A stretch of DNA of 64,000 nucleotides. It comes from a virus. Below, one piece after another: positions 1-64,000 of this stretch; the first letter of the stretch is position 1; every line of letters begins with the position of its first letter. The position numbers were made by a program, and so were the translations under genes. Where the stretch lies: the IMG/VR virus record IMGVR_UViG_3300035092_000015, positions 1 through 64,000 of that record. One strand, given 5' to 3'. The notes below the pieces were generated by a model, which saw nothing but the letters and a program-made list of their open reading frames with translations, searched no databases and was not told where the DNA came from.

Positions 1-1703
1 TAGACGGTGTCGAGGCGTTGAAGCTGTTCGCCAGCCTGGCCGGCGACCTGATCGGGATCCTGGGCGGGATCTCCCGGGCAGCCGGCGAAGGCGGCGGGCT
101 GTTCAGCTTCTTCGACCGGTTGAACACCTTGGTCAACTCGGTGTCTGGGCAGGCCACCTTGACCCAGCTGTTTACTGCCTTGGGCGACGCTGCGGTCGCT
201 CTGACACCGGTGTTGCTGGTCCTGTTGCAGGCGTTGGTGCCGATCCTGCAGGGGATCTCGCAGATCGCGGTCGCGTTCGCCCCCGGGCTGACCGTCGTGG
301 TGACTGCGCTGGGGCAGGCGTTGGCGGCGTTGGTCCCGGCGTTCATCGCCCTAGCGCCGTTGATGGACGTGATCGCCGAGGGGTTGATGCCGATCGCGCA
401 GATCCTGGTCGACCTGGTGGTCAACGCAGCCCCGTCTCTGACCGAGTTCTTCCGGTTGCTGGCTGACGCTTTGGCGGAGTTGGCTCCCATCGCCGCGCCG
501 GTTGGCAAAGCGCTCGGGCTGCTGGTGCTGCTCCTGTCCGACGTACTGGCTGGAGTCTTGCCGCTAGTGATCGAGCTGCTCGGGTTCCTGGCCGACGTGT
601 TGATCGTGATCCTCACCCCGCTCGAGCCGCTGGTCCGGCAGATGATCCCGATGTTGACTCTGCTGTTCCACCAACTGTTCGACGCACTCCAGCCGCTACT
701 GCCGGCGCTGTTCGCGGTGGCGATGACCCTAGCCCAGGCATTCATAGACAACAAGGACGCGATCATCACCCTGCTGGTCCAGTGGATCGACCTGTTCACT
801 ATCCTGGCGCAGAAGATGACCGGCGAGTTCGTCCAAGCCCTGACGATGATCATCCCTCTGCTGCCAGGCCTGGTCGAGAGCGGGTTGGCGTTCTCGCAGG
901 TGCTGCTCGAGCTAGCCCAAACCTTGATGCCGTTGATCATGCTGTTCCTGGACCTGACCAACAACGGCGAAGCATGGCGGATCTTGCTGCTGGCGTTCAT
1001 CGGCTGGTCGATCATCGCGACGAACGTCATCCAGCTGTTCATCACCTGGCTGCGGGCCCTGTACGAGATCTTCAGGTTGATCATCCAGGTCCTGGACTGG
1101 GTGATCGAACAGATCAAGCGGTTCGTCAGCTGGGTCACCTCCGGGTTCAGCCAGATCAGCAGCGCGATCGGGGGGGCGTTGCACAACGCCTACCAGGCGA
1201 TCCTGAACTTCGGGGTCAACATGTACAACGCCGGGGCCAACCTGATCTCCCAGCTGATCGGCGGGATCAAGTCGATGCTCGGCCCGGTCGGCAACGCAGT
1301 CGGCGCCATCGTTCAAAGGGCGAAGGACTACTTCAACTGGAGCCCCGCGAAACGCGGCCCGCTGTCCGGACGCGGCGACATGCGCTACGCCGGGCAGAAC
1401 CTGGTCGGGCGGCTGGTTGAGGGCGTCCAGCAGGGCATGACCGAGGCGGAGCAAGCCGCCGCGACCCTCGCCGGGCTGTTCGGGGTCGGCGGGGCTGGAA
1501 GGTTTGCGTTCGCCGGAGTAGGCGGCGCAGCAGGCGGGCAGCCACGGCCGATCTACGCGTTCGTTCAGATCGGCGAACGGCCGGTCAAGGAGATGGTGGA
1601 GGCCACAATCCTGGACAACCCGGAGGCGGTCGCCAAGGCCACCAGCGAGGGCAACCGGCAGGACGCGGCTATCACTGGGCGGAAACGGATCGGTGACACG
1701 TGA
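1..1703 (+). CDS. tape measure protein, C-terminal part (5' truncated by window)
   Basis: The reading frame is already open at the window edge; TTG at 18 is the first start-like codon but is internal. The visible 560-odd residues are long runs of hydrophobic, Leu/Ala/Ile-rich helices, as in the membrane-associated half of siphovirus tape measure proteins. Near the C-terminus comes the tape-measure-like stretch FNWSPAKRGPLSGRG followed by MRYAGQNLVGRLVEG. The protein sets tail length and is thought to help DNA cross the envelope. The next gene overlaps its stop, as expected for a tail operon. Total length cannot be judged here. Confidence 0.9.
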   Translation, partial: DGVEALKLFASLAGDLIGILGGISRAAGEGGGLFSFFDRLNTLVNSVSGQATLTQLFTALGDAAVALTPVLLVLLQALVPILQGISQIAVAFAPGLTVVVTALGQALAALVPAFIALAPLMDVIAEGLMPIAQILVDLVVNAAPSLTEFFRLLADALAELAPIAAPVGKALGLLVLLLSDVLAGVLPLVIELLGFLADVLIVILTPLEPLVRQMIPMLTLLFHQLFDALQPLLPALFAVAMTLAQAFIDNKDAIITLLVQWIDLFTILAQKMTGEFVQALTMIIPLLPGLVESGLAFSQVLLELAQTLMPLIMLFLDLTNNGEAWRILLLAFIGWSIIATNVIQLFITWLRALYEIFRLIIQVLDWVIEQIKRFVSWVTSGFSQISSAIGGALHNAYQAILNFGVNMYNAGANLISQLIGGIKSMLGPVGNAVGAIVQRAKDYFNWSPAKRGPLSGRGDMRYAGQNLVGRLVEGVQQGMTEAEQAAATLAGLFGVGGAGRFAFAGVGGAAGGQPRPIYAFVQIGERPVKEMVEATILDNPEAVAKATSEGNRQDAAITGRKRIGDT

Positions 1704-3925
1704 CCGGTGAGATGTACTTCGGGACCCCCGGGTCTTTAATCGAGATCCCCCACCCTCGGGGCGGAGTCCAGACCAGCAGGATCCGGCCGAACTCGACGTT
1801 CCAGACCGCGTCGGGTGGGGCCCGGTTCGGCAAGACTGTCAACGGTAAACGGAAGTTCACCCTGAACTATGAGCGGCTGTTCCTGGACACCTACGCCGAC
1901 CTGCTGCAATACGAGCAGGGCCACATGGGGCCGGGGCCGTTCGTGCTACACGACCCGTCCGCGACCAACTGGCTGACCCCGAACCAGGCCGCTGCGACCT
2001 CGCTGCGTAACGACCCACTAGGGTTTACCGTCGACACGTGCTCGTACACCGTCTACGACAACTACACCCGGTCGGCAGCGTCTGGGTGGGGCACTTCGAC
2101 TTCCGGGCATGCTTGGACCACCGTGTTGACTGCCGGTGCGATCGCTGCATCGGTGTCGGTGAACGGCACCCAGGGGCAGGTTGCGCACAACGTCTTGGCG
2201 GCCGACTACACCCTGCTGCAGCCCGGGATCTACGTCGACACCTATCAGGAAGTCGACATCTCCGTCCCGCTGTACGTCTCCCAGACCAGCCCGTTGCAGT
2301 GGTTCGAGGGTTCGCCGACCTCCGGCGAATGCGACACCCTGTTGATGGCGCGGTACGTCGACGCCAACAACTACTATCGGGTGTTCTGTTCGTTCCAGTC
2401 GAACGGGTTCGTGTCGATCTACCTGGATGAGCTGCTGGCCAGTTCCAGCACCGCCCTGGATAGCGAACTGAACGCGATCGCGTACGAACCGGGCCGGCCG
2501 TTGCGGCTCGGGCTGGAGGTCAGCGGCGACACGATCCGCGCGAAGGTGTGGGACCCGTCGGCCGGGTCTCCGCCTGAGGCTTGGACAGTCACCTCGAACC
2601 TGGCGACGAAGATCTTCAACGGCCAATGCGGGATCCGGACTAGGACCGAGCCTGGCAACAACAACACCTACCCATTCACGGTCAGCTTCGACAACTACAT
2701 GCTGCAGCGGTGCGATGCGTCGCTGATCGCGTATGACAACTACACCCGGACTATCTCCGGGTCGTGGGGGACCGCCGATGATTCTGTCCACTCGTGGGGG
2801 TCGTTGACCGGTGCGCCGAACGCGTTCAACGTCAACGGGACCACCGGGCGGATCACCCTGATCGGTTCGGCCAACACCACCTACAACGCCACGTTGGCGA
2901 CCTTCTCCGAGTTCAACATGCGCCTGCAGCTGACCAACACCTGCTCGGCCACCCCGACTGGCGCCAGCATCACCACCAACATCGACTTCCCCTACGTCGA
3001 CACCAACAACTACTACCGGCTGCAGATCGTCCGGACCACCTCCAACACGGTCACGGTCGAACTGATCAAGGTGATCGGCGGGGTCACCACCAGCCTCGAC
3101 GGGGTGGATACTGTCTCCGGGGTGAACGCTACCTCCAACCTGTCGATTGAGATGGTCCGGGATGCGGGCGAGATCGGCGGGCATGAGCAGGTTTACTGCC
3201 GGGTGTGGCTCGCCACAGCGGCTAAACCGACTGGGGTCACCCTGTTCTCCACCGATACCGAGTTAACCGGGAAGGGCAGTCTGCGGCTTGGCGCGATCCG
3301 CAACACCTCCAACACCAACACCAACCCGGTGGTCACGTTCGATAGTGTCAGCGTCGACTATCTGACCCCGCCGTCGGTTCTGTCGTCGACCCCGACCCCG
3401 GTCAACCGGGGGCCACGGGCGCTCGAGTGGATCCACAGCGGGGTGACCGGGCTGCAAGTCCCCTGGCTGACCATCGACCCGCCGGTCCGCGAATGGCCCG
3501 GGATCCCGGTCATCTCCAACCAGGCGATCATCTTGTCGATGCAGGTTCGAGGCGGCGGGGCCGACGCGATCGTCACCCTCACCCCGAAGCTGGTCTGGTT
3601 GAACTACAACTGGTGCCCGGTCTCGATCACCTCCGGCACCCCGGTCGTGACCTCGACCAGCTACGCCTCCATGACCGTATCTGGGACCCCACCGTCGGGG
3701 GCGGCGTACGTGGTGTGCGTGGTGGAGGCGACCTCTGGGCTGTCGGCCGGGTCGATCATCTACCTGGACCAGTTCCAGCTGGAACGCGGCTCGAGCGTCA
3801 CCGAATGGCGACCTGGTACCGGGATCTTTCCGGTGGCGTTGGTGTCGCTGAACGAGCAGTGGCCGTGGCTGGCGTGGGACTACCGCGAATCGGCGACGTT
3901 GGTGTTGCAGGAGACGGGGCCGTAA
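1700..3925 (+). CDS. minor tail protein (distal-tail-like) with a duplicated lectin-like domain
   Basis: A GTG at 1700 overlaps the tape measure stop; ATG at 1712 is an alternative. The first 110 residues (FGTPGSLIEIPHPRGGVQ, then GPGPFVLHDP) resemble the N-terminus of actinophage minor tail proteins that follow the tape measure. Residues about 115-340 and 345-555 are two copies of one beta-rich module, each opening YDNYTR and containing a YVD(A/T)NNYYR segment. The C-terminal 180 residues hold another beta-rich region. Likely a baseplate or tail-tip component, possibly binding host glycans. The fold is inferred from sequence texture. Confidence 0.8.
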   Translation: MTGEMYFGTPGSLIEIPHPRGGVQTSRIRPNSTFQTASGGARFGKTVNGKRKFTLNYERLFLDTYADLLQYEQGHMGPGPFVLHDPSATNWLTPNQAAATSLRNDPLGFTVDTCSYTVYDNYTRSAASGWGTSTSGHAWTTVLTAGAIAASVSVNGTQGQVAHNVLAADYTLLQPGIYVDTYQEVDISVPLYVSQTSPLQWFEGSPTSGECDTLLMARYVDANNYYRVFCSFQSNGFVSIYLDELLASSSTALDSELNAIAYEPGRPLRLGLEVSGDTIRAKVWDPSAGSPPEAWTVTSNLATKIFNGQCGIRTRTEPGNNNTYPFTVSFDNYMLQRCDASLIAYDNYTRTISGSWGTADDSVHSWGSLTGAPNAFNVNGTTGRITLIGSANTTYNATLATFSEFNMRLQLTNTCSATPTGASITTNIDFPYVDTNNYYRLQIVRTTSNTVTVELIKVIGGVTTSLDGVDTVSGVNATSNLSIEMVRDAGEIGGHEQVYCRVWLATAAKPTGVTLFSTDTELTGKGSLRLGAIRNTSNTNTNPVVTFDSVSVDYLTPPSVLSSTPTPVNRGPRALEWIHSGVTGLQVPWLTIDPPVREWPGIPVISNQAIILSMQVRGGGADAIVTLTPKLVWLNYNWCPVSITSGTPVVTSTSYASMTVSGTPPSGAAYVVCVVEATSGLSAGSIIYLDQFQLERGSSVTEWRPGTGIFPVALVSLNEQWPWLAWDYRESATLVLQETGP

Positions 3926-3926
3926 G

Positions 3927-6425
3927 ATGCAGACCAGTCTGATCACCCTCGGGCAGGCGTTGCGGGCCGGCGCGGTCACCTGGGATCCGCTGCTGTACGC
4001 CGACTGGGCCGACGATGGGTACGGCGAACGCGGGTCGATCGACGACCTGTCTGGCCAGGCCGGTTCGATCCAGGTGGCCCACTCGATGGACGACGGGATG
4101 CCCGACGAGGTGTCGTTCCTGTCCGGTGGGGTCCCGACACTGCGGACCAACCTGGCCGGCCGGGAGCCGCTGGACGGCACCGAGTATTTCTCGCCGTTCC
4201 GGACCGACTCGCCGATCTTCGGGTATGACCGGGACGTTGCCGGTGTGAAGCTGGACATTGCTGCTGTCACAGCGGAAGGCATGGAAGACATCCGGGTGTT
4301 CACCGGGATCATGCGCGACACGCCTGTGCAGGGTGGGCGGGCCAGTCTCCAGGCTGCGTCGGAGGCCCGGGTCCGGATGAGTACGGTCGTCCAGCCGCAG
4401 GCGAAGGCCCGCTCGAGTGGCGCCGACTCCGGGATCGTGTTCGGGTTGACTGCCACCCATCCGGTCACCTGGGCGCTACACAAGGCGGGCATGGATGCTT
4501 CGCCGCCGCACCCCGACGAGGGGGTGATCTTGTGGATGCCCCTGCACGGCAGTGGCCATGCCTACCATCCTGAGACCAACATGGACATGCAGCAGAACCC
4601 CGACGGGATGCTGCACGCCTACACTGTCAGCACTGCGCACGGCGAGGATCTGCAAGCAGAGCCGGTTTGGATCCGGGGACCGTATGCCGGCGCGTCGTTC
4701 GCCGAGGTCACAACCGACGTGGTGCGGGCGTTCTGGGGCGGGACCTTCAACTTCAACGCCGCCAATGTCCCGAAGATCTGCGGGATCGCCGACGACGGCC
4801 AGGCGTTGATGATGTCCCGCGATGCCTACGACGCTGCTGCTGTCACCCGGCTGGAGTTCTGGGTCCGGGGCGATGTCGCCGCGAACGTCAACACCACCCC
4901 CTCCGGGTCGGCGATCTTCGCCGACACCCACAGTATCTACACCGGCAAGTCGGCTGCGTACGTCAGCCTCAGCATGCGGTATGACCTGTCGCTGTCTGGG
5001 TTTGCGATGGGGATCGACTCGAGCCGCAACCTGTACATCTCCACCTGGGACAACACCGCCCAGAACCACAAACGGACTGGCCCGGCGTTGCCGTCGGACG
5101 GCGAATGGCACTTCGTCGGGTTGGCGTTCAGCCCGGCAGGCAACAAGGTCTGGTTTAACCTGGACGGGGCAGTCACCACCAACACCATCTCCCCCTCGAT
5201 CGTGCGGGCCAACCTGCCCGCGTCTGACTACACCGTCGACAACGTACTGACGATCAACACGTTCCTACCAGTCGCGGAGTTCCTGCTCACCGGATACCCA
5301 ATCGACTCGGATTTCCCCACCATCGCCAACCCGGACACCGGCAACGCCTGGCTCAACGACCAGGGCTGGGAGCAGCGTTCGTTCGTCTACCCGTCGTGTC
5401 TGCAGCTGGAGACCCTGTCCGACCCGACCCCGAGCGAGGTGTGGCAGCTGATCGCCTCCTACGCCAGGGCCGAATATGCGGCGATGACCATCGACGAACA
5501 CGACCAGTTCCACTACTGGCCACGCGGGTATTTCGCCACCGTCGCCGGGCAGACCGTCGCGCAGGAGTTGACCTCCGATTACGACACCGCCATCCCGCAG
5601 GTCGACCTGGACCACACCAGGATCCGTACGATCTGCCGGGTGTCGTACCAGCAAACCCGGGTAGCGCAGATCGTCAACACCGAGGTGGTCGAGGTCCGGG
5701 AGTTCGTGGCGTTCCCGCCCGGGATCACCGAGTTCCAGGTCGCGTTCGATCACACAGCAGTCGGGGTGTTGGGCGGGCCGATGGAGTTGTTGACCGCGAC
5801 CCAGGTCGGCGGGGGCGGTTTGAACCCGCAACGCAGCTACCTGTCGCTGGCGTTGGACGCCGATGCGATCTCCGGCTATGCGACTTCAACTGAGGCCGAG
5901 GCCACCATCCTGGATTGGTGGGCTGGTGGCGCGGTGATTCAGATCGTGAACGACTATTCAGGTCCGCTGTATCTGTTCAACACCGGCGACACCTACCCGT
6001 TCCTGGGGGTGTTCGGTCGGATCGTGTCCTCGAACCGGCTGGCTGTCACCGAATCTTATGATGCCGGAGTCGATGTCCGGGGCGAGCGTGGGTTGACGTT
6101 GACGTTGGACCGGATCCAGCGGGAGATCGATGCCCGGCGGATGGCCCGGCGGATTGTGGTCCCGCAGTCGTTCCCGACTCCGGTTATCCGGTCGGTGCAG
6201 ATGTTCGGCGATCCTCGACGGCAGTCCGGCGATCTGATCCAGTATAGCGACGAGTTCAAGACCGGCGCGGCCGGGAAGTGGCGGGTCCACGCGGTTGGGC
6301 ACACCGTCGACGGGGCCAGTTACACTCAGGAGGTCGCCGCCCAACGGGCGGAGTTGGTCGGGACGTGGGGCGACGGGGTGTCGACCTGGGGCAGCGGTGT
6401 CTGGGCCGGGCTGGAGGAGGCGTAA
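3927..6425 (+). CDS. minor tail protein with internal concanavalin/LamG-like domain
   Basis: This 832-residue protein starts with ATG two bases after the previous stop. The N-terminal 150 residues resemble tail baseplate hub proteins of actinophages. About residues 190-470 look like a LamG/concanavalin insert, including a DGEWHFVGLAFSPAGNKVWF stretch typical of laminin-G folds. The C-terminal 300 residues return to a baseplate-like region ending in a WGDGVSTWGSGVW tail. Role: host recognition and tail tip assembly. Position after tape measure and distal tail protein supports this; the exact structural role is inferred. Confidence 0.78.
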   Translation: MQTSLITLGQALRAGAVTWDPLLYADWADDGYGERGSIDDLSGQAGSIQVAHSMDDGMPDEVSFLSGGVPTLRTNLAGREPLDGTEYFSPFRTDSPIFGYDRDVAGVKLDIAAVTAEGMEDIRVFTGIMRDTPVQGGRASLQAASEARVRMSTVVQPQAKARSSGADSGIVFGLTATHPVTWALHKAGMDASPPHPDEGVILWMPLHGSGHAYHPETNMDMQQNPDGMLHAYTVSTAHGEDLQAEPVWIRGPYAGASFAEVTTDVVRAFWGGTFNFNAANVPKICGIADDGQALMMSRDAYDAAAVTRLEFWVRGDVAANVNTTPSGSAIFADTHSIYTGKSAAYVSLSMRYDLSLSGFAMGIDSSRNLYISTWDNTAQNHKRTGPALPSDGEWHFVGLAFSPAGNKVWFNLDGAVTTNTISPSIVRANLPASDYTVDNVLTINTFLPVAEFLLTGYPIDSDFPTIANPDTGNAWLNDQGWEQRSFVYPSCLQLETLSDPTPSEVWQLIASYARAEYAAMTIDEHDQFHYWPRGYFATVAGQTVAQELTSDYDTAIPQVDLDHTRIRTICRVSYQQTRVAQIVNTEVVEVREFVAFPPGITEFQVAFDHTAVGVLGGPMELLTATQVGGGGLNPQRSYLSLALDADAISGYATSTEAEATILDWWAGGAVIQIVNDYSGPLYLFNTGDTYPFLGVFGRIVSSNRLAVTESYDAGVDVRGERGLTLTLDRIQREIDARRMARRIVVPQSFPTPVIRSVQMFGDPRRQSGDLIQYSDEFKTGAAGKWRVHAVGHTVDGASYTQEVAAQRAELVGTWGDGVSTWGSGVWAGLEEA

Positions 6426-6905
6426 ATGACGATCGTTGCTCCGGTCGACGGCGACCCGATCGACCCGCAGTGGGCGCAGGACATCACCGATCTGGTCAAC
6501 TCGCTGGATGTGGCGAGCCAGGCCGAGTCGGCGGTCTGGTCGGTCTACGTCCCGACTTGGACCAACGGCGGCAGTATCGGCAACGGCACTTTGACCGGCC
6601 GATACAAGCAGGTCGGGAAGACGGTCCGGCTGAAGATCTACTTCTTGGCCGGGTCGACCACCACATTTGGGGCTGGGGTGTGGTCCTGGAGTTTGCCGGT
6701 CACAGCGCTGGTCACTGCACGCGACTGCGGCTCGGTGTACATGCTGGACGCGGGGACGGCGAACCGCAGCGGGTCGTGCCTGTTGAACACCACCACCTCG
6801 GTGTTCGCGGTCTCGTCGGCCGACGGCGATGTCAGCCCGACCGTCCCGCAGACGTGGGCGGTCAACGATGCGCTGGTCATCGGCATCACCTACGAAGCAG
6901 CGTAA
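6426..6905 (+). CDS. small minor tail / tail-tip protein
   Basis: The ATG directly abuts the previous stop. The 159-residue product opens with PVDGDPIDPQWAQDITDLVN, a region resembling short actinophage tail-tip proteins, then has a beta-rich domain with GTLTGRYKQVGKTVRLKIYF and a C-terminal GDVSPTVPQTWAVNDAL segment. No catalytic motif is visible. Likely a fibre or tip subunit, judged from location and texture. Confidence 0.7.
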   Translation: MTIVAPVDGDPIDPQWAQDITDLVNSLDVASQAESAVWSVYVPTWTNGGSIGNGTLTGRYKQVGKTVRLKIYFLAGSTTTFGAGVWSWSLPVTALVTARDCGSVYMLDAGTANRSGSCLLNTTTSVFAVSSADGDVSPTVPQTWAVNDALVIGITYEAA

Positions 6906-6919
6906 GAGAGGGGTCGGGG

Positions 6920-7213
6920 ATGGTCGAGTTTGTCGCCCTGCCAACGGGGGGGCAGTACATGGCCGAGGGGCACGGTCAGGCCGAGAAGGACCTGCGGGAC
7001 GGGTTGGCTGCTACGCTGGGGGATGTGCAGCAGGCCAACACGGCGGTACTGGCAGAGGCGTGGTACGCCGACGGGCATGGGTTCGGCCACGACTGCGCAC
7101 AACACCAGGACGTCGACCAGTCGCAGTGGGCGCCGGGCTGTCACGACGGGGGGTTCCGGCCGGTGACGGTCGCTACCGTGTGGTCGGCCCCGGGGGGAGT
7201 GAGGCGAGCATGA
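6920..7213 (+). CDS. small protein of tail/lysis junction
   Basis: The ATG at 6920 follows a GAGAGGGG ribosome site and defines a 97-residue product. It contains a helical segment (EKDLRDGLAATLGDVQQANT) and two histidine-rich turns with cysteines (GHGFGHDCAQHQ, APGCHDGG) that could bind a metal. No family recognised. It overlaps the next gene by four bases. Confidence 0.6.
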   Translation: MVEFVALPTGGQYMAEGHGQAEKDLRDGLAATLGDVQQANTAVLAEAWYADGHGFGHDCAQHQDVDQSQWAPGCHDGGFRPVTVATVWSAPGGVRRA

Positions 7214-7371
7214 CACAGCAGCTCGAGCCGGACCGGCCGGTCCGGACTGACGAGACGATCGCCGAGATGTTCCCCGATCGGGGTGAGTTCCCTGGCAACG
7301 AGGTGACCGTTGACCCGGACGCCCAGCCGGTGCCCGATATCGGGCACCCGGGGGGTCGCCGCGATGAGTGA
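7210..7371 (+). CDS. short acidic protein upstream of endolysin
   Basis: ATGA overlap with the gene before; 53 residues, rich in Asp/Glu/Pro (ETIAEMFPDRGEFPGNEV). It overlaps the endolysin start by eight bases, suggesting translational coupling. Function unknown. Confidence 0.5.
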   Translation: MTQQLEPDRPVRTDETIAEMFPDRGEFPGNEVTVDPDAQPVPDIGHPGGRRDE

Positions 7372-8266
7372 ACAGATCCTGTGGGTCGGGTATCCACGTT
7401 CGTACACTCCCGGCCGGGCGAGGGCGCCGCAGTACGTGTGCCTGCACGGGACCGCCGGCAACGAGGGACCGTCCTCGGCCGAGAACGGCGCCCAATACGA
7501 TAAGACCCGCACCGACGGGACCTCGTGCCACTATTTCGTCGACTCGTCTGGGCCGGCGTTGCAGGAGGTCCCAGACGGGGACCGGTCCCATTCGGCGTAT
7601 TTCGTCGGCAACGAGATCGGGATCCACGTCGAGATCTGCGGGTTACCGCAGACCCGCGAGCAGTGGCTCGACCCGGTGTCGTACGCCACCCTGCAGACAG
7701 CAGCTTGGTTGACCCGGACGTTGTGCCAGCGGCACGGGTTCGCGTTGAAGAAGATGACCGTCGACGAGGTGTACCGCGCGTACTACGACCCGGCCGGGTC
7801 CCGGCCGACCGGGTATTGCCAACACGCGGATGTCACCTACGCCTACGGGGCGGGGGACCACCTGGACCTGTGGGACGGGTTCCCGTGGGATGTGTTCAAC
7901 AAGCTTGTGGCCGGCGAGGCGCAGAGGAGGAACGACGTGGGTACCCTGATGATTGCGAAGTCCAACGCAGGCCCGAACGGGGAGGACACCCCCAGCACCA
8001 GGTGGTGGGTCGGCGACGGGATCTACCACCGCGAGACCGACAAGTCCAGCGCCGCCAACCTGCTCGGTGCGATCAAACTGTTCTATGGCGACCCGCGTGC
8101 TGAGATCCTGTCGTGGGGCGACTCGTCCCCGGCGGCGGTGCAGAAGGTCATCGGGTCGATCCCGGCCGGCACCGGCGGCGGCGGTGGCGGCACGATCGCC
8201 CCGTTGACGTTCGACCAGACGGTGGAGGCTGCCCGGTTGGGTGCCAACGCGGCTGAAGACAGCTAA
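7364..8266 (+). CDS. endolysin, N-acetylmuramoyl-L-alanine amidase (Amidase_2/PGRP fold)
   Basis: The start ATG (7364) sits within the end of the previous gene. Residues 20-175 form an Amidase_2-like domain: YVCLHGTAGNEG puts a zinc histidine at residue 28, a second candidate lies in the YCQHADVTYAYG region (residue 154), and GAGDHLDLWDGFPW supplies the C-terminal Asp/His set. The domain would cleave the amide bond between MurNAc and the stem peptide. Residues about 185-255 look like a second, non-catalytic domain (RWWVGDGIYHRETDKSS). A poly-glycine linker leads to a short C-terminal helix. No signal peptide, so it needs a holin; membrane proteins follow. Confidence 0.9.
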   Translation: MSEQILWVGYPRSYTPGRARAPQYVCLHGTAGNEGPSSAENGAQYDKTRTDGTSCHYFVDSSGPALQEVPDGDRSHSAYFVGNEIGIHVEICGLPQTREQWLDPVSYATLQTAAWLTRTLCQRHGFALKKMTVDEVYRAYYDPAGSRPTGYCQHADVTYAYGAGDHLDLWDGFPWDVFNKLVAGEAQRRNDVGTLMIAKSNAGPNGEDTPSTRWWVGDGIYHRETDKSSAANLLGAIKLFYGDPRAEILSWGDSSPAAVQKVIGSIPAGTGGGGGGTIAPLTFDQTVEAARLGANAAEDS

Positions 8267-8335
8267 CCATGGGCTCCCCCCTGGGAACGCCCCACCCGGC
8301 AGAGAGGGAGCACCTGTGGTTGACTGGAGCCGGAG

Positions 8336-8596
8336 TTGCTGAGCACCCTGGTCACCGGCGGGGTGATCGCTTCCCTGGTGGGGGCGATGATCACCCTGGT
8401 CCGGATGGCGGTCTCGGCGGAGCGCCGACGCGCCGACGACTGGCGTACCGCCGCGACCACTTCGGCCGAGGCGAACAAGGTCCTGTCGGGCAATCTCGAC
8501 AAGCTGATCAACACGGTGGACCAGATGGCCAACGCGCAGCACGAGATGATGCAACTGCTGCGGAAAGTGGCAGATGGCGGCGGGGGCCCGTCGTGA
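8336..8596 (+). CDS. single-span membrane protein, possible holin or spanin-like lysis protein
   Basis: About 86 residues: an N-terminal membrane segment (LVTGGVIASLVGAMITLV) then a charged helical, probably coiled-coil part (KVLSGNLDKLINTVDQMANA). The start is uncertain. TTG at 8336 opens the frame but has only GGAG right before it. A better ribosome site (AGAGAGGGAG, 8301-8310) precedes GTG 8316, which opens a different frame of only eight codons ending across this TTG. Reinitiation from that mini-frame or a CTG start at 8324 are options. Position after the endolysin suggests lysis. Confidence 0.55.
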   Translation: MLSTLVTGGVIASLVGAMITLVRMAVSAERRRADDWRTAATTSAEANKVLSGNLDKLINTVDQMANAQHEMMQLLRKVADGGGGPS

Positions 8597-8811
8597 TGCG
8601 CTGGCCCTGGCGCGGGTGGGTGGGGAAGCACCGCAACGGCAGCGCCGCCCGCCAGGCCGTCCAGCAGGCACAGGAGTCGCTGCAGGATGCCACCCGCCAG
8701 GCGGGGCATGCCGACCAGGTGGCCGAGCGCGGCCAGGAGATCGCCAACCGGGCCAGCTGGTTTACTCAAGACATGGAACGGGCGTTGCATCTGAGACGGG
8801 GGTCAGCATGA
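8596..8811 (+). CDS. small helical protein of lysis cluster
   Basis: The ATG overlaps the previous stop by one base. The 71-residue product is Gln/Ala/Glu-rich and predicted helical (RQAVQQAQESLQDATRQAG) with a tryptophan-rich, basic N-terminus (RWPWRGWVGKHRNG). It ends four bases into the next gene. Perhaps a soluble or peripheral partner of the neighbouring membrane proteins; no family recognised. Confidence 0.6.
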   Translation: MRWPWRGWVGKHRNGSAARQAVQQAQESLQDATRQAGHADQVAERGQEIANRASWFTQDMERALHLRRGSA

Positions 8812-9095
8812 GGGGGGTCCTTGGTTCCCTGATCGTCCTGTCCATCGCCGTCACGGCGTGGTTCGTGTTCCGTCTGGGCAACCCGCAACGCAGCGCCGAC
8901 CCAGCGGCGGCGTGGCTGTGGGCCCTGCTCGGCTGGGTCACGATCGCACTCGACGTCCTACTGCTGTTGGTCCTGCTGCGTGTCCGGTACCCTGCGTGGG
9001 TGGCGGCGGCGGTTCTGACAGCGCAAGACGTCATCTACGTGTGGCGGTCGGTCCGGTTGGAGAAAGCCCGCAGGGCGGACAAGGAGAGCGGCTGA
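8808..9095 (+). CDS. three-span membrane protein, holin candidate
   Basis: 95 residues with three hydrophobic segments: residues 3-23, about 35-58 (ALLGWVTIALDVLLLLVLL) and 62-80, then a basic tail (RLEKARRADKESG). Short length, three spans and a charged C-terminus fit class I holins; the position two genes after the endolysin agrees. It is tightly coupled to both neighbours by overlapping start and stop codons. Confidence 0.6.
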   Translation: MRGVLGSLIVLSIAVTAWFVFRLGNPQRSADPAAAWLWALLGWVTIALDVLLLLVLLRVRYPAWVAAAVLTAQDVIYVWRSVRLEKARRADKESG

Positions 9096-9448
9096 TGGAT
9101 GTCAAGGCGTGGTTGTATGCCGGGTTGCGGACTGGCGCGCAGGCGTTGTGGGCGTTGCTGGTGGCATTCCTGGCGAAGAAAGGGATCACCCTGCCGGACG
9201 CCCTGCAGGGTTGGTTTGTCGACGTGGTGATCCTGTCGACTGTGATCGGGGCGGCGACGTCGGGGATCCGGTGGATGGAGACCCGCAAGGGCGACCAGTG
9301 GCATGCGCGGCTGTTCCGGGGGATCGCCCATGTGCTGATGCTCGGGTTGTCGGCGAAACAGCCGACCTATTCGGCGGCGGACAGCCGGGCGGCGGCGGTG
9401 GAGGTCACCCACGCCAACGGGCAGGTTGTGTCGAGCTTGCGCGAGTGA
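9095..9448 (+). CDS. membrane protein, holin-like, last gene of the lysis operon
   Basis: 117 residues. Hydrophobic or amphipathic segments occur at about 10-27, 40-58 and 72-88 (WFVDVVILSTVIGAATSG is the clearest). The C-terminal 30 residues are polar. It is the last rightward gene before two strong hairpins. It could be a second holin or holin regulator. Confidence 0.55.
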   Translation: MDVKAWLYAGLRTGAQALWALLVAFLAKKGITLPDALQGWFVDVVILSTVIGAATSGIRWMETRKGDQWHARLFRGIAHVLMLGLSAKQPTYSAADSRAAAVEVTHANGQVVSSLRE

Positions 9449-9471
9449 TAACGTAGCTCGAGGCCAGACAC

Positions 9472-9510
9472 GCATCAGCCCCCCCGGGCGTCGACCGGGG
9501 GGGCTGATGC
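9472..9510. terminator. strong hairpin ending the tail/lysis operon
   Basis: A perfect 16-bp inverted repeat, 9472-9487 with 9495-9510 around a 7-base loop. It lies 24 bases after the last lysis gene. It lacks a long T run but is strong enough to stop transcription, and could act in both directions. Confidence 0.85.
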
Positions 9511-9716
9511 TATTCTGGGGGGGTTCCCTCGGTCTGCATTGGTGGCAGCCCCCCGCGATCCGGGGGGCTGCCGTTTAGCAGCGGACAGTGGATGGTGACC
9601 ACCCATTTGCCGTACCGGTATCGGGCCCACGCCTGCAGACCCGCGACTGCTGCCGGATCGTCGTACTCCCATTGGAATCCGCCGCCGTAGGGTCGGGTCA
9701 GCCGTCGCGGATCCAC
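9510..9716 (-). CDS. small hypothetical protein at the end of a leftward operon
   Basis: 68 residues from an ATG overlapping the upstream gene by 19 bases; it ends in TAG right at the terminator stem. The first 50 residues look protein-like (GGGFQWEYDDPAAVAGLQAW, YRYGKWVVTI). The last 20 are encoded by the hairpin and are Pro/Gly-rich. No family recognised. Confidence 0.5.
   Translation of the reverse strand: MDPRRLTRPYGGGFQWEYDDPAAVAGLQAWARYRYGKWVVTIHCPLLNGSPPDRGGLPPMQTEGTPPE
9544..9572. terminator. second G/C hairpin, inside the end of the convergent gene
   Basis: A perfect 12-bp stem, 9544-9555 with 9561-9572, loop of five bases. On the minus strand it falls within the last third of the 9510-9716 reading frame, so either it terminates the leftward operon or that frame is shorter in practice. 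Confidence 0.6.
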
Positions 9717-10042
9717 AGCCGGCCGTCGGTTCCTCGGACATGCCCGGTCTCGGTGTGCCCCGCGCCGAGTAGCGTCCCATACATGGACACCATCGCCTGG
9801 TGGGCGTCGCGGATCCCAAGCAGCCGCTGGTACGGGTACAGGTCCCGCAGCAGGGTCTTACCCATGTACTTCTCGTCGACGTGCGACCCGTCGTCCAACG
9901 CCATCCGGCCCTGCTGTTGGGCTGCTCCTTTCTCTGCAGCCTCAGCTTCGAATGCCTCGATCTTGGCTTGGGTCCGTTCGGCCTGGTCGGCGTGCCAGGC
10001 CATCTTCGCGAAGTTGGCGCTACGGCCGGCTATCTTCGCCAC
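9698..10042 (-). CDS. hypothetical helical protein
   Basis: 114 residues with a strongly helical, charged N-terminal half (AERTQAKIEAFEAEAAEKG) and a mixed C-terminal half containing YPYQRLLGIRDAHQAMVS. It overlaps both neighbours by about 20 bases. Function unknown. Confidence 0.65.
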   Translation of the reverse strand: MAKIAGRSANFAKMAWHADQAERTQAKIEAFEAEAAEKGAAQQQGRMALDDGSHVDEKYMGKTLLRDLYPYQRLLGIRDAHQAMVSMYGTLLGAGHTETGHVRGTDGRLWIRDG

Positions 10043-10379
10043 GGTGGGCCTCCCGGTCGTGTTCGATCAGCAGCTGGCACCAGCCGGGCAGGTCGGGCAG
10101 GAACATGGACCGGTAGGCGTCGCTGCATCGGGCCTGTCCGTCCCGGCCGTCTTTCAACACTGACACCCCGGCGAGGATGACGTAATCGACCTCGCCGTCG
10201 GTGCTGTGCACGGTGACCTCGGTGGGGCGGATCTTGTGGTTGTGGTGCCGGCGCGGGATCGGCGTCGCGCCGACGATCTGGTATTCGGTGGTCCGCTCGC
10301 GGCAGGCGTGCACCGCCTGGGCGATGACCTCCGGGGTCAGGTCGGCGTCCTGGCGCAGGGTGAACGGTTCGCCGGTCAT
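10020..10379 (-). CDS. hypothetical protein
   Basis: 119 residues beginning MTGEPFTLRQDADLTPEVIA. A central beta region (KIRPTEVTVHSTDGEVDYVI) lies between helices. ATGA overlap with the upstream gene shows translational coupling. No recognised motif. Confidence 0.65.
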   Translation of the reverse strand: MTGEPFTLRQDADLTPEVIAQAVHACRERTTEYQIVGATPIPRRHHNHKIRPTEVTVHSTDGEVDYVILAGVSVLKDGRDGQARCSDAYRSMFLPDLPGWCQLLIEHDREAHRGEDSRP

Positions 10380-10843
10380 GCCGCGTCCTCCTCAACCTTC
10401 GCTGGGGTGGTCTTGCGGGGCCGCCCGCCGCGACGCTTCGGCGCCGGTTCCGGCTCGGGGGTCGGCTCGGCGACGATGGGCAGCGGGTAGGCTAGCTGGA
10501 CCCGGGCGATCTGCGCGGTGGACAACGCCCAGGTGGTGTCGTTGTCGGTCCGGAGGATCAACAGGTCGGAGTTGGATCCGGTGGTGGTGGTGGCGACGGC
10601 GACAAGCTCGCCGACGTACTGCTGGTCGCCCATGGCGGCGACCCGGCCGAACCAGCGCTCGAGCACGACCCGGTGTCCGACGAACGGGCGCATGATCTCT
10701 TTGCGGGCTGGGCGCTTCAAGCGCCACAGGGGGGTCTCGATCGGGTCGAGTTCGCCTCGGGTGGGCTTGGTGTCGACGGGCTGGTCGGGCGGGGAGATCG
10801 GCTCGGCCGGGGCGGCGGGGGCGGTCGTGGTGGGGTCGGACAT
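10376..10843 (-). CDS. hypothetical protein with C-terminal AT-hook-like motif
   Basis: 155 residues: a Pro/Thr-rich N-terminus, a central beta-rich domain (residues about 50-120), then a basic tail PKRRGGRPRKTTPAK. The GRP core flanked by Arg/Lys matches an AT-hook, so minor-groove DNA binding is plausible. It lies three bases downstream of a small HTH gene. Confidence 0.65.
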   Translation of the reverse strand: MSDPTTTAPAAPAEPISPPDQPVDTKPTRGELDPIETPLWRLKRPARKEIMRPFVGHRVVLERWFGRVAAMGDQQYVGELVAVATTTTGSNSDLLILRTDNDTTWALSTAQIARVQLAYPLPIVAEPTPEPEPAPKRRGGRPRKTTPAKVEEDAA

Positions 10844-10845
10844 GG

Positions 10846-11022
10846 TCAGTTCTCCTTCTGGTTGAGGTACTGCAGGTAGTCGGATTGGCGGATTCGGAAC
10901 TGGCGCCCGACCCGGGTGTACGGGATGGCGCCTCGGTGGAGCAGCCGCATGACGGCCATCTTCGACACCCGCAGGTCGCGGACGATCTCGGCGGGGGTCA
11001 GGAACGGGTCGTCGTCGTTCAT
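10846..11022 (-). CDS. small helix-turn-helix protein, excisionase/MerR-like (HTH_17)
   Basis: 58 residues that are almost entirely a winged HTH: FLTPAEIVRDLRVSKMAVMR is the helix pair, followed by GAIPYTRVGRQFRIRQSDY, the wing typical of the excisionase family. Role: transcriptional control or recombination directionality. There is no integrase in the window, so regulation is likelier. ATGA overlap with the upstream gene. Confidence 0.8.
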   Translation of the reverse strand: MNDDDPFLTPAEIVRDLRVSKMAVMRLLHRGAIPYTRVGRQFRIRQSDYLQYLNQKEN

Positions 11023-11288
11023 AGCAGTTCCAGCCCGGGGAAGTAGTACACGTACTCGTCCAGGGCGCGGGGTCCGGTCCGGACGATCGCGGCGAGCAGG
11101 TGCGCGTCGCCGACCCCGATGTGGTGTACGGCGGCGAGGATCAGCAGGCACAGTTTCTGCGCCGTCCCGACCAGGGCGGGGTGTCCTCCGTGGGCGTGGG
11201 TGGTGCGGATCCCGGCGTCGCGGTTCATAGCCACCCACCGGTCGGTGTTGACGATCAGGGTGACCCTCTGCTCGGCGGGGGCGGTCAT
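11019..11288 (-). CDS. hypothetical protein
   Basis: 89 residues starting MTAPAEQRVTLIVNTDRWVA (ATG at 11288). It has a hydrophobic helix (KLCLLILAAVHHIGVGDAHL) that may be buried rather than membrane-spanning. It overlaps both neighbours by four bases. No family recognised. Confidence 0.6.
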   Translation of the reverse strand: MTAPAEQRVTLIVNTDRWVAMNRDAGIRTTHAHGGHPALVGTAQKLCLLILAAVHHIGVGDAHLLAAIVRTGPRALDEYVYYFPGLELL

Positions 11289-11473
11289 GGGTGGGCCCAC
11301 GGCTTCGGGCCGTTGTCGAACGCTGTCTGCATCCGGGCCATCCGGGCGTCCCACTCCGGGGTGTGGACCAACCCCCGTGCCTTCTCGGAGTTGTAGTGCG
11401 CCAGCTGAGAGATCCAGTCGGTGTTCGCCCGAGCCCACCGGCGGTACTCGGGGTTGGTCCTGCGTCTGAACAT
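11285..11473 (-). CDS. small basic hypothetical protein
   Basis: 62 residues, Arg- and Trp-rich at the N-terminus (MFRRRTNPEYRRWARANTDW) and helical after. An AGAGAGGAGCAC ribosome site lies directly upstream. Unknown function; possibly nucleic-acid binding. Confidence 0.6.
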   Translation of the reverse strand: MFRRRTNPEYRRWARANTDWISQLAHYNSEKARGLVHTPEWDARMARMQTAFDNGPKPWAHP

Positions 11474-11548
11474 GTCGTGCTCCTCTCTGGTTTCACGTGG
11501 ATCCGGGGAATACAGCGAGGGGGCCGCCGTAGCGACCCCCTCGGTGTG

Positions 11549-12382
11549 TCAGACTGCCGCCAACTCAAGCTCGGAGTCCGCCTGGCGTGCGAGTTCGATG
11601 GCCTTCTTCGCCGCGCCGCGCCCACATCCGGTCGCCCGCATCAGCTGTACGAGCGAGATGTCCGGAGCCTGTACGGCCAGTTCGCGTGCCTTCTGGGCTG
11701 CCACCATGCGCTGCTTGTTAAGCTGGCGCTGGTCGACGGCCGTCTCGACTGTCGCGACCTCGATCGGCGCAACCGCATCGAATCCCCGGGCGAGCTTAGA
11801 CTCGACCTGAAGCTCCATCGCCTCGATCTTGGCGAAGTCCGGGCGGACCAGAACCCGCAGGATCTGGGCTGCCGGGATTACTCCGACGATGAACCCCGCC
11901 AGGACCCGCAGGATCCAGTGGGGGGCCGGGGCCATCACGTTGACCGCGATGGACGCCGTGACCGGGAGCACCATGATGTACATGGCGACCTTCTTGGAGC
12001 TGTCGGACGCGGCGGGTTCGCCAGCGATCCGGATGCAGTTGACGATCAGCAGGTCTGCGGCGATCGGGACTCCACCTACCAGCAGCAGCATTCCCAGGAT
12101 GTGAGTCACCTCTTGGAGGAGGAGGGCGTAGTTGCCCACTGGGGTTGTCACGTGCAGGTATGGGAGGATCAGCCCGAGCAGAAACGCGATCTGGTGGGGC
12201 ATTGAGACGCCGAGGGCGATCTTCGTGATGCGAACGCTGTTCTTCGCGATCTCGTCAAGCGCGTCGAGCATCTTCTTTGCCGCGCCCTTCGCGTGTTCCC
12301 TTGCGAAGAGCGCCGCCTGGCTGACCCCGCGAGGGGCGTCAGGCGTGTTGTTGGCGGCAGGGGTGGCGGTGTCGGCATTCAT
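11549..12382 (-). CDS. membrane protein with C-terminal HTH, plasmid SpdB/DUF2637-like
   Basis: 277 residues; the ATG at 12382 follows an AAGGAG site. Four hydrophobic segments lie between about residues 55 and 170 (HQIAFLLGLILPYL, VTHILGMLLLVGGVPIAA, VAMYIMVLPVTASIAVNV, LRVLAGFIVGVIPAA). The C-terminal 60 residues are soluble and end in LVQLMRATGCGRGAAKKAIE, an HTH-like pair. Membrane spans plus a terminal DNA-binding-like helix recall spread/transfer proteins of actinomycete plasmids, though that match is by eye. First gene of the leftward operon, after an unusually long leader. Confidence 0.7.
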   Translation of the reverse strand: MNADTATPAANNTPDAPRGVSQAALFAREHAKGAAKKMLDALDEIAKNSVRITKIALGVSMPHQIAFLLGLILPYLHVTTPVGNYALLLQEVTHILGMLLLVGGVPIAADLLIVNCIRIAGEPAASDSSKKVAMYIMVLPVTASIAVNVMAPAPHWILRVLAGFIVGVIPAAQILRVLVRPDFAKIEAMELQVESKLARGFDAVAPIEVATVETAVDQRQLNKQRMVAAQKARELAVQAPDISLVQLMRATGCGRGAAKKAIELARQADSELELAAV

Positions 12383-12560
12383 GCCGATCTCCTTCCGGTT
12401 GTGGAATCCGGGCTGACTCCCGGTGCGGGGGGTGGGTTCGGCGCGGCTCCTGCCGACGAGGTCAGCGCCGGCAGGGCACCCCTGCCGGGCGCCGCGCGCC
12501 CCACACCCCCCTGATCGGGGGTCAGAACCGGGGGCCACTGCCCCCTGCTCTGTCTGTTCC

Positions 12561-12577
12561 GCTGTGGAGTTCTCAAG
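12561..12577 (-). promoter_or_regulatory. rRNA-like antitermination (boxA-type) sequence in the leader
   Basis: Read on the minus strand the element is CTTGAGAACTCCACAGC. It resembles the TTGAGAACTCAACAG sequence of actinobacterial rRNA leaders and spacers, where it is part of the Nus antitermination signal. It lies about 60 bases downstream of the promoter at 12635-12664, inside a 250-nt untranslated leader that also holds G/C hairpins (for example CCGGCAGGG paired with CCCTGCCGG). Role inferred. Confidence 0.45.
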
Positions 12578-12634
12578 GTCCGGGTCTCGCCGGGGTCCGC
12601 CCCGGGGGGCGTCCGGTCCGGCTGGACTGCGTCC

Positions 12635-12664
12635 ATTTTACCACGGTGCCACCCCCTGTGTCAA
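12635..12664 (-). promoter_or_regulatory. strong sigma-70-type promoter for the 12.4-9.5 kb leftward operon
   Basis: On the minus strand: TTGACA at -35, an 18-base spacer, TAAAAT at -10. The -35 and spacer carry the phage-wide element, here TGACAC-N5-GTGGCA. The start point would be near 12628, about 245 bases before the first start codon; no gene is visible in that stretch. Confidence 0.8.
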
Positions 12665-12681
12665 GTCCGATTCCACACGAC

Positions 12682-12711
12682 TTGCCACCGGGGGTGTCGG
12701 GATGGTTTCCT
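12682..12711 (+). promoter_or_regulatory. divergent promoter or regulator site, TTGCCA...TTTCCT
   Basis: A 30-base element nearly matching the one at 42203-42232: TTGCCA, 18 bases including GGGGTGTC, then TTTCCT. Both copies sit just before a rightward gene. The -10-like TTTCCT is poor for a housekeeping sigma factor, so this may need an activator or be a binding site. The SD GAGAGGAG and ATG 12738 follow. Confidence 0.5.
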
Positions 12712-12737
12712 AGACGCTGGATGAGAGGAGCTTGGAC

Positions 12738-13190
12738 ATGGTCAACGACCACAGGGTCAACCACAAGCAACGGCGGGGCATCGCCCGCACCAGGTGGACC
12801 TCCGAGCAGCACGACCGGTACAACGACCCACTGGTCGACATCGAACTGGCCCGAGCAGACGCCGGGCGGAGACCCGAACCGCTGGTCCAGGTCACCATGA
12901 CCCACCAGACCGCCCGGCAGATCATGATCGCGCTCGGGATCAACTCCACCCGGTACGGGCTGGAGGTCCGGCAGCTCCTGACCGGGCTGAACATCATGCT
13001 GATCGGGATGGTCGCCGGGCCGGAACCGAGCACCCCCCACGGGCCGGGCCACGGCTGCCGCACCTGCCGGATCCTGAAGCCGATCCACCCCGGGTCGGCG
13101 TGCTGCAACGCCTGTTTCTGGGAGAACCCGGAGCAGTACATCGAGTTCCCGACCGTCTGCGAGCACCGGCTCGAGGCGCTCGATGTCTGA
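12738..13190 (+). CDS. hypothetical protein with zinc-binding C-terminus
   Basis: 150 residues; ATG 12738 follows GAGAGGAG at good spacing. The N-terminal half is helical (VTMTHQTARQIMIALGINST). Residues about 103-142 carry five cysteines and several histidines (GHGCRTCRILKPIHPG, CCNACFW, CEHRLEALDV), a likely zinc site. First gene of a rightward accessory operon. Confidence 0.65.
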   Translation: MVNDHRVNHKQRRGIARTRWTSEQHDRYNDPLVDIELARADAGRRPEPLVQVTMTHQTARQIMIALGINSTRYGLEVRQLLTGLNIMLIGMVAGPEPSTPHGPGHGCRTCRILKPIHPGSACCNACFWENPEQYIEFPTVCEHRLEALDV

Positions 13191-13359
13191 CCTCGGGTGG
13201 TGCCAAGCCACGACGACAGCGCAGGCGTTCGGCAGCTCCTGGGCCTCCTCGACCTGGTCCTGCCAACGCCGCGCGACCCGCGAAGTCGACGGCGAGAAGC
13301 TGTGCTGGCAACATGCCAGGATCGCCGAGAGGTCCAAGCAGGAGGCGGGCCGTGGTTAG
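13183..13359 (+). CDS. small protein, 58 residues, in an overlapping operon position
   Basis: ATG at 13183 overlaps the previous stop by eight bases; the frame ends in TAG, overlapping the next start by eight. It begins MSDLGWCQATTTAQAFGSSW, then CQRRATREVDGEKLCWQHA. The C-x19-C-x13-C-x2-H pattern resembles a small zinc-binding domain. The gene fills the gap between two clear genes, which supports it. Confidence 0.6.
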   Translation: MSDLGWCQATTTAQAFGSSWASSTWSCQRRATREVDGEKLCWQHARIAERSKQEAGRG

Positions 13360-14224
13360 CCTCCGGCCGCAGGACCTGCCCCAGCTGCGCGACGATCTGG
13401 CCCGGTTCGGCCAGACCGACATCGGCGCCGCGATGTTCACCCTGGTCGACCAGTACGACAGCGACACCGCCGCCACCGCCGAATCGATGACCCAGGCGTT
13501 GCAACTGGCCGACGCGACCCTGTTCTACGTCACCCCGGAGATGTGCGAACTGGTCGACGTCGCCGCCCGGACCCTGCCGGAGTTCGCCATGTCACCCGAC
13601 GACCCGCCATCGCAGGTCGGGCTGGCCTGGCTGGCCCGCCCCATCTGCGACGTGACGATGGACGTCCCACCCAGGCCGATCGCCGCATGCGCGACCTCCT
13701 GGATCACCACCGGCGGGACCGTCCGGCTATCGCAGCACCTGGAACGCGACACCCTGCCGATCGAACGGCGGATCCGGGACAAGCTGCCCGGGTTGGGGTT
13801 CCCGGTTGTGTTCCCGATGGGCGCCTGGGATGCCCCGCTGGACGAGCAGGGGATGCCGGTCGCGGTGTCGAATGGCGCCACCCGGCACATTCTGGCGGCG
13901 ATCAAAACCCTGTGGTTGTTGCTGCGACAGCCGATGACTGAACAGGAGGAGGTGGTCCTGCCTCGGCCGGTGCGTCGCCGGCTGGCGCGGGAGGGCAGGG
14001 AACCGCCGCCGGTGCGGGTGATCCGGCTGCGCCGCCCGCCGGGGCGTAGCTCCGAGCCGGGGGAGCCGGTGCAGTGGCACCACCGGTGGATTGTGCGGGG
14101 CCATTGGCGGCAGCAGCCGTTCGGGCCTGGTCGGGGTCTGCGCCGCCCGCAGTGGATCTCGCCGTTTGTTAAGGGGCCGGAGGATGCCCCGTTGATAGGA
14201 GGAGAGAAGGTGCATCTGCTGTGA
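13352..14224 (+). CDS. conserved actinobacterial-type hypothetical protein
   Basis: 290 residues from GTG 13352. The protein is mostly helical with a hydrophobic segment near 205-215 (AAIKTLWLLLRQP). The C-terminal third has a distinctive Trp/Arg-rich pattern: PVQWHHRWIVRGHWRQQPFG, RRPQWISPFVKGPEDAPL and a final EKVHLL. That ending looks familiar from proteins of actinobacterial genomes and plasmids, but no function is known to me. Confidence 0.7.
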   Translation: MVSLRPQDLPQLRDDLARFGQTDIGAAMFTLVDQYDSDTAATAESMTQALQLADATLFYVTPEMCELVDVAARTLPEFAMSPDDPPSQVGLAWLARPICDVTMDVPPRPIAACATSWITTGGTVRLSQHLERDTLPIERRIRDKLPGLGFPVVFPMGAWDAPLDEQGMPVAVSNGATRHILAAIKTLWLLLRQPMTEQEEVVLPRPVRRRLAREGREPPPVRVIRLRRPPGRSSEPGEPVQWHHRWIVRGHWRQQPFGPGRGLRRPQWISPFVKGPEDAPLIGGEKVHLL

Positions 14225-14598
14225 GAGATGGACTGGTTTATGAACAGCCGGATCCGCGTGAGTCCAAGCTGCCGCTGTGGGCCCGGCAGCGGTTGGCGGG
14301 GATGCGCAGCTGGGTGGCGTACGCCCGGGACCAGATGGTGGAGGCGCAGGCCGCCGCCCAACAGGCGATCGCCGGCACCGACCCGTCGGTCACCGACACG
14401 GTGTACGTGTTGGAGATGGGGGCGACGGCCAGCGAGGTCGGGCTGCCGCCGGGGCAGGTGGTCCGGTTCAAGCTGGGCGAGAAGCAGGGGATCGACGCCC
14501 AGATCGTCGACGGGAGGTTGGAGCTATCGGCGCACCGGGGGCAGCTGGTGCTGCGTACCCGGTTCCAGAACGAGGTATACGTCCAGGTCGAGCCGTGA
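14221..14598 (+). CDS. hypothetical protein, helix plus beta domain
   Basis: 125 residues; the GTG overlaps the previous stop (GTGA), and AGGAGGAG lies just upstream. The first 55 residues form an Ala/Gln-rich helix (QMVEAQAAAQQAIAG); the rest is beta-rich with charged turns (GQVVRFKLGEKQGIDAQI). Unknown function. Confidence 0.6.
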   Translation: MRDGLVYEQPDPRESKLPLWARQRLAGMRSWVAYARDQMVEAQAAAQQAIAGTDPSVTDTVYVLEMGATASEVGLPPGQVVRFKLGEKQGIDAQIVDGRLELSAHRGQLVLRTRFQNEVYVQVEP

Positions 14599-14648
14599 CC
14601 TGGTCGGAGTTCAGCCATGTGTGGTCGGCGCTCGACAGGAGGATCCTG

Positions 14649-15275
14649 ATGGGAGACAGCAAGATGGAGACACGCAGGTCACAGCTGGACCGGGAGATTG
14701 CCCGGCATCGCGACAAGCTCGAACGGGCGGAGGCGCTGCGCGAACAGCTGGCGGGCGTCCCGGATACCGACCCGTTCCCGGACGGGATGGTCCTGGTGTT
14801 CGACGCCCGGTTCGCCGGCAGCGAACGGACCTACTCGTACGCGGCGCTGCGGGCAGCGGGCCGCTGGTTCCTGACCGGGACCCGCGAGGCCAGCGGCGTT
14901 GGCGGGCTGGCCTGGGCGGAGTTGGTCGACTGGTGGATCGAACACCGGGTGGACATGGTCGGGTTCTACGAGCAGACCTCGGTGCACAGCCTGGGCGACC
15001 TGCCGCAGCCGCCGGCACCGCCGAAGAAGGTCGAGATCCGGGGCGGCGGGCGGGTCCAGAAGGACGGCACGACCACCAGGGCGTTCCCGGTTGTGTTCTG
15101 CGGGAACTCGGGTGAGGACCACGACGGGCACATCTGGCACTCCACCGACGCCTGGGCTGCCCAGTGGTGCGCGGGGCAGGGGACGCTGTCCTGCGAGGAC
15201 ACGGGCCGCACCCCACCCCACGGAGCGCATGTTTGGCACCAGGACGGCCGGCGCCTCCACTGCATGGGCGGGTGA
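14649..15275 (+). CDS. hypothetical protein with coiled-coil start and Cys/His-rich end
   Basis: 208 residues from ATG 14649, chosen because AGGAGG lies five bases upstream; GTG 14595, overlapping the previous stop, is the alternative. The N-terminus is a charged helix (QLDREIARHRDKLERAEALR). Residues 40-110 are mixed alpha/beta. The last 60 residues contain four cysteines and many histidines and tryptophans (VFCGNSGEDHDGHIWHS, WCAGQGTLSCEDTG), suggesting metal binding. Confidence 0.6.
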   Translation: MGDSKMETRRSQLDREIARHRDKLERAEALREQLAGVPDTDPFPDGMVLVFDARFAGSERTYSYAALRAAGRWFLTGTREASGVGGLAWAELVDWWIEHRVDMVGFYEQTSVHSLGDLPQPPAPPKKVEIRGGGRVQKDGTTTRAFPVVFCGNSGEDHDGHIWHSTDAWAAQWCAGQGTLSCEDTGRTPPHGAHVWHQDGRRLHCMGG

Positions 15276-15283
15276 CATCCGAC

Positions 15284-15312
15284 TTGACACCGGGCGTGTC
15301 ATCTGGTAGTAT
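15284..15312 (+). promoter_or_regulatory. promoter with perfect TGACAC-N5-GTGTCA operator
   Basis: TTGACA at 15284, 17-base spacer, TAGTAT at 15307. The inverted repeat TGACAC (15285-15290) and GTGTCA (15296-15301) overlaps the -35 and spacer. It would drive the 15363, 15671 and 16886 genes with a leader of about 45 bases carrying an AGAGAGGAG ribosome site. Confidence 0.8.
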
Positions 15313-15362
15313 GGGTTCTGGGGGGAACACACCCCCAGCCCCACCAGAGAGGAGCCACCCGG

Positions 15363-15614
15363 ATGTCACGACTGGCCGACCGGAGCATCAGCACCACCCA
15401 GGTTGACGTCCAGAACCCCGCTACTACGATCGTTGACGAAGACGACTTGGCCTGGCGGGTCGAGTGCGAGGGAGGCTGCAAACGGCGGATCCACGTCGCC
15501 AAGCGGGACTACACCCCGGTTGACTACGCCGACCCGAACGGCCCGCTGACCTGCACCGAGTACAACCGCCCGGGAGCCCGCCGCTGCGCGCTGTGCGGCC
15601 CGTTCACCAAGTAA
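15363..15614 (+). CDS. small zinc-binding protein
   Basis: 83 residues with five cysteines in two groups: VECEGGCKRRIH in the middle and LTCTEYNRPGARRCALCGP at the end. It is directly downstream of a strong promoter and directly upstream of a hairpin, so it may be made in excess of the next genes. Function unknown. Confidence 0.65.
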   Translation: MSRLADRSISTTQVDVQNPATTIVDEDDLAWRVECEGGCKRRIHVAKRDYTPVDYADPNGPLTCTEYNRPGARRCALCGPFTK

Positions 15615-15621
15615 CACCCCC

Positions 15622-15647
15622 GGCCGGGGGGCAGCCGCCCCCCGGCC
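15622..15647 (+). terminator. intercistronic hairpin (attenuating terminator)
   Basis: An 11-bp perfect stem, 15622-15632 with 15637-15647, four-base loop, no T run. It lies between two co-directional genes, so it probably lowers readthrough or stabilises the upstream message. Confidence 0.6.
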
Positions 15648-15670
15648 ACAACCATCTGAGAGGACCCGAA

Positions 15671-16825
15671 ATGACCGAGCCCCGCACCCTCACCCGCAAC
15701 GCCAGCCTCACCGACATCCACACCCTGCTGCTCGGACAGCACGCCCGCAAGGTCGACATCATCGCCCCCATCGGCGCGCTGCTGGCCGACGCCGGGCGGC
15801 TCGTCGTCAAGGGCGAACCGCAGGTCACCACCGACGGGGTGTCCCCCGACAGCGTGTTCCTCCCGACCGCCTTGTGCGACGGCGGGATCGCCGATCGGGT
15901 CGGGCACGACCTGTCCGCCAAGTACCTGTCCACCTGCCGCGAGAAGGCCATCGACCTGTACGACCAGAACGTCAACACCTGGCTGCAGCACCCCGACAAC
16001 GCCGGCAAGAAGTACCTGGTCCGGGGTCTGACCAACGACGACGGCACCGCAATCGCCCGCGCGTTCCTGTCCGACAGCTACAAGGTCATCGACAACATCG
16101 ACGTCCTGATGACCGTCCTGGACGGGCTGCGCGAAGCCGGAGTCGACGTCGAGGTCACCTCGTGCGACCTGACCGACCGGCGGATGTACCTGCGGGTCAA
16201 GTCCGAAGCCGTCGCCCTGGCCGTCCCGGAACTGGTCCGGGGCTACCGCAGCCCCTACAACGGCAAGACCGGCGAGGAGCTGCCCCTGATGTTCGCCGGG
16301 TTCGAGGTGTCGAACTCGGAGGTCGGACACGGTGCCTTCTCGATCGCTCCCCGGGTGATCCTGGAAGTCTGCGGCAACGGAATGACCCGCCGGTTCGACG
16401 CGGTCCGCTCGCAGCACCTGGGCGGGAAGCTCGAAGATGAAGGGACCATCGTCTGGTCCCAGGCCACCCAGGAGAAGAACCTCGCGCTGATCCGGTCCAA
16501 GACGGTCGACGCCGTGAAGGGGTTCCTGTCCAGCGAGTACCTGCAGAAGGTGGCCGGCGAGATGGCCGCCGAGGCTGGGGTGGAGATCGCGAGGCCGGAG
16601 GAGACCATCAAGCACGTCGCGAAGACGATGCGCTACACCGAGGAGCAGCAGGCCGACATCCTGCGGATGTTCATCAAGGGCGGCGCGGTGACCGCGATCG
16701 GCGTGATGCACGCGGTGACCGCGTCGGCGCAGGGCCAGCCCGACGCTGACCTGGCGGCGGACATGGAGGCGGACTCGATGCGGGTCCTGTCGCTGGCCGC
16801 CGCCCACGGGCGGGCCACCCGCTAA
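15671..16825 (+). CDS. DUF932-family phage/plasmid protein
   Basis: 384 residues from ATG 15671 behind a GAGAGGA site. It has DUF932 features: LSDSYKVIDNIDVLMTVLDG in the N-terminal half and the signature SNSEVGHGAFSIAPRVILEV followed by GNGMTRRFD. A helical C-terminal region follows. DUF932 proteins are common in phages and plasmids, often near recombination genes, but their activity is not established to my knowledge. Flanked by hairpins on both sides and read from the promoter at 15284. Confidence 0.75.
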   Translation: MTEPRTLTRNASLTDIHTLLLGQHARKVDIIAPIGALLADAGRLVVKGEPQVTTDGVSPDSVFLPTALCDGGIADRVGHDLSAKYLSTCREKAIDLYDQNVNTWLQHPDNAGKKYLVRGLTNDDGTAIARAFLSDSYKVIDNIDVLMTVLDGLREAGVDVEVTSCDLTDRRMYLRVKSEAVALAVPELVRGYRSPYNGKTGEELPLMFAGFEVSNSEVGHGAFSIAPRVILEVCGNGMTRRFDAVRSQHLGGKLEDEGTIVWSQATQEKNLALIRSKTVDAVKGFLSSEYLQKVAGEMAAEAGVEIARPEETIKHVAKTMRYTEEQQADILRMFIKGGAVTAIGVMHAVTASAQGQPDADLAADMEADSMRVLSLAAAHGRATR

Positions 16826-16833
16826 CCGGACCG

Positions 16834-16860
16834 GCCCCCACCCCCCCCGGGGGTGGGGGC
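16834..16860 (+). terminator. intercistronic G/C hairpin
   Basis: 12-bp stem, 16834-16845 with 16849-16860, very short C loop and no T run. Like the 15622 hairpin it separates two co-directional genes and may tune their relative expression. Confidence 0.55.
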
Positions 16861-16885
16861 ACCTCCCCGCCACGAAGGAGAAGCC

Positions 16886-17656
16886 ATGAGCGGCAGCAAG
16901 ATCGTCACCGACCAGACCAGCTACAACGGCGAACCTCGGGCCCTGCCCGATGTGGCCAGCGAGCACTACACCGCGATCGACGGGGTGGAGGTCATCGCCC
17001 GCGAGTTGGCGGTCTCGCCGCACCCCCGGTGGAAGGACCAACACCCGCAGACCCACCATTTCATCACCAAGCTGCTGCTGGCCGACGGGCGCGAGGTATA
17101 CGAGTGCAACCACTGCCACCTGCACGATCCGGAGTTGAAGTCGATCAAGGCCCACCTGACCAAGCACCGGCCCAACCCGCCGCAGCCGTTGACCGACGTG
17201 GAGACGATCCGGACGGTGCTGCGGGAGGTCGAGCGGGCCCGCCGGCTGTACGGGGTGGGCCGGTACGGTAAGTACGCGGTGGACGCGCTGACCCGGCTCG
17301 GGGTCCGTCCGGCGACCGGCGATGAGTGGACGGTGGCGAAGGTGACCAGCCTGTACGGTGCCTACAAGGACCGCTACCCGGTCCGGGCGCCGAAGGTTAC
17401 CGCCCGCCCCGTGCAGCGGCGCCCCCGGGTCGTCGCGGCTGCCGTCCCGCCGGCCCCCGAACCGACGGTGGTGGTGTCCGGCAGCAACCGCGACCTGATG
17501 CAGCTGCTGGTCCAGATCGACGCCATCGTCCACCACGCGATGCGGGCGGTCGCGGCAGCAACCGACCCGGATGAGCAGATCGTGGAGAAGGCCGCCAAGC
17601 TGGACCAGCTGGTCGCCGGCCTGGGCGAGGACACGATCAACAAACTGCTGGCTTAG
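16886..17656 (+). CDS. hypothetical protein with a C2H2 zinc finger
   Basis: 256 residues; AAGGAG precedes ATG 16886. Residues about 70-100 read YECNHCHLHDPELKSIKAHL then TKH, a C-x2-C-x12-H-x3-H finger. A basic helical segment follows (REVERARRLYGVGRYGKYAV), then a Pro-rich linker and a C-terminal helix bundle. DNA binding is likely. The gene ends in TAG and overlaps a convergent gene by four bases. Confidence 0.65.
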   Translation: MSGSKIVTDQTSYNGEPRALPDVASEHYTAIDGVEVIARELAVSPHPRWKDQHPQTHHFITKLLLADGREVYECNHCHLHDPELKSIKAHLTKHRPNPPQPLTDVETIRTVLREVERARRLYGVGRYGKYAVDALTRLGVRPATGDEWTVAKVTSLYGAYKDRYPVRAPKVTARPVQRRPRVVAAAVPPAPEPTVVVSGSNRDLMQLLVQIDAIVHHAMRAVAAATDPDEQIVEKAAKLDQLVAGLGEDTINKLLA

Positions 17657-18054
17657 ACCCCATCCTCCGGCACCTCTCTGGCCTCGGCCGGGGGGGTGTC
17701 GCTGTAGGTGGGTTCGGTGTTGTCCGCCGCGTTCAGGTCCAGCGCCAGCTGCTCCGCCTCGTTCTCGTCCTTCTCGTCCTTAGGGACGCGGATGACCACA
17801 CAGGTCGCCAGGGTGGCGATCGAGTTCGCGTCGACCGACAGGAACACCGGGTCGCCGGTGCGCATGTCGGTTGCCCGGCTGAACACCAGCAGCGTCTTGC
17901 CCTGGCGGGCTTCGGCCCACGTCCGGGTCATGTGCTCGTGGACCTGGTCCTCCTGCGCGTCCGGGTCGGTGTCGTCGGGCAGCTCCAACGAGTCGATCAC
18001 CTGCGCGCGGTGTCCGCTGGCCAGGGTCATGTCAACCACATACTCAACCTTCAC
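17653..18054 (-). CDS. hypothetical acidic protein, last gene of the 16-kb leftward unit
   Basis: 133 residues. A beta-rich N-terminal domain (MKVEYVVDMTLASGHRAQVI) is followed by a very acidic tail (KDEKDENEAEQLALDLNAAD). GTG/ATG-type overlap with the upstream gene. It meets the rightward gene tail to tail with a four-base overlap and no obvious terminator. Unknown function. Confidence 0.6.
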   Translation of the reverse strand: MKVEYVVDMTLASGHRAQVIDSLELPDDTDPDAQEDQVHEHMTRTWAEARQGKTLLVFSRATDMRTGDPVFLSVDANSIATLATCVVIRVPKDEKDENEAEQLALDLNAADNTEPTYSDTPPAEAREVPEDGV

Positions 18055-18752
18055 GGTGCCTCTCCTTGTGTCTCCGACGGTGGGGGGCTATCGACATCCC
18101 CCCGTGGGGGTTTCAGTGTCTCCGTGACCAACGGGAGTACCTTCGCGATACCTTCGGACAGCGACCCGTGCGGGTCCAGTGCTGCCATCCGGGCGACGTT
18201 GATGAACAGAGCGCCGGTGGGCAGGCCGTGGCTGCGGACCGGGATGGTGTTGATGATCGGACGCCACGCCGCCTCAACTGCCTTCCACACTCCGGGCGAC
18301 CCGGCGACCCGGATCTGCTCGGTCGGGTTGACCAGCCGCTCCAACGGGTTCGGCTGGGTGTCCCAGATCGGGCTGTACCCCAGATCGAGTGATTCGCACA
18401 TCCCGGCGAGGCTGTCCAGTTCGGGTTGGGCTATCGGGTAGGTGACGACGGTGGGCAGCGGTCGGACCCGGATCGGGCCGGTCGCCAGGTGCAGCCACAT
18501 CTCCGGTTCGGCGGGTTGGCACACGAACACCAGGTCGCAGTAGTCGGCGAGCGTGTCGAGCCGGCTGGTGGTGGGGATGGCCCACCGCTCGAGCAGATCC
18601 ACCGTCTCGGGTGGGGTGCCATCGGGGGGGGCCCAGACCATCCCGTGGGGGTGGTAGGCGATCACGGAGTGGTACCCGTAGTCGCGCATGGCGAGCGCGA
18701 GCGGGATGCCGCGTTCCCAGTCGAGCCCGATGACCCCGATGCGTCGTTTCAC
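18051..18752 (-). CDS. Rossmann-fold protein, nucleotide-sugar dehydrogenase-like
   Basis: 233 residues from GTG 18752 (first codons GTG AAA CGA). The N-terminus RRIGVIGLDWERGIPLALAM is a dinucleotide-binding strand-loop-helix resembling UDP-glucose/GDP-mannose dehydrogenases, with ADYCDLVFVCQP as a later strand. The glycine loop is atypical (GLDWERG) and the protein is about half the family length, so it may bind a nucleotide without being a full dehydrogenase. It ends the sugar island. Confidence 0.5.
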   Translation of the reverse strand: MKRRIGVIGLDWERGIPLALAMRDYGYHSVIAYHPHGMVWAPPDGTPPETVDLLERWAIPTTSRLDTLADYCDLVFVCQPAEPEMWLHLATGPIRVRPLPTVVTYPIAQPELDSLAGMCESLDLGYSPIWDTQPNPLERLVNPTEQIRVAGSPGVWKAVEAAWRPIINTIPVRSHGLPTGALFINVARMAALDPHGSLSEGIAKVLPLVTETLKPPRGDVDSPPPSETQGEAP

Positions 18753-18763
18753 CCTGCCGCCTC

Positions 18764-18940
18764 TCAGACCGCCGATGAGAACCCGGACACGGCCTCGCGC
18801 GGGTGATCGACCTCGCGTTGTAGCCGGCGCAGCGTGGCCTCCAACGCTGGATTGCCGGCCAGTTCGGGCAGCTTCGCGAGGCGCGCGCCGTCCAGCCGGG
18901 CCACCGTGGTCGGGACGTCCGCCGGATCCGGGTTCGTCAC
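18764..18940 (-). CDS. small helical protein
   Basis: 58 residues from GTG 18940, overlapping the glycosyltransferase stop by four bases. Predicted helical (LAKLPELAGNPALEATLRRL). Context only: it sits in the sugar island. Confidence 0.5.
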   Translation of the reverse strand: MTNPDPADVPTTVARLDGARLAKLPELAGNPALEATLRRLQREVDHPREAVSGFSSAV

Positions 18941-19629
18941 CGGGCGTCTCCTTGTCCCGGGACCCCGGAGGTGTTCCCGCCGTCGGCGTGGTATCGCCAG
19001 GTCCGCTCCGCCAGGTGCACCATCTGCTGGCTGTTCCTGACCGCGTACTGCGACAACCCGATGATGTGGTACCAATCCTCGTTGCCGTACTTCTGCGAGT
19101 CGCCCTGGAACGGGTCGTTGATGAACCCGACCGCCTGGGCGGCGTCGGTCCGGACCAGGAACGTGATCGTGGTGTGGTGCGGGGTGGCCGGGTTGAACGG
19201 GATCCCGAAATGCCCGAGCGGGTCATTGTCCTCGGTCATCCACGGGAACACGAACATCGCCCCGGTCGCCTCCGCGACCTCCAGACACCGTTGCAGGTGC
19301 TGCGGCAGCCACTCGTCGTCCGAATCGCACCACGCCATCCACTCGGTCTGGACCTGGTCCAGGATCTGCTGGCGGGTCCAGCCGGCGCCGTGTCCGTCGC
19401 GGTCGTTTACGACCAGGATCCGGTCGGGTTGGCGGGTCTGGTTGACGATCGACCGGAGTGTCCGCTCGAGCTTCCCGTTCACGTACCGGGCGGGGTGGGC
19501 GGCGACGCAGGCGGTGACGGTGCCTGGGATCAAGGTGCGGACGGCCCGGTCCAGGTAGTGCTCTAGCGAGTACTCCGTCTCGGTCTCGGCCTCGGTCGCG
19601 TCGGTCGCGTCGTCGATCAACTCACCCAT
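18937..19629 (-). CDS. GT-A glycosyltransferase (family 2-like)
   Basis: 230 residues. The domain starts near residue 37: PGTVTACVAAHPARYVNGKL, TLRSIVNQTRQPDRILVVND, then EWMAWCDSDDEWLPQHLQRC, the DxD region of GT2 enzymes that binds metal and nucleotide sugar. The C-terminal part carries the acceptor-side residues (NEDWYHII). It would move a sugar from a nucleotide sugar to an unknown acceptor. One of four glycosyltransferases within 6 kb. Confidence 0.8.
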   Translation of the reverse strand: MGELIDDATDATEAETETEYSLEHYLDRAVRTLIPGTVTACVAAHPARYVNGKLERTLRSIVNQTRQPDRILVVNDRDGHGAGWTRQQILDQVQTEWMAWCDSDDEWLPQHLQRCLEVAEATGAMFVFPWMTEDNDPLGHFGIPFNPATPHHTTITFLVRTDAAQAVGFINDPFQGDSQKYGNEDWYHIIGLSQYAVRNSQQMVHLAERTWRYHADGGNTSGVPGQGDAR

Positions 19630-19741
19630 GGTGCCCCCTCCACTTCTCTCCGAGCCACTCCGCCAACGCTACCGCCGCTAGGCCCACCAACAAGATGATG
19701 ATGCCGCCCAGACCTTGTGGGTCGTCCCAGCCGCCGTTCAC
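19622..19741 (-). CDS. 39-residue membrane peptide
   Basis: GTG 19741 overlaps the upstream stop by four bases, and the frame overlaps the downstream start by eight. It has one hydrophobic segment (GGIIILLVGLAAVALAEWLG) and a basic end (EKWRGHHG). Fits a small inner-membrane protein coupled to the neighbouring glycosyltransferases. Confidence 0.5.
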   Translation of the reverse strand: MNGGWDDPQGLGGIIILLVGLAAVALAEWLGEKWRGHHG

Positions 19742-20433
19742 CCGCCACCGCCGTGTTCGTGCAGAATCCACCAGGTCGCCCACGGCAGATCCATATTCCA
19801 CCGGACCGGCGCCGGCCCCAGCTGCGACAGCCGCAACAACACCGGCAGCGACAGCTGGTCCTGATGCGACCAGTTCACACACTCAACCCACCACAGATCC
19901 GACAGCGCGATCACCCCCGGGGTGTGCCGGCGTACATTCGCCCCCGTCGCGACCAACCCCCACCCGCCCGGGTGGAACGAACGGTACGCCTCAATCTGGC
20001 GCAGCACCGACGCCGGGTCGTACCGCCAGGTCAACGTCGCCGAGTATTCCCCCTCGGTGTAGATACAGTCCCGCCACGGGTGGCGCATACAGGACCAGTC
20101 GTCCGACCCGAGCGCCTGCAGGCATTTCTCCGGGTAGTCCGGGAACAGCAGCTGCATCGACCCGTCGATCCACAAGCTGACATCCACCCCGGGGCAGGCA
20201 AGCTCCGGGTGGGTCTTCCACCATTTGTGTGCCAACATCGGCCCGGTCACGGCCGGGTCGCCGTTCAGGGTGGCGATCCCGTGCCGGACGATCCGGGGTT
20301 CCCACCCGGCGGCGGCTGCCTTCTCCGCCGTCACCTCCGAATCGGTGTACAGGTAGGCGGGGATCCCGAGGAACGGCAACGGTTTGACCCAATCGTACGG
20401 GCCGTAGATCGCGGTGTACAGCGCGAGGTTCAT
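19738..20433 (-). CDS. glycosyltransferase of the DUF616/TOD1-like family
   Basis: 231 residues. Motifs fit DUF616: NLALYTAIYGPYDWVKPLP at the start, YLYTD, GPMLAHKWWKTHPEL, VSLWIDGSMQL (DxS region) and MRHPWRDCIYTEGE. The family is GT-A-like and acts on surface glycans in other organisms. The acceptor here is unknown; DNA bases, virion glycoproteins or host wall polymers are possible. Confidence 0.75.
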   Translation of the reverse strand: MNLALYTAIYGPYDWVKPLPFLGIPAYLYTDSEVTAEKAAAAGWEPRIVRHGIATLNGDPAVTGPMLAHKWWKTHPELACPGVDVSLWIDGSMQLLFPDYPEKCLQALGSDDWSCMRHPWRDCIYTEGEYSATLTWRYDPASVLRQIEAYRSFHPGGWGLVATGANVRRHTPGVIALSDLWWVECVNWSHQDQLSLPVLLRLSQLGPAPVRWNMDLPWATWWILHEHGGGG

Positions 20434-20648
20434 CGGCCGGCCAGGAAACGTTCAACCGTGGCTGAGTTGCGGTCGGTGTACGTCTGCGCTGTCACCCGGG
20501 CGACCTTGCGCAGCCAGTGCGCCCCCGACGGTCCGACTGGCCGGCTGGTTTCGAGCGCGTTGGCGTATTCGATCAACGATTTGACCGACGGCGGTGCGGG
20601 TACCAGCTGGACGTCGACCCACCACAGCAGCCGGTTGAGCAGCTTCAT
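20430..20648 (-). CDS. small hypothetical protein
   Basis: 72 residues beginning MKLLNRLLWWVDVQLVPAPP, so a hydrophobic N-terminus then a charged helical part. It is coupled on both sides by overlapping codons. Possibly membrane-attached; unknown. Confidence 0.55.
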   Translation of the reverse strand: MKLLNRLLWWVDVQLVPAPPSVKSLIEYANALETSRPVGPSGAHWLRKVARVTAQTYTDRNSATVERFLAGR

Positions 20649-21187
20649 CACTCGTACCCCCGGACCGGTGCGTGGGCGGCGATCGCCTGCAGGTTGACGT
20701 GTAGCCGCCAGTTCCACTCCGCATCCGCCAGTGCGTTGTGCCGGTCCTTCGCAGGCGGCAGGATCTGCTCCGGGTCGACCCCCAACCGGTGCGCCTCCTG
20801 CTGCAGGTCGTTGGTCCACATCGGGATCCCGTTCGGATGGTCGTTCATCGTCCCGTATAGCTGGCACAACACCACATGGTCGTAGGCGCCGTACCAGGCC
20901 CACAACTCGACCGGTTCGCCCGGCCCGGTCAGGAACTGGTGGACCTGCTCGGCGATGGTCTCCCGTTCGCGGAACACTGGGTTGTATTCATCCAGACGCC
21001 CGTCGGGGGTGTGTGGGAGGCTCGGGAGGACGTTCTCGACCAGCCACGGGTGTCTCCGGATCCGCCGCCACGGCGCGTCCAAGTCGACCGCGTAGTACAT
21101 ATCGCCTCGGTCGTTGACAATCCCGATCGAGATCAGATCGACCGTCCGGCCGTCCTCCAGGAACTCACAATCGTAGTAGAACCTCAC
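20648..21187 (-). CDS. DEDDh 3'-5' exoribonuclease, RNase AS-like
   Basis: 179 residues starting MRFYYDCEFLEDGRTVDLIS. Asp6 and Glu8 in DCE form exonuclease motif I, VELWAWYGAYDHVVLCQLYG is motif II with its Asp, and KDRHNALADAEWN is motif III (H..D). The first line resembles actinobacterial RNase AS (Rv2179c), an adenylate-preferring exoribonuclease. It may trim host or phage mRNA or tRNA. Its place among sugar genes is unexplained. Confidence 0.8.
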   Translation of the reverse strand: MRFYYDCEFLEDGRTVDLISIGIVNDRGDMYYAVDLDAPWRRIRRHPWLVENVLPSLPHTPDGRLDEYNPVFRERETIAEQVHQFLTGPGEPVELWAWYGAYDHVVLCQLYGTMNDHPNGIPMWTNDLQQEAHRLGVDPEQILPPAKDRHNALADAEWNWRLHVNLQAIAAHAPVRGYE

Positions 21188-22011
21188 CCCAACGCCTCAT
21201 TCCGGTAAGTCAGGACAGCCTCACGCATCAAGTCCAGATCGTACCGGGGCCGCCAACCGAGCAGATCCCACCCCTCGCCCGCCGCGTGGATCTCCGACTC
21301 GATCTCCCCCTGGCGCATCGGCAGGAAATCGAACCGTGGCATCTTCCACCCGGTTGCACTGGCCGCCACCCACGCGACCTGCTTCACCGTCATCGGCACC
21401 CCGGTCCCGCCGTCGAACACCCGATCCGCGTCGCAGTGCTCGACCGCATCCACCAACATCCGCGCGAGGTCGTCCACGTGGATCATGTCGACGGTCTGCT
21501 CGCCCGACCCCCAGACCGGCAGCGGTTCCTGGCGCCACGCCTTCACCGCGAACGTCGGCAGGATCTTCTGCGGGTGTCCCGGGCCGTGTTTCTGCCCCGG
21601 CCCGTACGCGTTGAACGCCCGCACATGCGCCACCTGCAGCCCCCGGTTGTGGTGCAGCGCGGTGGCGATCCGCTGGGCGGCGATCTTGGTCGCGGTGTAC
21701 AGCGACGGGAACACGTCCGGCATCAAGATCCCGACGTACCGGGCGCCGTTGCGGATACACCACTGCATCACGTTCAACGCCCCCAGGACGTTCACCTTGA
21801 CTGCTTCGTTGGGGGTGTCGAACAGTTCTGCTGTCCCGAGCACCCCGGCGAGGTGGATGACCGCGTTGGCCCCCTCAAGCCCGCCGAGGTGACCGAGGAC
21901 ATCCCCGCCGTGGGTCCGGTCGACTGACCAGGCTTGGTGGCCGGCTTTGCGGGCGGCGACCACGGTGGGTGCGCCGATGAACCCGGATCCGCCGGTGACT
22001 GCGATCTTCAT
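21184..22011 (-). CDS. NAD-dependent nucleotide-sugar epimerase/dehydratase (extended SDR)
   Basis: 275 residues. MKIAVTGGSGFIGAPTVVAA is the NAD-binding GxxGxxG motif, YTATKIAAQR contains the catalytic YxxxK, and VRAFNAYGPGQ is the usual substrate-loop signature; VDMIHVDDLARM is also typical. Likely makes or converts a nucleotide sugar for the adjacent glycosyltransferases. ATGA overlap with the methyltransferase gene. Confidence 0.85.
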   Translation of the reverse strand: MKIAVTGGSGFIGAPTVVAARKAGHQAWSVDRTHGGDVLGHLGGLEGANAVIHLAGVLGTAELFDTPNEAVKVNVLGALNVMQWCIRNGARYVGILMPDVFPSLYTATKIAAQRIATALHHNRGLQVAHVRAFNAYGPGQKHGPGHPQKILPTFAVKAWRQEPLPVWGSGEQTVDMIHVDDLARMLVDAVEHCDADRVFDGGTGVPMTVKQVAWVAASATGWKMPRFDFLPMRQGEIESEIHAAGEGWDLLGWRPRYDLDLMREAVLTYRNEALG

Positions 22012-22670
22012 GCCCACTCCTCGGTGAGTTCGGCCAACGCCTGTTCGGGGGTGATAGCGGTGACCCGGTCCAGTACCGCAGGGGGGACGGTGGTCCAGTC
22101 CTGCCAAATCTCGACCAGCCGCCGGTCCGGTGCCCACTCCTGGGGGTGGGCTGGGAACCCTGACACTACCAGACACCCGGTGGGCCAGGTGTCGACCAGG
22201 CGCAGCCGCAGATCCGGTCGGTATTCGGCGAGCATCCGGCGGATCTTCCACACGTCGCCGGTCCAGTCCCCCAGGATGGGGGTGCCGACGGGGATCCGGC
22301 GGGCTTCTTCCTGGTTACGGGGCAGGACGTCGTCGAGCGCGACGATCGAGCGGGGGTGGCAGTACCGGGCGATGTTCTGGAAGTCCCGTACGACGTATTC
22401 GATCAGGTGCATCCCGTCGATGTACGCCAGGTCGATCTGCCACCCATCAGGTCGGGGGTCGGCGAAGAACTCATCGGAGGTCATGCTGTGGATCTTCTGG
22501 TTCGCGGTCTCCACGACCAGCGGCTGCGGGTCGATCCCGATCGCGACCTCGGCTGCGAACGCCAGGTTCAGGCTGTACCCGTGTTGAACCCCGACCTCCA
22601 GGTAGGTTTTCGGCCGGACCAGCCGGTGCAGCCCGGTCAGGAACCCACGGGTGTCGCTTAGATCGACCAT
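22008..22670 (-). CDS. class I SAM-dependent methyltransferase
   Basis: 220 residues from ATG 22670 (GTG 22685 is an alternative). YLEVGVQHGYSLNLAF is motif I (ExGxxxGxS) and AIGIDPQPL gives the acidic residue for the ribose. DLAYIDGMHLIEYVVRDFQN resembles the motif IV region of Methyltransf_24-type enzymes often found in sugar clusters. Probably O-methylates a sugar or glycan. Confidence 0.75.
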   Translation of the reverse strand: MVDLSDTRGFLTGLHRLVRPKTYLEVGVQHGYSLNLAFAAEVAIGIDPQPLVVETANQKIHSMTSDEFFADPRPDGWQIDLAYIDGMHLIEYVVRDFQNIARYCHPRSIVALDDVLPRNQEEARRIPVGTPILGDWTGDVWKIRRMLAEYRPDLRLRLVDTWPTGCLVVSGFPAHPQEWAPDRRLVEIWQDWTTVPPAVLDRVTAITPEQALAELTEEWA

Positions 22671-23341
22671 GGCCGGAACCCCCACTTCTCGACAAACAAC
22701 GCCATGTCGACCCCGGTCCTGGCCTGCAACTCCGGGCGGGTCGAGGTCGACTGGTCCGGATACAGATGCCGGACCTCATCCCGGGGCATGATCAACGTCC
22801 CGCCCAACCGGCGGGCCTGCATGTCCAGGTCGTTGTCCCCGCACCACCAGGCGAACCGTTCGTCGGCCCGCAGGTTCCCCTCGCCGCGCAGCAGGAACGC
22901 CCACCCGGGCATCCGTTCATGCAACGCCGTCAACCCCGGTTCGCGGTGGAATACCGGCTCGTGGACCGGGCCGAACCCGGCAGCATAGCACCCCCCCAGG
23001 CGCATCGGGGTCGACAACCGGTCGAACCAGTCCGGCGGAAGGATCGCATCGTCGTTGCACACCGCCACGTCGTACATCGTCCGGTTAGTGCTCGACATGT
23101 TGGCGACCGCGACCCGCCCGAGCCCGACGTTCCACAGCCGGGACAGGTTCGGCGGCTGCTCCGGGTGGTGCTCCACCACAACCAGCGGGTGCCGGTGATC
23201 GTCGAAATAGCCGCCCAAGTCGGAGTTGTCCACTACCACCACCCACGCGTTCTGGGCCTGGGCGGCGGCGATCGCTTCGCGCAGTTCTTTGTCCCGTTCG
23301 CCTCGGGTGGTGATCACCGCATACCGGGGGATCCGGTCCAT
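22658..23341 (-). CDS. GT-A glycosyltransferase-like protein (GT2 type)
   Basis: 227 residues. RYAVITTRGERDKELREAIA opens a nucleotide-binding fold; AWVVVVDNSDLGG and YDVAVCNDDAILPPDWFDRL (NDD, the DxD equivalent) follow, and FAWWCGDNDLDMQARRLGG matches the ED..Y region of GT2 enzymes. Third glycosyltransferase of the island; acceptor unknown. Confidence 0.75.
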   Translation of the reverse strand: MDRIPRYAVITTRGERDKELREAIAAAQAQNAWVVVVDNSDLGGYFDDHRHPLVVVEHHPEQPPNLSRLWNVGLGRVAVANMSSTNRTMYDVAVCNDDAILPPDWFDRLSTPMRLGGCYAAGFGPVHEPVFHREPGLTALHERMPGWAFLLRGEGNLRADERFAWWCGDNDLDMQARRLGGTLIMPRDEVRHLYPDQSTSTRPELQARTGVDMALFVEKWGFRPWSI

Positions 23342-23841
23342 CAACGCTCCTTGTCGGGGTAGACGAGTTGGCCGTCGTACATCAGCCACATCCTGGACAG
23401 CTGGACCTCCATGTCCTGGATAGCCGACAGGAGCCACCTCCGGAACTCCTCAGCGGTAACTCTGTCCCGGTTGAAGATCGGCAGCCGGATAATCAGCCCA
23501 AGCCGGTCGGTCAGCGACTTGTGCGGCGGGATGGTCTGCGACAGGTAGTGCCGTTCTTCCGGCTCGGGGTCGGTGTAGCCGTTCATAGCCGGGAACCGCA
23601 TGCGGTGCAAGAACCGGTTCGGGTCCCGCACCTCGACCCGCAGCACCATCCAATCGACCATATAACCCGGAGGCGTAAACAGTGGGCTGGACGGGTCGAC
23701 CTGGTCCGGAGACAGCAACTCGAACCGCCACCCCGGTTTGTAACTGTGCCGGCGCAGCTGGGCCCGGTACCAACCATCGGTACCCGGCGGGGACAGAGCA
23801 TCCAGCACCTGCTCGCGGCGTTCCTGGACCGGGTCTTTCAC
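23341..23841 (-). CDS. hypothetical protein in sugar island
   Basis: 166 residues from GTG 23841, overlapping the upstream stop by four bases. Mixed alpha/beta with VDWMVLRVEVRDPNRFLHRM and TAEEFRRWLLSAIQDMEVQL. No motif recognised. Confidence 0.55.
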   Translation of the reverse strand: MKDPVQERREQVLDALSPPGTDGWYRAQLRRHSYKPGWRFELLSPDQVDPSSPLFTPPGYMVDWMVLRVEVRDPNRFLHRMRFPAMNGYTDPEPEERHYLSQTIPPHKSLTDRLGLIIRLPIFNRDRVTAEEFRRWLLSAIQDMEVQLSRMWLMYDGQLVYPDKER

Positions 23842-24821
23842 GACTGGTACGCCTTCAGCCAACGCCAAGCGTTCCCCTCCACCGTCCGGGTCGCGGCCCA
23901 CTCCCGACCCGCCTGCGCCATCTCGTCGCGCAGCTGCGGCGATTTGGTCAACGTCCACAGGTGTTTATCCCACTGTTTCGGGTCAGACACCAGGAACCCG
24001 GTCTTGCCGTGTTGGACCGACTCGCGGTACGCGACCACATCCGACGCGACCACCGGGAACCCCAGCGCGTTCGCCTCCAGACAGCGCAGGTCCGACTTGG
24101 AGGTGTTGAACACCGTCGGCGCCAGCGGCGCCACCGCGAAATGCCAATCCAGCAGGTGGTAGAACCGGTCGTGTCCGACCCAATCGGTCCTGCGGTGCGG
24201 GTGGACGCTGGGGAACGACGGCGGGGTCGATCCGACCGTGTGGAACTCCACCGGGACCCCCTGCTGCCGGGCCTGGTTGAACCAACGCCCGATCGGGTTC
24301 GCGGCGCGGGCCCAGTCGCCGGTGTGGGTGGCCGACCCTTGCCAGCCGACGGTGATCCGGTCGACGTGGTACCCGTGTTGCCAGTCCAGTAACGCCGCCG
24401 GGATGCAGTTCGGTACGACGTGGATGTTCCGGTTGTACTGGGCTAGCCGTTCTGCCAGCGGGGCGGTGGAGACGGTGACCACGTCGGCGACCTGCAGGTT
24501 GGCGATGATGTTCGCCTGGATCTGCGGGTTGTTGAAGAACTCGACGCTCGGGTTGTGCTGGTCCAGGTTCAACAGGTCGTCGTCGACCTCGTACACCAGT
24601 TTCGGCCGGTTCCCTTTCGACCGGGCCATCCGCTGGAAGATCCCGGTCGGGCCTTCCAGGCAGGTCCGTTGGGCGATCACCACGTCGTAATCCCAGAACT
24701 CCTCCTTCAAGGTGTTCCCGAACCGGGTGTGTTCGCCCTGCTCGCGCAAAGCCGCCAGCGGCAGTAGGATCCGGTACCAGGCACAGCCGGCGAAATCGGC
24801 CTGCCAGCCGAAGATCTTCAC
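23838..24821 (-). CDS. GT-B glycosyltransferase (GT4-like)
   Basis: 327 residues from GTG 24821. The N-terminal fold (MKIFGWQADFAGCAWYRIL, YDVVIAQRTCLEG, KLVYEVDDDLLNLDQHNP) and the C-terminal donor domain (SKSDLRCLEANALGFPVVAS and QHGKTGFLVSDPKQWDK) are typical of GT4. The ExxxxGxPVV pattern binds the nucleotide sugar. Fourth glycosyltransferase, at the upstream end of the island. Confidence 0.85.
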   Translation of the reverse strand: MKIFGWQADFAGCAWYRILLPLAALREQGEHTRFGNTLKEEFWDYDVVIAQRTCLEGPTGIFQRMARSKGNRPKLVYEVDDDLLNLDQHNPSVEFFNNPQIQANIIANLQVADVVTVSTAPLAERLAQYNRNIHVVPNCIPAALLDWQHGYHVDRITVGWQGSATHTGDWARAANPIGRWFNQARQQGVPVEFHTVGSTPPSFPSVHPHRRTDWVGHDRFYHLLDWHFAVAPLAPTVFNTSKSDLRCLEANALGFPVVASDVVAYRESVQHGKTGFLVSDPKQWDKHLWTLTKSPQLRDEMAQAGREWAATRTVEGNAWRWLKAYQS

Positions 24822-25663
24822 AAGACCACCCCGGGGTGTAGTTGACGCATGATCTCGATCGGCACCGGGCGGTACCGGTCGCGGAAGCTGCGCGGGCTGC
24901 GCCCCGCCTGCAGATGGGCCTGGTATAGCGCGTTCTGCTCGGCGAAGGTCAGATCTTCGAACTCCACCCGCAGACTGTGCCGGGGCGGTAGCTTCGCCCG
25001 GTCCAGCTTCTCCCAATCGATGAACCCGACCGCCTCGGGGTCGCTGTACGGCCCAGCCTGCGGGTCGTCGATAGTCCGGTCGGTCCAGGCTTCGAACGGC
25101 TGCCACCCCCGGGCGGTCGCGGCGGCAGCGGCGCCCCGGTCTGGCCCGTCGACGCACCACAGCTGCTGGTACAGCCGGTCGATCCGGTTGTGGGTGCGGG
25201 CGGTGACCCGGTCGAACGTTGCATGCCGCCACAGGTGCAGGTTCGACCGGGGCAGGTCACTGATACTGGACAGGTAGACCAGCCCGTACCCGCCGCGTCC
25301 CATCGCCTGCAACCGGCGGGCCACCCCGATCGGGTCGACCAGTGCCAGGACCGGGGCGACCCGGGCGATCCGCTGTGCGATCGCCGGGGTGACGCTGGCC
25401 TGCCGCCCGCTGTGTAGCCCTTCGACGGTTTTACCCCAGACGGCTGCCTCGAGCGCGATCTGGTACAGGCTCATTCCCTGCTCAAGCAGCGCCTCGATGT
25501 GCAGCCGGGTGGGGAGGGCGTTGATCCGTGACTGCCAGGTCCCGTAGGCGAGGGCCCGGGTGCGGCGGGCTTTCAACTGCCGCCGGTATTCGGCGCAGTC
25601 GGTGCAGCCGACGTGGTAGCGGGCTCGGTGGTTGGGGCAGATTCGTGGCTGTGGCGGGACCAT
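24818..25663 (-). CDS. hypothetical protein with Cys/His start and HTH-like segment
   Basis: 281 residues from ATG 25663. Residues 5-30 read RICPNHRARYHVGCTDCAEY, a probable zinc knuckle. About residues 55-110 resemble an HTH (LLEQGMSLYQIALEAAVWG) as seen in actinophage regulators. The remainder has SFRDRYRPVPIEIMRQLHPG at the C-terminus. It starts inside the upstream gene (90-base overlap). Function unknown, likely DNA-associated. Confidence 0.6.
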   Translation of the reverse strand: MVPPQPRICPNHRARYHVGCTDCAEYRRQLKARRTRALAYGTWQSRINALPTRLHIEALLEQGMSLYQIALEAAVWGKTVEGLHSGRQASVTPAIAQRIARVAPVLALVDPIGVARRLQAMGRGGYGLVYLSSISDLPRSNLHLWRHATFDRVTARTHNRIDRLYQQLWCVDGPDRGAAAAATARGWQPFEAWTDRTIDDPQAGPYSDPEAVGFIDWEKLDRAKLPPRHSLRVEFEDLTFAEQNALYQAHLQAGRSPRSFRDRYRPVPIEIMRQLHPGVVL

Positions 25664-26112
25664 GGATCTCTCCGGGGTGGCGGGGCGTCGAACAGGGTGG
25701 CGGGTGGTTCGGCCAACTCGGTGGCTCCCCACGGGGTGAGCCAGACGGGGCAGTTGTGGATGCGGGCCCGTTCGACACAATCGGCGGTGCCGGACGACTG
25801 GCCGGGCGGACCCGGGAAGGCCAGGCAGCAGTACGCGTAGGGCCAGTTCTCGGCCCACATGTGGGCGTTACGGATCGGACCGGCGCGGCGACCCATCCGC
25901 CAATCAGCCGGATACGGAACCTGGTAGACGTCGGGGTGGTCCTGCTCTTCGACCCAAACCCGGACGATCTCATCCAGCCCCCGCTCCGCAGCACCGTGCA
26001 CGACCTTGAACAGCTCACCTCGGGCGATGGCCACGTCGCGCAGCAGCCCGAGCGCCTGCCGGGGCAGGGTCGGTGGGGCGTAGAACCGCCAGCCGGTGGC
26101 GACGATCAACAT
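25573..26112 (-). CDS. DUF2493/SLOG-like nucleotide-binding protein
   Basis: 179 residues from ATG 26112. MLIVATGWRFYAPPTLPRQA followed by LFKVVHGAAERGLDEIVRVW fits the SLOG/YspA family, in which the GxR and HGxxxGxD loops bind a nucleotide or ADP-ribose-like ligand. Later CCLAFPGPPGQSSGTADCVE matches the G-S-x-G-T loop. The Pro/Thr-rich C-terminus overlaps the next gene by 90 bases. Possibly a nucleotide sensor. Confidence 0.7.
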   Translation of the reverse strand: MLIVATGWRFYAPPTLPRQALGLLRDVAIARGELFKVVHGAAERGLDEIVRVWVEEQDHPDVYQVPYPADWRMGRRAGPIRNAHMWAENWPYAYCCLAFPGPPGQSSGTADCVERARIHNCPVWLTPWGATELAEPPATLFDAPPPRRDPWSRHSHESAPTTEPATTSAAPTAPNTGGS

Positions 26113-26282
26113 GCGGCTCTCCATCCCGGGCGGGATTCGCGGGCGACAGTGGCCATGATCTGCTCGGCGCAGCGGCGGTGCAGGTAGCGGGTACCGTCCA
26201 GGGTTTCGAGGGTGCTGCACGGTTGGCGGCAGCCGGCGCACAAGCCCACCCGGGGCGGGGTGGATCTGCGCAGCCAGTTCAT
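26106..26282 (-). CDS. 58-residue zinc-finger-like protein
   Basis: ATG 26282 overlaps the upstream stop (ATGA), and the frame ends seven bases inside the downstream gene. Sequence begins MNWLRRSTPPRVGLCAGCRQ, with C-x2-C-x3-C and then YLHRRCAEQI. This CxxC...HxxC pattern fits a treble-clef or ribbon. The exact fit between neighbours supports it as real. Confidence 0.65.
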   Translation of the reverse strand: MNWLRRSTPPRVGLCAGCRQPCSTLETLDGTRYLHRRCAEQIMATVARESRPGWRAAC

Positions 26283-26557
26283 GGCAGGTCCTGCTCCGGC
26301 GGGCCGGTCTCACCCTCGTCCGCCTCGTCCGGCGGTTCGGGGGTTGGGGCGGTGGCGACGTCACCAGCGGGGTCGATGTCGCGCCAGCGGCTGTCGCCGG
26401 GGCGGGTCCCGCCGTGTCCGAGCGGACCCTCATATTCGGCTAGCCACGTCTTGGCCTTGTCCAGCCAGGGCGTGGCGTCGCCTGGCTGGATCCCACGGGC
26501 GATGCTGTTGAAAAGCCCGGCGGCCCGCTCGAGCAGGTCCTGGTCCTTGCTATTCAC
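26279..26557 (-). CDS. hypothetical acidic protein
   Basis: 92 residues: a helical N-terminus (MNSKDQDLLERAAGLFNSIA) and an acidic, Pro-rich tail (PEPPDEADEGETGPPEQDLP). Overlaps the upstream gene by eight bases. Unknown. Confidence 0.6.
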   Translation of the reverse strand: MNSKDQDLLERAAGLFNSIARGIQPGDATPWLDKAKTWLAEYEGPLGHGGTRPGDSRWRDIDPAGDVATAPTPEPPDEADEGETGPPEQDLP

Positions 26558-27059
26558 CCTCGTCCTCCTTGCCCGGGTTCAACACCCGCTCCAAACCGGA
26601 CTGGATCGCCTCCAGTTCGTGACGCAACTCGGCCTCGCTGATCCTATCGGTCTGGAACACCCGGCGGGTGTAGTCCGCCCAATGCCGGACCCCCACCCGC
26701 AGCCGGGCCACTTCCATGTCCGACAGCCGGTCAGCCGCCAGCCGCAGCGTCGTCGCGGACAGCTCAACATCGCCGTCCTCGTCCAGCGTCCCCTGCGCGG
26801 TCCGCGAGACGTACAACGCCCGCATCACCTTGCGCAGCGCCTCGTCCTGCTCCGGGTTCGCGACCTCCAGCCCGGTGATCCGCAGTTCGACCGACCGGTC
26901 CTTGTCCTCGTCCGGGGCGGGTTCGTTGCGGACTGCGTGCTTCAACTCCCCGACCACCATGATCCGGGCGCCCTGGTTGCGGTACAGCCGGTCGGCGTAA
27001 AGCTCGACCGCCTCCTGGGCGGAGGTGGACGGTTTGCCGCTGATCTTAACGGTGGTCAC
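26550..27059 (-). CDS. hypothetical protein, first gene behind an internal leftward promoter
   Basis: 169 residues; the region upstream has an AGGAGGG ribosome site. N-terminal part MTTVKISGKPSTSAQEAVEL, then a beta-rich core (KDRSVELRITGLEVANPEQD) and helices (RLSDMEVARLRVGVRHWADY). No family recognised. It is the first gene after the promoter-like element at 27090-27118. Confidence 0.6.
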   Translation of the reverse strand: MTTVKISGKPSTSAQEAVELYADRLYRNQGARIMVVGELKHAVRNEPAPDEDKDRSVELRITGLEVANPEQDEALRKVMRALYVSRTAQGTLDEDGDVELSATTLRLAADRLSDMEVARLRVGVRHWADYTRRVFQTDRISEAELRHELEAIQSGLERVLNPGKEDEGE

Positions 27060-27089
27060 GACTGGTTTCCCTCCTGGATGGTTCCCGCA

Positions 27090-27118
27090 AGCAAAACATG
27101 TGTCACACTGGATGTCAA
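27090..27118 (-). promoter_or_regulatory. leftward promoter element sharing a 19-bp block with the 43.0-kb promoter
   Basis: On the minus strand: TTGACA, 17-base spacer, TTTGCT, then 30 bases to the ATG at 27059. On the plus strand the -35/spacer is TGTGTCACACTGGATGTCA, identical to 43011-43029, where it serves a rightward promoter. The -10 is weak. Confidence 0.55.
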
Positions 27119-27775
27119 TCAGGCGGGGTCGGGTTCAAGACTCCAACACGGGGTCACCCGCGCCAACGCCCGCGACTGCTGCCGGTCGACCTCGGTGAAC
27201 GGATGCTGCAGCATCGCCGCCGCGATCGCACAACACACCGCCGCCTCGGCCAGGTTGTGATCCGCCTGCCCGTTCGCCCGGTCGATCTGGAAGAACGGCC
27301 ACTGCTCCCGGACCGCCTTGACCATCCTGGTTTTAGCCACCGCCCCCGACCCCAGCTGACCCGTCCCGGTTGCGTAGATCTTCAACTGTGGCGACGGGGC
27401 GATATACACCGGGATCCGGTCGGTCAGCAGAACGTCGATGATCAGACACCACATGTACGACCGTTCGATCTGCCCCCCGTACGATTGGGCCATGTCCAGC
27501 CCCTCGATGCACACCGCGTCCGGTTTGAACCCAGCTGCGTACCCGCCGATCTGCAACGCGAGTGCGGTCAGCTTCGGGATCCGTATCCCCCACGGCTGGA
27601 TGGTCAGTTTGTCCTCGCCGAACAGACGGCATTCGCCGCTGGACAGCGCCACCCCGGTTGCGCGCAGCGACATGTCGATCCCGGCTGTCCGGATCGCGGG
27701 CTGGCTCGAGCGAAGCGGCAGGATCTGTGCGTCTACAGCCGGGCGTTCGATGGTAGCAGCGGTCTGATCGGCCAT
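27119..27775 (-). CDS. RuvC-like Holliday junction resolvase
   Basis: 218 residues from ATG 27775. The RNase H-like core carries IRTAGIDMSLRATGVALSSG (Asp34), PDAVCIEGLDMAQSYGG (Glu91) and QADHNLAEAAVCCAIAAA (Asp172), the acidic triad of phage RuvC-type nucleases. KTRMVKAVREQWP is the usual helix before the last motif. It would cut branched DNA during replication and packaging. The start overlaps the end of the exonuclease gene by 43 bases. Confidence 0.85.
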   Translation of the reverse strand: MADQTAATIERPAVDAQILPLRSSQPAIRTAGIDMSLRATGVALSSGECRLFGEDKLTIQPWGIRIPKLTALALQIGGYAAGFKPDAVCIEGLDMAQSYGGQIERSYMWCLIIDVLLTDRIPVYIAPSPQLKIYATGTGQLGSGAVAKTRMVKAVREQWPFFQIDRANGQADHNLAEAAVCCAIAAAMLQHPFTEVDRQQSRALARVTPCWSLEPDPA

Positions 27776-28458
27776 CGCCCGTCCACTCCTTCTGTCGGTT
27801 TCTGGTTCTTGCGCAGGTACTCGGCGAACGACGCGTCCTGCTTCTGCTTCCACTCGACCTGCAGCTGGTGCAGCTGCGGTACCGTCAAGCTGCCCAGGGC
27901 GGGGTAGAGCCGTCCGATCCGCCACACCACCCGGGCGGCTGCGAACGCATCATAGGCCGACCCGTGTGCAGATGCAGCATCCCAGGGGATCCGGTATTGG
28001 TTCGCGAGGGTCTCGAGCTTACGGCTGCCTTTACGGTACGGGTCGACTGCTTTGTCCAGGACGAACGCATCCAACGCGAAGATCTGGCACCGGTCGGTCA
28101 ACGGCGCCACCCCGTACAGGCGGCAGTTCCGGTCCAACATGGTCAGGTCGAACGGGACGTTCATCCCGACCAGCGGGGTGTGTTCGTCGACCATGATCGA
28201 CAGGACCTGGCACAACGCCTCGAGCGTCTCGGCCGGGTCCGCGCCGTTCTCCTTCAGGAACTGCAGCGAGATTTTGTGTATCTCATACCCACCGGGCGGG
28301 TCAGTCAGACCCGGGTGCAGCAGGTATTCGGTGGTTTCGGCGGGCGGGGCGGTCCGGGGGATATTGATGACCGACGCCGACAGGATCAGATCCCGCTCGG
28401 TGTCGACACCGGTCGTCTCGCAGTCGAACCCAACCATCGGCCCGTCGGTCCAGGTCAT
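27733..28458 (-). CDS. DnaQ-like DEDDh 3'-5' exonuclease
   Basis: 241 residues from ATG 28458. MVGFDCETTGVDTERDLILS is Exo I (Asp12, Glu14), HTPLVGMNVPFDLTMLDRN is Exo II (Asp104), and AHGSAYDAFAAARVVWRIG is Exo III (His165, Asp170). Stand-alone proofreading or repair exonuclease, as in many actinophages. The C-terminal tail is basic. It ends in TAG. Confidence 0.88.
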   Translation of the reverse strand: MTWTDGPMVGFDCETTGVDTERDLILSASVINIPRTAPPAETTEYLLHPGLTDPPGGYEIHKISLQFLKENGADPAETLEALCQVLSIMVDEHTPLVGMNVPFDLTMLDRNCRLYGVAPLTDRCQIFALDAFVLDKAVDPYRKGSRKLETLANQYRIPWDAASAHGSAYDAFAAARVVWRIGRLYPALGSLTVPQLHQLQVEWKQKQDASFAEYLRKNQKPTEGVDGRWPIRPLLPSNARL

Positions 28459-28808
28459 CGCCGGACCCACCCGGCTTGGCGCAGCCCCTCGAACAGCTGC
28501 TCGGCCGGTTGGTGCCAACGCATCCACACCTGGCCGTTGGTGTATGCGCTGGTCTGGGTGGGGATCGGGCCTTGCCGGTCCAGGACCATCCTGGACAGTT
28601 CGACCTGCCATCCGCCGTCCGCGTCCATGTATCGGCGTCGAACCTCGACCATCGGCCCGTCGCCCGGGTCGTCCTCGTGCGGGAACAGCACCACCCCGTC
28701 GCGGCCGTCCGGCAGGGCTCCGGTGGTCCGCTGGACGTGCCACAACTCATCGGCGTTGGACATCTCGCTGGCCGTCTCGTAGACCGGCAGCCACAGGGTG
28801 ATCTTCAT
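28455..28808 (-). CDS. hypothetical protein
   Basis: 117 residues from ATG 28808; MKITLWLPVYETASEMSNAD opens a beta strand. Mixed alpha/beta with many Trp residues (NGQVWMRWHQPAEQLFEGLR). Overlaps both neighbours by four bases. No motif recognised. Confidence 0.6.
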   Translation of the reverse strand: MKITLWLPVYETASEMSNADELWHVQRTTGALPDGRDGVVLFPHEDDPGDGPMVEVRRRYMDADGGWQVELSRMVLDRQGPIPTQTSAYTNGQVWMRWHQPAEQLFEGLRQAGWVRR

Positions 28809-29023
28809 GCCGCGAACCACATGAACAGGTGGATCAGCCCGAACACGCACGCGACCGGGATCAAAGTGACCAGCCCGATCACGGAGCCAGCGTCCAGCTT
28901 CGGACGCCACCACTCCCACGAACACAGGCACCGGCCGGCGTACCGCAGCTGGTCCTGCCAGACCCACAACAACATCGGGCCGACCACAGCCACGACCGGC
29001 AACATGAGATAGAGGGCGATCAC
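28805..29023 (-). CDS. two-span membrane protein
   Basis: 72 residues from GTG 29023 with hydrophobic segments at 1-20 (IALYLMLPVVAVVGPMLLWV) and about 48-70 (VIGLVTLIPVACVFGLIHLF). It lies inside the leftward replication/repair operon. Unknown role. Confidence 0.6.
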   Translation of the reverse strand: MIALYLMLPVVAVVGPMLLWVWQDQLRYAGRCLCSWEWWRPKLDAGSVIGLVTLIPVACVFGLIHLFMWFAA

Positions 29024-29298
29024 TTTTTCCTCCGGTACCGTTTGGCGTCGGGGCAGGTTGCGAAATGCGGCAGGTGCAACGTCCCCGGGGTTTTGGTCGC
29101 GATCTGGGTGTTGGTCAGGACCACCGCGAGCGGCGAGTCGAGCCCGGTGTCGCGCAGCTGAATGTTGCCCTTCGGGTCGGGGTTGGCCTCGACCAGCATT
29201 CGGTCTCTGCTGGTCGCGGCCCACACCAGCTGGGCGTCGGTGCATTTCGCCGAGTCGCACCACGGCCCGACCGGGAACCGGCTACCGGTCAGATCCAC
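29020..29298 (-). CDS. hypothetical protein
   Basis: 92 residues with cysteines at WCDSAKCTDAQ and ATCPDAKRYRRKK and a beta-rich centre (GLDSPLAVVLTNTQIATKTP). Possible metal binding. Coupled to neighbours by overlaps. Confidence 0.55.
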   Translation of the reverse strand: MDLTGSRFPVGPWCDSAKCTDAQLVWAATSRDRMLVEANPDPKGNIQLRDTGLDSPLAVVLTNTQIATKTPGTLHLPHFATCPDAKRYRRKK

Positions 29299-29644
29299 CG
29301 TCGTCCCCGTCCAGTTCGGCTGCGATCTGCCCGTAGCGGCGTTGGTACACCTCGACCAGCGGTTCGGCCTTCTCCCGCTCCCACCAGCTGTTCAGATATA
29401 TCAAGGTCCGTTCAAACTCGGCCCGTTCGACGAAGATCGCGCTGTGCACGACCCGGCGCAGCGGGTAGGCCGGGTCGGGGCAGCTGCCGATGAAGATCCC
29501 GACCTTTCCGTCCTCCATGATGGCCGACCACATGATCTTCGTGTGGTTCTCCTCCGCCAGGTGGGCGAAAAGCTCGTACGCGACGGGGAACCCGTCGGGC
29601 TGCGCTTTACCGTCCCAACCGAACGGGGCAGGTTCACGAGCCAT
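29282..29644 (-). CDS. hypothetical protein
   Basis: 120 residues: MAREPAPFGWDGKAQPDGFP, a helical and beta middle (HTKIMWSAIMEDGKVGIFIG) and an acidic C-terminus. It overlaps the Gp3-like gene by 11 bases. No family recognised. Confidence 0.6.
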   Translation of the reverse strand: MAREPAPFGWDGKAQPDGFPVAYELFAHLAEENHTKIMWSAIMEDGKVGIFIGSCPDPAYPLRRVVHSAIFVERAEFERTLIYLNSWWEREKAEPLVEVYQRRYGQIAAELDGDDGGSDR

Positions 29645-30866
29645 GACGCGACCCCAACCAGGGCAAGAACCCCTCAAGCTCGACGGCGGTCGCCCGAGCC
29701 AACTCGCCGGGCTGCCCGCGCCACTCGCCGTACAACTCCCGCAGCTTCGACATAGACCACTGCCGGGCGCCGGCCAACGTCGCGACCTGGTTCCACAGGG
29801 CCATACGGTCGGGGGATGGTGAACTCGACGGTGCGGGTGAGGAGGTCGACGAACTGGTTGATCCCGGTCCGGCAGTACCGGCAGGGGCAGCGGCGTTGCC
29901 CGACGGCGGCGGGTCGGCGAGCGATGCCCGGCGGGACTGCCACGCTTGCCGCAGCGCGTCCACCTGCTCCGGTTGGAGCTTGCCGATGTTGTCCTGGATG
30001 TGGCCGCTGACCTGCTTGAGCTTGTCCAGTGTGTCCGCCTGGGCGATCCCACGCCACAAGCTGTTGAAGTCCCATGTGTCCTCGGCGGGGGTTGCGGCGG
30101 CGGGCAGTGCGAGCGGTTGCGGGCCGGGCTCGAGCGCGGGGGCGGGGCGGGCCTCCAATGCCGGCGCGGCGGGTGCGCCGAGCAGCGCCACCGCCGGGGT
30201 CATGTCGATGTGCAGGACCGGGACCATGAACCGGGAGATCATCGTCTTATCTGGGTTGCGCGGATCCGGGACCTCCGCCTGCCGTTCCTCCATCTCCAGC
30301 CGGGCCGGGATGTGGCGGCCCAACGCAGTCAGCAGATCCACCGCGCCGGGCAGTTCGGCAGCCGCGTTGTACCCGTGCGACTCCAAACGCCACACACCCA
30401 TCCCAGGGGTGTCGGCGAGCATCAAGGACACCCGGGTGGTCGGTTTACAGCCGGCTTGTTTCTTGTCCGCCGGGTCCGGCCCGCAGACACACGGCTGGTC
30501 CTCCAAAAGCTCCCGCAGCCCGTCGCAACGACGGGAACACCGGCCGTTGGTCCACTGCTCGTAGTATTGGCTGCAGGCGTTCGGCGGGACGATGACCTGC
30601 AAGCTGGTCTTGTCGATCACCACCTGGTGCTGCAGGGCGCCGTGGTCGGGTTGCCACGGTTCAGGTTCTCCGCCGTACACCAACGCGACCTGTTGGATCA
30701 ACGTCTCGGACCGGGAGGTCAGCCGGAACCGGTCGAGTTTGACCGGCTCCTTGTATTCCTTGCCGGCGCGGCTGGTTTTCGGGCGGCTGGTGCCGAGCCG
30801 GATCCGGCCCACTTCGACCTGCCGCGCCTGCACGTCGGCCAGCCGGCGGGGGGTAGGAAGCGTCAT
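29634..30866 (-). CDS. phiC31 Gp3-like protein (recombination directionality factor family)
   Basis: 410 residues. The N-terminal 200 carry the family pattern: VGRIRLGTSRPKTSRAGKEY, KLDRFRLTSRSETLIQQVAL, then YYEQWTNGRCSRRCDG, further cysteines (CVCGPDPADKKQAGC), and MGVWRLESHGYNAAAEL. Cysteine spacing suggests zinc. In phiC31 the relative steers a serine integrase to excision; with no integrase here it more likely has a general DNA role. The C-terminus has a Pro/Ala linker and helical regions. Confidence 0.8.
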   Translation of the reverse strand: MTLPTPRRLADVQARQVEVGRIRLGTSRPKTSRAGKEYKEPVKLDRFRLTSRSETLIQQVALVYGGEPEPWQPDHGALQHQVVIDKTSLQVIVPPNACSQYYEQWTNGRCSRRCDGLRELLEDQPCVCGPDPADKKQAGCKPTTRVSLMLADTPGMGVWRLESHGYNAAAELPGAVDLLTALGRHIPARLEMEERQAEVPDPRNPDKTMISRFMVPVLHIDMTPAVALLGAPAAPALEARPAPALEPGPQPLALPAAATPAEDTWDFNSLWRGIAQADTLDKLKQVSGHIQDNIGKLQPEQVDALRQAWQSRRASLADPPPSGNAAAPAGTAGPGSTSSSTSSPAPSSSPSPDRMALWNQVATLAGARQWSMSKLRELYGEWRGQPGELARATAVELEGFLPWLGSRHGS

Positions 30867-31243
30867 GTGTTACGCACCGCCTCGAGGGTCTGTTCGAATG
30901 TCGGCTCGTGTGGTTTGCGGTTGACCTCGCCGACCAGCGTCAGCCAGGCGGCGAGCCGGAACGCGGCGGCGCTGTCGAGCTTCCGGCCGGACGGGTTGAG
31001 CAGGATGGTGGTCTGCAGGCCGGTGCTGCCGACCATGAAGTCGTTGGTCGCGTCGACCGGGGTGGCGAACTTGGCGGTCTGCAGCCGCAGACGTTCGACC
31101 TCGGTATTCTGGTAGCCGGTGTACCCGCTGCGAGCCTGCGCCGCAGCCTTGTCCACGACGCCTTTCGGGGGCGGTTCGGTGTACACCCCATGCACCACCG
31201 CGCCGTTCAACCCGATGTCTGACACTAGCACAAACACATCCAT
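30863..31243 (-). CDS. hypothetical protein
   Basis: 126 residues, coupled to the Gp3-like gene by an ATGA overlap. It includes a Thr/Leu-rich strand (FMVGSTGLQTTILLNPSGRK) and a helix (AAAFRLAAWLTLVGEVNRKP). The tight coupling suggests a shared function, which cannot be named. Confidence 0.6.
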   Translation of the reverse strand: MDVFVLVSDIGLNGAVVHGVYTEPPPKGVVDKAAAQARSGYTGYQNTEVERLRLQTAKFATPVDATNDFMVGSTGLQTTILLNPSGRKLDSAAAFRLAAWLTLVGEVNRKPHEPTFEQTLEAVRNT

Positions 31244-31254
31244 GGCGGTTCCTC

Positions 31255-32631
31255 TCAGAACGGCAGCGGCTCGTCCAACAGAGCCAGCTGTGGCGGGCCG
31301 ATCTTGAACTTAGACGACATCGTGGCGGTGGTCACCGACCCGGCGGCTTTGATCAACTCCGCGTTGGCGGCGAGGTCAGCCGCGATCGCCGCTTGGACGC
31401 GGGCTTTCTGCGCCTGCGCGACCGGCGCCAGCGGCAGGTCGGGCAGCGGCGGTTCCTCCTCGGACAGCCAGGAATCGAGCGGATCCGGCCCGTTCGACAT
31501 GTTCTCGGTGCCGGCGAAATGCTCCTGCGCAGTCCGGTGGACCCCATGCGGGTCGCCCATCTCACACAGATAGCAGCCCGGCTCGAGAGCCAACTCGATT
31601 GCCTCTTGGACCGCCGCGAAGTCCACCCCAGCCGGGTCGTCCTCCGCGACATCCATCACGGCCAGCGCCGCGTCCGACACCTGCGCCCGGATGGGCATCT
31701 GATCCAACGGCGGATCGAACGGCTTCTTCCCGATCCCGGTGATCCACCGGTACGCCGTCAACACCCCCAGGAACGCGTCGAACGCACCATCGTCCGACAA
31801 CATCGCCTTGAACGTGTACGATTCCGGGCGCAGCTGCAACACCGCCCGCGCCCAGGTCGACGGCGCCTCGAACTCCTGCCCGTCCGACAACATCGCCACC
31901 TGGCACCGCTCGTACGCTACCGCCTGCAACGGCATGTCGTAGTACAGCCGCTCGTCCGGCTTCTCCCGGGTCTTGTAGTCCACCCGGATAAGCTCCGCGT
32001 CCCCACCGCCGACCCGGTCCAGGAACTCATCCGCCCACCGCGACGCGCCCCGCCGGACCCACACCGCCCCGTCCGACGTGCCGGCGTAGCCGTGCAGGCG
32101 GTTCAACAACGTCACCTCGGTCTGCTCCCACGAACCGGCCCCATCCGGGCCATTCGGGTGTAGACCGTAGTCGGTCACCCACTGGTGGAACTGGTCCATG
32201 TACGGGCGGACCTCCGGACGGATCGAGATCTGCGACCCACCCCCGAGAATCCACGCGTTGATCGCCTCGTGCACCTCCGTCCCCTCCTGCGATCGGCGGT
32301 TCGACTCCGCCTCATGCCGCCACGCGACGCGGCGCCACCAGCAACGTTCGCACCGGCCACACGGGCAACGTTCGCAGGTCTGGCCCCGGCCGTGTTTCAG
32401 GTAGCACTTGTTGAACGTGTTCCCGCACGCTGGGGTCATCTGCGCAGCCCAGATCGCCGGCAGGTTGTCCACCGCATAGTCCGCCGCGACCATTCCGGCC
32501 CAGATCTTCAACGCCGCCTTGTCCACCAGGTCCAGGATGGTGGTGACCGAGTCGAACCGTTCATTGGTCAACGGATGCACGTAGTACTTGCCACCGGCTG
32601 GGTTGGTCTGACGGTTGGCCGGTTCAGCCAC
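31255..32631 (-). CDS. RecB/Cas4-like PD-(D/E)XK exonuclease with a cysteine cluster
   Basis: 458 residues from GTG 32631. GTEVHEAINAW (His121), YAGTSDGAVWV (Asp187) and LIRVDYKTREK (Asp218, Lys220) are motifs I-III of RecB/Cas4-type nucleases, followed by the QAVAYE motif region (MPLQAVAYERCQVA). Residues 69-97 hold seven cysteines (ERCPCGRCERCWW), which could form a zinc or Fe-S site. Role: end processing in recombination or replication. Position beside RDF-like and RuvC genes agrees. Confidence 0.82.
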   Translation of the reverse strand: MAEPANRQTNPAGGKYYVHPLTNERFDSVTTILDLVDKAALKIWAGMVAADYAVDNLPAIWAAQMTPACGNTFNKCYLKHGRGQTCERCPCGRCERCWWRRVAWRHEAESNRRSQEGTEVHEAINAWILGGGSQISIRPEVRPYMDQFHQWVTDYGLHPNGPDGAGSWEQTEVTLLNRLHGYAGTSDGAVWVRRGASRWADEFLDRVGGGDAELIRVDYKTREKPDERLYYDMPLQAVAYERCQVAMLSDGQEFEAPSTWARAVLQLRPESYTFKAMLSDDGAFDAFLGVLTAYRWITGIGKKPFDPPLDQMPIRAQVSDAALAVMDVAEDDPAGVDFAAVQEAIELALEPGCYLCEMGDPHGVHRTAQEHFAGTENMSNGPDPLDSWLSEEEPPLPDLPLAPVAQAQKARVQAAIAADLAANAELIKAAGSVTTATMSSKFKIGPPQLALLDEPLPF

Positions 32632-32818
32632 TGGACAGCTCCTGTTCGAACAGACGGTGCACGGCTGCGGCGGGGATCCGCCACCGCTTGCCTGGACGGA
32701 TGGCCTCGATCCGGCCGGTCCTAGCCCAATCGGACACAGTCCGGCGGGACAGGCGCAGCATCTTGGCGACCTCGCCGGTGGTGTAGGTGCAACGTTCGCG
32801 TGGCGGGTGGTACGTCAT
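32624..32818 (-). CDS. small HTH protein, excisionase/MerR-like
   Basis: 64 residues. YTTGEVAKMLRLSRRTVSDW is the HTH and RTGRIEAIRPGKRWRIPAAA the wing, as in HTH_17 proteins. Second of two such proteins in the window (other at 10846-11022). A regulator or DNA-bending factor; its stop overlaps the RecB-like gene start. Confidence 0.8.
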   Translation of the reverse strand: MTYHPPRERCTYTTGEVAKMLRLSRRTVSDWARTGRIEAIRPGKRWRIPAAAVHRLFEQELSSG

Positions 32819-32846
32819 CGGAGGTGGCGCTCCTGCGGGTCCGGTG

Positions 32847-33386
32847 TCAGGTCACGTGGCTGACTGGGGTGGCGGTGCCGATCCAACTGTGGATCTGCCC
32901 GTCGGTCACCACCGGGTCGGCGGTGTTGGACAGCAGCCACTCCTGGGCTGCTGCCTTGCGGGCCTGCTCGTTCTCGGCCCGAACCCGTCTCTGGTTGGCC
33001 GCCCCGGTGATCTCATACCGGGAGAACCGGTCCCACCGGTGTTGCCCGATCCGCTCCTGGTAGTGCTCGTCACGTCGGCGCAGCCAACGCTGCGCCAACC
33101 CGTCCAACACCCAGTACGACCGGTCGGACAAGGACTGCCACAGCAGCGACAGCACAGCCACGGTCGGGCGGATCAGCCGCTGCGGTGCCGGTTCGGATCG
33201 GGTCCGCAGCAGCGCACCGAGTTCGTCTTCCAACAGCCGCAGCTTGTAATGCGCCAGAGTGGCCTCCACCCCCGAACCGATCGTGTACACCACGGCCAGG
33301 ACCGGCAGCCAGTACACGCCGGTCAAGAGCGCGGCGACGATCAACACGGACACGGCGGGTACGGTACGGACCAGCCAGGACAACAT
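32847..33386 (-). CDS. membrane-anchored hypothetical protein
   Basis: 179 residues with two N-terminal hydrophobic spans (VPAVSVLIVAALLTGVYWLP, then LAVVYTIGSGVEAT), followed by a long charged helical domain (RDEHYQERIGQHRWDRFSRY). Possibly holds early proteins at the membrane. No family recognised. Confidence 0.6.
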   Translation of the reverse strand: MLSWLVRTVPAVSVLIVAALLTGVYWLPVLAVVYTIGSGVEATLAHYKLRLLEDELGALLRTRSEPAPQRLIRPTVAVLSLLWQSLSDRSYWVLDGLAQRWLRRRDEHYQERIGQHRWDRFSRYEITGAANQRRVRAENEQARKAAAQEWLLSNTADPVVTDGQIHSWIGTATPVSHVT

Positions 33387-33400
33387 CGGAACCTCCGGGG

Positions 33401-33664
33401 TCAGGCCGCTTGCTGCTGGGGATTACTGTTCTCGTGCACGCGCAGCCAACGACGCGGCACTTCGTGGGTGATGTAGACCCGGGACTTCGAATCGGTCACG
33501 TTCCGGTTGATGATCTCCATCATCTCGTCCCGAATAGCAACGAAGGTAGCGGGCGGGTCGCCGCCGCGCCGCTTCTGGATGAACTCGATCGGGTCGCACC
33601 CGAGACGAGAGGCGACCAGCTGGTACAGCGGCCGGTCGGCCAGAGGTGTGGGGGTATCTGCCAT
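33401..33664 (-). CDS. first gene of the 16-kb leftward unit; small regulator-like protein
   Basis: 87 residues. LADRPLYQLVASRLGCDPIEF and KRRGGDPPATFVAIRDEMME look like a small DNA-binding helical domain, and SRVYITHEVPRRWLRVHE follows. The -10 box of its promoter ends seven bases before the ATG, so the message is probably leaderless. First-gene position suggests early regulation. Confidence 0.6.
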   Translation of the reverse strand: MADTPTPLADRPLYQLVASRLGCDPIEFIQKRRGGDPPATFVAIRDEMMEIINRNVTDSKSRVYITHEVPRRWLRVHENSNPQQQAA

Positions 33665-33670
33665 CGGTCA

Positions 33671-33700
33671 AGCAAACCACGGCAAAGTGAAACCCGTCAA
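33671..33700 (-). promoter_or_regulatory. leftward early promoter, leaderless
   Basis: On the minus strand: TTGACG (33695-33700), 18-base spacer, TTTGCT (33671-33676). The ATG at 33664 is where transcription would begin. It is back to back with the rightward promoter at 33723, so this gap is a main divergent control region. Confidence 0.65.
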
Positions 33701-33722
33701 GCAACCTGGCGTGGCACGTCGC

Positions 33723-33751
33723 TTGACACACCAGCTGTGGGTTGGTATGCT
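33723..33751 (+). promoter_or_regulatory. rightward promoter for the purZ operon, leaderless
   Basis: TTGACA (33723), 17-base spacer, TATGCT (33746-33751). ATG follows at 33759, at the expected start point, and no ribosome site fits between. TTGACACACC at the -35 shares half of the phage-wide element. Confidence 0.8.
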
Positions 33752-33758
33752 CGGACCC

Positions 33759-34115
33759 ATGACCCTGACACCGACTGACCCTGCCCTGCCCACCGCCCAC
33801 GACCTCGGCCTGCAACGGTTCGACGAAGTCATCGCCCGTCTGGAGCAGCTGGGCTGGCGCCGCCTGCGCGTCGACACCCTCGTGTGGGAGGCCGACCAAG
33901 CCAACCACCCCCGGGCGCTGCCCACCGTCCGGCACCACTACGACCACGGGGTGTGGGAGCTGTACTACGAACTGGACCGGTACTGGAACCACGACACCAA
34001 GCCGTTCTCGATCGCTCGGCTCGACCAGGCCGACCTGCCCACCGTCAACCAGGTGCTGGCCCAGCTGTTCGGCAAACACCTGCGTCGGTACGTCACAACC
34101 CAACGCAGCGCATGA
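33759..34115 (+). CDS. hypothetical protein, first gene of purZ operon
   Basis: 118 residues, ATG at the predicted transcription start. LGLQRFDEVIARLEQLGWRR and HHYDHGVWELYYELDRYWNH define an alpha/beta domain rich in aromatic residues. No family recognised. It overlaps the next start by four bases (ATGA). Confidence 0.65.
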   Translation: MTLTPTDPALPTAHDLGLQRFDEVIARLEQLGWRRLRVDTLVWEADQANHPRALPTVRHHYDHGVWELYYELDRYWNHDTKPFSIARLDQADLPTVNQVLAQLFGKHLRRYVTTQRSA

Positions 34116-34342
34116 TCCAGGAGCTTAGCGCCGTCGAACGGACCGCGCTGCACATCGTGGTCGAAGGCGCCAAAACCGCCGTCGAGATGTTCCAGGAACA
34201 ACCAGCCAAAACCGCCGACGGGACCTTGGTCGACGACACCACCTGCCGTCAGATCGCGCTGCTCGCCGCGAACCTCACCCACGCCATCGCCTGCTACCCC
34301 CACGTCCTGCTCGAACTCGCCGCCCAGGAGGAACCGACATGA
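34112..34342 (+). CDS. small helical protein upstream of purZ
   Basis: 76 residues, all helical by eye (MIQELSAVERTALHIVVEGA, CRQIALLAANLTHAIACYPH). Overlaps purZ by four bases. Unknown. Confidence 0.6.
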   Translation: MIQELSAVERTALHIVVEGAKTAVEMFQEQPAKTADGTLVDDTTCRQIALLAANLTHAIACYPHVLLELAAQEEPT

Positions 34343-35388
34343 CCCGAGGCACCATCCAAGTCATCGCAGGCGGACAGTACGGATCCGAAGCGAAAGGCGC
34401 CGTCGCCGGCTACCTGGCCGCCGAACAGGAACAGATGCTCGCGATCCGGGTCGCTGGCCCCAACGCCGGACATTCGGTGGTCGACCCGATCACCGGCGAG
34501 AAGTACGCCCTGCGGCAGATCCCCGCCGCCGCTGTTACCAACCCCGGCGCGTCGCTGTGCATCGCCGCCGGATCCGAGATCGACCCGTACGTGCTGCACG
34601 AAGAGATCGCCTGGCTCGAACGCGGCGGGATCCACGTCAAGGACCGGTTGTTGATCGACCCGGCCGCGACCTGGCTCACCCAGGACCACAAAGACCGCGA
34701 AATCACCGCCGGGATCGTCGGGCGGATCGGGTCCACCGGGAAAGGGATCGGCGCTGCCCGCGCCGCCCGGATCATGCGCGAAGCCCGCACCGTCGGACAG
34801 CACCGGTCCGAGTTCGAACAGTACGGACACATCGGGTCCGTTGCTACCGCCGCCCGGTCCGTACTGCGCGGCGGGGCCACGGTCCAGATCGAAGGGACAC
34901 AAGGGTACGGGTTGGGGCTGCACGGGGAACACTACCCGCAATGCACCTCCTCGGATTGCACCGCGTTGGATTTCCTGCAGATGGCCCGGGTCAACCCGTG
35001 GGAAGCCGACCAGCTGCAGGTGTGGCTGGTGTTCCGGCCCTACCCGATCCGGGTCGCCGGCAACTCCGGATATCTGTACGGCGAGACCAGCTGGGAGGCA
35101 CTCGGGCTGGCACCGGAGATGACCACCGTCACCAAGAATATCCGCCGGGTCGGGCAGTGGGACGGCGGGCTGGCGTACGCCGCGATGCAAGCCAACGGTG
35201 GGTCGCGTGTCGTGTGGCCGGTGCTGACCATGGCCGACCAGATCGACCCTGCCCTGGCCGGGGTGACCGACTCTGACACGGTGCTCGGGTCGGATCTGCT
35301 CGGGCAGTTCCTGAAGATCTTCGAAGCCGACGTCGGGCTCGAACCGTGCATGATCACCACCTCCGACCGCACCTGCGTGAGGCTGTGA
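34339..35388 (+). CDS. purZ: PurZ-like succinoaminodeoxyadenylate synthase (2-aminoadenine pathway)
   Basis: 349 residues, shorter than bacterial PurA (about 430) as expected for phage PurZ. The N-terminus is GGQYGSEAKG where PurA has a G-D-E-G-K-G core, so the catalytic Asp is Ser16; this change marks PurZ. Other motifs: GPNAGHSV (41-47, conserved His), GSTGKG (131-136), EGTQGYGL (185-192), CTSSDCT (202-208), PIRVAGNSG (236-244), TVTKNIRRV (263-271). Known reaction: dGMP + Asp + ATP to the succinyl precursor of 2-amino-dAMP. A MazG-like gene follows with a one-base overlap and purB lies 5.4 kb on. An unusual PurA is the alternative. Confidence 0.87.
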   Translation: MTRGTIQVIAGGQYGSEAKGAVAGYLAAEQEQMLAIRVAGPNAGHSVVDPITGEKYALRQIPAAAVTNPGASLCIAAGSEIDPYVLHEEIAWLERGGIHVKDRLLIDPAATWLTQDHKDREITAGIVGRIGSTGKGIGAARAARIMREARTVGQHRSEFEQYGHIGSVATAARSVLRGGATVQIEGTQGYGLGLHGEHYPQCTSSDCTALDFLQMARVNPWEADQLQVWLVFRPYPIRVAGNSGYLYGETSWEALGLAPEMTTVTKNIRRVGQWDGGLAYAAMQANGGSRVVWPVLTMADQIDPALAGVTDSDTVLGSDLLGQFLKIFEADVGLEPCMITTSDRTCVRL

Positions 35389-35963
35389 TGGCCAAGAAGA
35401 AGCTCCCCCTGCAGGTCGCCTGCTCGACTTGCCACCGGCAGTACAAACCCCGACCCAACAACACCCTGCCCCGCCACAAAGACGGACTGCGGTGGTGCCC
35501 CGGCAGCTACCAGCCGCCCGCCGCACCCGACGACAACGCCACACCCGGCGGCAGTGGGTTTGCTTGGCTGCCCACCCCCGAACCGATCCTGATCGAAGTG
35601 CCCCGAGTCGGGGCGAAAGCACAACCACTGGCCGATTGGTGGGCCGCCCGCGCCCTGGCCGAGATCGAGATGGTCGTGGCGAAAGCCGTCGAATACGGCG
35701 CCACCGACCTGCGCGACCTGGGCTACCAGATGCTGGACATGGCCGGGCGGCGCGAGCAGTTCATGGACCCGGAGGACCTGCACTACAGCGACGCCTACGC
35801 CACCGAGGTCGGGATCGTCTTCTACGCCCAAGGGAAACTCGCCCGCGCCGTGGCCGCGATCAAAGAAGGCCGACGGCCCTCAGTCGATACCTGGCTGGAC
35901 CTCGGGGTGTACGCCCGGATGGCCCAACGGGTCCACGACCGAGGCGGCTGGCCCGGTGTCTAG
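35388..35963 (+). CDS. MazG-like nucleotide pyrophosphohydrolase (possible MazZ role)
   Basis: 191 residues. N-terminal zinc ribbon: ACSTCHRQYKPRPNN then RWCPGS. The all-alpha domain holds ALAEIEMVVAKAVEYGATDL (acidic metal-binding helix), EVGIVFYAQGKLARAVAAIK and PSVDTWLDLGVYARMAQRVH, matching actinophage MazG-like proteins. In Z-DNA phages MazZ turns dGTP into dGMP, the PurZ substrate, and removes dATP. The one-base overlap with purZ supports that role; substrate choice is inferred. It ends in TAG and is in frame with 36042. Confidence 0.78.
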   Translation: MAKKKLPLQVACSTCHRQYKPRPNNTLPRHKDGLRWCPGSYQPPAAPDDNATPGGSGFAWLPTPEPILIEVPRVGAKAQPLADWWAARALAEIEMVVAKAVEYGATDLRDLGYQMLDMAGRREQFMDPEDLHYSDAYATEVGIVFYAQGKLARAVAAIKEGRRPSVDTWLDLGVYARMAQRVHDRGGWPGV

Positions 35964-36039
35964 CCGGCACTGGTTCGACCCGATCCCCGCCTGCATCTAC
36001 TGGGTGTGGTTCATCCTGACTTACTGCACTGGCAGCTGA
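35956..36039 (+). CDS. possible 27-residue membrane peptide
   Basis: GTG 35956 overlaps the previous stop by eight bases. The frame gives MSSRHWFDPIPACIYWVWFI then LTYCTGS, a single hydrophobic segment. It fills the gap before the next ATG, but shortness leaves it uncertain. Confidence 0.35.
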   Translation: MSSRHWFDPIPACIYWVWFILTYCTGS

Positions 36040-36041
36040 CC

Positions 36042-36287
36042 ATGCCCACCCGGATATCCACCGCAGACGAACACTACTGGGAGCAGCAAGCCCGACACCT
36101 GGTCGCCTGCGACACCTGCCCCGCCCCGATCGACCAACCATGCCACTACCCGACCAGCGGAGTCGAAGCGTCAGTGTGCTGCCACACCAGCCGGATGGTC
36201 AAAGCCGTCAACCACCCCGACTGGGCCGGAAGGAAACCCAAATGGCTACCGACGAAACAATGCGCGACTGGCTCGCCCCCCAGATGA
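36042..36287 (+). CDS. small zinc-ribbon protein
   Basis: 81 residues. HLVACDTCPAPIDQPCHYP plus CCHTSRMVKAVNHPDW give a CxxC...C...CxxH pattern resembling the short zinc-finger domain common in actinobacterial and phage proteins. It overlaps the next gene by 46 bases. Same frame as the MazG-like gene, separated by one TAG. Confidence 0.65.
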   Translation: MPTRISTADEHYWEQQARHLVACDTCPAPIDQPCHYPTSGVEASVCCHTSRMVKAVNHPDWAGRKPKWLPTKQCATGSPPR

Positions 36288-36532
36288 GACGCGCCGACTG
36301 CCCCGAACCCGACTGCAACATGTGGGCCGGACATCAAGGGCTACACTCCATCGCCCCCCGGGCTAGGCACACCATCCCCGGCTGGGCAGTGACCCTGTTC
36401 GCACTCACCGCCGGGCTGGCCATGCTAGCCGCCGCCGCCCGGATCCATCTGGAAACCGCCCTGCTCGCCGGCTGCGGGACGCTGCTGGTCGGCACCGCCA
36501 TCGCCGCGATCAACGAGATGAGGAGACACTGA
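36242..36532 (+). CDS. membrane protein with Cys/His N-terminus
   Basis: 96 residues. CPEPDCNMWAGHQGLH looks like a small zinc motif; two membrane spans follow (WAVTLFALTAGLAMLAAAAR and TALLAGCGTLLVGTAIAAI). Coupled to the dUTPase fusion gene by a one-base overlap. Unknown. Confidence 0.6.
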   Translation: MATDETMRDWLAPQMRRADCPEPDCNMWAGHQGLHSIAPRARHTIPGWAVTLFALTAGLAMLAAAARIHLETALLAGCGTLLVGTAIAAINEMRRH

Positions 36533-37485
36533 TGGGCACACCCTGGGGCGACCAACCCCCACTCGTCTACTTCGCCGAACCGATCGACAAAGCCCACGGG
36601 CAGAACTTCGCCATCGCCGCCACCATGCACGGCGCACTCACCACCTGGGGCTGCACCACCTACCGCCCCAGCGCAGCCTGGAAAGCCACCCACCTGGACT
36701 GGCGGGTCGACCACCTCAACCGGCAAGCGCTACGCCTGGCCGACCTGATCGTCGCCTACCTCGACGAACACACCCCATCGATCGGAGTCCCCGCCGAGAT
36801 CGAAGCCGCCACCGCCCAGAAAATCCCCGCCATCGTGCACTACACCGGCACCTCGTTCGTCCTGGCCGGCAACCCCCTGGTCACCGTCATCACCAAAACC
36901 GAAGACCTGGTCGCAGCGGTGATGCGAGCATTGAAAGACCACCCCCGGCCCGACCGGGCCGCCGACCACCAACTGGCCCGGACCCTCGCATCGGGTGGTT
37001 CGGTCAGCCTCGGCACCATCACCCCCGCACAGGCCACCGCCCTGGTCGCCAAGATCAACGGCCCCGAACCGATCCGGCTGGTCGTCACCGAAGGCGCCGC
37101 CCCACCCCAGCGGGTCTACCAAGACGACGCCGGAATCGACCTCACCACCGCCGCCGAGATCGTCATCAACCCCGGACAGTACGTCGACGTCCCCACCCAG
37201 GTCGAAGCCACCCAACTCCCCTCCGGATACTGGGGGTTGATCACCGGCCGCTCGAGTGCGCTGCGGAAATGGCGCCTGCACATCCCCATCGCCGTGATCG
37301 ACCCCGGCTGGCGCGGCCCGCTGTTCGTCGGGGTGTGGAACCTCGGCGGGAACCCCGTCACCGTCAAAGCCGGCGACCGGCTCGGCCAGCTGATCCTCAT
37401 CCCCAACCACACCGCCCCGATCGAAGTCGTCGCGGCGGTTGAAGACCACCCCCGGGGTTTGAAAGGATTCGGCTCGAGCGGATGA
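36532..37485 (+). CDS. nucleoside 2-deoxyribosyltransferase-like domain fused to dUTPase
   Basis: 317 residues. Residues 10-135 resemble nucleoside 2-deoxyribosyltransferase-like domains (VYFAEPIDKAHGQNF, LADLIVAYLDEHTPSIGVPA, IPAIVHYTG). Residues 180-317 are a trimeric dUTPase with all five motifs: DAGIDL (199), GRSS (239), AVIDPGWRG (254), GDRLGQLIL (281) and RGLKGFGSSG at the C-terminus. The dUTPase would make dUMP and keep uracil out of DNA; the front domain may salvage or remodel deoxynucleotides. The fusion fits the neighbouring nucleotide-pool genes. Confidence 0.85.
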   Translation: MGTPWGDQPPLVYFAEPIDKAHGQNFAIAATMHGALTTWGCTTYRPSAAWKATHLDWRVDHLNRQALRLADLIVAYLDEHTPSIGVPAEIEAATAQKIPAIVHYTGTSFVLAGNPLVTVITKTEDLVAAVMRALKDHPRPDRAADHQLARTLASGGSVSLGTITPAQATALVAKINGPEPIRLVVTEGAAPPQRVYQDDAGIDLTTAAEIVINPGQYVDVPTQVEATQLPSGYWGLITGRSSALRKWRLHIPIAVIDPGWRGPLFVGVWNLGGNPVTVKAGDRLGQLILIPNHTAPIEVVAAVEDHPRGLKGFGSSG

Positions 37486-37925
37486 AACCCAGCCACCAAT
37501 GCCGGGTCTGCGGACGGTGGCTCGAAGGCGAGTGGAACCGGACCACCGACCCAGACCTGCAGGCCGCCCTGCAACGGCAGATGAACCAAGGCCACTGCGA
37601 CGGGTGCACACCCGACCTCGAACGGCCCCACCAATGGCGACCCACCCGGCTCGGCGTCACCCGGATCCTGCAAACCGAACGGCTGGCCATCCACCGGATC
37701 AACTACCTGTGGTGGTGCGCCTGGTGCGGCACACAGACCAGACAACCCGACTACCCCGGCGGGACCTGCAACCAACACCGCCTGGCCGAACTGACCGGCC
37801 GGACCTACACCGTCGACACCAAACCGACCCTCCCAGGAAGGCCACCCAACCGGACATGGCACTCGACTACCAATGCGTGTACTGCCGCCCCCAACCCCAC
37901 GCACGATTCCACAACGGGACATTGA
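37482..37925 (+). CDS. zinc-binding hypothetical protein
   Basis: 147 residues with three Cys pairs: CRVCGRWLEGEW, HCDGCTPDLE and WWCAWCGTQTRQPDYPGGTC. This looks like two zinc ribbons. The last 70 bases overlap the next gene in another frame and encode a low-complexity Thr/Asn tail, so the functional part may end near residue 120. Confidence 0.6.
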   Translation: MKPSHQCRVCGRWLEGEWNRTTDPDLQAALQRQMNQGHCDGCTPDLERPHQWRPTRLGVTRILQTERLAIHRINYLWWCAWCGTQTRQPDYPGGTCNQHRLAELTGRTYTVDTKPTLPGRPPNRTWHSTTNACTAAPNPTHDSTTGH

Positions 37926-38146
37926 TCGAGATCGCCCTACACCACACCGGACGGCGCTGCCACGGCGACATCACCCGGCTCACACCCACCGAATGGGACA
38001 GTTACGCCCCCGCACACGTGGACACCGAGCTGCGCCAGAAATGGGTCCGAGGGTGGCAGGCAACCCAATCACCCGACGCGAAACCACCCAAACCCGACCG
38101 GGTACGCCCCGCCGGGACCGTCCGCCGGCCCACCCCCCGCCGGTAG
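37856..38146 (+). CDS. small Cys/His protein with basic tail
   Basis: 96 residues from ATG 37856. YQCVYCRPQPHARFHNG then HTGRRCHGD gives a zinc-finger-like pattern; the C-terminus is very basic and Pro-rich (PPKPDRVRPAGTVRRPTPRR). It ends in TAG before the primase leader. Confidence 0.55.
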   Translation: MALDYQCVYCRPQPHARFHNGTLIEIALHHTGRRCHGDITRLTPTEWDSYAPAHVDTELRQKWVRGWQATQSPDAKPPKPDRVRPAGTVRRPTPRR

Positions 38147-38150
38147 GGTG

Positions 38151-38177
38151 TTGTCCCGCCAGAACCAGCGGTACGAT
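38151..38177 (+). promoter_or_regulatory. possible promoter upstream of primase-helicase
   Basis: TTGTCC (38151) and TACGAT (38172) with a short 15-base spacer. The gap from 38147 to 38326 has no gene. A start here would give a leader of about 145 bases. Weak on spacing. Confidence 0.35.
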
Positions 38178-38204
38178 AGACGATCCGCGTCCGGGGACAG
38201 GAGC

Positions 38205-38234
38205 GGGGGGCTGCGCCGCCACGCGCAACCCCCC
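38205..38234 (+). promoter_or_regulatory. stable hairpin in the primase leader
   Basis: Six G then a mismatch and TGCGC, loop CGCCAC, then GCGCA, a mismatch and six C: an 11-bp stem with one mismatch. No T run follows. It may be an attenuator, an RNA-stability element or a terminator for the upstream genes. Confidence 0.45.
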
Positions 38235-38326
38235 ACCTGCTGACACCGGAACCCGCAAGACCACCCGGATCAATCCTAGCACAACCGGCCCCCGACGGCC
38301 GCCAACCACAACAAGAGGGGGGACGA

Positions 38327-40474
38327 GTGGAACGTACCCCGCTGCAGGTCGTGCTCGACGCCATCACCACCCGCACCGGGACCGGGCAGCTGCAGAACGG
38401 GCAATGGCGACTGCACTGCCCCGCCCACCCAGACCGAAACTCCAGCCTCGGACTGGCCGAAACCCCAGCCGGACATGCGCTGCTGTACTGCCAAGCCGGC
38501 TGCCGCACCGAAGACGTCCTCGCATCCGTCGACCTGCAGATGCGCGACCTGTACCCCATCACCAACGGCGACCGGCGCGAAGACCCCATCGTCGCCACCT
38601 ACCCATACGTGGACGAAACCGGGCAGCTGCTGTACCAAGTGCTGCGGACCGCCAACAAACGGTTCATGCAACGCCGCCCCGACCCCACCCAACCCACCAA
38701 ATGGATCTACAAACTCGACGACACCCGCCGGGTCCTGTACCGCCTCCCAGCCGTGCTGCAAGCCATCCGCGAAGGCCAAACCATCTACCTCGTGGAAGGC
38801 GAGAAAGACGTCCACACCGTCGAACAAGACGGCTGCGTCGGGACGTGTAACCCCGGCGGAGCCGGGAAATGGCGACCCGAATACACCGACCAGCTACGCG
38901 GCGCCCACCTCGTGATCGTCGCCGACATCGACCCCACCGGGGTCGGGATGCGCCACGCCCGAACCCTACACCAACAGCTACAACCAGTAGCAGCCAGCCT
39001 GCTGCTGTGCCAACCCGCCGCCGGGAAAGACACCACCGACCACCGGCTCGCCGGGTTCGCCCTGGACGAGCTGACCATCGTCGACCCCAACCCCCCAACC
39101 CCCACCCCGCAGGCCGTCCCGCTGCCCCCGGAGGCCATCGACGGGCCGCCCGAGCCGGTATCACCCGCAACCACCGACATGGGGAGAGCGAGGATCCGGT
39201 TGACCCCCGCATCGGCGTTCACCATCAAACCCGTCCGGTGGGTCTGGGACGGACGGATGCCACTCGGCGAGATCTGCCTCATCGCCGGACGCGAAGGCGT
39301 CGGCAAATCCACCTTCCTGGCCTGGCTCACCGCCGCCATCACAAACGGTAACCTCCCCGGGGTGTACGAAGGCGAACCCCGGGCCGTCCTGTACAGCGCC
39401 TCCGAAGACGCCTGGAGTTACACCATCGCCCCCCGGATGGTCGCCGCCGGAGCCAACCTCGACCTGGTCTACCGGATCGACACACTCGACGACGACGGCA
39501 CCCCAGGGAAGCTGATCCTCCCACGCGACAGCCGATACCTGCCCGAGATCGCCGAAGAAACCAAAGCCGCCGCACTCATGTGCGACCCCATCCTCAGCCT
39601 CGTCGACGGAAGGATCAACCCCAACCAAGCCCAAGAACTGCGCTCCGCACTCGAACCGTTGAAACACGCCGCCGAAACCGCCGGGATCGTCGTCCCCGCA
39701 CTCGTGCACTTCAACAAAACCCGCGACGTGGACATCCTGTCGATGATCGCCGGGTCGAGATCGTGGTCCGAAGTCGCCCGCGCCGCCCTGGCGATCGCCG
39801 AGGACAAAGAAGCCGAAGAATACACCTGTGTCGTCTCCCAGGGCAAGAACAACCTCGGCCGTAAAAACCTCCCCAACCTGCTGTACACCATCGACGACGT
39901 AGCGTTGGAGACCGAGGACGGACCACCTGCCAGGGTCGGCCGGCTGCGGTGGACCGGCGAGACCGAACTGGAGGCGGAAGAGGTGCTGCAACGCAAACCG
40001 ACCAGCCAAGCCAACCGGGAGAACATGAACCGGACCCAGGCGGCGATCTTGGACTGGCTGGACGAACAGGGCCGCGCCTGCAGCCCCCGCGAGGTTGCCG
40101 ATGGGCTGCCGGACGTCCTGAACTATGAGAACGCGAAGAAAACCCTCGCCCGGCTGGCGTCACGCGGCGTAATCCAACGGGTAGGGACAGGCTTGTATCG
40201 CACCGAACCTGCTGTCCCTGCCGCTGGAGCCGGGTCAACGCCCATGCGTACGCGCGACCCCCTCGGAAAACAGTCCCCGTCCCCCGCCCAAGTCAAGGGG
40301 GGTGGAGGGACTGGAAGTAAGGGTATACTTGTCCCCGCAGGGACTGGAGGAGGGACTGGGACGCAGGGGGCGGGCAAGTTGTCCCCCGAGGTGGTAAGGA
40401 GTTGCACGGTCTGCTACGGACCGTTAACGATCACCGAGCCCGGCCAGACCACCCACCCCACCTGCGAGCCCTAG
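38327..40474 (+). CDS. bifunctional primase-helicase (zinc finger, Toprim, RepA-like ATPase)
   Basis: 715 residues from GTG 38327. Zinc-finger start: LHCPAHPDRNSS (Cys31, His34) and LYCQAGCRTEDVL (Cys55, Cys59). Toprim: IYLVEGEKDVHT (Glu157) and VIVADIDPTG (Asp200, Asp202). ATPase: CLIAGREGVGKSTFLAWL (Walker A near 321-328), LMCDPILSLVDGRI (Walker B) and a sensor-like VPALVHFNKT. A winged-helix-like C-terminus (EVADGLPDVLNYENAKKTLA) and a short CxxC...C tail follow. Main replication protein in the window. Confidence 0.9.
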   Translation: MERTPLQVVLDAITTRTGTGQLQNGQWRLHCPAHPDRNSSLGLAETPAGHALLYCQAGCRTEDVLASVDLQMRDLYPITNGDRREDPIVATYPYVDETGQLLYQVLRTANKRFMQRRPDPTQPTKWIYKLDDTRRVLYRLPAVLQAIREGQTIYLVEGEKDVHTVEQDGCVGTCNPGGAGKWRPEYTDQLRGAHLVIVADIDPTGVGMRHARTLHQQLQPVAASLLLCQPAAGKDTTDHRLAGFALDELTIVDPNPPTPTPQAVPLPPEAIDGPPEPVSPATTDMGRARIRLTPASAFTIKPVRWVWDGRMPLGEICLIAGREGVGKSTFLAWLTAAITNGNLPGVYEGEPRAVLYSASEDAWSYTIAPRMVAAGANLDLVYRIDTLDDDGTPGKLILPRDSRYLPEIAEETKAAALMCDPILSLVDGRINPNQAQELRSALEPLKHAAETAGIVVPALVHFNKTRDVDILSMIAGSRSWSEVARAALAIAEDKEAEEYTCVVSQGKNNLGRKNLPNLLYTIDDVALETEDGPPARVGRLRWTGETELEAEEVLQRKPTSQANRENMNRTQAAILDWLDEQGRACSPREVADGLPDVLNYENAKKTLARLASRGVIQRVGTGLYRTEPAVPAAGAGSTPMRTRDPLGKQSPSPAQVKGGGGTGSKGILVPAGTGGGTGTQGAGKLSPEVVRSCTVCYGPLTITEPGQTTHPTCEP

Positions 40475-40491
40475 CCGTCGGGACCGCGTGA

Positions 40492-40497
40492 TAGAGT
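40492..40497 (+). promoter_or_regulatory. extended -10 box, leaderless start of the purB operon
   Basis: TGATAGAGT gives an extended -10 (TG-N-TAGAGT) six bases before the ATG at 40504. No -35 match at 17-18 bases. Spacing to the ATG matches the other leaderless promoters here. Confidence 0.4.
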
Positions 40498-40503
40498 GCA
40501 GGG

Positions 40504-40767
40504 ATGGCAACCCAGATCCAACCGGGACAACCCGGTGACCTGCCCGACCACCCACGCCCCATCAGCAGCACCACCTACCCCTGGGACCAATGGGCCGACG
40601 GACACACCTGGCTGCTCACCCGAGACACCGACTACACCGACACCACCCACAAAGTCACCGAAGCCGCCAAGAAACACGCCCAACGCCACGGCTACCACCT
40701 GCGCTACGCCACCACCCCCAACAGCATCCGCCTACGATTCATCCCGAAGGAACCCGCCACACCATGA
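40504..40767 (+). CDS. small protein upstream of purB
   Basis: 87 residues: WDQWADGHTWLLTRDTDYTD then a basic helix and strand (KKHAQRHGYHLRYATTPNSI). Overlaps purB by four bases (ATGA). Unknown function; coupling hints at a shared process. Confidence 0.6.
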   Translation: MATQIQPGQPGDLPDHPRPISSTTYPWDQWADGHTWLLTRDTDYTDTTHKVTEAAKKHAQRHGYHLRYATTPNSIRLRFIPKEPATP

Positions 40768-42206
40768 GCCGACGTACACCCACCCCAGACATCGACCGCA
40801 TCTGGACCACCACCTGGACCACACACCTGTGGCACCAACAATGGCTCGCCCATTTATACACCCAAACCCGAGCCAACCCCAACCACCCAGGACACGACCA
40901 CCTCGACCACTACCACCAAGCCGCCCAGCAATACGCCGACAACCCCACCCCGTGGTTGATCGAACAAGGGCACCAAGAACAGATCACCCGACACGACCTC
41001 CAAGCCGCCCTCGACATCTACAACCAGCACGCCGGACACGACACCGCCCACCTCGGACTCACCAGCCACGACATCACCGACCCCACCACCCAGATCCAGA
41101 TCCGAGACAGCGCCAACCACATCCTGCGGCAGATCACCGAACTCGCCCACCTGCTCGGACAGCAAGCCCAAACCTGGCGCCTGCAACCGCTGCTCGCCCG
41201 CACCCACGGCCAACCCGCCCAGACCACAAGCTACGGACACCGGATCGCCGCCACCATCACCCCGCTGCTGGCGGCCGGGGCCCGGCTCGAGGCCGCGATC
41301 CAGAACTACGACTTCCGCCCCCCGCACGGTGCGGTCGGCACCTCTGCTGACCTGAACCGCGTCCTGCACGGGTGGGCCGGGCACGGGAACGGCCCGACGA
41401 CGGCCTCGGAGGGGTCTCCGAGCGCCTCGGAGCCCCCAGCGGGTATTTCGGGCCCCCCAGGAGCTTCGGAGGCCGCCGGAAAGGCTTCCGAAGCCGTCGA
41501 CCTGTACGGCGTTTTGATCGCCAAAGCGGCCGGGTTCCAGTTCGTGATGCCCACCACCCGTCAGATCTACCACCGGTCCTACGACCTGCCGATCGCCTCG
41601 GCGATGGTGGAGATCGCGGCGGTCGCGCAGACCTGGGCCACCGACCGGCGGCTGGAGGCGATGCTCGGGTTGGGCAACGAGGCCCGCGACCCGGGGCAGG
41701 TCGGTTCGTCTGCGATGGCGCATAAGACCAACCCGGTCCTGTGCGAACGGATCTGCAGCCTGACGTCGGTTACTCGGAGTCACTACACCGGGTTGGCGGA
41801 GATCGCCGGGCAGGGGTGGCTCGAGGGGGATGTGTCGACCTCTGCAGCCCGGCGGTTGTTGCTGCCGCAACTGTTCTCGAATGTCTCGGCGATCTTGATC
41901 AACTGGCGCGACGCCGCCCTGCGGTGGGAGCCGGATTGTAAGCAGCTGTCCCGTGAGTTGGAGTTACACAACCAGGAGGTGTCGACGGGGGCGTTGCTGC
42001 ACTACCTGGTCGAGTCGGGGGTGCCACGGTCGGAGGCCCACCGGCGGCTGCGTGGGGGGGTGTTGGGGCTGCTGGCCGATGCGGATGGCGAGGAGCATGA
42101 TCGGTTACTGGCTGTGATGGTGGATGCGTCTCGGATCCCGGTGCAGGCGTTGGTCGAGGTCGATGTGATTGTGGCGGCGACGGCATCGCTCGGCCCGTCC
42201 AGTTGA
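40764..42206 (+). CDS. purB: adenylosuccinate lyase PurB with low-complexity insert
   Basis: 480 residues of the fumarase/aspartase superfamily: LGLTSHDITDPTTQIQIRDS (99-117), ARTHGQPAQTTSYGHRIA (145-162, catalytic His148) and the signature GSSAMAHKTNPVLCERI (314-330). Residues 204-245 are an unusual Gly/Ser/Pro/Ala-rich insert within the helical core. In Z-DNA synthesis PurB cleaves the PurZ product to 2-amino-dAMP and fumarate; most Z phages are thought to borrow the host enzyme. It also fits ordinary AMP and IMP synthesis. Ends just before a promoter-like element. Confidence 0.88.
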   Translation: MSRRTPTPDIDRIWTTTWTTHLWHQQWLAHLYTQTRANPNHPGHDHLDHYHQAAQQYADNPTPWLIEQGHQEQITRHDLQAALDIYNQHAGHDTAHLGLTSHDITDPTTQIQIRDSANHILRQITELAHLLGQQAQTWRLQPLLARTHGQPAQTTSYGHRIAATITPLLAAGARLEAAIQNYDFRPPHGAVGTSADLNRVLHGWAGHGNGPTTASEGSPSASEPPAGISGPPGASEAAGKASEAVDLYGVLIAKAAGFQFVMPTTRQIYHRSYDLPIASAMVEIAAVAQTWATDRRLEAMLGLGNEARDPGQVGSSAMAHKTNPVLCERICSLTSVTRSHYTGLAEIAGQGWLEGDVSTSAARRLLLPQLFSNVSAILINWRDAALRWEPDCKQLSRELELHNQEVSTGALLHYLVESGVPRSEAHRRLRGGVLGLLADADGEEHDRLLAVMVDASRIPVQALVEVDVIVAATASLGPSS

Positions 42207-42232
42207 CACCCGGGGTGGCACGGTGGTTTCCT
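42203..42232 (+). promoter_or_regulatory. conserved element TTGACA...TTTCCT
   Basis: TTGACA, 18 bases containing GGGGTGGCAC, then TTTCCT; close to the element at 12682 and, in its first 24 bases, to the promoter at 12635-12664. A second candidate -10, TAAGCT at 42255-42260, sits six bases before ATG 42267. Promoter or operator for the 42267 gene. Confidence 0.5.
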
Positions 42233-42266
42233 GGCGGGCGGGATGAGCGAGAGCTAAGCTGGATCT

Positions 42267-42449
42267 ATGGCAGCCGATGTCTCCGCCCGAGTCCGGATCG
42301 TCAAAGTCTTCAACCTCGAAGAACAACTCCGCGACCAGGTCCAAACCCTGCGCGACCAGGTCCAAACCATGCAGGGGCAAATCCAGACCCTGCAGGGCCA
42401 GGTCCAGAACCTGAACCAACGAGTCACCGCACTGGAGAACGCACCTTGA
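42267..42449 (+). CDS. small coiled-coil protein
   Basis: 60 residues, a continuous heptad pattern such as NLEEQLRDQVQTLRDQVQTM and QGQVQNLNQRVTALENAP. Likely an oligomerising helical protein. Residues about 22-49 are encoded by four imperfect 21-base tandem repeats. Confidence 0.65.
   Translation: MAADVSARVRIVKVFNLEEQLRDQVQTLRDQVQTMQGQIQTLQGQVQNLNQRVTALENAP
42330..42413 (+). repeat. four 21-base tandem repeats inside a coiled-coil gene
   Basis: Units 42330-42350, 42351-42371, 42372-42392 and 42393-42413. The first two differ at one base; the last two have drifted. Each unit encodes seven residues, one coiled-coil heptad. Confidence 0.8.
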
Positions 42450-42462
42450 GAGGACGGCATCT

Positions 42463-43005
42463 GTGGTAAGCGACGGATACTGGCTGGCCGCCCCCGGCCA
42501 CGACTGGCGGCGGGTCAAGCTCGAGGACTACCTGACCGCAGCCGGCAACGCCGGACTGTACCGTACCGTCACCGACCGGCCTCCCGAGGCGTTCACCGAC
42601 ATCGCCTCCGGGATCCGAGGAACCACGTCCGACCCGAACGCGGACCCGCAGGAGATCCCCCGGTTGCACGTGCAAGGCCGGACGTTGAACGAGCAACAAC
42701 TAGCTGCCTTGCGCACTGCGTGGGGCCAGGTCGGCGCTGTGCTCGCACAGGTCCGTGCCGACACCATCGCGGCGATGCGGGTTGTTGCCGAAGCAATGGG
42801 CGCCGCTGTCGATGAGGCTCAGAAGGTCCGGGAGGCTGCGACGATCAGGAACCAACCCTGCACGGCCGCACCCGACGATGTGCTCCGCCGTGTGTGCTAC
42901 GTCTGGACGACCCACGAACATCCCGACCTGCCCGGGGTTCAGGTCGAGACCTGTATGCGGTGCGGGGAGCCCAACTGGGAGGCTCTAGCTAAACTCCTCC
43001 AATAA
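42463..43005 (+). CDS. hypothetical protein with C-terminal zinc-type cysteines
   Basis: 180 residues from GTG 42463 after a GAGAGGA site. The middle is helical (EQQLAALRTAWGQVGAVLAQ, MGAAVDEAQKVREAATIRNQ). The C-terminus has CMRCGEPNWEALAK, with CYVWTTHEHPDLPG before it. Unknown. Confidence 0.6.
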   Translation: MVSDGYWLAAPGHDWRRVKLEDYLTAAGNAGLYRTVTDRPPEAFTDIASGIRGTTSDPNADPQEIPRLHVQGRTLNEQQLAALRTAWGQVGAVLAQVRADTIAAMRVVAEAMGAAVDEAQKVREAATIRNQPCTAAPDDVLRRVCYVWTTHEHPDLPGVQVETCMRCGEPNWEALAKLLQ

Positions 43006-43009
43006 CACC

Positions 43010-43038
43010 TTGTGTCACACTGGATGTCACGCTAAGAT
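43010..43038 (+). promoter_or_regulatory. promoter for lipoprotein gene, leaderless
   Basis: TTGTGT, 17-base spacer, TAAGAT (43033-43038). The GTG start at 43045 is where transcription should begin. Its TGTGTCACACTGGATGTCA block equals that at 27.1 kb. Confidence 0.65.
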
Positions 43039-43044
43039 GGTGGT

Positions 43045-43680
43045 GTGAATCTATCGACCCGCACCGCCACCGCCACCCTGGCCGCCCTGACCACACTCAC
43101 CCTCACCGCTGGATGTGACACCGACTTCTGGGGCAACCCACAACCCGGCCCCAGCGACGAAGGCACCAGCTGCCCCGTAGGAGAAGGACCCGTGGCCCCA
43201 CCCCTGCCATTCGACCCCGCCGCCCAGCAGAAACCCGACGGCGTCACCCCCGGCAACAGCTGGATCGTGTTCGAACTCGAGGTCAGGGCGTTGGGCGGCG
43301 ACGGGGACCGCGACTACTGCGTCCCGTTCGCCGGGCACGTCTACGCCCGGTCCGGCGAAGCCGACACCGTCACCCTCGACGGTGCCGGGCTGCCCGGCGG
43401 GCCGCACGACTTCATCGGGACCACCCCCTGGACCGGGCGGTACCTCGCCCTGCAGTACAACCCCACCGAGCAGCGGTTCGCCGGAACACCCCCCGCCTAT
43501 GAGGTCCACCTCGACGCGACCTACCTGGCCGATCGGGACGCCCACAACCCCCCACCTGCAGCCCTGCGGTGTGCGATCCGACTGCGCGGGGCGACCGTCG
43601 CGCAGGACCTGTCGGTGATCGCGAAAGGCAGCAACGTCCGATGCGAGCTGCGCAGCAACGACTACTGGATCCACGCATGA
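43045..43680 (+). CDS. secreted lipoprotein
   Basis: 211 residues from GTG 43045. Residues 1-24 form a signal peptide with a lipobox (LAALTTLTLTAGC), so the mature protein would be lipidated on Cys24 and held outside the membrane. The mature part is beta-rich, with NSWIVFELEVRALGGDGDRD and cysteines that could pair. Own promoter, leaderless. Phage lipoproteins often block superinfection; that is only a guess here. Confidence 0.7.
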   Translation: MNLSTRTATATLAALTTLTLTAGCDTDFWGNPQPGPSDEGTSCPVGEGPVAPPLPFDPAAQQKPDGVTPGNSWIVFELEVRALGGDGDRDYCVPFAGHVYARSGEADTVTLDGAGLPGGPHDFIGTTPWTGRYLALQYNPTEQRFAGTPPAYEVHLDATYLADRDAHNPPPAALRCAIRLRGATVAQDLSVIAKGSNVRCELRSNDYWIHA

Positions 43681-43763
43681 AGATCTCGATCCTGTTGGTC
43701 GCTCTGGCGGCGGCGTTCTGCGTGGTCATGGCGGTCGGGTTCCTGGCCGGGTACATCCGATGA
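43677..43763 (+). CDS. 28-residue membrane peptide
   Basis: ATGA overlap with the lipoprotein gene and with the next. MKISILLVALAAAFCVVMAV then GFLAGYIR: one membrane span. Overlaps on both sides make it credible despite its size. Possibly a partner of the lipoprotein. Confidence 0.55.
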   Translation: MKISILLVALAAAFCVVMAVGFLAGYIR

Positions 43764-44122
43764 ACCGGGTACTGTACGGCGACGCCCAGGGCCGGTGGGC
43801 GCAATTGATCTGGCCGGATGGGCTGGTGTCCCCTCCGGCGCTGGCGATGCACCAGCCGCTGGTCGGGCCGGCCGGGTTGATCCACCTCGGGCATCCGTGT
43901 GAGGTGGTGGGCCAGATCTGCGCCCGGCACGGCGGGAATAAACGCCCGGTCCAGCAGGCGATCGCCGGGCTGCTCGGGGTGACGCAGCAGCAAGTGTCGC
44001 GGTATGCCCTGGGGCAGTCGTTGCCGCCGCCCGTTGTCCTGCCGGTGGTCGTCCGGATGTGGTTCGATCCGCAGCTGGTCGAAGACGTGATAGCCGGGAT
44101 CGAGGAGGTCGACGGTGGGTGA
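43760..44122 (+). CDS. HTH regulator-like protein
   Basis: 120 residues. GNKRPVQQAIAGLLGVTQQQ and VSRYALGQSLPPPVVLPVVV form an XRE-like HTH near residues 60-95. Two DUF397 genes lie just downstream, recalling the actinomycete pairing of XRE-type regulators with DUF397 proteins. ATGA-coupled to the peptide gene. Confidence 0.65.
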   Translation: MNRVLYGDAQGRWAQLIWPDGLVSPPALAMHQPLVGPAGLIHLGHPCEVVGQICARHGGNKRPVQQAIAGLLGVTQQQVSRYALGQSLPPPVVLPVVVRMWFDPQLVEDVIAGIEEVDGG

Positions 44123-44480
44123 TCTTCACGGCGAGATCCGGGTTCGGGTCGAGGCCCGGCAGCAACGGGCCCGAGAAGTTGCCCCGACCTGGGGGAAAAG
44201 CGTCCGCAATGGCGGGGTCGGTACGACCTTCACCCACCAGGCTGGGCAGTGGGAGGCGGCCGAGGCGACGAAGGTGTTCGTCTATCATGAGAACCCGACC
44301 GTCGTCCTGCGCAACTGCGCCGAAGACCTGCGGATCCTGGACGAGCACCGTCCGTGCGCCTGCGACTTGGCCCGGGAGGTTCCGCACTGTGTCACCCACC
44401 GCTGCCCGGCCAGACGGCCGCACACCGCGCTGTCGTCGCTCGCCCGTCGCTACGGAATTGAGGAGAACGATCATGACTGA
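44115..44480 (+). CDS. DUF6221-like protein
   Basis: 121 residues from GTG 44115. VRVEARQQRAREVAPTWGKS, HENPTVVLRNCAEDLRILDE and CACDLAREVPHCVTH then LSSLARRYG follow the DUF6221 layout common in Streptomyces and their phages. Cysteines may bind zinc. Overlaps both neighbours by eight bases. Function unknown for the family. Confidence 0.6.
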   Translation: MGDLHGEIRVRVEARQQRAREVAPTWGKSVRNGGVGTTFTHQAGQWEAAEATKVFVYHENPTVVLRNCAEDLRILDEHRPCACDLAREVPHCVTHRCPARRPHTALSSLARRYGIEENDHD

Positions 44481-44676
44481 CGAACTCACCTGGTTTAAGA
44501 GCACCTACTCTGCCGACAGCGCCGCCTGCGTCGAGGTCGCCCGCACCGACACCGAGGTGTGGCTGCGGGACTCGAAACACCCCACCGGGCCCGTGCTGCG
44601 GCTCGACCCGGACGTGTGGCGCCGGTTCGTCCAAGACGTGAGCGCGGGAGCGTTCGACATTGGGACGAAGCCGTGA
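44473..44676 (+). CDS. DUF397-family protein (first of a tandem pair)
   Basis: 67 residues: LTWFKSTYSADSAACVEVAR, then VWLRDSKHPTGPVLRLDPDV and WRRFV, the near-complete DUF397 pattern. In Streptomyces such proteins pair with XRE-family regulators controlling development. A phage copy may interfere with or join such circuits. GTGA overlap with the second copy. Confidence 0.85.
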   Translation: MTDELTWFKSTYSADSAACVEVARTDTEVWLRDSKHPTGPVLRLDPDVWRRFVQDVSAGAFDIGTKP

Positions 44677-44852
44677 GCGGCGAAGCCCAGGACATCCCCT
44701 GGACCAGCCCGTGCGACACCGGTACCTGCATCCAGACCCGCACCGTCGGCGGCCAGGTCGAGATCCGCGACTCCGAAAACCCAAACGCTACGCTGCTCGT
44801 ACCGGCGCAGGCGTGGGAGCGGTTTCTCGCCGCTGTCGTAGCAGACCGTTGA
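44673..44852 (+). CDS. DUF397-like protein (second of the pair)
   Basis: 59 residues from GTG 44673. IPWTSPCDTGTCIQTRTVGG, VEIRDSENPNATLLVPAQAW and ERFLAAV repeat the DUF397 order (aromatic start, cysteine strand, RDS turn, WxxF end) with diverged sequence. Probably arisen by duplication. Confidence 0.7.
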   Translation: MSGEAQDIPWTSPCDTGTCIQTRTVGGQVEIRDSENPNATLLVPAQAWERFLAAVVADR

Positions 44853-45229
44853 TGGCTGGCGAACGCCCTTACCAGGACGGGCTGGTCGTGGTCAACTCGG
44901 ACGGGACCGACACCGGCGGGCCGTTGCAGTTCCTGGCCGACGCACTGCTCGCGAACGGGGTCGACCGGCAGGCTGCCGCCCTGATCATCTCCACCATGGC
45001 CGACACCCTCGAGGTCGAGCGGAAAGCCGCTGACATGAACGCCTGGCGGCAAGGACGGGCCACAGCCACCGAACTGGTCCGCAAAGTCGACCAATCCCAC
45101 CAGCTGTACACCGTGCGTTGGCAAGAAGCCTGGGACGCGCACGAGATCATGCAAGCCGTGCGGTGGCGCGGCGTGGCGGAGGGTCTGCAGATCGCACTGT
45201 CGATCCTGGCCGGACCGGAGGACCAGTAA
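44852..45229 (+). CDS. hypothetical helical protein
   Basis: 125 residues beginning MAGERPYQDGLVVVNSDGTD, then helices (QAAALIISTMADTLEVERKA, WDAHEIMQAVRWRGVAEGLQ). One-base overlaps on both sides. Unknown. Confidence 0.55.
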   Translation: MAGERPYQDGLVVVNSDGTDTGGPLQFLADALLANGVDRQAAALIISTMADTLEVERKAADMNAWRQGRATATELVRKVDQSHQLYTVRWQEAWDAHEIMQAVRWRGVAEGLQIALSILAGPEDQ

Positions 45230-45759
45230 TGGCTGGCTGGTGGGACCACTTGCTGCACACCCCGATGCGTGACCTGGCGTGGTATGACTGGATCGCCGCG
45301 ATCGCGGCGATCCTGATGTCCGTCGCGGGCATGATCGGTGGGGCGACGGCCGTCCGATGGGGGCTGCAGCGGTGGCGCCCGGGGCCCACCCCGGAGCAGC
45401 TGATCGCCGCGATCAAAGCCAACTACGCCGGCCAGTGGGTCGCTGTGCACGGCGGGAAGGTCATCGGGCACAGCCAATACAACACCCGGGTCCTGCCTGA
45501 CGCTGTTGGTCGTGCCGGGACGACTATCGCCTACGTCTGCCGCCCGGAGGAGATCCCCAAGTGGGCAGCCAGGTTCGACCGGGAAGGACGGATCGGACCG
45601 AACGACGAGCACGAAACCCGCGAAGAGGCCGAACGTTGGGCGCAGTCCTGGGTTCGGTCGCGCGGCCCGGCGACGTTGATGCAACGGGTGGACGACCCGA
45701 TGCACCTGTGCGGGGTGTGGGTCGAGGTCGGACCGATCGAGGTGGGGCGGGATGCTTGA
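45229..45759 (+). CDS. membrane-anchored protein with DUF5678-like domain
   Basis: 176 residues. One membrane span at about 20-40 (WIAAIAAILMSVAGMIGGAT). Then a compact domain, YAGQWVAVHGGKVIGHSQYN and ...LPDAVGRAGTTIAYVCR, resembling the short DUF5678 type. The C-terminus is charged. Function unknown. Confidence 0.55.
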   Translation: MAGWWDHLLHTPMRDLAWYDWIAAIAAILMSVAGMIGGATAVRWGLQRWRPGPTPEQLIAAIKANYAGQWVAVHGGKVIGHSQYNTRVLPDAVGRAGTTIAYVCRPEEIPKWAARFDREGRIGPNDEHETREEAERWAQSWVRSRGPATLMQRVDDPMHLCGVWVEVGPIEVGRDA

Positions 45760-45919
45760 CCGTTGGTACGGGGTCAGCTGCGATGGGTGCGGCGCAACTC
45801 AGGAGATTCTGCCTTCTGGTCGTGCGGCTCGAGCAGCGGCGAAGAGGAGAGGCTGGCGGCGGATCCTGGGCCGAGACCTGTGCCCGCGATGTCTGGCGAA
45901 GGAAGCTGAAGATGCCTGA
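45752..45919 (+). CDS. 55-residue zinc-binding protein
   Basis: ATG 45752 overlaps the previous stop by eight bases. MLDRWYGVSCDGCGATQEIL and LGRDLCPRCLAKEAEDA give two CxxC pairs, the standard treble-clef layout for phage mini zinc proteins. It fills an otherwise empty gap and overlaps the next start by eight bases. Confidence 0.65.
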   Translation: MLDRWYGVSCDGCGATQEILPSGRAARAAAKRRGWRRILGRDLCPRCLAKEAEDA

Positions 45920-46121
45920 CGGGGGGCAGGAGGAGCAGGAGGGTGGGGCTATGGTCCTGACGTTCCGCGACGAGGCAGGCCGGGAATGGCTCGCCGCCGC
46001 CCTGGTTGGCCCGCTGTACCGGTATGAGGGCGCCGACCCGGTCCCGGTCGAAACCATCCCGGTCTCGTTGTTGAAAGACCGCCCGTTCACCCTGTGCCGG
46101 ATCACGGTGGTCGACCAGTGA
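45912..46121 (+). CDS. hypothetical protein
   Basis: 69 residues from ATG 45912, or 56 from ATG 45951, which has the better ribosome site (AGGAGGAGCAGGAGG). Core: MVLTFRDEAGREWLAAALVG and IPVSLLKDRPFTLCRITVVD, a small beta-rich domain. Unknown. Confidence 0.55.
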   Translation: MPDGGQEEQEGGAMVLTFRDEAGREWLAAALVGPLYRYEGADPVPVETIPVSLLKDRPFTLCRITVVDQ

Positions 46122-46531
46122 TGGACGGACGCGGGACCGGGCTGTGGAGCCGCGACAACGACACCTACCGGATGTTGTCCTACGTCGCCAACCGCAGGAA
46201 AGGCTGGAGCCTCCAACCCGGCCAATGGTACTACCGCTGGCCTGGCAAGGCAGTCGCTGCCGCACTCCCGAACCTGCCCTACGGGCGGGCGTCGGCGAAA
46301 CCCCACACCGACCGGACGGTTGCGCACATCTCACATCTGGTCCTGCTGGGGTGGCGCGGTGGGCAGCTGCTCGGGACGATGGCGGTGTGGCTGTGCGGCT
46401 CCACCACCACCCAGTTCGTCCTCGAGCAGGATCTACAGTCCCGTCCGTGTCCGATGTGCTTCCTGCGCCGGGATGGGCTCGGGATCCTGATCCAGAACAG
46501 CATCGTCGTGATCGGAGGCCGCAGTGGCTGA
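46121..46531 (+). CDS. hypothetical protein
   Basis: 136 residues from ATG 46121. LWSRDNDTYRMLSYVANRRK and HTDRTVAHISHLVLLGWRGG, then SRPCPMCFLRRD. It may bind zinc through the CPMC pair. Overlaps neighbours by one and eight bases. Confidence 0.55.
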   Translation: MDGRGTGLWSRDNDTYRMLSYVANRRKGWSLQPGQWYYRWPGKAVAAALPNLPYGRASAKPHTDRTVAHISHLVLLGWRGGQLLGTMAVWLCGSTTTQFVLEQDLQSRPCPMCFLRRDGLGILIQNSIVVIGGRSG

Positions 46532-46745
46532 ACCGCGACACCGTTGCCCCGGGCTGTGCGGCAACACCGTCCCGAACCATCTGCTGGCCTGCGGGCCGTG
46601 CTGGTGGCGCCTGCCGGCGCAGCTAAAACGGACGGTCGGGCGGGCCTACCACCGCCGGGAACACGACCCGACCGGGCACCAGCAGGCGGTCGCGGCAGCG
46701 GCGGCGTGGTACCGACAGCAGAAAGAGGGGCAAGCGAATGGCTGA
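46524..46745 (+). CDS. small zinc-binding protein
   Basis: 73 residues from GTG 46524: RCPGLCGNTVPNHLLACGPC then WWRLPAQLKRTVGRAYHRRE. C-x3-C...C-x2-C pattern followed by a basic helix. Similar small proteins are frequent in actinophages, where they often have no known role. Confidence 0.6.
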   Translation: MAEPRHRCPGLCGNTVPNHLLACGPCWWRLPAQLKRTVGRAYHRREHDPTGHQQAVAAAAAWYRQQKEGQANG

Positions 46746-47295
46746 GGTCGATCTGGAGAAGGTCGAGGGCCGTCGGGCGCGGGCAGCTGCCTGGATGAAC
46801 GGGCAGGACCCGCCGGAGGGTGCGGGGGAACGCGCGGCATGGCTGGTCGTGACGGGTGATGTTCCGGCGTTGATCGCCGAACTGGAGCAGATCCGACGTG
46901 ACATGGCCGACCTGCGGGTCGAGCGAGATCAATACTGGAGCCGGTTCAACAGTTCCCAGGACTCGAACAGGACCCTTGCGACTATGGCGCGGGAGGAGCG
47001 TGACCGGGCTAACGAGGCTGCCCGGTTGAGCGCTGAGGCCCGCGACCTGCGAACAGAGATCGCCGAGATGGAGGAGGTGATCCAGGACCTGCGGCAGGAT
47101 CTGCAGCGGCACAGCGACGCCCGGATTGTCGAGACCCGCGCCCGGTGCCGGGCCGAGCAGGTTCAGTTCACCCACTCCATGTTCGCCTACCCCCACCTGT
47201 TCCTGTGGCATGCCCTGTTCGACGGGACCCCGCTGTGCCGGTGTTGGCACAGCCGCGAGATGAGGGAGCACGCCCGTGCACTGGATGTGGAGTGA
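46738..47295 (+). CDS. coiled-coil protein with Cys/His C-terminus
   Basis: 185 residues. The centre is a long charged coiled coil (EQIRRDMADLRVERDQYWSR; LSAEARDLRTEIAEMEEVIQ). The end has FAYPHLFLWHALFDGTPLCR and CWHSREMREHAR. Probably an oligomeric scaffold; unknown. Confidence 0.6.
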   Translation: MAEVDLEKVEGRRARAAAWMNGQDPPEGAGERAAWLVVTGDVPALIAELEQIRRDMADLRVERDQYWSRFNSSQDSNRTLATMAREERDRANEAARLSAEARDLRTEIAEMEEVIQDLRQDLQRHSDARIVETRARCRAEQVQFTHSMFAYPHLFLWHALFDGTPLCRCWHSREMREHARALDVE

Positions 47296-47476
47296 CTTCG
47301 TCCCGAACGTCCTGGCCAACATCGCCGGGACCGGGACCGTCGCCCTGGCCGTCGCCGGGTTGATCAAACTCGACACCGTCCGGGCCAGACGTCGCGCCGC
47401 CCAGGCCCGCGCCGAGCGCGCCGCATCGAACCTGTCCCCCGCTCCGTCCGCCACACCCGAAGGAGACAACCAGTGA
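47276..47476 (+). CDS. small membrane protein
   Basis: 66 residues from GTG 47276 with one membrane span (VLANIAGTGTVALAVAGLIK) and a basic cytoplasmic tail (VRARRRAAQARAERAASNL). Overlaps neighbours by 20 and 4 bases. Confidence 0.55.
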   Translation: MHWMWSDFVPNVLANIAGTGTVALAVAGLIKLDTVRARRRAAQARAERAASNLSPAPSATPEGDNQ

Positions 47477-47979
47477 CCCAGCCCGACGACCGGCTGTACC
47501 AAGACCTGCGGCAGGCGTTGAACCGCAACAGCGCCGAGAACGGCAGCAACACCCCCGACTTCATCCTGGCCGAATACCTGCAGTCTTGCCTGCGGGCGTT
47601 CGACCACGCTGTGCGGACCCGGGCGTCCGCGACCCAGTTGAGCCCGCTGGACCCGAACCCCGGGTCGACCCTGTTCGCGCGTTTCGACCCTGTCGAGCAG
47701 CCACTGGCTGTCCTCCCGGGGATCCAGACGCTGCTCGAGCAGCACGTCAAAGCTGTGGAGGAGTTGCTGCGGACGGCGGCGTGTGCGGTGTGCGGCGACC
47801 CTGCGGTCATGCTGATGCAGACCAAGCCGGCGCGGATCGGGTTCCGCCGGGATGCGACGGACGACCTGGCGTTGAGGATCACGGAGGAGGTCCGGCCGTT
47901 GTGCGCCGCCCACTCAGACACACCGATCCAGACGCCGGACGTCCCGTCTGACCCGTACCTGTGGGAGTCCGGGACATGA
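47473..47979 (+). CDS. hypothetical protein
   Basis: 168 residues from GTG 47473. Helical N-terminal half (DFILAEYLQSCLRAFDHAVR); a CAVCGD pair and a later PLCAAH suggest zinc. Unknown. Confidence 0.55.
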   Translation: MTQPDDRLYQDLRQALNRNSAENGSNTPDFILAEYLQSCLRAFDHAVRTRASATQLSPLDPNPGSTLFARFDPVEQPLAVLPGIQTLLEQHVKAVEELLRTAACAVCGDPAVMLMQTKPARIGFRRDATDDLALRITEEVRPLCAAHSDTPIQTPDVPSDPYLWESGT

Positions 47980-48320
47980 CCGGCAAGATCCCAGAGAGCG
48001 TCTTCATCGACGCCAACCGGGCCCGCAACAGCGAAGTGCACGGGCTGAACAACGGCGGGCTCGAGCGTCTGATCGTCATCGGCGCCCGCGAACGCGGATT
48101 CCGCGCCGCCGTCGCCGCCGCCTACCGCGCCGGCCAGGCCAGTACAATAGACCCATGCACCCACACGTGTGGAACCCCCGGCTGCACCCCCGCGACCGGA
48201 TCGGCCAGTTCACCGACACACCCGGCAGCGGGTCGTGGCTCTCCCGGGCTGCCGAGCAGGCCCGGCGCGGGTTCACCGACGCCGAGCTTGCACAGCGCGA
48301 GCAGGACGTCAACGACCTGA
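47976..48320 (+). CDS. hypothetical protein with long overlap into the kinase gene
   Basis: 114 residues as an open frame, but only the first 55 look protein-like (MTGKIPESVFIDANRARNSE, LERLIVIGARERGFRAAVAA). The rest overlaps the kinase gene by 166 bases and reads as Pro/Ser/Thr shadow. Either a true overlapping gene or one whose stop was lost. Confidence 0.45.
   Translation: MTGKIPESVFIDANRARNSEVHGLNNGGLERLIVIGARERGFRAAVAAAYRAGQASTIDPCTHTCGTPGCTPATGSASSPTHPAAGRGSPGLPSRPGAGSPTPSLHSASRTSTT
48143..48148 (+). promoter_or_regulatory. -10 box directly before the tagged kinase gene, leaderless
   Basis: TACAAT ends six bases before ATG 48155, the same spacing as other leaderless starts here. No convincing -35. 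A separate promoter would let the kinase be made apart from the upstream operon. Confidence 0.4.
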
Positions 48321-49072
48321 TCGCCGGGAGCCGCCATCTGGACACCCACCGGGTGCACAAACCGAACGGACGCTGGTCCGACGAACGGGCCGCCGCTCAC
48401 CGGGAGATCTTGGACAGGGTGTGGGCGGAGAAAGCCACCCGGGTGCCGAACGAACACCGGGCGGTGATGACCGGCGGGTTGATGGGCGCCGGAAAGACCA
48501 CCGTCCTAGCCGGACACCCCGAGATCGACATGTCCGACTACCTGATGGTGTCGGCCGACGACATGAAAGAGGAGATCATCCGCCACGGTCTGGTCCCGCG
48601 CATCCCGGGCGCCGAACACCTGTCGCCGATGGAGCTGTCGGCGATGTACCACGTCGAATCGGCCTACCTGGCGGACGCACTGGCCGAACGCGCCTACGCC
48701 GAAGGGAAGAACGTGATCCTGGATGCGTCGATGGGCGACCGGACTGCCCCGGCGGCGCGGCTGGCGCGGCTGCGCGACATGGGCTACCAGGTCCGGGGGG
48801 TGTTCGTCGACATCCCGGTCGAGACGAGCCTGCAACGGGCGTCGGCCCGGTACCGGTCGGGGATGCAGCAGTGGGGCAGCGGTACCGGCCCGGGCGGGCG
48901 GACGATCCCTCCGGCGTTGATCGAGGGGCAACGCGGCCCGGGTGGGATGACGAAGAACCGGGTGGTGTTCGACCAGCTGCGCGAGGAGGGGTTGTTCGGG
49001 GCGGGGTGGGAGGTACACGACAACACCGGGTCGGCGCCGGTGCTGTTGAAGCGCGGAGGAATACAGACGTGA
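48155..49072 (+). CDS. tagged zeta-toxin-like P-loop kinase
   Basis: 305 residues in two parts. Residues 5-30 carry the phage tag (NPRLHPRDRIGQFTDTPGSG, then SWLSRAAEQ). Residues 100-290 are a zeta-toxin-like kinase: AVMTGGLMGAGKTTVLAGHP (Walker A, 107-115), YLMVSADDMKEEIIRHGLVP, HVESAYLADALAERAYAEGK then NVILDASMGDR, and a lid region with conserved arginines (LQRASARYRSG). Zeta kinases phosphorylate UDP-GlcNAc or other small molecules; the substrate is not readable here. Sharing the tag with virion-gene products suggests the kinase is carried in the particle. Confidence 0.8.
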   Translation: MHPHVWNPRLHPRDRIGQFTDTPGSGSWLSRAAEQARRGFTDAELAQREQDVNDLIAGSRHLDTHRVHKPNGRWSDERAAAHREILDRVWAEKATRVPNEHRAVMTGGLMGAGKTTVLAGHPEIDMSDYLMVSADDMKEEIIRHGLVPRIPGAEHLSPMELSAMYHVESAYLADALAERAYAEGKNVILDASMGDRTAPAARLARLRDMGYQVRGVFVDIPVETSLQRASARYRSGMQQWGSGTGPGGRTIPPALIEGQRGPGGMTKNRVVFDQLREEGLFGAGWEVHDNTGSAPVLLKRGGIQT

Positions 49073-49105
49073 CACGGAGCGTTGCACTTAGAGGAGGAGT
49101 GTCGC

Positions 49106-49372
49106 ATGGGCAGCAGCAGGACGGTGCAGCAACTGGTGGACGATCTCGCATCTGGCAGGATCAACCTGGATCTGGCGGTGAGGGATTTTGGGACCCGCCG
49201 TTGGCCCGGCCCGGCGCCGGAGACCGCGCAGCAGCGGCACGGGGTGCACGACGCGGACCTGCCCGACCCGAACAGTATCGATTGGGTGCAGGTGAGCCCC
49301 GGGCTGTCAGACGAGCAGCGTCGCGCGTTGCTGCGCGTGTACGACCAGCGTACGTCCCGCTCTGGGCGTTGA
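49106..49372 (+). CDS. hypothetical protein
   Basis: 88 residues from ATG 49106, chosen over 49082 because GAGGAGGAG lies eight bases upstream. RTVQQLVDDLASGRINLDLA is helical; the C-terminus LSDEQRRALLRVYDQRTSRS is too. Its place after the tagged kinase makes an antidote role conceivable, but nothing else supports it. Confidence 0.55.
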   Translation: MGSSRTVQQLVDDLASGRINLDLAVRDFGTRRWPGPAPETAQQRHGVHDADLPDPNSIDWVQVSPGLSDEQRRALLRVYDQRTSRSGR

Positions 49373-49611
49373 TCGCGGTCCGCGAGCTGTGTTTCGCGGT
49401 GATGGTCGCGGCGTGTGGGTGGTTGGCGGTGTATGCGGTCTGGCCGTGGTCGCCGTTGCCGGCGCTGCTGGTGTTGTGGTTGGGGACGCAGGTGGTGCCG
49501 TGGTTCCGGCGGCTGTCCCACCCCCGCCGCCCCCGGGTTGCACCCGAGGTGTCACCTGTGGTACAATGGTGGGGTAAGGGACAACTACAGAGAGGACCCT
49601 GCAATGAGTGA
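49369..49611 (+). CDS. possible membrane protein
   Basis: 80 residues from TTG 49369 with two hydrophobic stretches (LCFAVMVAACGWLAVYAVWP and LPALLVLWLGTQVVPWF). The 3' part runs through the promoter at 49538 and into the next gene, which weakens the call. Confidence 0.4.
   Translation: MIAVRELCFAVMVAACGWLAVYAVWPWSPLPALLVLWLGTQVVPWFRRLSHPRRPRVAPEVSPVVQWWGKGQLQRGPCNE
49538..49567 (+). promoter_or_regulatory. promoter with GGTGTCACC operator core
   Basis: TTGCAC, 18-base spacer containing GAGGTGTCACCTGTG, TACAAT (49562-49567). Nearly identical to the promoter at 50140. Serves the 49604 gene. Confidence 0.8.
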
Positions 49612-49903
49612 GAGCCAGGGCTACAGCGCCCCCGACGCCACCTCGCCCGAGTACCGGGCAGGCTGGGCCGCCGAGAGCGCCAGCCAGGCAACGACTCTGG
49701 TCGGAGAGGATCTGGACGACGATGAGCTGGGCATGTTCGCCAGCCGGCTGCTGGGATGGCTGCGCAGTCAGCCGGACGTGATCAGCGCCGAGATCGTGAT
49801 GGACACCGGCAAGGACGACCGCAAGACCAGCGCCGACATCATCCTCGGGGTGGATGTCGCCGCGATCGGCGGAGTCAGCATGACGATGAACATCACCCCG
49901 TGA
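49604..49903 (+). CDS. hypothetical acidic protein
   Basis: 99 residues: MSESQGYSAPDATSPEYRAG, a helix with an acidic run (LVGEDLDDDELGMFASRLLG), then strands (VISAEIVMDTGKDDRKTSAD). It forms a one-gene unit with its own promoter and terminator, so is likely strongly expressed. Unknown. Confidence 0.65.
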   Translation: MSESQGYSAPDATSPEYRAGWAAESASQATTLVGEDLDDDELGMFASRLLGWLRSQPDVISAEIVMDTGKDDRKTSADIILGVDVAAIGGVSMTMNITP

Positions 49904-49925
49904 CCTTGTTCCCTCTCTGATGGGC

Positions 49926-49967
49926 CCGGCCCCCCGGCGCGACGACGCCCGGGGGGCCGGTGCTTTT
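49926..49967 (+). terminator. rho-independent terminator
   Basis: 12-bp stem, 49926-49937 with 49949-49960, followed by TGCTTTT. The best textbook terminator of the window; it lies just before the tRNA gene. Confidence 0.85.
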
Positions 49968-49970
49968 CTC

Positions 49971-50041
49971 GGCTGCTTAGCTCAACGGCAGAGCAGGCGT
50001 CTCTAACACGCCGGTTGCGGGTCCGACTCCCGCCGCAGCCT
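49971..50041 (+). tRNA. tRNA with anticodon CTA (amber suppressor candidate)
   Basis: Cloverleaf by eye: acceptor GGCTGCT (49971-49977) with CGCAGCC (50034-50040), seventh pair mismatched; D-stem GCTC/GAGC with GG in the loop; anticodon stem GGCGT/ACGCC with loop CTCTAAC, anticodon CTA at 50003-50005; four-base variable loop; T-stem GCGGG/CCCGC. T33 and A37 are as expected. The anticodon reads UAG. No CCA is encoded and discriminator T is unusual. The loop recalls tRNA-Trp (CCA), but the charged amino acid is unknown. It is the only tRNA I found, between a terminator and the structural region. Confidence 0.8.
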
Positions 50042-50139
50042 CGCACCGCGCGTGGCCCGGACAGCCGGGTAACGCGGCGGGTCAGGGCGCCGGGCTGGCT
50101 GGGCGCCTTGTCGACTTGGCCCGCCGGGGCCACGAGCGG

Positions 50140-50169
50140 TTGCACGCGAGGTGTCACCTGTGATATAAT
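50140..50169 (+). promoter_or_regulatory. promoter with perfect TATAAT and GGTGTCACC core
   Basis: TTGCAC, 18-base spacer with GAGGTGTCACCTGTG, TATAAT (50164-50169). Sister of the 49538 promoter; 16 of the 18 spacer bases match. Drives the 50229 gene. Confidence 0.82.
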
Positions 50170-50228
50170 GGAGGTGCCCGGCCGGACGTCGGTCGGGCGG
50201 GTTGGCAACTCCAGAGAGGGAGAACAGG

Positions 50229-50633
50229 ATGTCTGTGACAGTGGGCGCAGGAGCCACCGAACAGGGCCGCGACTGGAAGATCATCCAGGGTGACCGGCCG
50301 CAGAGTGGCGCCTACGACAACCACGTCTGGCAGGAGTTCGCCGGGCTGGCCATCGAGGTGGGCGGCTACAGCGACCTGACTGCCATCGACCCCTACAGCG
50401 GGCGCAGGTTCTGGCTGGGCGACGCCTACCGGTGCAACACGCACACGGCGATGCTGAAAGCCGCCAAGCCCGGCGAGGAGGCTCTCGCGGTCTACCAGGC
50501 GTCACACGAGTGCGGCGACTGCGGCGGCACGATGATCGCCGCGATCCGCCGGCTGTTGGACGCGATGGAGGCCGTCGGGTTCCCCGGCGAGCCGGCCGAC
50601 GAGCCCCGCAGGGCGAACGTGGCCAGCGCCTGA
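50229..50633 (+). CDS. hypothetical protein with CxxC
   Basis: 134 residues from ATG 50229 after AGAGAGGGAG. MSVTVGAGATEQGRDWKIIQ, LTAIDPYSGRRFWLGDAYRC and SHECGDCGGTMIAAIRRLLD. The zinc-type CGDC pair and isolated promoter/terminator unit resemble the 49604 unit. Unknown. Confidence 0.65.
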   Translation: MSVTVGAGATEQGRDWKIIQGDRPQSGAYDNHVWQEFAGLAIEVGGYSDLTAIDPYSGRRFWLGDAYRCNTHTAMLKAAKPGEEALAVYQASHECGDCGGTMIAAIRRLLDAMEAVGFPGEPADEPRRANVASA

Positions 50634-50644
50634 CCAACCCAACA

Positions 50645-50676
50645 CGACGCCCCCCAGGGCAACCTGGGGGGCGTCG
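50645..50676. terminator. bidirectional terminator between convergent genes
   Basis: Perfect 14-bp stem, 50645-50658 with 50663-50676, GCAA loop. It lies between the rightward gene ending at 50633 and the leftward gene ending at 50679. Confidence 0.82.
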
Positions 50677-50678
50677 CC

Positions 50679-50825
50679 CTATCCGGGGATGTGTTCGATC
50701 AGCACCGCGACCACAAACGCACAGAACCCGCCCCAACCCAGCCGCTCCGGGATCAACCCGAACGCAGCCAGCCCCGACAGGACCAACGCCAACAGCAGGA
50801 ACAGCAAAACCAACACGGTTGCCAT
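50679..50825 (-). CDS. 48-residue two-span membrane protein
   Basis: Reverse-strand frame from ATG 50825 to TAG 50679: MATVLVLLFLLLALVLSGLA then AFGLIPERLGWGGFCAFVVA then VLIEHIPG. Two clear membrane spans joined by a short loop. The convergent terminator right after its stop supports expression. The only leftward gene found right of 34 kb. Unknown. Confidence 0.6.
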   Translation of the reverse strand: MATVLVLLFLLLALVLSGLAAFGLIPERLGWGGFCAFVVAVLIEHIPG

Positions 50826-50910
50826 ACCGGGTGTTTACCCACCGCGACCCCCGGGCATGCTACCATCGGGTAGCCAGGGTCGCGATGACCCCTGGATAGG
50901 GAGAGTCGAG

Positions 50911-51447
50911 ATGACCAAACCCGCCGAAGGTAAACGGCTAAGCGGCAACCCCGTCGGGATCCGGGTCAGCCCCAACAAAGACAGCCTCATCGCCCGCCGG
51001 ATCCGCGCGGTTGAACTGCGCGTCCAAGGCATGACCCTCAACCAGGTCTCCCAGGCCACCGGCGTCAACCCACGGACCGTCCGGATCGACATCGACACGG
51101 TGTTGCGCGAGCGGGACGCGGAGACCATCCCGAAGCTGCGCGCGCTGGAAGAGGAACGGCTCGACCTGGCCGTCCGGACCGCGACCGCGATCATCGAAGC
51201 CCACCCCGGGACTGAACTGGCGTTGAAGGCCGTCGACCGGTTGATCCGGGCATCGGCCCGCCGCGCCGGGCTGCTCGGGTTGGACGCCCCGGTGGAGTTG
51301 AACATCCGCAGCACCGAGGTGACCCAGGCAGACCTCGAGTTGGACGAGCTGATCCGGGAGGCGCAGGCACGTAACGCGAACACCCGGGAACAGCTGATCG
51401 CGCAGGCAGGCGGTGGCGGTGACGACACGGCAACCCCGGTGGCCTAA
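50911..51447 (+). CDS. HTH protein, small-terminase-subunit candidate
   Basis: 178 residues from ATG 50911. RIRAVELRVQGMTLNQVSQA then TGVNPRTVRIDIDTVLRERD is a clear HTH (about residues 30-70), followed by helices (LRALEEERLDLAVRTATAII) and a charged tail. HTH plus oligomerising helices just upstream of terL fits a small terminase subunit. The tagged ART-like gene lies between them, overlapping by 35 bases. Confidence 0.65.
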   Translation: MTKPAEGKRLSGNPVGIRVSPNKDSLIARRIRAVELRVQGMTLNQVSQATGVNPRTVRIDIDTVLRERDAETIPKLRALEEERLDLAVRTATAIIEAHPGTELALKAVDRLIRASARRAGLLGLDAPVELNIRSTEVTQADLELDELIREAQARNANTREQLIAQAGGGGDDTATPVA

Positions 51448-51943
51448 GGGTACGCCGTGGCAGCGGCAGGGACCTGGCCCGGGACGTTGGGCTGAGCAGC
51501 TGTCGGCGCAGCTGCCCGGCCACGTCGAAGAGCCTGACTACCGGGGGGTGCACCAACCACCCGACCCCCGTGGCGCCGACACCGTGATGCGGCTGGACGA
51601 CCTCGAAGCTGACATGCCCGACGTGTACGAACACCCCGAATACTACCTGTCCAGAGAAACCGAGGGCTGGCGGGAAGCAGTCCGCGCGATGCGCGCCGTC
51701 CGGGGCCGACCCGACGCTACGATCACAATCTACCGGGCCGCACCGCCCGAGGCGGGGGCGATCAACCCCGGCGACTGGGTCAGCACCAGCCGGGCCTACG
51801 CCGCGACCCACGGTAGACACGCCCACGACCCCGCCCAGGACTGGCCGGTCATCTCGATGCAGGTTCCGGTCAGGGACGTGTACTGGGGCGGGAACGACTT
51901 CACGGAGTTCGGGTACTGGCCCGGTGTTGAGGAACGGCCGTGA
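51413..51943 (+). CDS. tagged ADP-ribosyltransferase-like protein
   Basis: 176 residues from GTG 51413. Residues 6-35 are the tag in its WPxGTP form: RQPRWPKGTPWQRQGPG, then GRWAEQLSAQLPG. Residues 95-172 resemble ADP-ribosyltransferase toxins: DATITIYRAAP (Arg108, NAD-binding strand), NPGDWVSTSRAYAATHG (STS, 124-126) and YWGGNDFTEFGYW (Glu165, catalytic loop). Order and spacing are as in R-S-E class ARTs. The target is unknown. It overlaps both neighbours, placing a possible toxin inside the packaging module; the tag suggests particle delivery. Confidence 0.75.
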   Translation: MAVTTRQPRWPKGTPWQRQGPGPGRWAEQLSAQLPGHVEEPDYRGVHQPPDPRGADTVMRLDDLEADMPDVYEHPEYYLSRETEGWREAVRAMRAVRGRPDATITIYRAAPPEAGAINPGDWVSTSRAYAATHGRHAHDPAQDWPVISMQVPVRDVYWGGNDFTEFGYWPGVEERP

Positions 51944-53559
51944 CTGCCGTTCTGCCTGGGCTCGAGCTTGAGCTTGACGCCCCGCCGCTGCCCTGGATCA
52001 CCGACCCGTACCACCCCGAGGTCAACGCTGAGAACTTCGACCTGTACGGGTATCTGGCCCAGTTCGACCCCAGGCTGTTCACCCACAGCCGAGGCCGGCG
52101 TGAGATCACCCGGTACGACCCGATCCTGTTCGCGATCGTTTACTTCCCGCACCACATCCGCACCGACGGGCGGATCTCATTCGCCGACCCGCATTTCCAG
52201 TGGGCCGGCGCCGCCCGACGGTGGATCGTCCCCGCCGGGCTGAAGCAAGACCGGCACGCCTACGTCGCCCCCCGCGACACCGGCAAGTCGACCTGGTGGT
52301 TCCTGCTGCTGCCGATGTGGGCCGCCGCGCACGGGCACATCAAGTTCGCCGCCGCGTTCGCCCACTCCGGCACCCAATCCGAGACCCACCTGCACGCGTT
52401 CCGCTCGGAACTGGCCGAGAACCAACGGCTGCGGCAGGACTACCCCGACCTGTGCACCCCCGCCAGGAAGCCGAACGGGAAAACCACCGCCGACAACATC
52501 CAGATGTTGCGAACCAAGGCCAACTTTGCGTTCGCTGCGCGTGGGGTGGACGCGGCGAACCTCGGGTTGAAGGAGAAAGACACCCGCCCCGACCTGATCC
52601 TGCTGGACGACGTCGAACCGGACGAAGCCTCGTACAGCCAGTACCAGATGGAGAAACGACGCGGGACCATCATCGAGGCGATCCTGCCGATGAACCTGCG
52701 CGCCCATGTCGTGCTGGTCGGGACCGTCACCATGCCCGGCAGTATCGTCCACCAGCTGGTCGCAGTCGCGAGAGGCGACACCGAGGTCGAAGCGTGGGTC
52801 GGGGAGGAGAACTTCGCCCCGCACCACGCCCTGCCGATCTGTCTACGCGACGACGGGACCGAACGAAGCATCTGGCCCGCGAAATGGCCCCTGTCGTTCC
52901 TGATCTCGATCCGCCGGACCCGATCCTACCTGAAGAACTTCGCCAACGACCCGATGGGCACCGAGGGCGGGTATTGGACGTTGGAAGATTTCACCTACGG
53001 CGAACTGGGCAACCCGACCCGCTGGTTCCTCGCGTTGGACCCGACGATCACCACGAAAACCCGCTCCGACCCGGCCGGGGTCGCGGTCATCTCCTATGCC
53101 CCCGGCTATGTGATCCCGGCCGAGTCGCCGCGCAGGCTGCCGGCGAAGGTCCCGAGCCGGTGTCTGGTGGAGTTCGCAGCGGAGGTGAAGCTGGTCGGGG
53201 AGGGTCTGCGCCGGTACCTGTTGAAGGTCTTGCAGCGGTACCCGAGGGTCAAGGCGATCATCGTCGAAGGCAACCAGGGCGGGGAGAACTGGCACGCGAT
53301 CCTGCACGATATGCCGGTCCGGGTGGTTGTCGTGTGGTCGGAGGAGAAGAAGGAGGTCCGGGCGGCGAACCTGCTGGAGCTGTACCAACACAACCCGCCG
53401 AGGGTCCTGCACCCGGAGCCTGGGGCGGTGGTGGCGCTGGAGCAGCAGATGGCGTCTTTCCCCCGGGGCAAGGACGACATGGTGGACGCGGTCGGGTCGG
53501 TGTGTCTGCGTGTCCTGGGGAAGCCGCCGAAGAAGGGCCAGACGTTCTTCCCGGTCTGA
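51940..53559 (+). CDS. terL: terminase large subunit
   Basis: 539 residues from GTG 51940. ATPase: APRDTGKSTWW (Walker A, 110-120) and DLILLDDVEPDEA (Walker B, 218-230). Nuclease: LALDPT (Asp367), AIIVEGNQGGENW (Glu443) and FPRGKDDMVDAVG (Asp residues 512-516). Complete for a phage motor that packages and cuts DNA. The class (headful or cohesive end) cannot be read from motifs alone. Confidence 0.93.
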   Translation: MTAVLPGLELELDAPPLPWITDPYHPEVNAENFDLYGYLAQFDPRLFTHSRGRREITRYDPILFAIVYFPHHIRTDGRISFADPHFQWAGAARRWIVPAGLKQDRHAYVAPRDTGKSTWWFLLLPMWAAAHGHIKFAAAFAHSGTQSETHLHAFRSELAENQRLRQDYPDLCTPARKPNGKTTADNIQMLRTKANFAFAARGVDAANLGLKEKDTRPDLILLDDVEPDEASYSQYQMEKRRGTIIEAILPMNLRAHVVLVGTVTMPGSIVHQLVAVARGDTEVEAWVGEENFAPHHALPICLRDDGTERSIWPAKWPLSFLISIRRTRSYLKNFANDPMGTEGGYWTLEDFTYGELGNPTRWFLALDPTITTKTRSDPAGVAVISYAPGYVIPAESPRRLPAKVPSRCLVEFAAEVKLVGEGLRRYLLKVLQRYPRVKAIIVEGNQGGENWHAILHDMPVRVVVVWSEEKKEVRAANLLELYQHNPPRVLHPEPGAVVALEQQMASFPRGKDDMVDAVGSVCLRVLGKPPKKGQTFFPV

Positions 53560-53594
53560 TACCCTGGTCGTAACCGACAGAGAGGGGGCCGGCG

Positions 53595-55604
53595 TTGACC
53601 AGAGCGCTCACCCCGGCCCACGCCGCCCAGCTGCAGGTCGGAACCATGACCACCGCCGGCTACGGCACCCCCGCCCTGGTCAACCCCGGCAACCCGGTGG
53701 AGATCACAGTCACCCCCGACAGCGACGGCGACGGACAGCACCTCGATACTGGCGCCACCGGGCTGTTGATGCGCAGCCTCGCCGAACTGGACGCCGCCCG
53801 CCCCGAATACGCCCTAGCGGACGAGATGTACGACGGGACCGTCGAAGAACTGCACGTATCCGACGCCATCGCCCGGCTGCTGGCACAATCCGGCGTGAAC
53901 AACATCGAAAACCTGAACTACGCGAAAGTCCCAGTCGACACCATCGCCGAGAAGCTGCAGATCCGCGCGATCACAGTCTCTGCCGGCGACCTGGCCGAGG
54001 ACGACAGCCACGACCCCGACCGGGAGATCGGCGAAGCCGACCGCGACATCGAAGACGACCCTGAGGTCGACGAGCAGAAAGAAATCAGCAGTCACGCGCA
54101 GGAGCTGCTGGACGAGATCCGCAAACGCAACCAGCTCGACGCGGAAGAACCCGAGCTGATGAAAACCTGCTCCCGCTACGGCGAAGGCTACCTGTTCGTC
54201 TGGCCGGTGGTGGCCGACCCGGAAGGCTACGAAGAAGCCTCACCGCTCGAGCCGGACCAACCCGCCCGGATCGTCGGGGTTGACATGTTCGTCAACAGCC
54301 CGTACACCACCCGGGCGTACTACGACGCGGAGAACCCGCTGCGGATGACCCACGTCCTGAAATCGTGGGAGTGGTACGACGAGGCCAACGACGCCGACCG
54401 GCTCCGCGCCACCCTGTACTTCCCCGACCGGATCGAACGTTGGGTGGTCAAGCTGCAGGGCGACCAGGCCCGCCGCGAAGACTGGGAGCACTACGTCGAG
54501 GGCGACGAGCAGTGGCCGTTGGACAACCCGACCGGCGAGATCCCGTTCTTCCACCTGCGCAACGCCCGCCCCTACGGCGTGCCCGAACACCGGGCAGCGT
54601 ACGGGCCGCAACGGTTGATCAACAAACTGGTCAGCACCCACGCGGCGACGATCGACTTCCAGGGCTGGCCGCAGCGGTACTTCCTGATCGACCCTAAAGC
54701 CGACGACCCGATGATGAACCTGCTCGACCCGGACAACCCCGAGGACGATGGGGACGACCCGGAAGGCAGCGGACGCAGCCCGTTCCGGGCCGACCCGGCA
54801 GCGGTGTGGAAGATGTTCGCCAGCGCGGTCGGGCAGTTCCAGGCCGCCGACCCGCAAGTGTTCATGGCGCCGCTGGACCGGTACATCAAGTCGATCTCCG
54901 AACTGTGCGGGATCCCGCTGGACCGGTTCGTCGGGTATTCGACCCCGCCGTCGGGGGAGTCGCGGAAGGCCGCGAACGAACCGCTGTACGAGAAGGCCGG
55001 GTCGCGGCAGGACTCGTACGGGCCGGTGATGGAGGACGCGTACGAGTTCGCGCTGCAGCTGCTGGGTGTGACCGATGTGACGGTCGACGTGAAATGGAAG
55101 CCGCTGCAGGTCGCGGTTGGGCTCGAGGATTGGAACATCATCCAGGCGAAGATCGGCAACGGTGTCCCGGTCCGGCAGGCGTTGATCGAAGCCGGCTACC
55201 CGGAGGACGAGGTCGACATCTGGCTGGTGGATGAGACCGGCGCGGACCTGGTCCGGCGGGTGGCGTTGTTGAACTCGATCGGGACCGCGATCCAGGCGAT
55301 GTCGGCCGGTGTCGCGGTCGGGATGGTCTCTCCGGAGCAGGCCGGCGACATCATCGCCCGGATCATTGGGGCGGTTGGGGAGAACCTGCCGCGTCTGGCG
55401 AAGCCGGTCGCGTTGCATCCGCAGATGCAGCAGATGGCGGACCAGATGCAGAAGGACGCCCGGGGTCAGCAGGTGGCTGAGCATATCGCGTCCGCGCCGC
55501 CGCAGCCGCAGTTCGACCCGGAGGGTAAGCCTATCCCGCCGCCGCCTGACCGGCCGTTGCCGCCGATGCCGCCCCCGCCGCCGCCAGTAAGGGTCGGACG
55601 ATGA
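53595..55604 (+). CDS. portal protein
   Basis: 669 residues; TTG 53595 has GAGAGGGGG upstream, and ATG 53646 is an alternative. Features of SPP1/HK97-type portals: an N-terminal half with LAELDAARPEYALADEMYDG and NYAKVPVDTIAEKLQIRAIT, a long crown/stem region with GIPLDRFVGYSTPPSGESRK, and a Pro-rich C-terminus. Directly follows terL. Forms the dodecameric DNA gate of the head. Confidence 0.9.
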   Translation: MTRALTPAHAAQLQVGTMTTAGYGTPALVNPGNPVEITVTPDSDGDGQHLDTGATGLLMRSLAELDAARPEYALADEMYDGTVEELHVSDAIARLLAQSGVNNIENLNYAKVPVDTIAEKLQIRAITVSAGDLAEDDSHDPDREIGEADRDIEDDPEVDEQKEISSHAQELLDEIRKRNQLDAEEPELMKTCSRYGEGYLFVWPVVADPEGYEEASPLEPDQPARIVGVDMFVNSPYTTRAYYDAENPLRMTHVLKSWEWYDEANDADRLRATLYFPDRIERWVVKLQGDQARREDWEHYVEGDEQWPLDNPTGEIPFFHLRNARPYGVPEHRAAYGPQRLINKLVSTHAATIDFQGWPQRYFLIDPKADDPMMNLLDPDNPEDDGDDPEGSGRSPFRADPAAVWKMFASAVGQFQAADPQVFMAPLDRYIKSISELCGIPLDRFVGYSTPPSGESRKAANEPLYEKAGSRQDSYGPVMEDAYEFALQLLGVTDVTVDVKWKPLQVAVGLEDWNIIQAKIGNGVPVRQALIEAGYPEDEVDIWLVDETGADLVRRVALLNSIGTAIQAMSAGVAVGMVSPEQAGDIIARIIGAVGENLPRLAKPVALHPQMQQMADQMQKDARGQQVAEHIASAPPQPQFDPEGKPIPPPPDRPLPPMPPPPPPVRVGR

Positions 55605-56074
55605 CCTGGGGACCAAGCGACGAGCAGAAACACCCTCGCGACCGGGCTGGGCGGTGGGCCGAGAAGCTGTCCGATCTGATCGGCCAGCGCCGTTACCGTG
55701 GCATGCTCGCTGACTTGGCGGCGATGTCCGCAGACACCCCGGAGCACCGACAACAGGGGGCGGCGGCCCGCCGGGAGACGGCTGAGTGGTTGCGTGGTCT
55801 TCTGTCCGACCCGGAGTCCGGGCACGCTACGATCCCGGTCGGTGTTGGTGTCCTGCTCGACTTGGCTGACGTGATCGCGGGTGGGGAGTGGCAGGTCGCC
55901 CCGGCGTGGGGGTCGGGTGAGCCGGGCGGGGTGATCCGCCGGGTGTACACCGGCGGGCCGGGCGCCGGGTCGCTGCGGATTGAGACCGACGGGGGGAATC
56001 TGGATTTCCCGATCCCCGAGCCGTGGTCACGGGGCGAAGAGATCCGCATCCAACGCGCCTTCCGTCGGGGGTGA
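55601..56074 (+). CDS. tagged virion-protein candidate
   Basis: 157 residues, ATGA-coupled to the portal gene. Residues 2-30 hold the best tag copy: TWGPSDEQKHPRDRAGRWAE then KLSDLIGQ. The middle is helical; the last 60 residues are beta-rich (GGVIRRVYTGGPGAGSLRIE). No enzyme motif. First of the tagged run after the portal. Confidence 0.65.
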   Translation: MTWGPSDEQKHPRDRAGRWAEKLSDLIGQRRYRGMLADLAAMSADTPEHRQQGAAARRETAEWLRGLLSDPESGHATIPVGVGVLLDLADVIAGGEWQVAPAWGSGEPGGVIRRVYTGGPGAGSLRIETDGGNLDFPIPEPWSRGEEIRIQRAFRRG

Positions 56075-56077
56075 CCT

Positions 56078-56923
56078 GTGACGTGGGGACCGGAGGAGGA
56101 GCGGGCACACCCGCGCGACGCTGAAGGCCGTTGGACTGACCGGCTCGATGCCCGGCTGCGTCGGCTGCCGGATTTTCCGGCCGATGGGACGCGGATGCAA
56201 GCATCCGAGATGGCGTACCGTAAACGCTGGCTGGACGAACACGGTCGGTACAGCGGGCTGGAGATCTGGCACCCGAACCAGGGCACTTGGGCGGACGCAG
56301 CCGACGCCTTCCCAAAGGGCCGCTCCTACGGGCCAGCTGACGAGGACGACCCGATGAAGGGTATCAAGCTGGACGACCCGTACGGGATCGGGATGGAGGC
56401 GCATTGGACCCCCTCCGCTCCGATCCACGTCCGCAGGAAACTCGAGCCGGTCCGCCGGGTCGACCAGACGCGGGAGAAACCCAACCCGAGGATGGAGTAC
56501 CTGCACGAGGAGACCGGCGTGTGGGTGCCAGGGGCTAGGCTTGACGTTGACCCTGACACGGGGATGTGGGATGCGTTCGGCAGCCCGTTCGGCTCGGGGA
56601 AGGTTGCCGAACGGCCGCACTACCCGCCGACGAACTTCGACAAGCAGACCGTCGCCTACGGGTTCACCCCGGAGGATCACGCGTTCAACGGGATGATCCG
56701 AACCATCCACCTGCAGGACGTGGTCGACCAGCCGTCTTACCTGCAGGGCGGGTACCAGATGCTCGGGCAGGACGGGCAGTGGCACACCCTGGAAGAGGCG
56801 TACCAGGTCTATCCGGAGCTTGAAGACTCGGATCTGTTCGAGTTGATCGCGGGGGATCTGCATTTCCCGGAGATCGAAGCGTCGTCGGAGTTGACGGTCC
56901 GCCGCACCCCGATGGACTACTGA
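56078..56923 (+). CDS. tagged protein with repeated beta modules
   Basis: 281 residues from GTG 56078. Tag: TWGPEEERAHPRDAEGRWTD then RLDARL. The body has repeated beta modules, each around a G-x-W turn (ETGVWVPGARLDVDPDTGMW). The C-terminal 65 residues (GGYQMLGQDGQWHTLEEAYQ, FELIAGDLHFPEIEASSELT) match the end of the 59584 protein. Possibly a capsid decoration or internal protein. Confidence 0.65.
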   Translation: MTWGPEEERAHPRDAEGRWTDRLDARLRRLPDFPADGTRMQASEMAYRKRWLDEHGRYSGLEIWHPNQGTWADAADAFPKGRSYGPADEDDPMKGIKLDDPYGIGMEAHWTPSAPIHVRRKLEPVRRVDQTREKPNPRMEYLHEETGVWVPGARLDVDPDTGMWDAFGSPFGSGKVAERPHYPPTNFDKQTVAYGFTPEDHAFNGMIRTIHLQDVVDQPSYLQGGYQMLGQDGQWHTLEEAYQVYPELEDSDLFELIAGDLHFPEIEASSELTVRRTPMDY

Positions 56924-56934
56924 CAGGAGGAGAA

Positions 56935-57108
56935 ATGGCAACCTACGGAGCACCCCGGCAGGTGCCGGGCCGTAACAGTACCGGCCGCAGCCGCCAGACG
57001 AGCAGCGCGAAGCGTAAGGGGATGAAGGCGCTGCCGCCGCGACGGACCGGCGGGTCGAAGATGACCCGCGACGGGTCGAACCCGATGGCCCACGGCGGGA
57101 ACTGCTAA
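56935..57108 (+). CDS. small basic protein 1 of the tagged cluster
   Basis: 57 residues after CAGGAGGAG. Rich in Arg, Lys, Ser, Gly: VPGRNSTGRSRQTSSAKRKG then KALPPRRTGGSKMTRDGSNP. It could bind packaged DNA or scaffold the tagged proteins. No family recognised. Confidence 0.6.
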   Translation: MATYGAPRQVPGRNSTGRSRQTSSAKRKGMKALPPRRTGGSKMTRDGSNPMAHGGNC

Positions 57109-57120
57109 GGAGAGATGGCG

Positions 57121-57969
57121 ATGCGCCGTTGGAACGAGAAGGACCACCCCCGCAACCCCGAGGACGGTAGGTTCCGGGACAAGATCGGCGGCGGCGGGTG
57201 GGCGCGGCGTATCTCCGACGCGATCGGGCGACGCCGAGGCGAGCGTGACCAACGCCGCGAAGACGCCCAGTACGAACGCGACCGGCGCGAACACATGCGC
57301 ACCCACCCTGGCGCGACTGCCCGGCAGGCGGCGATCCATGCGTCGATGCAGCAGTCGTTCCGCCGGGAGGAGCAGGCCAGGGCGGCGGGCGACACCGCGC
57401 GGGCGGACAAGCTGAAGGCCCAGGGGTTCGATTTCATGCAGTCGTACCACCAGCCTGACCCGGGTGGGCCGTCGCGGCTGTCCCGGATGGAGGACGGCAC
57501 CGGTTCGCGTGACCCCAGGCAGGTCGGTGGGCGTCCGATCGAGATCAACGGCCAGACGGTCGGGTACGAATCGACCGGGCCTGGGATCCGGGGCGTCAAC
57601 CAGGACGAGGAGGGGCTGCCCCGGGGTCGGCTCGAGCGGGAGTTCGCCGATGTGGTTAAGGCCGACGAGGCCGCCCACGTCGGGGCGTTGAACGAGTCGA
57701 AACACCAGATCATCACAACCTACGTCGATGACCTGTTCGAGGTCGCGGAGGACATCCAGAACGGGGTCTTCCAGCATGATTTCGAGGAGGACCCGGATCT
57801 GGAGGATCTGGTGAATGCGATGGCGGATGTGGTGATGGACCGGCCGGACAACTGGGGGGCGATGCAGTCGGCGGCGGAGCGGCTGCGCAAGTACATCATC
57901 CGCAGCGGCTATGCGAATGTGGCGAAGCTGCCGCGACGCCCGCCGGAGTCGACCTGGAGGAGGGACTAG
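57121..57969 (+). CDS. tagged protein, amber stop in frame with the next tagged gene
   Basis: 282 residues from ATG 57121, preferred over ATG 57115 because AAGGAGAG ends too close to the latter. Tag: RRWNEKDHPRNPEDGRFRDK then WARRISDAIGRRRGE. A long charged helical stretch (RDQRREDAQYERDRREHMRT) and acidic helical C-terminal half follow. The stop is TAG; after one sense codon (TTC) the next tagged gene begins in the same frame. Confidence 0.65.
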   Translation: MRRWNEKDHPRNPEDGRFRDKIGGGGWARRISDAIGRRRGERDQRREDAQYERDRREHMRTHPGATARQAAIHASMQQSFRREEQARAAGDTARADKLKAQGFDFMQSYHQPDPGGPSRLSRMEDGTGSRDPRQVGGRPIEINGQTVGYESTGPGIRGVNQDEEGLPRGRLEREFADVVKADEAAHVGALNESKHQIITTYVDDLFEVAEDIQNGVFQHDFEEDPDLEDLVNAMADVVMDRPDNWGAMQSAAERLRKYIIRSGYANVAKLPRRPPESTWRRD

Positions 57970-57972
57970 TTC

Positions 57973-58350
57973 GTGTCGTGGGGCCCGGACGACGAGCGCA
58001 ACCATCCACGCGACCCTGCGGGGCGGTGGGCGGAGAAACTGTCTGCCAGGATGATCCATCCGTTCGACGATTTGGACTACCCGGAACCCCGCCCACATGG
58101 GAACCGGTCGTTTGCTGGGGCGAAGATGGTCCCGGTGTCGGCGATGTTGCAACGGCTGGAGCTGTGGAGTGGGCAGGTCGATGTGTACGACCAGCGCAGC
58201 GACCGGTGGGTGAACCTGGGCGAGGTCCGGCCGGGCCGGGGTACCGACCGGGTGCAGTTTCGGGGCCGGGGTCCGGGTCCGGCGTTGTTCTCCCGGAATC
58301 GGACGGATAGCGTGATTGTCCGGAGGGCTACCGGACAAGCAGGGGCGTGA
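57973..58350 (+). CDS. tagged protein
   Basis: 125 residues from GTG 57973, with GGAGGAGGG nine bases upstream. Tag: SWGPDDERNHPRDPAGRWAE then KLSARM. The rest is one beta module (LELWSGQVDVYDQRSDRWVN, VIVRRA). Same frame as the preceding gene with one amber codon between, so suppression would yield a fused protein with an internal tag. Confidence 0.65.
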   Translation: MSWGPDDERNHPRDPAGRWAEKLSARMIHPFDDLDYPEPRPHGNRSFAGAKMVPVSAMLQRLELWSGQVDVYDQRSDRWVNLGEVRPGRGTDRVQFRGRGPGPALFSRNRTDSVIVRRATGQAGA

Positions 58351-58376
58351 CACATACGGTGTCACTCTGGTAGAAT
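58347..58376 (+). promoter_or_regulatory. promoter with perfect TGACAC-N5-GTGTCA operator inside the tagged cluster
   Basis: GTGACA, 18-base spacer, TAGAAT (58371-58376). TGACAC (58348-58353) and GTGTCA (58359-58364) form the inverted repeat. ATGs at 58383 and 58388 lie at or just after the start point, so the message is leaderless or nearly so. Confidence 0.72.
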
Positions 58377-58387
58377 GGGAGTATGCA

Positions 58388-58570
58388 ATGGCAGTCACCG
58401 TCAAACCCCTCGGGCGGGTCGGTAAGTACACCGCCCGAGGCCACCACGCCCACACCGCGATCGGCTACCTCAACAGCGGCGCCCCCCTCGCCCACGGCGG
58501 GAACTGGCGCGGCGGGGCAGCCGCACCCCGGGCCCGCCGTGGTGGCGGACGTCGACGCAGCAGCTACTGA
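58388..58570 (+). CDS. small basic protein 2 of the tagged cluster
   Basis: 60 residues from ATG 58388. AVTVKPLGRVGKYTARGHHA, then a basic tail (ARRGGGRRRSSY). It and the 56935 protein share a late AHGGN motif (APLAHGGNW here, NPMAHGGNC there), suggesting common ancestry. ATG 58383 opens another, less protein-like frame. Confidence 0.55.
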   Translation: MAVTVKPLGRVGKYTARGHHAHTAIGYLNSGAPLAHGGNWRGGAAAPRARRGGGRRRSSY

Positions 58571-58585
58571 CGCCAGGAGTCACGC

Positions 58586-59587
58586 GTGAGCCGCTGGAAC
58601 GAACGCGAACACCCCCGATGGCCCGCCGGTACACCAACCTCCGGGAACATCGGGGGTGGCCGGTTCGCCGGAGCACCCCGACCCGGTGTCCCATCGTCGG
58701 GCGGACACGCGTGGGCCGACCAACTGTCCGGGCAGATCGGACGGCGGATGCTCGACCTGGGCCGCGACCGAGGCGACGGCACCCGGACCGTCACCACCGA
58801 GCAGATGCTCGCCGCCCGCGCCTCGATCCGCCCCGGGATGTACGACTACCAGGACCGGTGGACCGGCGAGTGGCGTCCGCTGCACGGGGTTGACCCGCAC
58901 GGGGTCGCCGCAGCGCACGGGATGGCGCTGTCCAGCAGCCCAACCTCCGCACAGATCTACTGGGATCGGGTCCGGATCAAACCAGCCGGCCAGCCGGTCC
59001 AACCCCATGCCGAACCGACCCCCCGGATCGGCATCCCGCAGGGCGACGGGACCTACCTGATCACCGGGCAGGAGCTTGCCCAACACGGCGCCGAGCTTGA
59101 AGGCCGGATCGACTACATCCCGCGAGGGGGCGCCGGGGACTCGCGGCTCGAGCCGCGCGAGGTGGTGTTCATAGAGCCCGGCAAAGGCAGCGGGGTGTTC
59201 TTGGGCCAGTTCGGGTCCACCAGCCTGCTGCGCGGCGACAGCGAGGTGCTGATCAGCTACCACGGCGAACCGACCGACGACCAGCAGTTCTTCGAGATGC
59301 GGATGGCCACCGGGCTCGAGAGTGACGAGGACCCGGAGGATCTGTTCACCCACGACCGGCGTTACATCGGCAACATCGAGGTGCAGGACCCGCAGACCGG
59401 CCAGTGGGGTGTGTACCGGGGCGGGGAGTACGAGGAGGACGAGCTGACCGGGCAGGACGTGATCCACATCTGGGTCGGGGAGCCCGGCGGCGAGTCGAAG
59501 ATCGTCCTGCCGGACAACCCTCGTGGCGGGTATGGGCGGATCCGGATCCGGCCGATCTCTGGGCAGGCCGGGGGGGGTCCGCGATGA
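58586..59587 (+). CDS. tagged protein, WPxGTP tag form
   Basis: 333 residues from GTG 58586 after CAGGAG. Tag: RWNEREHPRWPAGTPTSGN then GGGRFAG and WADQLSGQIGRRM. It joins the HPRD form and the WPxGTP form of the tag. Body: beta modules with G-x-W turns (WTGEWRPLHGVDPHG, DPQTGQWGVYRGGEYEEDEL). It overlaps the next start by four bases. Confidence 0.65.
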   Translation: MSRWNEREHPRWPAGTPTSGNIGGGRFAGAPRPGVPSSGGHAWADQLSGQIGRRMLDLGRDRGDGTRTVTTEQMLAARASIRPGMYDYQDRWTGEWRPLHGVDPHGVAAAHGMALSSSPTSAQIYWDRVRIKPAGQPVQPHAEPTPRIGIPQGDGTYLITGQELAQHGAELEGRIDYIPRGGAGDSRLEPREVVFIEPGKGSGVFLGQFGSTSLLRGDSEVLISYHGEPTDDQQFFEMRMATGLESDEDPEDLFTHDRRYIGNIEVQDPQTGQWGVYRGGEYEEDELTGQDVIHIWVGEPGGESKIVLPDNPRGGYGRIRIRPISGQAGGGPR

Positions 59588-60456
59588 AGTGGGACGAGCG
59601 GAAACACCCCCGCGACCCGCGCGATGGGCAGTTCACCGAGTCGTGGGCCACGGCTATCTCCGACCGGATCGCCGGGGCGGTCGGCAGAGCAACGTCCAGC
59701 CCGAACCTGCCCCGGCTGCAGCCCGGCGGCGGGCTGCCCGCTGACACCCCTGCCGACGGGCGGGTCGACAAGATCGACGACCTGGTCGACGCTACCGCCC
59801 ACCTGGACGAAGGCGAGGGGTTCGGCAGGTTCGACGGCATCGAGTTCTACGTGGGAGATGTCGGCTGGGTCAACGCCGACGAGGCACGGGTGTTGCGCCT
59901 CGGCCTTGACGAGGCCCATCGCTCCCACATCATCCACCTGGACAACTCGGAGATGACCATCCCTGGCGGGCTGGGTGGCGCGGTCGACGTGAGTCTCGAG
60001 GGCAAAGTCCGGTGGCGCCACGCCGACATCCGGCCGGTGGACACCAGCCAACCGCCGAACCCCGGCTGGGAATACCTGGTCGACTTTTACGACGAGTCGG
60101 AGTGGATCGACGCCCCGCAGATCGATGCGGTCGATGGGGAGTGGGTGTACGACGCGGAGATCCTGACCGCTGTCCTCGGGGGCCGGCCGATGATCGACCC
60201 GCCCGAGATGGAAGGTCTGCACACCCACCCGCAGAAGACCACCGTCGGCGCCCGGTTGTTGGACGACCTGCCCGCCTGGACCGGCGGCGGGTACCAGATC
60301 TACAACCCCGACACCGGGACCTGGCACACGATCGAAGAGATCTACCAGGACGACCCGGATGAGGAGGAGATCGAACTGATCGCCGACGGGTACCACCTGC
60401 CGCACCTGGACACTTCGGACGAGATCGTCGTCCGTCCGATACCCGTAGGGGACTGA
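59584..60456 (+). CDS. tagged protein, paralogue of the 56078 protein
   Basis: 290 residues from ATG 59584 (ATGA overlap). Tag: KWDERKHPRDPRDGQFTES then WATAISDRIAGAVG. Beta modules follow; the end, GGGYQIYNPDTGTWHTIEEI, ELIADGYHLP and IVVRPIPVGD, parallels the 56078 protein. Acidic overall. Confidence 0.65.
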   Translation: MKWDERKHPRDPRDGQFTESWATAISDRIAGAVGRATSSPNLPRLQPGGGLPADTPADGRVDKIDDLVDATAHLDEGEGFGRFDGIEFYVGDVGWVNADEARVLRLGLDEAHRSHIIHLDNSEMTIPGGLGGAVDVSLEGKVRWRHADIRPVDTSQPPNPGWEYLVDFYDESEWIDAPQIDAVDGEWVYDAEILTAVLGGRPMIDPPEMEGLHTHPQKTTVGARLLDDLPAWTGGGYQIYNPDTGTWHTIEEIYQDDPDEEEIELIADGYHLPHLDTSDEIVVRPIPVGD

Positions 60457-60458
60457 CA

Positions 60459-61205
60459 ATGGCCCGCGATTGGCGTGAACAGGACCACCCACGCAACCCA
60501 GCCGACGGCCAGTTCGTCGACAAGGCCGGCGCCGGACGGTGGGCCAGCCGAATCTCCGACGCGATCGGGCAGATGCGAGGCGAGCCCGGCCGCAGCCGCC
60601 GCCAGCGCACAGCCGGTGCCGCCAACGCTGACCCCGCCCCGGGTGAAGTCCGGGCAGCGCTGCACGGGCTGGTGCGCGACTCGGACCTGGCAGCCCTGAA
60701 CGACGACATGATCCGGGAGGCGATCGAGCAGGCCAAAGTGGATGTCGGAACGAACCCGCTGCGGGGCGGGATGACGTTCGATCGGTTTGTCGTGGACCAG
60801 ATGCAGCAGTACCTGTCCAATCAACACCCGGACGAGATCTGGCCGCATCTGGCGGAGGTCACCGCCCGCCGCGAGGCTGTGCTCGAGGCGTTCAACCCTG
60901 AGGCGGCGTTCCGCAGCAAATACGCCGCGCTGCTGACCGAACTGGTCCCCGGCATCAGCCAAGCCAGCATCGACGACGCCGCCCAGGACCACCTCAAGTA
61001 CGCCAGGGCGGGGCTGCAAGCCCCGATCACTGATGAAGATCTGGACTGGGGTCTCGCCTCCTACATCTCGCTGCTGGACGGCGACTCGATCATGAACGTC
61101 TACGACGCGCTGATGGAGTTGCAACAGCGGACCGGCCGGAGCTTCCCGAACACGATCGACGCCATCGACGAGATGGGGCTGCTCGACGACGAGGAGGATT
61201 ACTGA
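60459..61205 (+). CDS. tagged helical protein
   Basis: 248 residues. Tag: RDWREQDHPRNPADGQFVDK then WASRISDAIGQMRGEPG. Unlike its neighbours the rest is almost all helical (MIREAIEQAKVDVGTNPLRG, LLTELVPGISQASIDDAAQD). The tag is thus fused to unrelated bodies. One-base overlap with the next gene. Confidence 0.65.
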   Translation: MARDWREQDHPRNPADGQFVDKAGAGRWASRISDAIGQMRGEPGRSRRQRTAGAANADPAPGEVRAALHGLVRDSDLAALNDDMIREAIEQAKVDVGTNPLRGGMTFDRFVVDQMQQYLSNQHPDEIWPHLAEVTARREAVLEAFNPEAAFRSKYAALLTELVPGISQASIDDAAQDHLKYARAGLQAPITDEDLDWGLASYISLLDGDSIMNVYDALMELQQRTGRSFPNTIDAIDEMGLLDDEEDY

Positions 61206-61429
61206 TGGTGTACAAGGCGAACAAGACCTTCCGACGCCAGGTAGGCCGGGGCGTCCGGGCGTTGGGCCGCGCCATCGCCGCCGGGATCCGGCTGACCCGG
61301 CAGAAACGGCTCCAACGGATCCGCACCGGCGAACTGCAAGGATCGGTCCCGCGCCGGCACAGCCGCGCCCGGGGCCGTGTCACAGCCACCCGCCACGGGA
61401 TCCGCACCGCCCGCCGCAAACGCCGCTAG
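61205..61429 (+). CDS. small Arg-rich protein 3 of the tagged cluster
   Basis: 74 residues, about one third Arg or Lys: NKTFRRQVGRGVRALGRAIA and PRRHSRARGRVTATRHGIRT then ARRKRR. Protamine-like; probably binds DNA or acidic proteins within the head. It ends in TAG, one of two amber stops in the right-hand structural region. Confidence 0.65.
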   Translation: MVYKANKTFRRQVGRGVRALGRAIAAGIRLTRQKRLQRIRTGELQGSVPRRHSRARGRVTATRHGIRTARRKRR

Positions 61430-61437
61430 GAGTCGAG

Positions 61438-64000
61438 ATGGCACGACGCCGGTACGGGATGCACCCCGGGGATGACGACCAACCCCGCTGGCCCGAAGGC
61501 ACCCCGGTCCGCCCGGATGGGCACGGGCCGGGTGGTGGGCGTTTCCGTGGCACCGGCGATGTCGGCGGGGCTGATGTTGGCGACCTCGTGTCCGGGCTGC
61601 AGGGGGCGTCTAGCCGGCCGTGGTACGAGACCGCAGCGGGGCAGATCGCGCAACAGCGCGGCGGTGGGCACCCGAGGGTGGCGTACAACCTGGCTGTGAT
61701 CAACGCCGCCCAGGCGCAGTACAACGAGAACCGGGGCGACGGGTTCCACGACGAACAGCTGCCGCAGCTGATCGGGCAGTACAACGTCGCGGAGGCGCAG
61801 GGCAACCCGGCTGGGCAGGATGTCGCGGTCGACCAACTCCGGTTGTGGATCGACTCGCATTACCCGGAGCAGTGGGCTGGTGCTCTGCCGGCGCGGGTGG
61901 AGGCCAGGGAGGCGCCTCGGGCGGCGGACCAGGACCAACGTAACAGCGCTGCCTTGGATCTGGCCCGGACAGCCCAGGCGAATATCGAGGTGAACACCGG
62001 CGACCCGGATGATGCTCTGGCGATCCGGATCGAAGCACTCGAGCGGCACCTCGGGCGGACTGGGCATCGGGTGGAGGCGGATCGGGAGGCAGCTGCTCTG
62101 CGCCGATATATGGACCACGAGATGGACCAGGAGGCGGCGTCGCCGCCGGGCACTGCGGTGATGCATGCCCGGCTCGAGGCGTCTCGACCGTCGGGCGAGG
62201 GTCAAGAGCTACGGGCGAGCGAGATCGCTCTGCAGTACATGTCGGGCAGGCCGCTCGAGTTGAACCTGCTCGACGGGCGCGGCTGGGGCCGGATCACCGA
62301 TTACAGTGAAGAGAGCGGCGGGACCGAGCACCGGTTCGAGCTACAGTACGAAGACGGCGGCGGCGACGAGATCTTCATGGGGTCGACCGATCGGTTGATC
62401 GCCCGACGTGTACCCGGCAGCCTCCCCGATCAGGCCCAGCAGCCGGAGATGGACCACGACCGGAACCTGCGACTGGTCAACGCGATGGAAACCCCCGAAG
62501 GTGGCGAGGTCACCGCTGCTGAACTGCTTGAGCTGGTCGGCAACGGGCACCGGCTGGAGGTCCTGGGCCGGCACGGGTGGGATCGAGTTGAGACGGTCGA
62601 CGTTTCCGGCGAGGGCGACCATTTCATCTACTTGGAGAACGACCCGGAGCCGATCTCGATGTCGCCGGAGGGTCGGGTGGCGATCCGATTCCCCCAGACA
62701 CCCGAGCCGGCCACGGCCAGTACCGGTCTCAGTCTCGGCGGGAACCCTCTCACCGATCGCGACGCGTGGAACCGGCTCGTCGTACACCTGGCCCGCCAGC
62801 ACAACGACAACCGCGCACGCGACGGGCTGGGCCGCGACGAGGTCATGGACCAGATGGTCGCCGACATCGAACACCCCGACGTCACCGACGTGCAGGGGGT
62901 GGCGGACAGCAACGCGGAGGTCCTGCGGCAACGGCTGGAGCGGATGTACCGGGCATCGATCATCGACCCACCAACCCGCCGCGCCGAGCCGCAGTTCACC
63001 ATCCCCGAGACTGGGGTCATCTCCGCCGCCGAGGACGTGAACCGCGTCCGCCGGGTGACGGGCCAGGCGGAGGACGCCCACCTCGCCGATATGCTGCGGG
63101 TGGTGCGGGGTGAACTCCCGGGCGACCCTCACGGCATGGTGGCGGCGATGCGGCAGCGGCTGCAGCAGATCCACGGCGTGACCGTTCCTGGCGGCGACGA
63201 TCTGGAGGCCCTGAACGACCGCGACCTGCGCGACCTCGGCATCGAATACGACATCGCCGTCCCCGCACCGCCGCTGGCCCCCGACTACCGCGCCGACCTG
63301 ATCGCCCGCATCCGCTACCGGCAACAGGCCGACGCCAACCGTGGAGTCTCACGGGCTGCCGCCCATAGCAACGTCAACTGGGCCGACACCCACATCAGCC
63401 ACCAACGCCCCAGGTTCTACCGCCAAGCGGTCGACGACTACCAGATGCCGTTGCAGATCCGCGACGCGCAGGGCCAATGGCGCACCGTCACCTCGATCGG
63501 CTACCCCACCAACGGGCAGTACGAGATCACCCACGACGGACCAACCGGCCACACGTTCGTCCCTGAGAACCACACGATCACCGCCCGGTTCGGGTCGGAC
63601 CGCAGTGGCACCACGAACCAGGACCGGCAGCGGTTCAACCAGCAGGTCGCGGTGGTCGCCGAGTCGATGCTCGAACAGGTGGCTCCGGAGGACCGGGCGG
63701 ACGACGAAGGCTACACCCGGCTGCGCGCCGCACTCGACAGCTACAACGACACCACCTCCAACCCGAACGACCAGGAGTCGATCGACTCGGCGGTGGACGA
63801 TTTGGTGAACGAACTGGCCGACTGGGATATCTACTTCGACGTCCCGCCGTACCAGGACTACGACAGCGGCGGGCCCAGCTACCTGCCGCCGAGCCGGTAC
63901 AACGGCGGGGTCTACACCGGGGACGACGAAGAAGACGACTACTACGACCAGCCGGCAATCCCCGAGATCTACGGCAACACGCTCGCCGCCGCGATAAGCC
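61438..64000 (+). CDS. very large tagged protein (3' end beyond window)
   Basis: Open from ATG 61438 to the window edge, at least 854 residues. Tag in WPxGTP form near residues 11-45: DDDQPRWPEGTPVRPDG then GPGGGRFRGTGDVGG. The body mixes helices with beta modules like those of the other tagged proteins (RHGWDRVETVDVSGEGD; AQGWRTVTSIGYPTNGQ-like GQWRTV near 680). The visible end is very acidic and Tyr-rich (GDDEEDDYYDQPAIPE). It could be a large ejected protein or a protease/MuF-type head protein whose key domain lies beyond the window. Confidence 0.7.
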   Translation, partial: MARRRYGMHPGDDDQPRWPEGTPVRPDGHGPGGGRFRGTGDVGGADVGDLVSGLQGASSRPWYETAAGQIAQQRGGGHPRVAYNLAVINAAQAQYNENRGDGFHDEQLPQLIGQYNVAEAQGNPAGQDVAVDQLRLWIDSHYPEQWAGALPARVEAREAPRAADQDQRNSAALDLARTAQANIEVNTGDPDDALAIRIEALERHLGRTGHRVEADREAAALRRYMDHEMDQEAASPPGTAVMHARLEASRPSGEGQELRASEIALQYMSGRPLELNLLDGRGWGRITDYSEESGGTEHRFELQYEDGGGDEIFMGSTDRLIARRVPGSLPDQAQQPEMDHDRNLRLVNAMETPEGGEVTAAELLELVGNGHRLEVLGRHGWDRVETVDVSGEGDHFIYLENDPEPISMSPEGRVAIRFPQTPEPATASTGLSLGGNPLTDRDAWNRLVVHLARQHNDNRARDGLGRDEVMDQMVADIEHPDVTDVQGVADSNAEVLRQRLERMYRASIIDPPTRRAEPQFTIPETGVISAAEDVNRVRRVTGQAEDAHLADMLRVVRGELPGDPHGMVAAMRQRLQQIHGVTVPGGDDLEALNDRDLRDLGIEYDIAVPAPPLAPDYRADLIARIRYRQQADANRGVSRAAAHSNVNWADTHISHQRPRFYRQAVDDYQMPLQIRDAQGQWRTVTSIGYPTNGQYEITHDGPTGHTFVPENHTITARFGSDRSGTTNQDRQRFNQQVAVVAESMLEQVAPEDRADDEGYTRLRAALDSYNDTTSNPNDQESIDSAVDDLVNELADWDIYFDVPPYQDYDSGGPSYLPPSRYNGGVYTGDDEEDDYYDQPAIPEIYGNTLAAAIS

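What the first reader, a model, noticed from the sequence alone, without database searches (positions are those of the whole stretch)
48155..64000. A shared N-terminal tag on ten unrelated proteins, probably a head-packaging and ejection signal
Proteins starting at 48155, 51413, 55601, 56078, 57121, 57973, 58586, 59584, 60459 and 61438 begin with variants of W-x(2-4)-E/D-x(1-2)-HPR[D/N/W]-x2-G/D-G-[R/Q]-[W/F], followed by A-x-x-[L/I]-S-x-x-[I/L]-G. A variant form reads PRWPxGTP...GGRF; 58586 has elements of both. The bodies are unrelated: a P-loop kinase, an ART-like domain, helical proteins and beta modules. A conserved short N-terminus on varied cargo, most of it beside the portal, is what a packaging or cleavable head-targeting signal should look like. 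I know of GRF-type motifs at the start of some phage head proteins but of no named system of this breadth.
Basis: partly seen in the sequence, partly recalled or inferred. Interest (0 to 1): 0.92.

Follow-up and report, generated by a model that had tools for sequence, protein, structure and literature searches.

The report
Shared peptide tag on phage cargo
A soil phage puts the same short peptide on at least fifteen proteins encoded around its head genes, and the same peptide marks enzyme cargo next to, or fused to, the portal in many other tailed viruses, so it probably labels proteins that are carried inside the virus head and delivered to the host.

Summary
The window is the first 64 kb of an 80.9-kb virus record with at least 15 tagged genes, ten of them in the window, all on the + strand and clustered around terminase, portal, MuF-like, scaffold and capsid genes. 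A strict six-frame tag pattern finds 12 copies in the record against 0.075 in shuffles. The bodies are not all unrelated: three are HipA/PI3K-like kinases and three share a beta module. The rest include a zeta-type kinase, an R-S-E ADP-ribosyltransferase and a possible metallopeptidase.

The tag is not confined to actinophages or to N-termini. The consensus is [WF]-x-[EP]-x-[LK]-HPRD-x-x-G-R-[FW], with a PRWPxGTP...GGRF variant. It recurs in IMG/VR at N-termini, directly after MuF or portal domains, and between domains of polyproteins. Every in-frame hit in annotated phages lies in or beside a portal or MuF gene, including an archaeal tailed virus. Close relatives gain and lose tagged genes within a backbone over 94% identical.

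Best reading: a portable tag for head-packaged, injected cargo, analogous to but unrelated to the T4 capsid-targeting sequence. Recruitment is inferred. The cleavage proposal is not supported.

The parts
48155..48211 (+). tag, form 1 (MHPHVWNPRLHPRDRIGQF), on a zeta-type P-loop kinase gene 48155-49072
   Evidence: Pfam Zeta_toxin 1e-14
51413..51490 (+). tag, form 2 (VAVTTRQPRWPKGTPWQRQGPGPGRW), on an R-S-E ADP-ribosyltransferase gene 51413-51943
   Evidence: phrog_2579 3e-33; R108, S-T-S, E165
51940..53559 (+). terminase large subunit (context, untagged)
   Evidence: position before the portal as in KimJongPhill and Lizz; 94-96% identical in relatives; no Pfam hit
53595..55604 (+). portal protein (context, untagged)
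   Evidence: phrog_104 2e-46; tblastn to portals of Streptomyces and Microbacterium phages
55601..55657 (+). tag, form 1 (MTWGPSDEQKHPRDRAGRW), gene 55601-56074 of unknown fold
56078..56134 (+). tag, form 1, gene 56078-56923 with C-terminal beta module
57115..57174 (+). tag, form 1 (HPRNPEDGRF), gene 57115-57969; body replaced in relatives while the tag is kept
57973..58029 (+). tag, form 1, gene 57973-58350; body possibly a beta module
   Evidence: module similarity weak (E 0.014)
58586..58666 (+). hybrid tag (WNEREHPRWPAGTPTSGNIGGGRF), gene 58586-59587
59584..59634 (+). tag, form 1, gene 59584-60456 with C-terminal beta module
60459..60515 (+). tag, form 1, gene 60459-61205; tag 0.79-0.95 and body 0.32-0.55 identical to relatives
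61438..61545 (+). tag, form 2 (QPRWPEGTPVRPDGHGPGGGRF), large gene 61438-64680 running past the window end

Best explanation
The tag is a portable linear peptide that marks a protein, or a domain within a larger protein, as cargo of the virus head. Probable sequence of events: (1) tagged proteins are made late, together with portal, MuF, scaffold and capsid; (2) the tag, an aromatic-x-E/P-x-x-HPR-x-x-G-R-F/W stretch that is probably disordered and is followed by a flexible linker or short helix, docks the cargo on a component of the procapsid near the portal, most likely portal, MuF or scaffold; (3) DNA is packaged around the cargo; (4) the cargo leaves with the DNA and acts on the host as kinase, ADP-ribosyltransferase, nuclease, peptidase and so on. 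Some phages instead fuse tag plus cargo directly to the portal or MuF protein. Shown here: the tag, its recurrence, its cargo types, its association with portal and MuF, and exchange of cargo under a conserved tag. Inferred: docking, packaging and ejection.
For: Fifteen tagged genes in one record, all around the head genes. In the same reading frame before the tag: MuF in 3 and portal in 1 of 24, with explicit examples L020, L028 and L062. After the tag: ART, ART-PolyVal, zeta toxin, NUDIX, PI3/4-kinase, PBECR2, CdiA-C tRNase and DarB-like families. Neighbours within two genes belong to at least seven PHROG portal families, with terminase, major head and maturation proteins. Annotated phages found by tag alone: GodonK gp67, Boopy gp78, Gilgamesh gp48, HHTV-1 gp13, Orimi01 gp4, FP_Brigit portal and a Helicobacter prophage portal-family (HI1409) protein, plus a Rhizobium phage gene whose annotated start is probably too late; all lie in or beside portal or MuF. 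Relatives with a backbone over 94% identical lose the tagged ART, and one gains a tagged GNAT-like and a tagged HEWGH metallopeptidase-like gene between terminase and portal. The same kinase family carries form 1 or form 2 tags. Tag identity averages 0.89 against 0.69 for bodies (two body values are lowered by contig ends). Literature: head packaging of MuF- or portal-fused enzymes (PMC9503650, PMC5512222) and the T4 precedent, where ten residues suffice for targeting (PMC9026906).
Against: No virion proteomics for any tagged protein was found. Where cargo is already fused to portal or MuF, a docking signal looks redundant, yet those tags are as well conserved as the N-terminal ones. Phages with related portals (KimJongPhill, Lizz, MiniFlayer, OscarSo) have no tagged proteins in the stretches read, so the tag is not needed for head assembly and its partner is unidentified.
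Confidence: 0.6

Rival explanations
1. The tag is a unit-boundary or processing element: a site at which head polyproteins (portal-cargo, MuF-cargo, multi-cargo) are cut or unfolded so that each cargo unit can leave through the portal and tail. N-terminal copies mark the start of single-unit proteins.
For: Internal tags sit between portal or MuF and cargo, and between successive cargo domains, and are as conserved as N-terminal ones. Head maturation proteases occur among neighbours in other phages.
Against: No S78, S49 or ClpP-type protease in this record (the S77 search had no positive control). E and P alternate at position -3, unlike the E-specific sites of T4-type proteases (general knowledge). 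Cutting a tag that starts at residue 3-10 would remove almost nothing.
Confidence: 0.17
2. The tag is an ejection leader: it is threaded first into the portal and tail channel, while recruitment to the head relies on other parts of the protein or on fusion.
For: Placement next to portal sequences, and AlphaFold2 confidence of about 27-44 over the tag, compatible with disorder.
Against: Both models are poor overall (mean pLDDT 54 and 52), so disorder is weakly supported. Internal tags cannot thread first.
Confidence: 0.1
3. The tag is a homology patch or relic of gene duplication that helps cargo genes recombine, with no role for the peptide.
For: Many copies in one genome, and cargo exchange under a conserved tag in relatives.
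Against: The peptide is conserved while P and R codons differ between copies, and the same peptide is kept in unrelated phages, an archaeal virus and bacterial prophages.
Confidence: 0.06
4. The tagged genes are ordinary late-expressed morons acting inside the infected cell, and the tag binds a host or phage factor unrelated to the head.
For: No virion data; zeta-like, HipA-like and ART enzymes can act intracellularly.
Against: Direct fusions to portal and MuF, which are virion head components.
Confidence: 0.07

Closest known systems
T4 capsid-targeting sequence (CTS) of internal proteins IPI-III
   Same: Short N-terminal sequence shared by otherwise divergent proteins; cargo is packaged in the head and injected; sequence-variable host-takeover cargo, with ADP-ribosyltransferase Alt among T4 head cargo (PMC9026906).
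   Different: No sequence likeness that I know of. The CTS is removed by protease gp21, and no such protease was found here. The present tag also occurs internally and after portal or MuF domains, on far more cargo families and in many more phage lineages.
MuF polymorphic toxins and portal/MuF-effector fusions
   Same: ART, NUDIX, PBECR and other effectors attached to head proteins (PMC5576092, PMC9503650).
   Different: There the head domain itself is the carrier. Here most cargo in the window has no head domain and carries only the peptide. In the passages read, neither paper describes a shared peptide at the junction.
Polyvalent proteins
   Same: Large multidomain injected proteins with ART, zincin, PBECR and ParB domains (PMC5512222); multi-tag examples L065 and L053, and LPD3 and PBECR1 near tags in prophages.
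   Different: Defined by domain content and not by a peptide. Most window proteins are single-domain and are linked by the tag instead of by fusion.
Phage P1 DarA and Hdf internal head proteins
   Same: Capsid-bound, ejected anti-restriction proteins (PMC12810830); one tag-bearing sequence from IMG/VR is DarB-like.
   Different: P1 proteins bind the capsid through folded domains; the passages read report no shared peptide tag.

Membership tests
T4-type capsid-targeting sequence system | short shared N-terminal sequence on several otherwise different proteins | tested here: met
   15 proteins
T4-type capsid-targeting sequence system | homologous or similar targeting sequence | not tested
   the consensus here was not aligned with the T4 propeptides; from general knowledge they share no recognisable pattern
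T4-type capsid-targeting sequence system | removal by a prohead protease encoded in the genome | tested here: not met
   no S78, S49 or ClpP-type match in the 80.9-kb record, which may be incomplete; S77, the T4 gp21 family, inconclusive
T4-type capsid-targeting sequence system | tag is sufficient to bring foreign protein into the head | not testable with these tools
   needs an experiment
MuF polymorphic toxin or MuF/portal fusion | MuF or portal domain in the same polypeptide as the effector | tested here: not met
   tagged proteins of this record lack these domains; met in some tag-bearing relatives such as L020, L028, L062, Orimi01
Polyvalent proteins | several effector domains in one polypeptide encoded by a phage or conjugative element | tested here: inconclusive
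   61438 (1080 aa) may qualify but has no confident domain; the other window proteins look single-domain; several relatives qualify
ADP-ribosyltransferase (51413) | R-S-E catalytic motif | tested here: met
   YRAAP, WVSTS and FTEFGYW, largely conserved in three relatives; phrog_2579; fold model too weak to confirm
HipA/PI3K-like kinase (66202, 67116, 67895) | DRxxxN catalytic loop and a following IDH metal-binding motif | tested here: met
   invariant D-R-x-x-x-N-W and I-D-H columns; Pfam PI3_PI4_kinase below its cut-off

The most novel reading that the evidence does not exclude
A single peptide code, [WF]-x-[EP]-x-[LK]-[HQ]-PR-...-G-[RKQ]-[FW], is a general head-cargo label of tailed viruses of bacteria and archaea, read by a conserved surface of the procapsid near the portal, that lets phages swap injected effectors as cassettes.
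Probability: 0.4. Interest if true: 0.9.

Novelty: new variant of a known kind. Interest (0 to 1): 0.72.

Why it matters
If the tag does mark head cargo, virion-delivered effectors could be listed by a simple sequence search in thousands of phages whose cargo has no recognisable domain, and the long-standing question of how phages outside the T4 group load proteins into heads would get a directly testable signal. It would also give a handle for loading chosen proteins into heads of tailed phages used in the laboratory.

Tried and rejected
Achromobacter Axy12 virion RNA polymerase hit: antisense strand, chance. tblastn of a QPRDxxGKF and a PRWPKGTPGG consensus against annotated phages gave nothing. 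Most hits of the PRWPxGTP pattern in IMG/VR are chance; only about 15 of 120 carry tag context, counting hits the automatic G[GNQ][RQKE][FWY] filter missed. AlphaFold2 models of the ART and beta-module proteins are low confidence, and Foldseek gave no match below 0.001. Read-through of the TAG at the end of 57115 by the phage CUA tRNA into the in-frame tagged gene 57973: relatives keep the TAG, but the in-frame continuation is lost and no tRNA was found in the stretches held, so dropped. No paper describing the tag was found in the held library; subscription journals are mostly absent from it. Considered and rejected: low-complexity artefact (240 real against 0-1 shuffled matches over all fetched loci, though that set was partly chosen by the tag).
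Full report
1. What is there. The window is the first 64,000 bases of an 80,875-base IMG/VR virus record. The remaining part was read as L004. Ten genes in the window begin with the tag, and five more follow at 66202, 67116, 67895, 69923 and 70687. All lie on the + strand. Head genes in the same stretch: terminase large subunit (51940-53559), portal (53595-55604, phrog_104, 2e-46), a MuF-like protein (68767-69831, weak matches only: phrog_2662 1e-7, phrog_115 0.006, Pfam MuF 0.004), scaffold (72552, Pfam 1e-11) and major capsid protein (74422, Pfam 7e-10). Two forms exist: form 1, W-x-x-x-HPR[D/N]-x-x-G-[RQ]-[WF], and form 2, QPRWPxGTP-...-GG-R-[FW]; 58586 and 70687 mix them. The strict pattern occurs 12 times in six frames, against 0.075 in shuffles.

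2. The bodies. 48155 is a zeta-type P-loop kinase (Pfam 1e-14). 51413 has the R-S-E motif of ADP-ribosyltransferases. 66202, 67116 and 67895 are paralogous HipA/PI3K-like kinases with conserved DRxxxN and IDH motifs. 70687 has an HEFGH motif and only a weak match to a zincin family (0.03). 56078, 59584 and 69923 share a C-terminal beta module. The others have no confident assignment. The kinase family carries form 1 on two members and form 2 on the third, and the beta-module family likewise, so the two forms appear interchangeable.

3. Evolution within close relatives. Three IMG/VR records have portals 96-98% identical. Their tags are kept while bodies change: the 57121 and 60459 orthologues have tags 79-95% identical and, apart from 57121 in L005, bodies 32-55% identical. 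Over 23 comparisons the tag averages 0.89 and the body 0.69 identity; two body values are lowered by contig ends. L005 and L007 lack the tagged ART between the terminase genes, and L005 has, between terminase and portal, a tagged GNAT-like gene and a second reading frame starting with a WDPARHPRWPADAPEHRGGQF tag and holding an HEWGH metallopeptidase-like motif, neither of which is in this record. The flanking terminase and portal are 94-98% identical. Tagged genes thus behave as exchangeable cassettes.

4. The tag elsewhere. Outside the fixed letters the encoded peptides share W or F at -5, E or P at -3, L or K at -1. In a non-redundant set, W or F near -5 is found in 9 of 11 N-terminal and 18 of 19 internal copies, and E or P at -3 in 9 of 11 and 15 of 19 (background 4% and 13% per position). 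Internal copies stand directly after MuF or portal domains (L020, L028, L062) or between successive domains (L053, L065). What follows the tag includes ART, ART-PolyVal, zeta toxin, NUDIX, PI3/4-kinase, PBECR2, CdiA-C tRNase and DarB-like sequences. Neighbouring genes belong to many portal, head-morphogenesis, capsid and terminase families. In the non-redundant set at least seven portal PHROGs appear among 79 neighbours. The counts are per family and may overlap, so I use them as qualitative evidence of enrichment: roughly one portal per 60-100 genes would be expected. Form 2 also recurs outside this phage group, for example FDESKHPRWPKGTPAGKGGKF in L229.

5. Annotated phages found by the tag alone. 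tblastn of tag consensus peptides against 50,697 phage records gave Gordonia phages GodonK and the Boopy/Forza/Sixama group, Streptomyces phage Gilgamesh, archaeal virus HHTV-1, Pseudomonas phage Orimi01, Rhizobium phage RHph_N28_2, Faecalibacterium phage FP_Brigit, a Helicobacter prophage and one antisense hit in Achromobacter Axy12. E-values are weak because the query is short, but every in-frame hit whose surroundings were read lies in the portal (or portal-family) protein or in the next few genes. In Orimi01, FP_Brigit and the Helicobacter prophage the tag sits in the extension of the portal before a further domain, ART-like in Orimi01 by sequence inspection. In the Rhizobium phage the tag lies upstream of, and in frame with, the annotated start of the gene following the portal. 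In bacterial and archaeal genomes the W-form pattern was found only nine times in 84,980 species, and the surrounding genes include portal, terminase, MuF, LPD3 and PBECR1 families.

6. Mechanism. The tag follows cargo and keeps company with portal and MuF. MuF- and portal-fused effectors are thought to be packaged and injected (PMC9503650, PMC5512222), and in T4 ten N-terminal residues suffice to bring a foreign protein into the head (PMC9026906). The simplest reading is a docking label for head cargo. Shown: recurrence, cargo types, genomic association, exchange. Inferred: docking partner, packaging, ejection. The main difficulty is that tags are kept where cargo is already fused to the portal or MuF. 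This leaves room for a role after assembly, in release or ejection. Proteolytic removal has no support here: no S78, S49 or ClpP-type protease in the record, and E and P alternate near the core. Structure prediction did not help (mean pLDDT 54 and 52).

7. Novelty. Capsid targeting by a short sequence is known from T4. A sequence-unrelated, widespread, position-flexible label on the polyvalent and MuF-type effector repertoire was not found in the papers that could be searched, which are open access only, so an earlier description cannot be excluded. I rate it a new variant of a known kind.

Noticed in passing
window 49971-50042 (+): A tRNA with CUA anticodon (ARAGORN calls it tRNA-Pyl; Rfam tRNA 50 bits), an amber-suppressor-like tRNA beside the late genes. 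Not found in the stretches held of three close relatives. TAG is still used as a stop in about a fifth of predicted genes.
   Followed up: partly
window 57969-57973: Gene 57115 ends in TAG and the next tagged gene continues in the same frame, so suppression would give a two-tag polyprotein; the in-frame arrangement is not kept in relatives.
   Followed up: yes
window 61205-61429: A 74-residue, very arginine-rich predicted protein between tagged genes, reminiscent of small basic internal head proteins.
   Followed up: no
L137:7158-7679 (Rhizobium phage RHph_N28_2): The annotated start of EVB88_010 at 7320 is probably too late; the frame opens at 7158 with a tag, and the body resembles a PBECR-type nuclease by eye.
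   Followed up: partly
L065 and L073 (IMGVR_UViG_3300035693_000027): Six exact tag matches in one 25.6-kb contig, including a polyprotein with several tags separating ParB-like and ART-like domains by eye.
   Followed up: partly
L107, L046, L077, L082, L134: Very large proteins (up to over 4,000 residues, e.g. Gilgamesh gp48) share WNPALHPRDSKGRFIETGG followed by a conserved VRLWGGKLARVVRAL segment.
   Followed up: no
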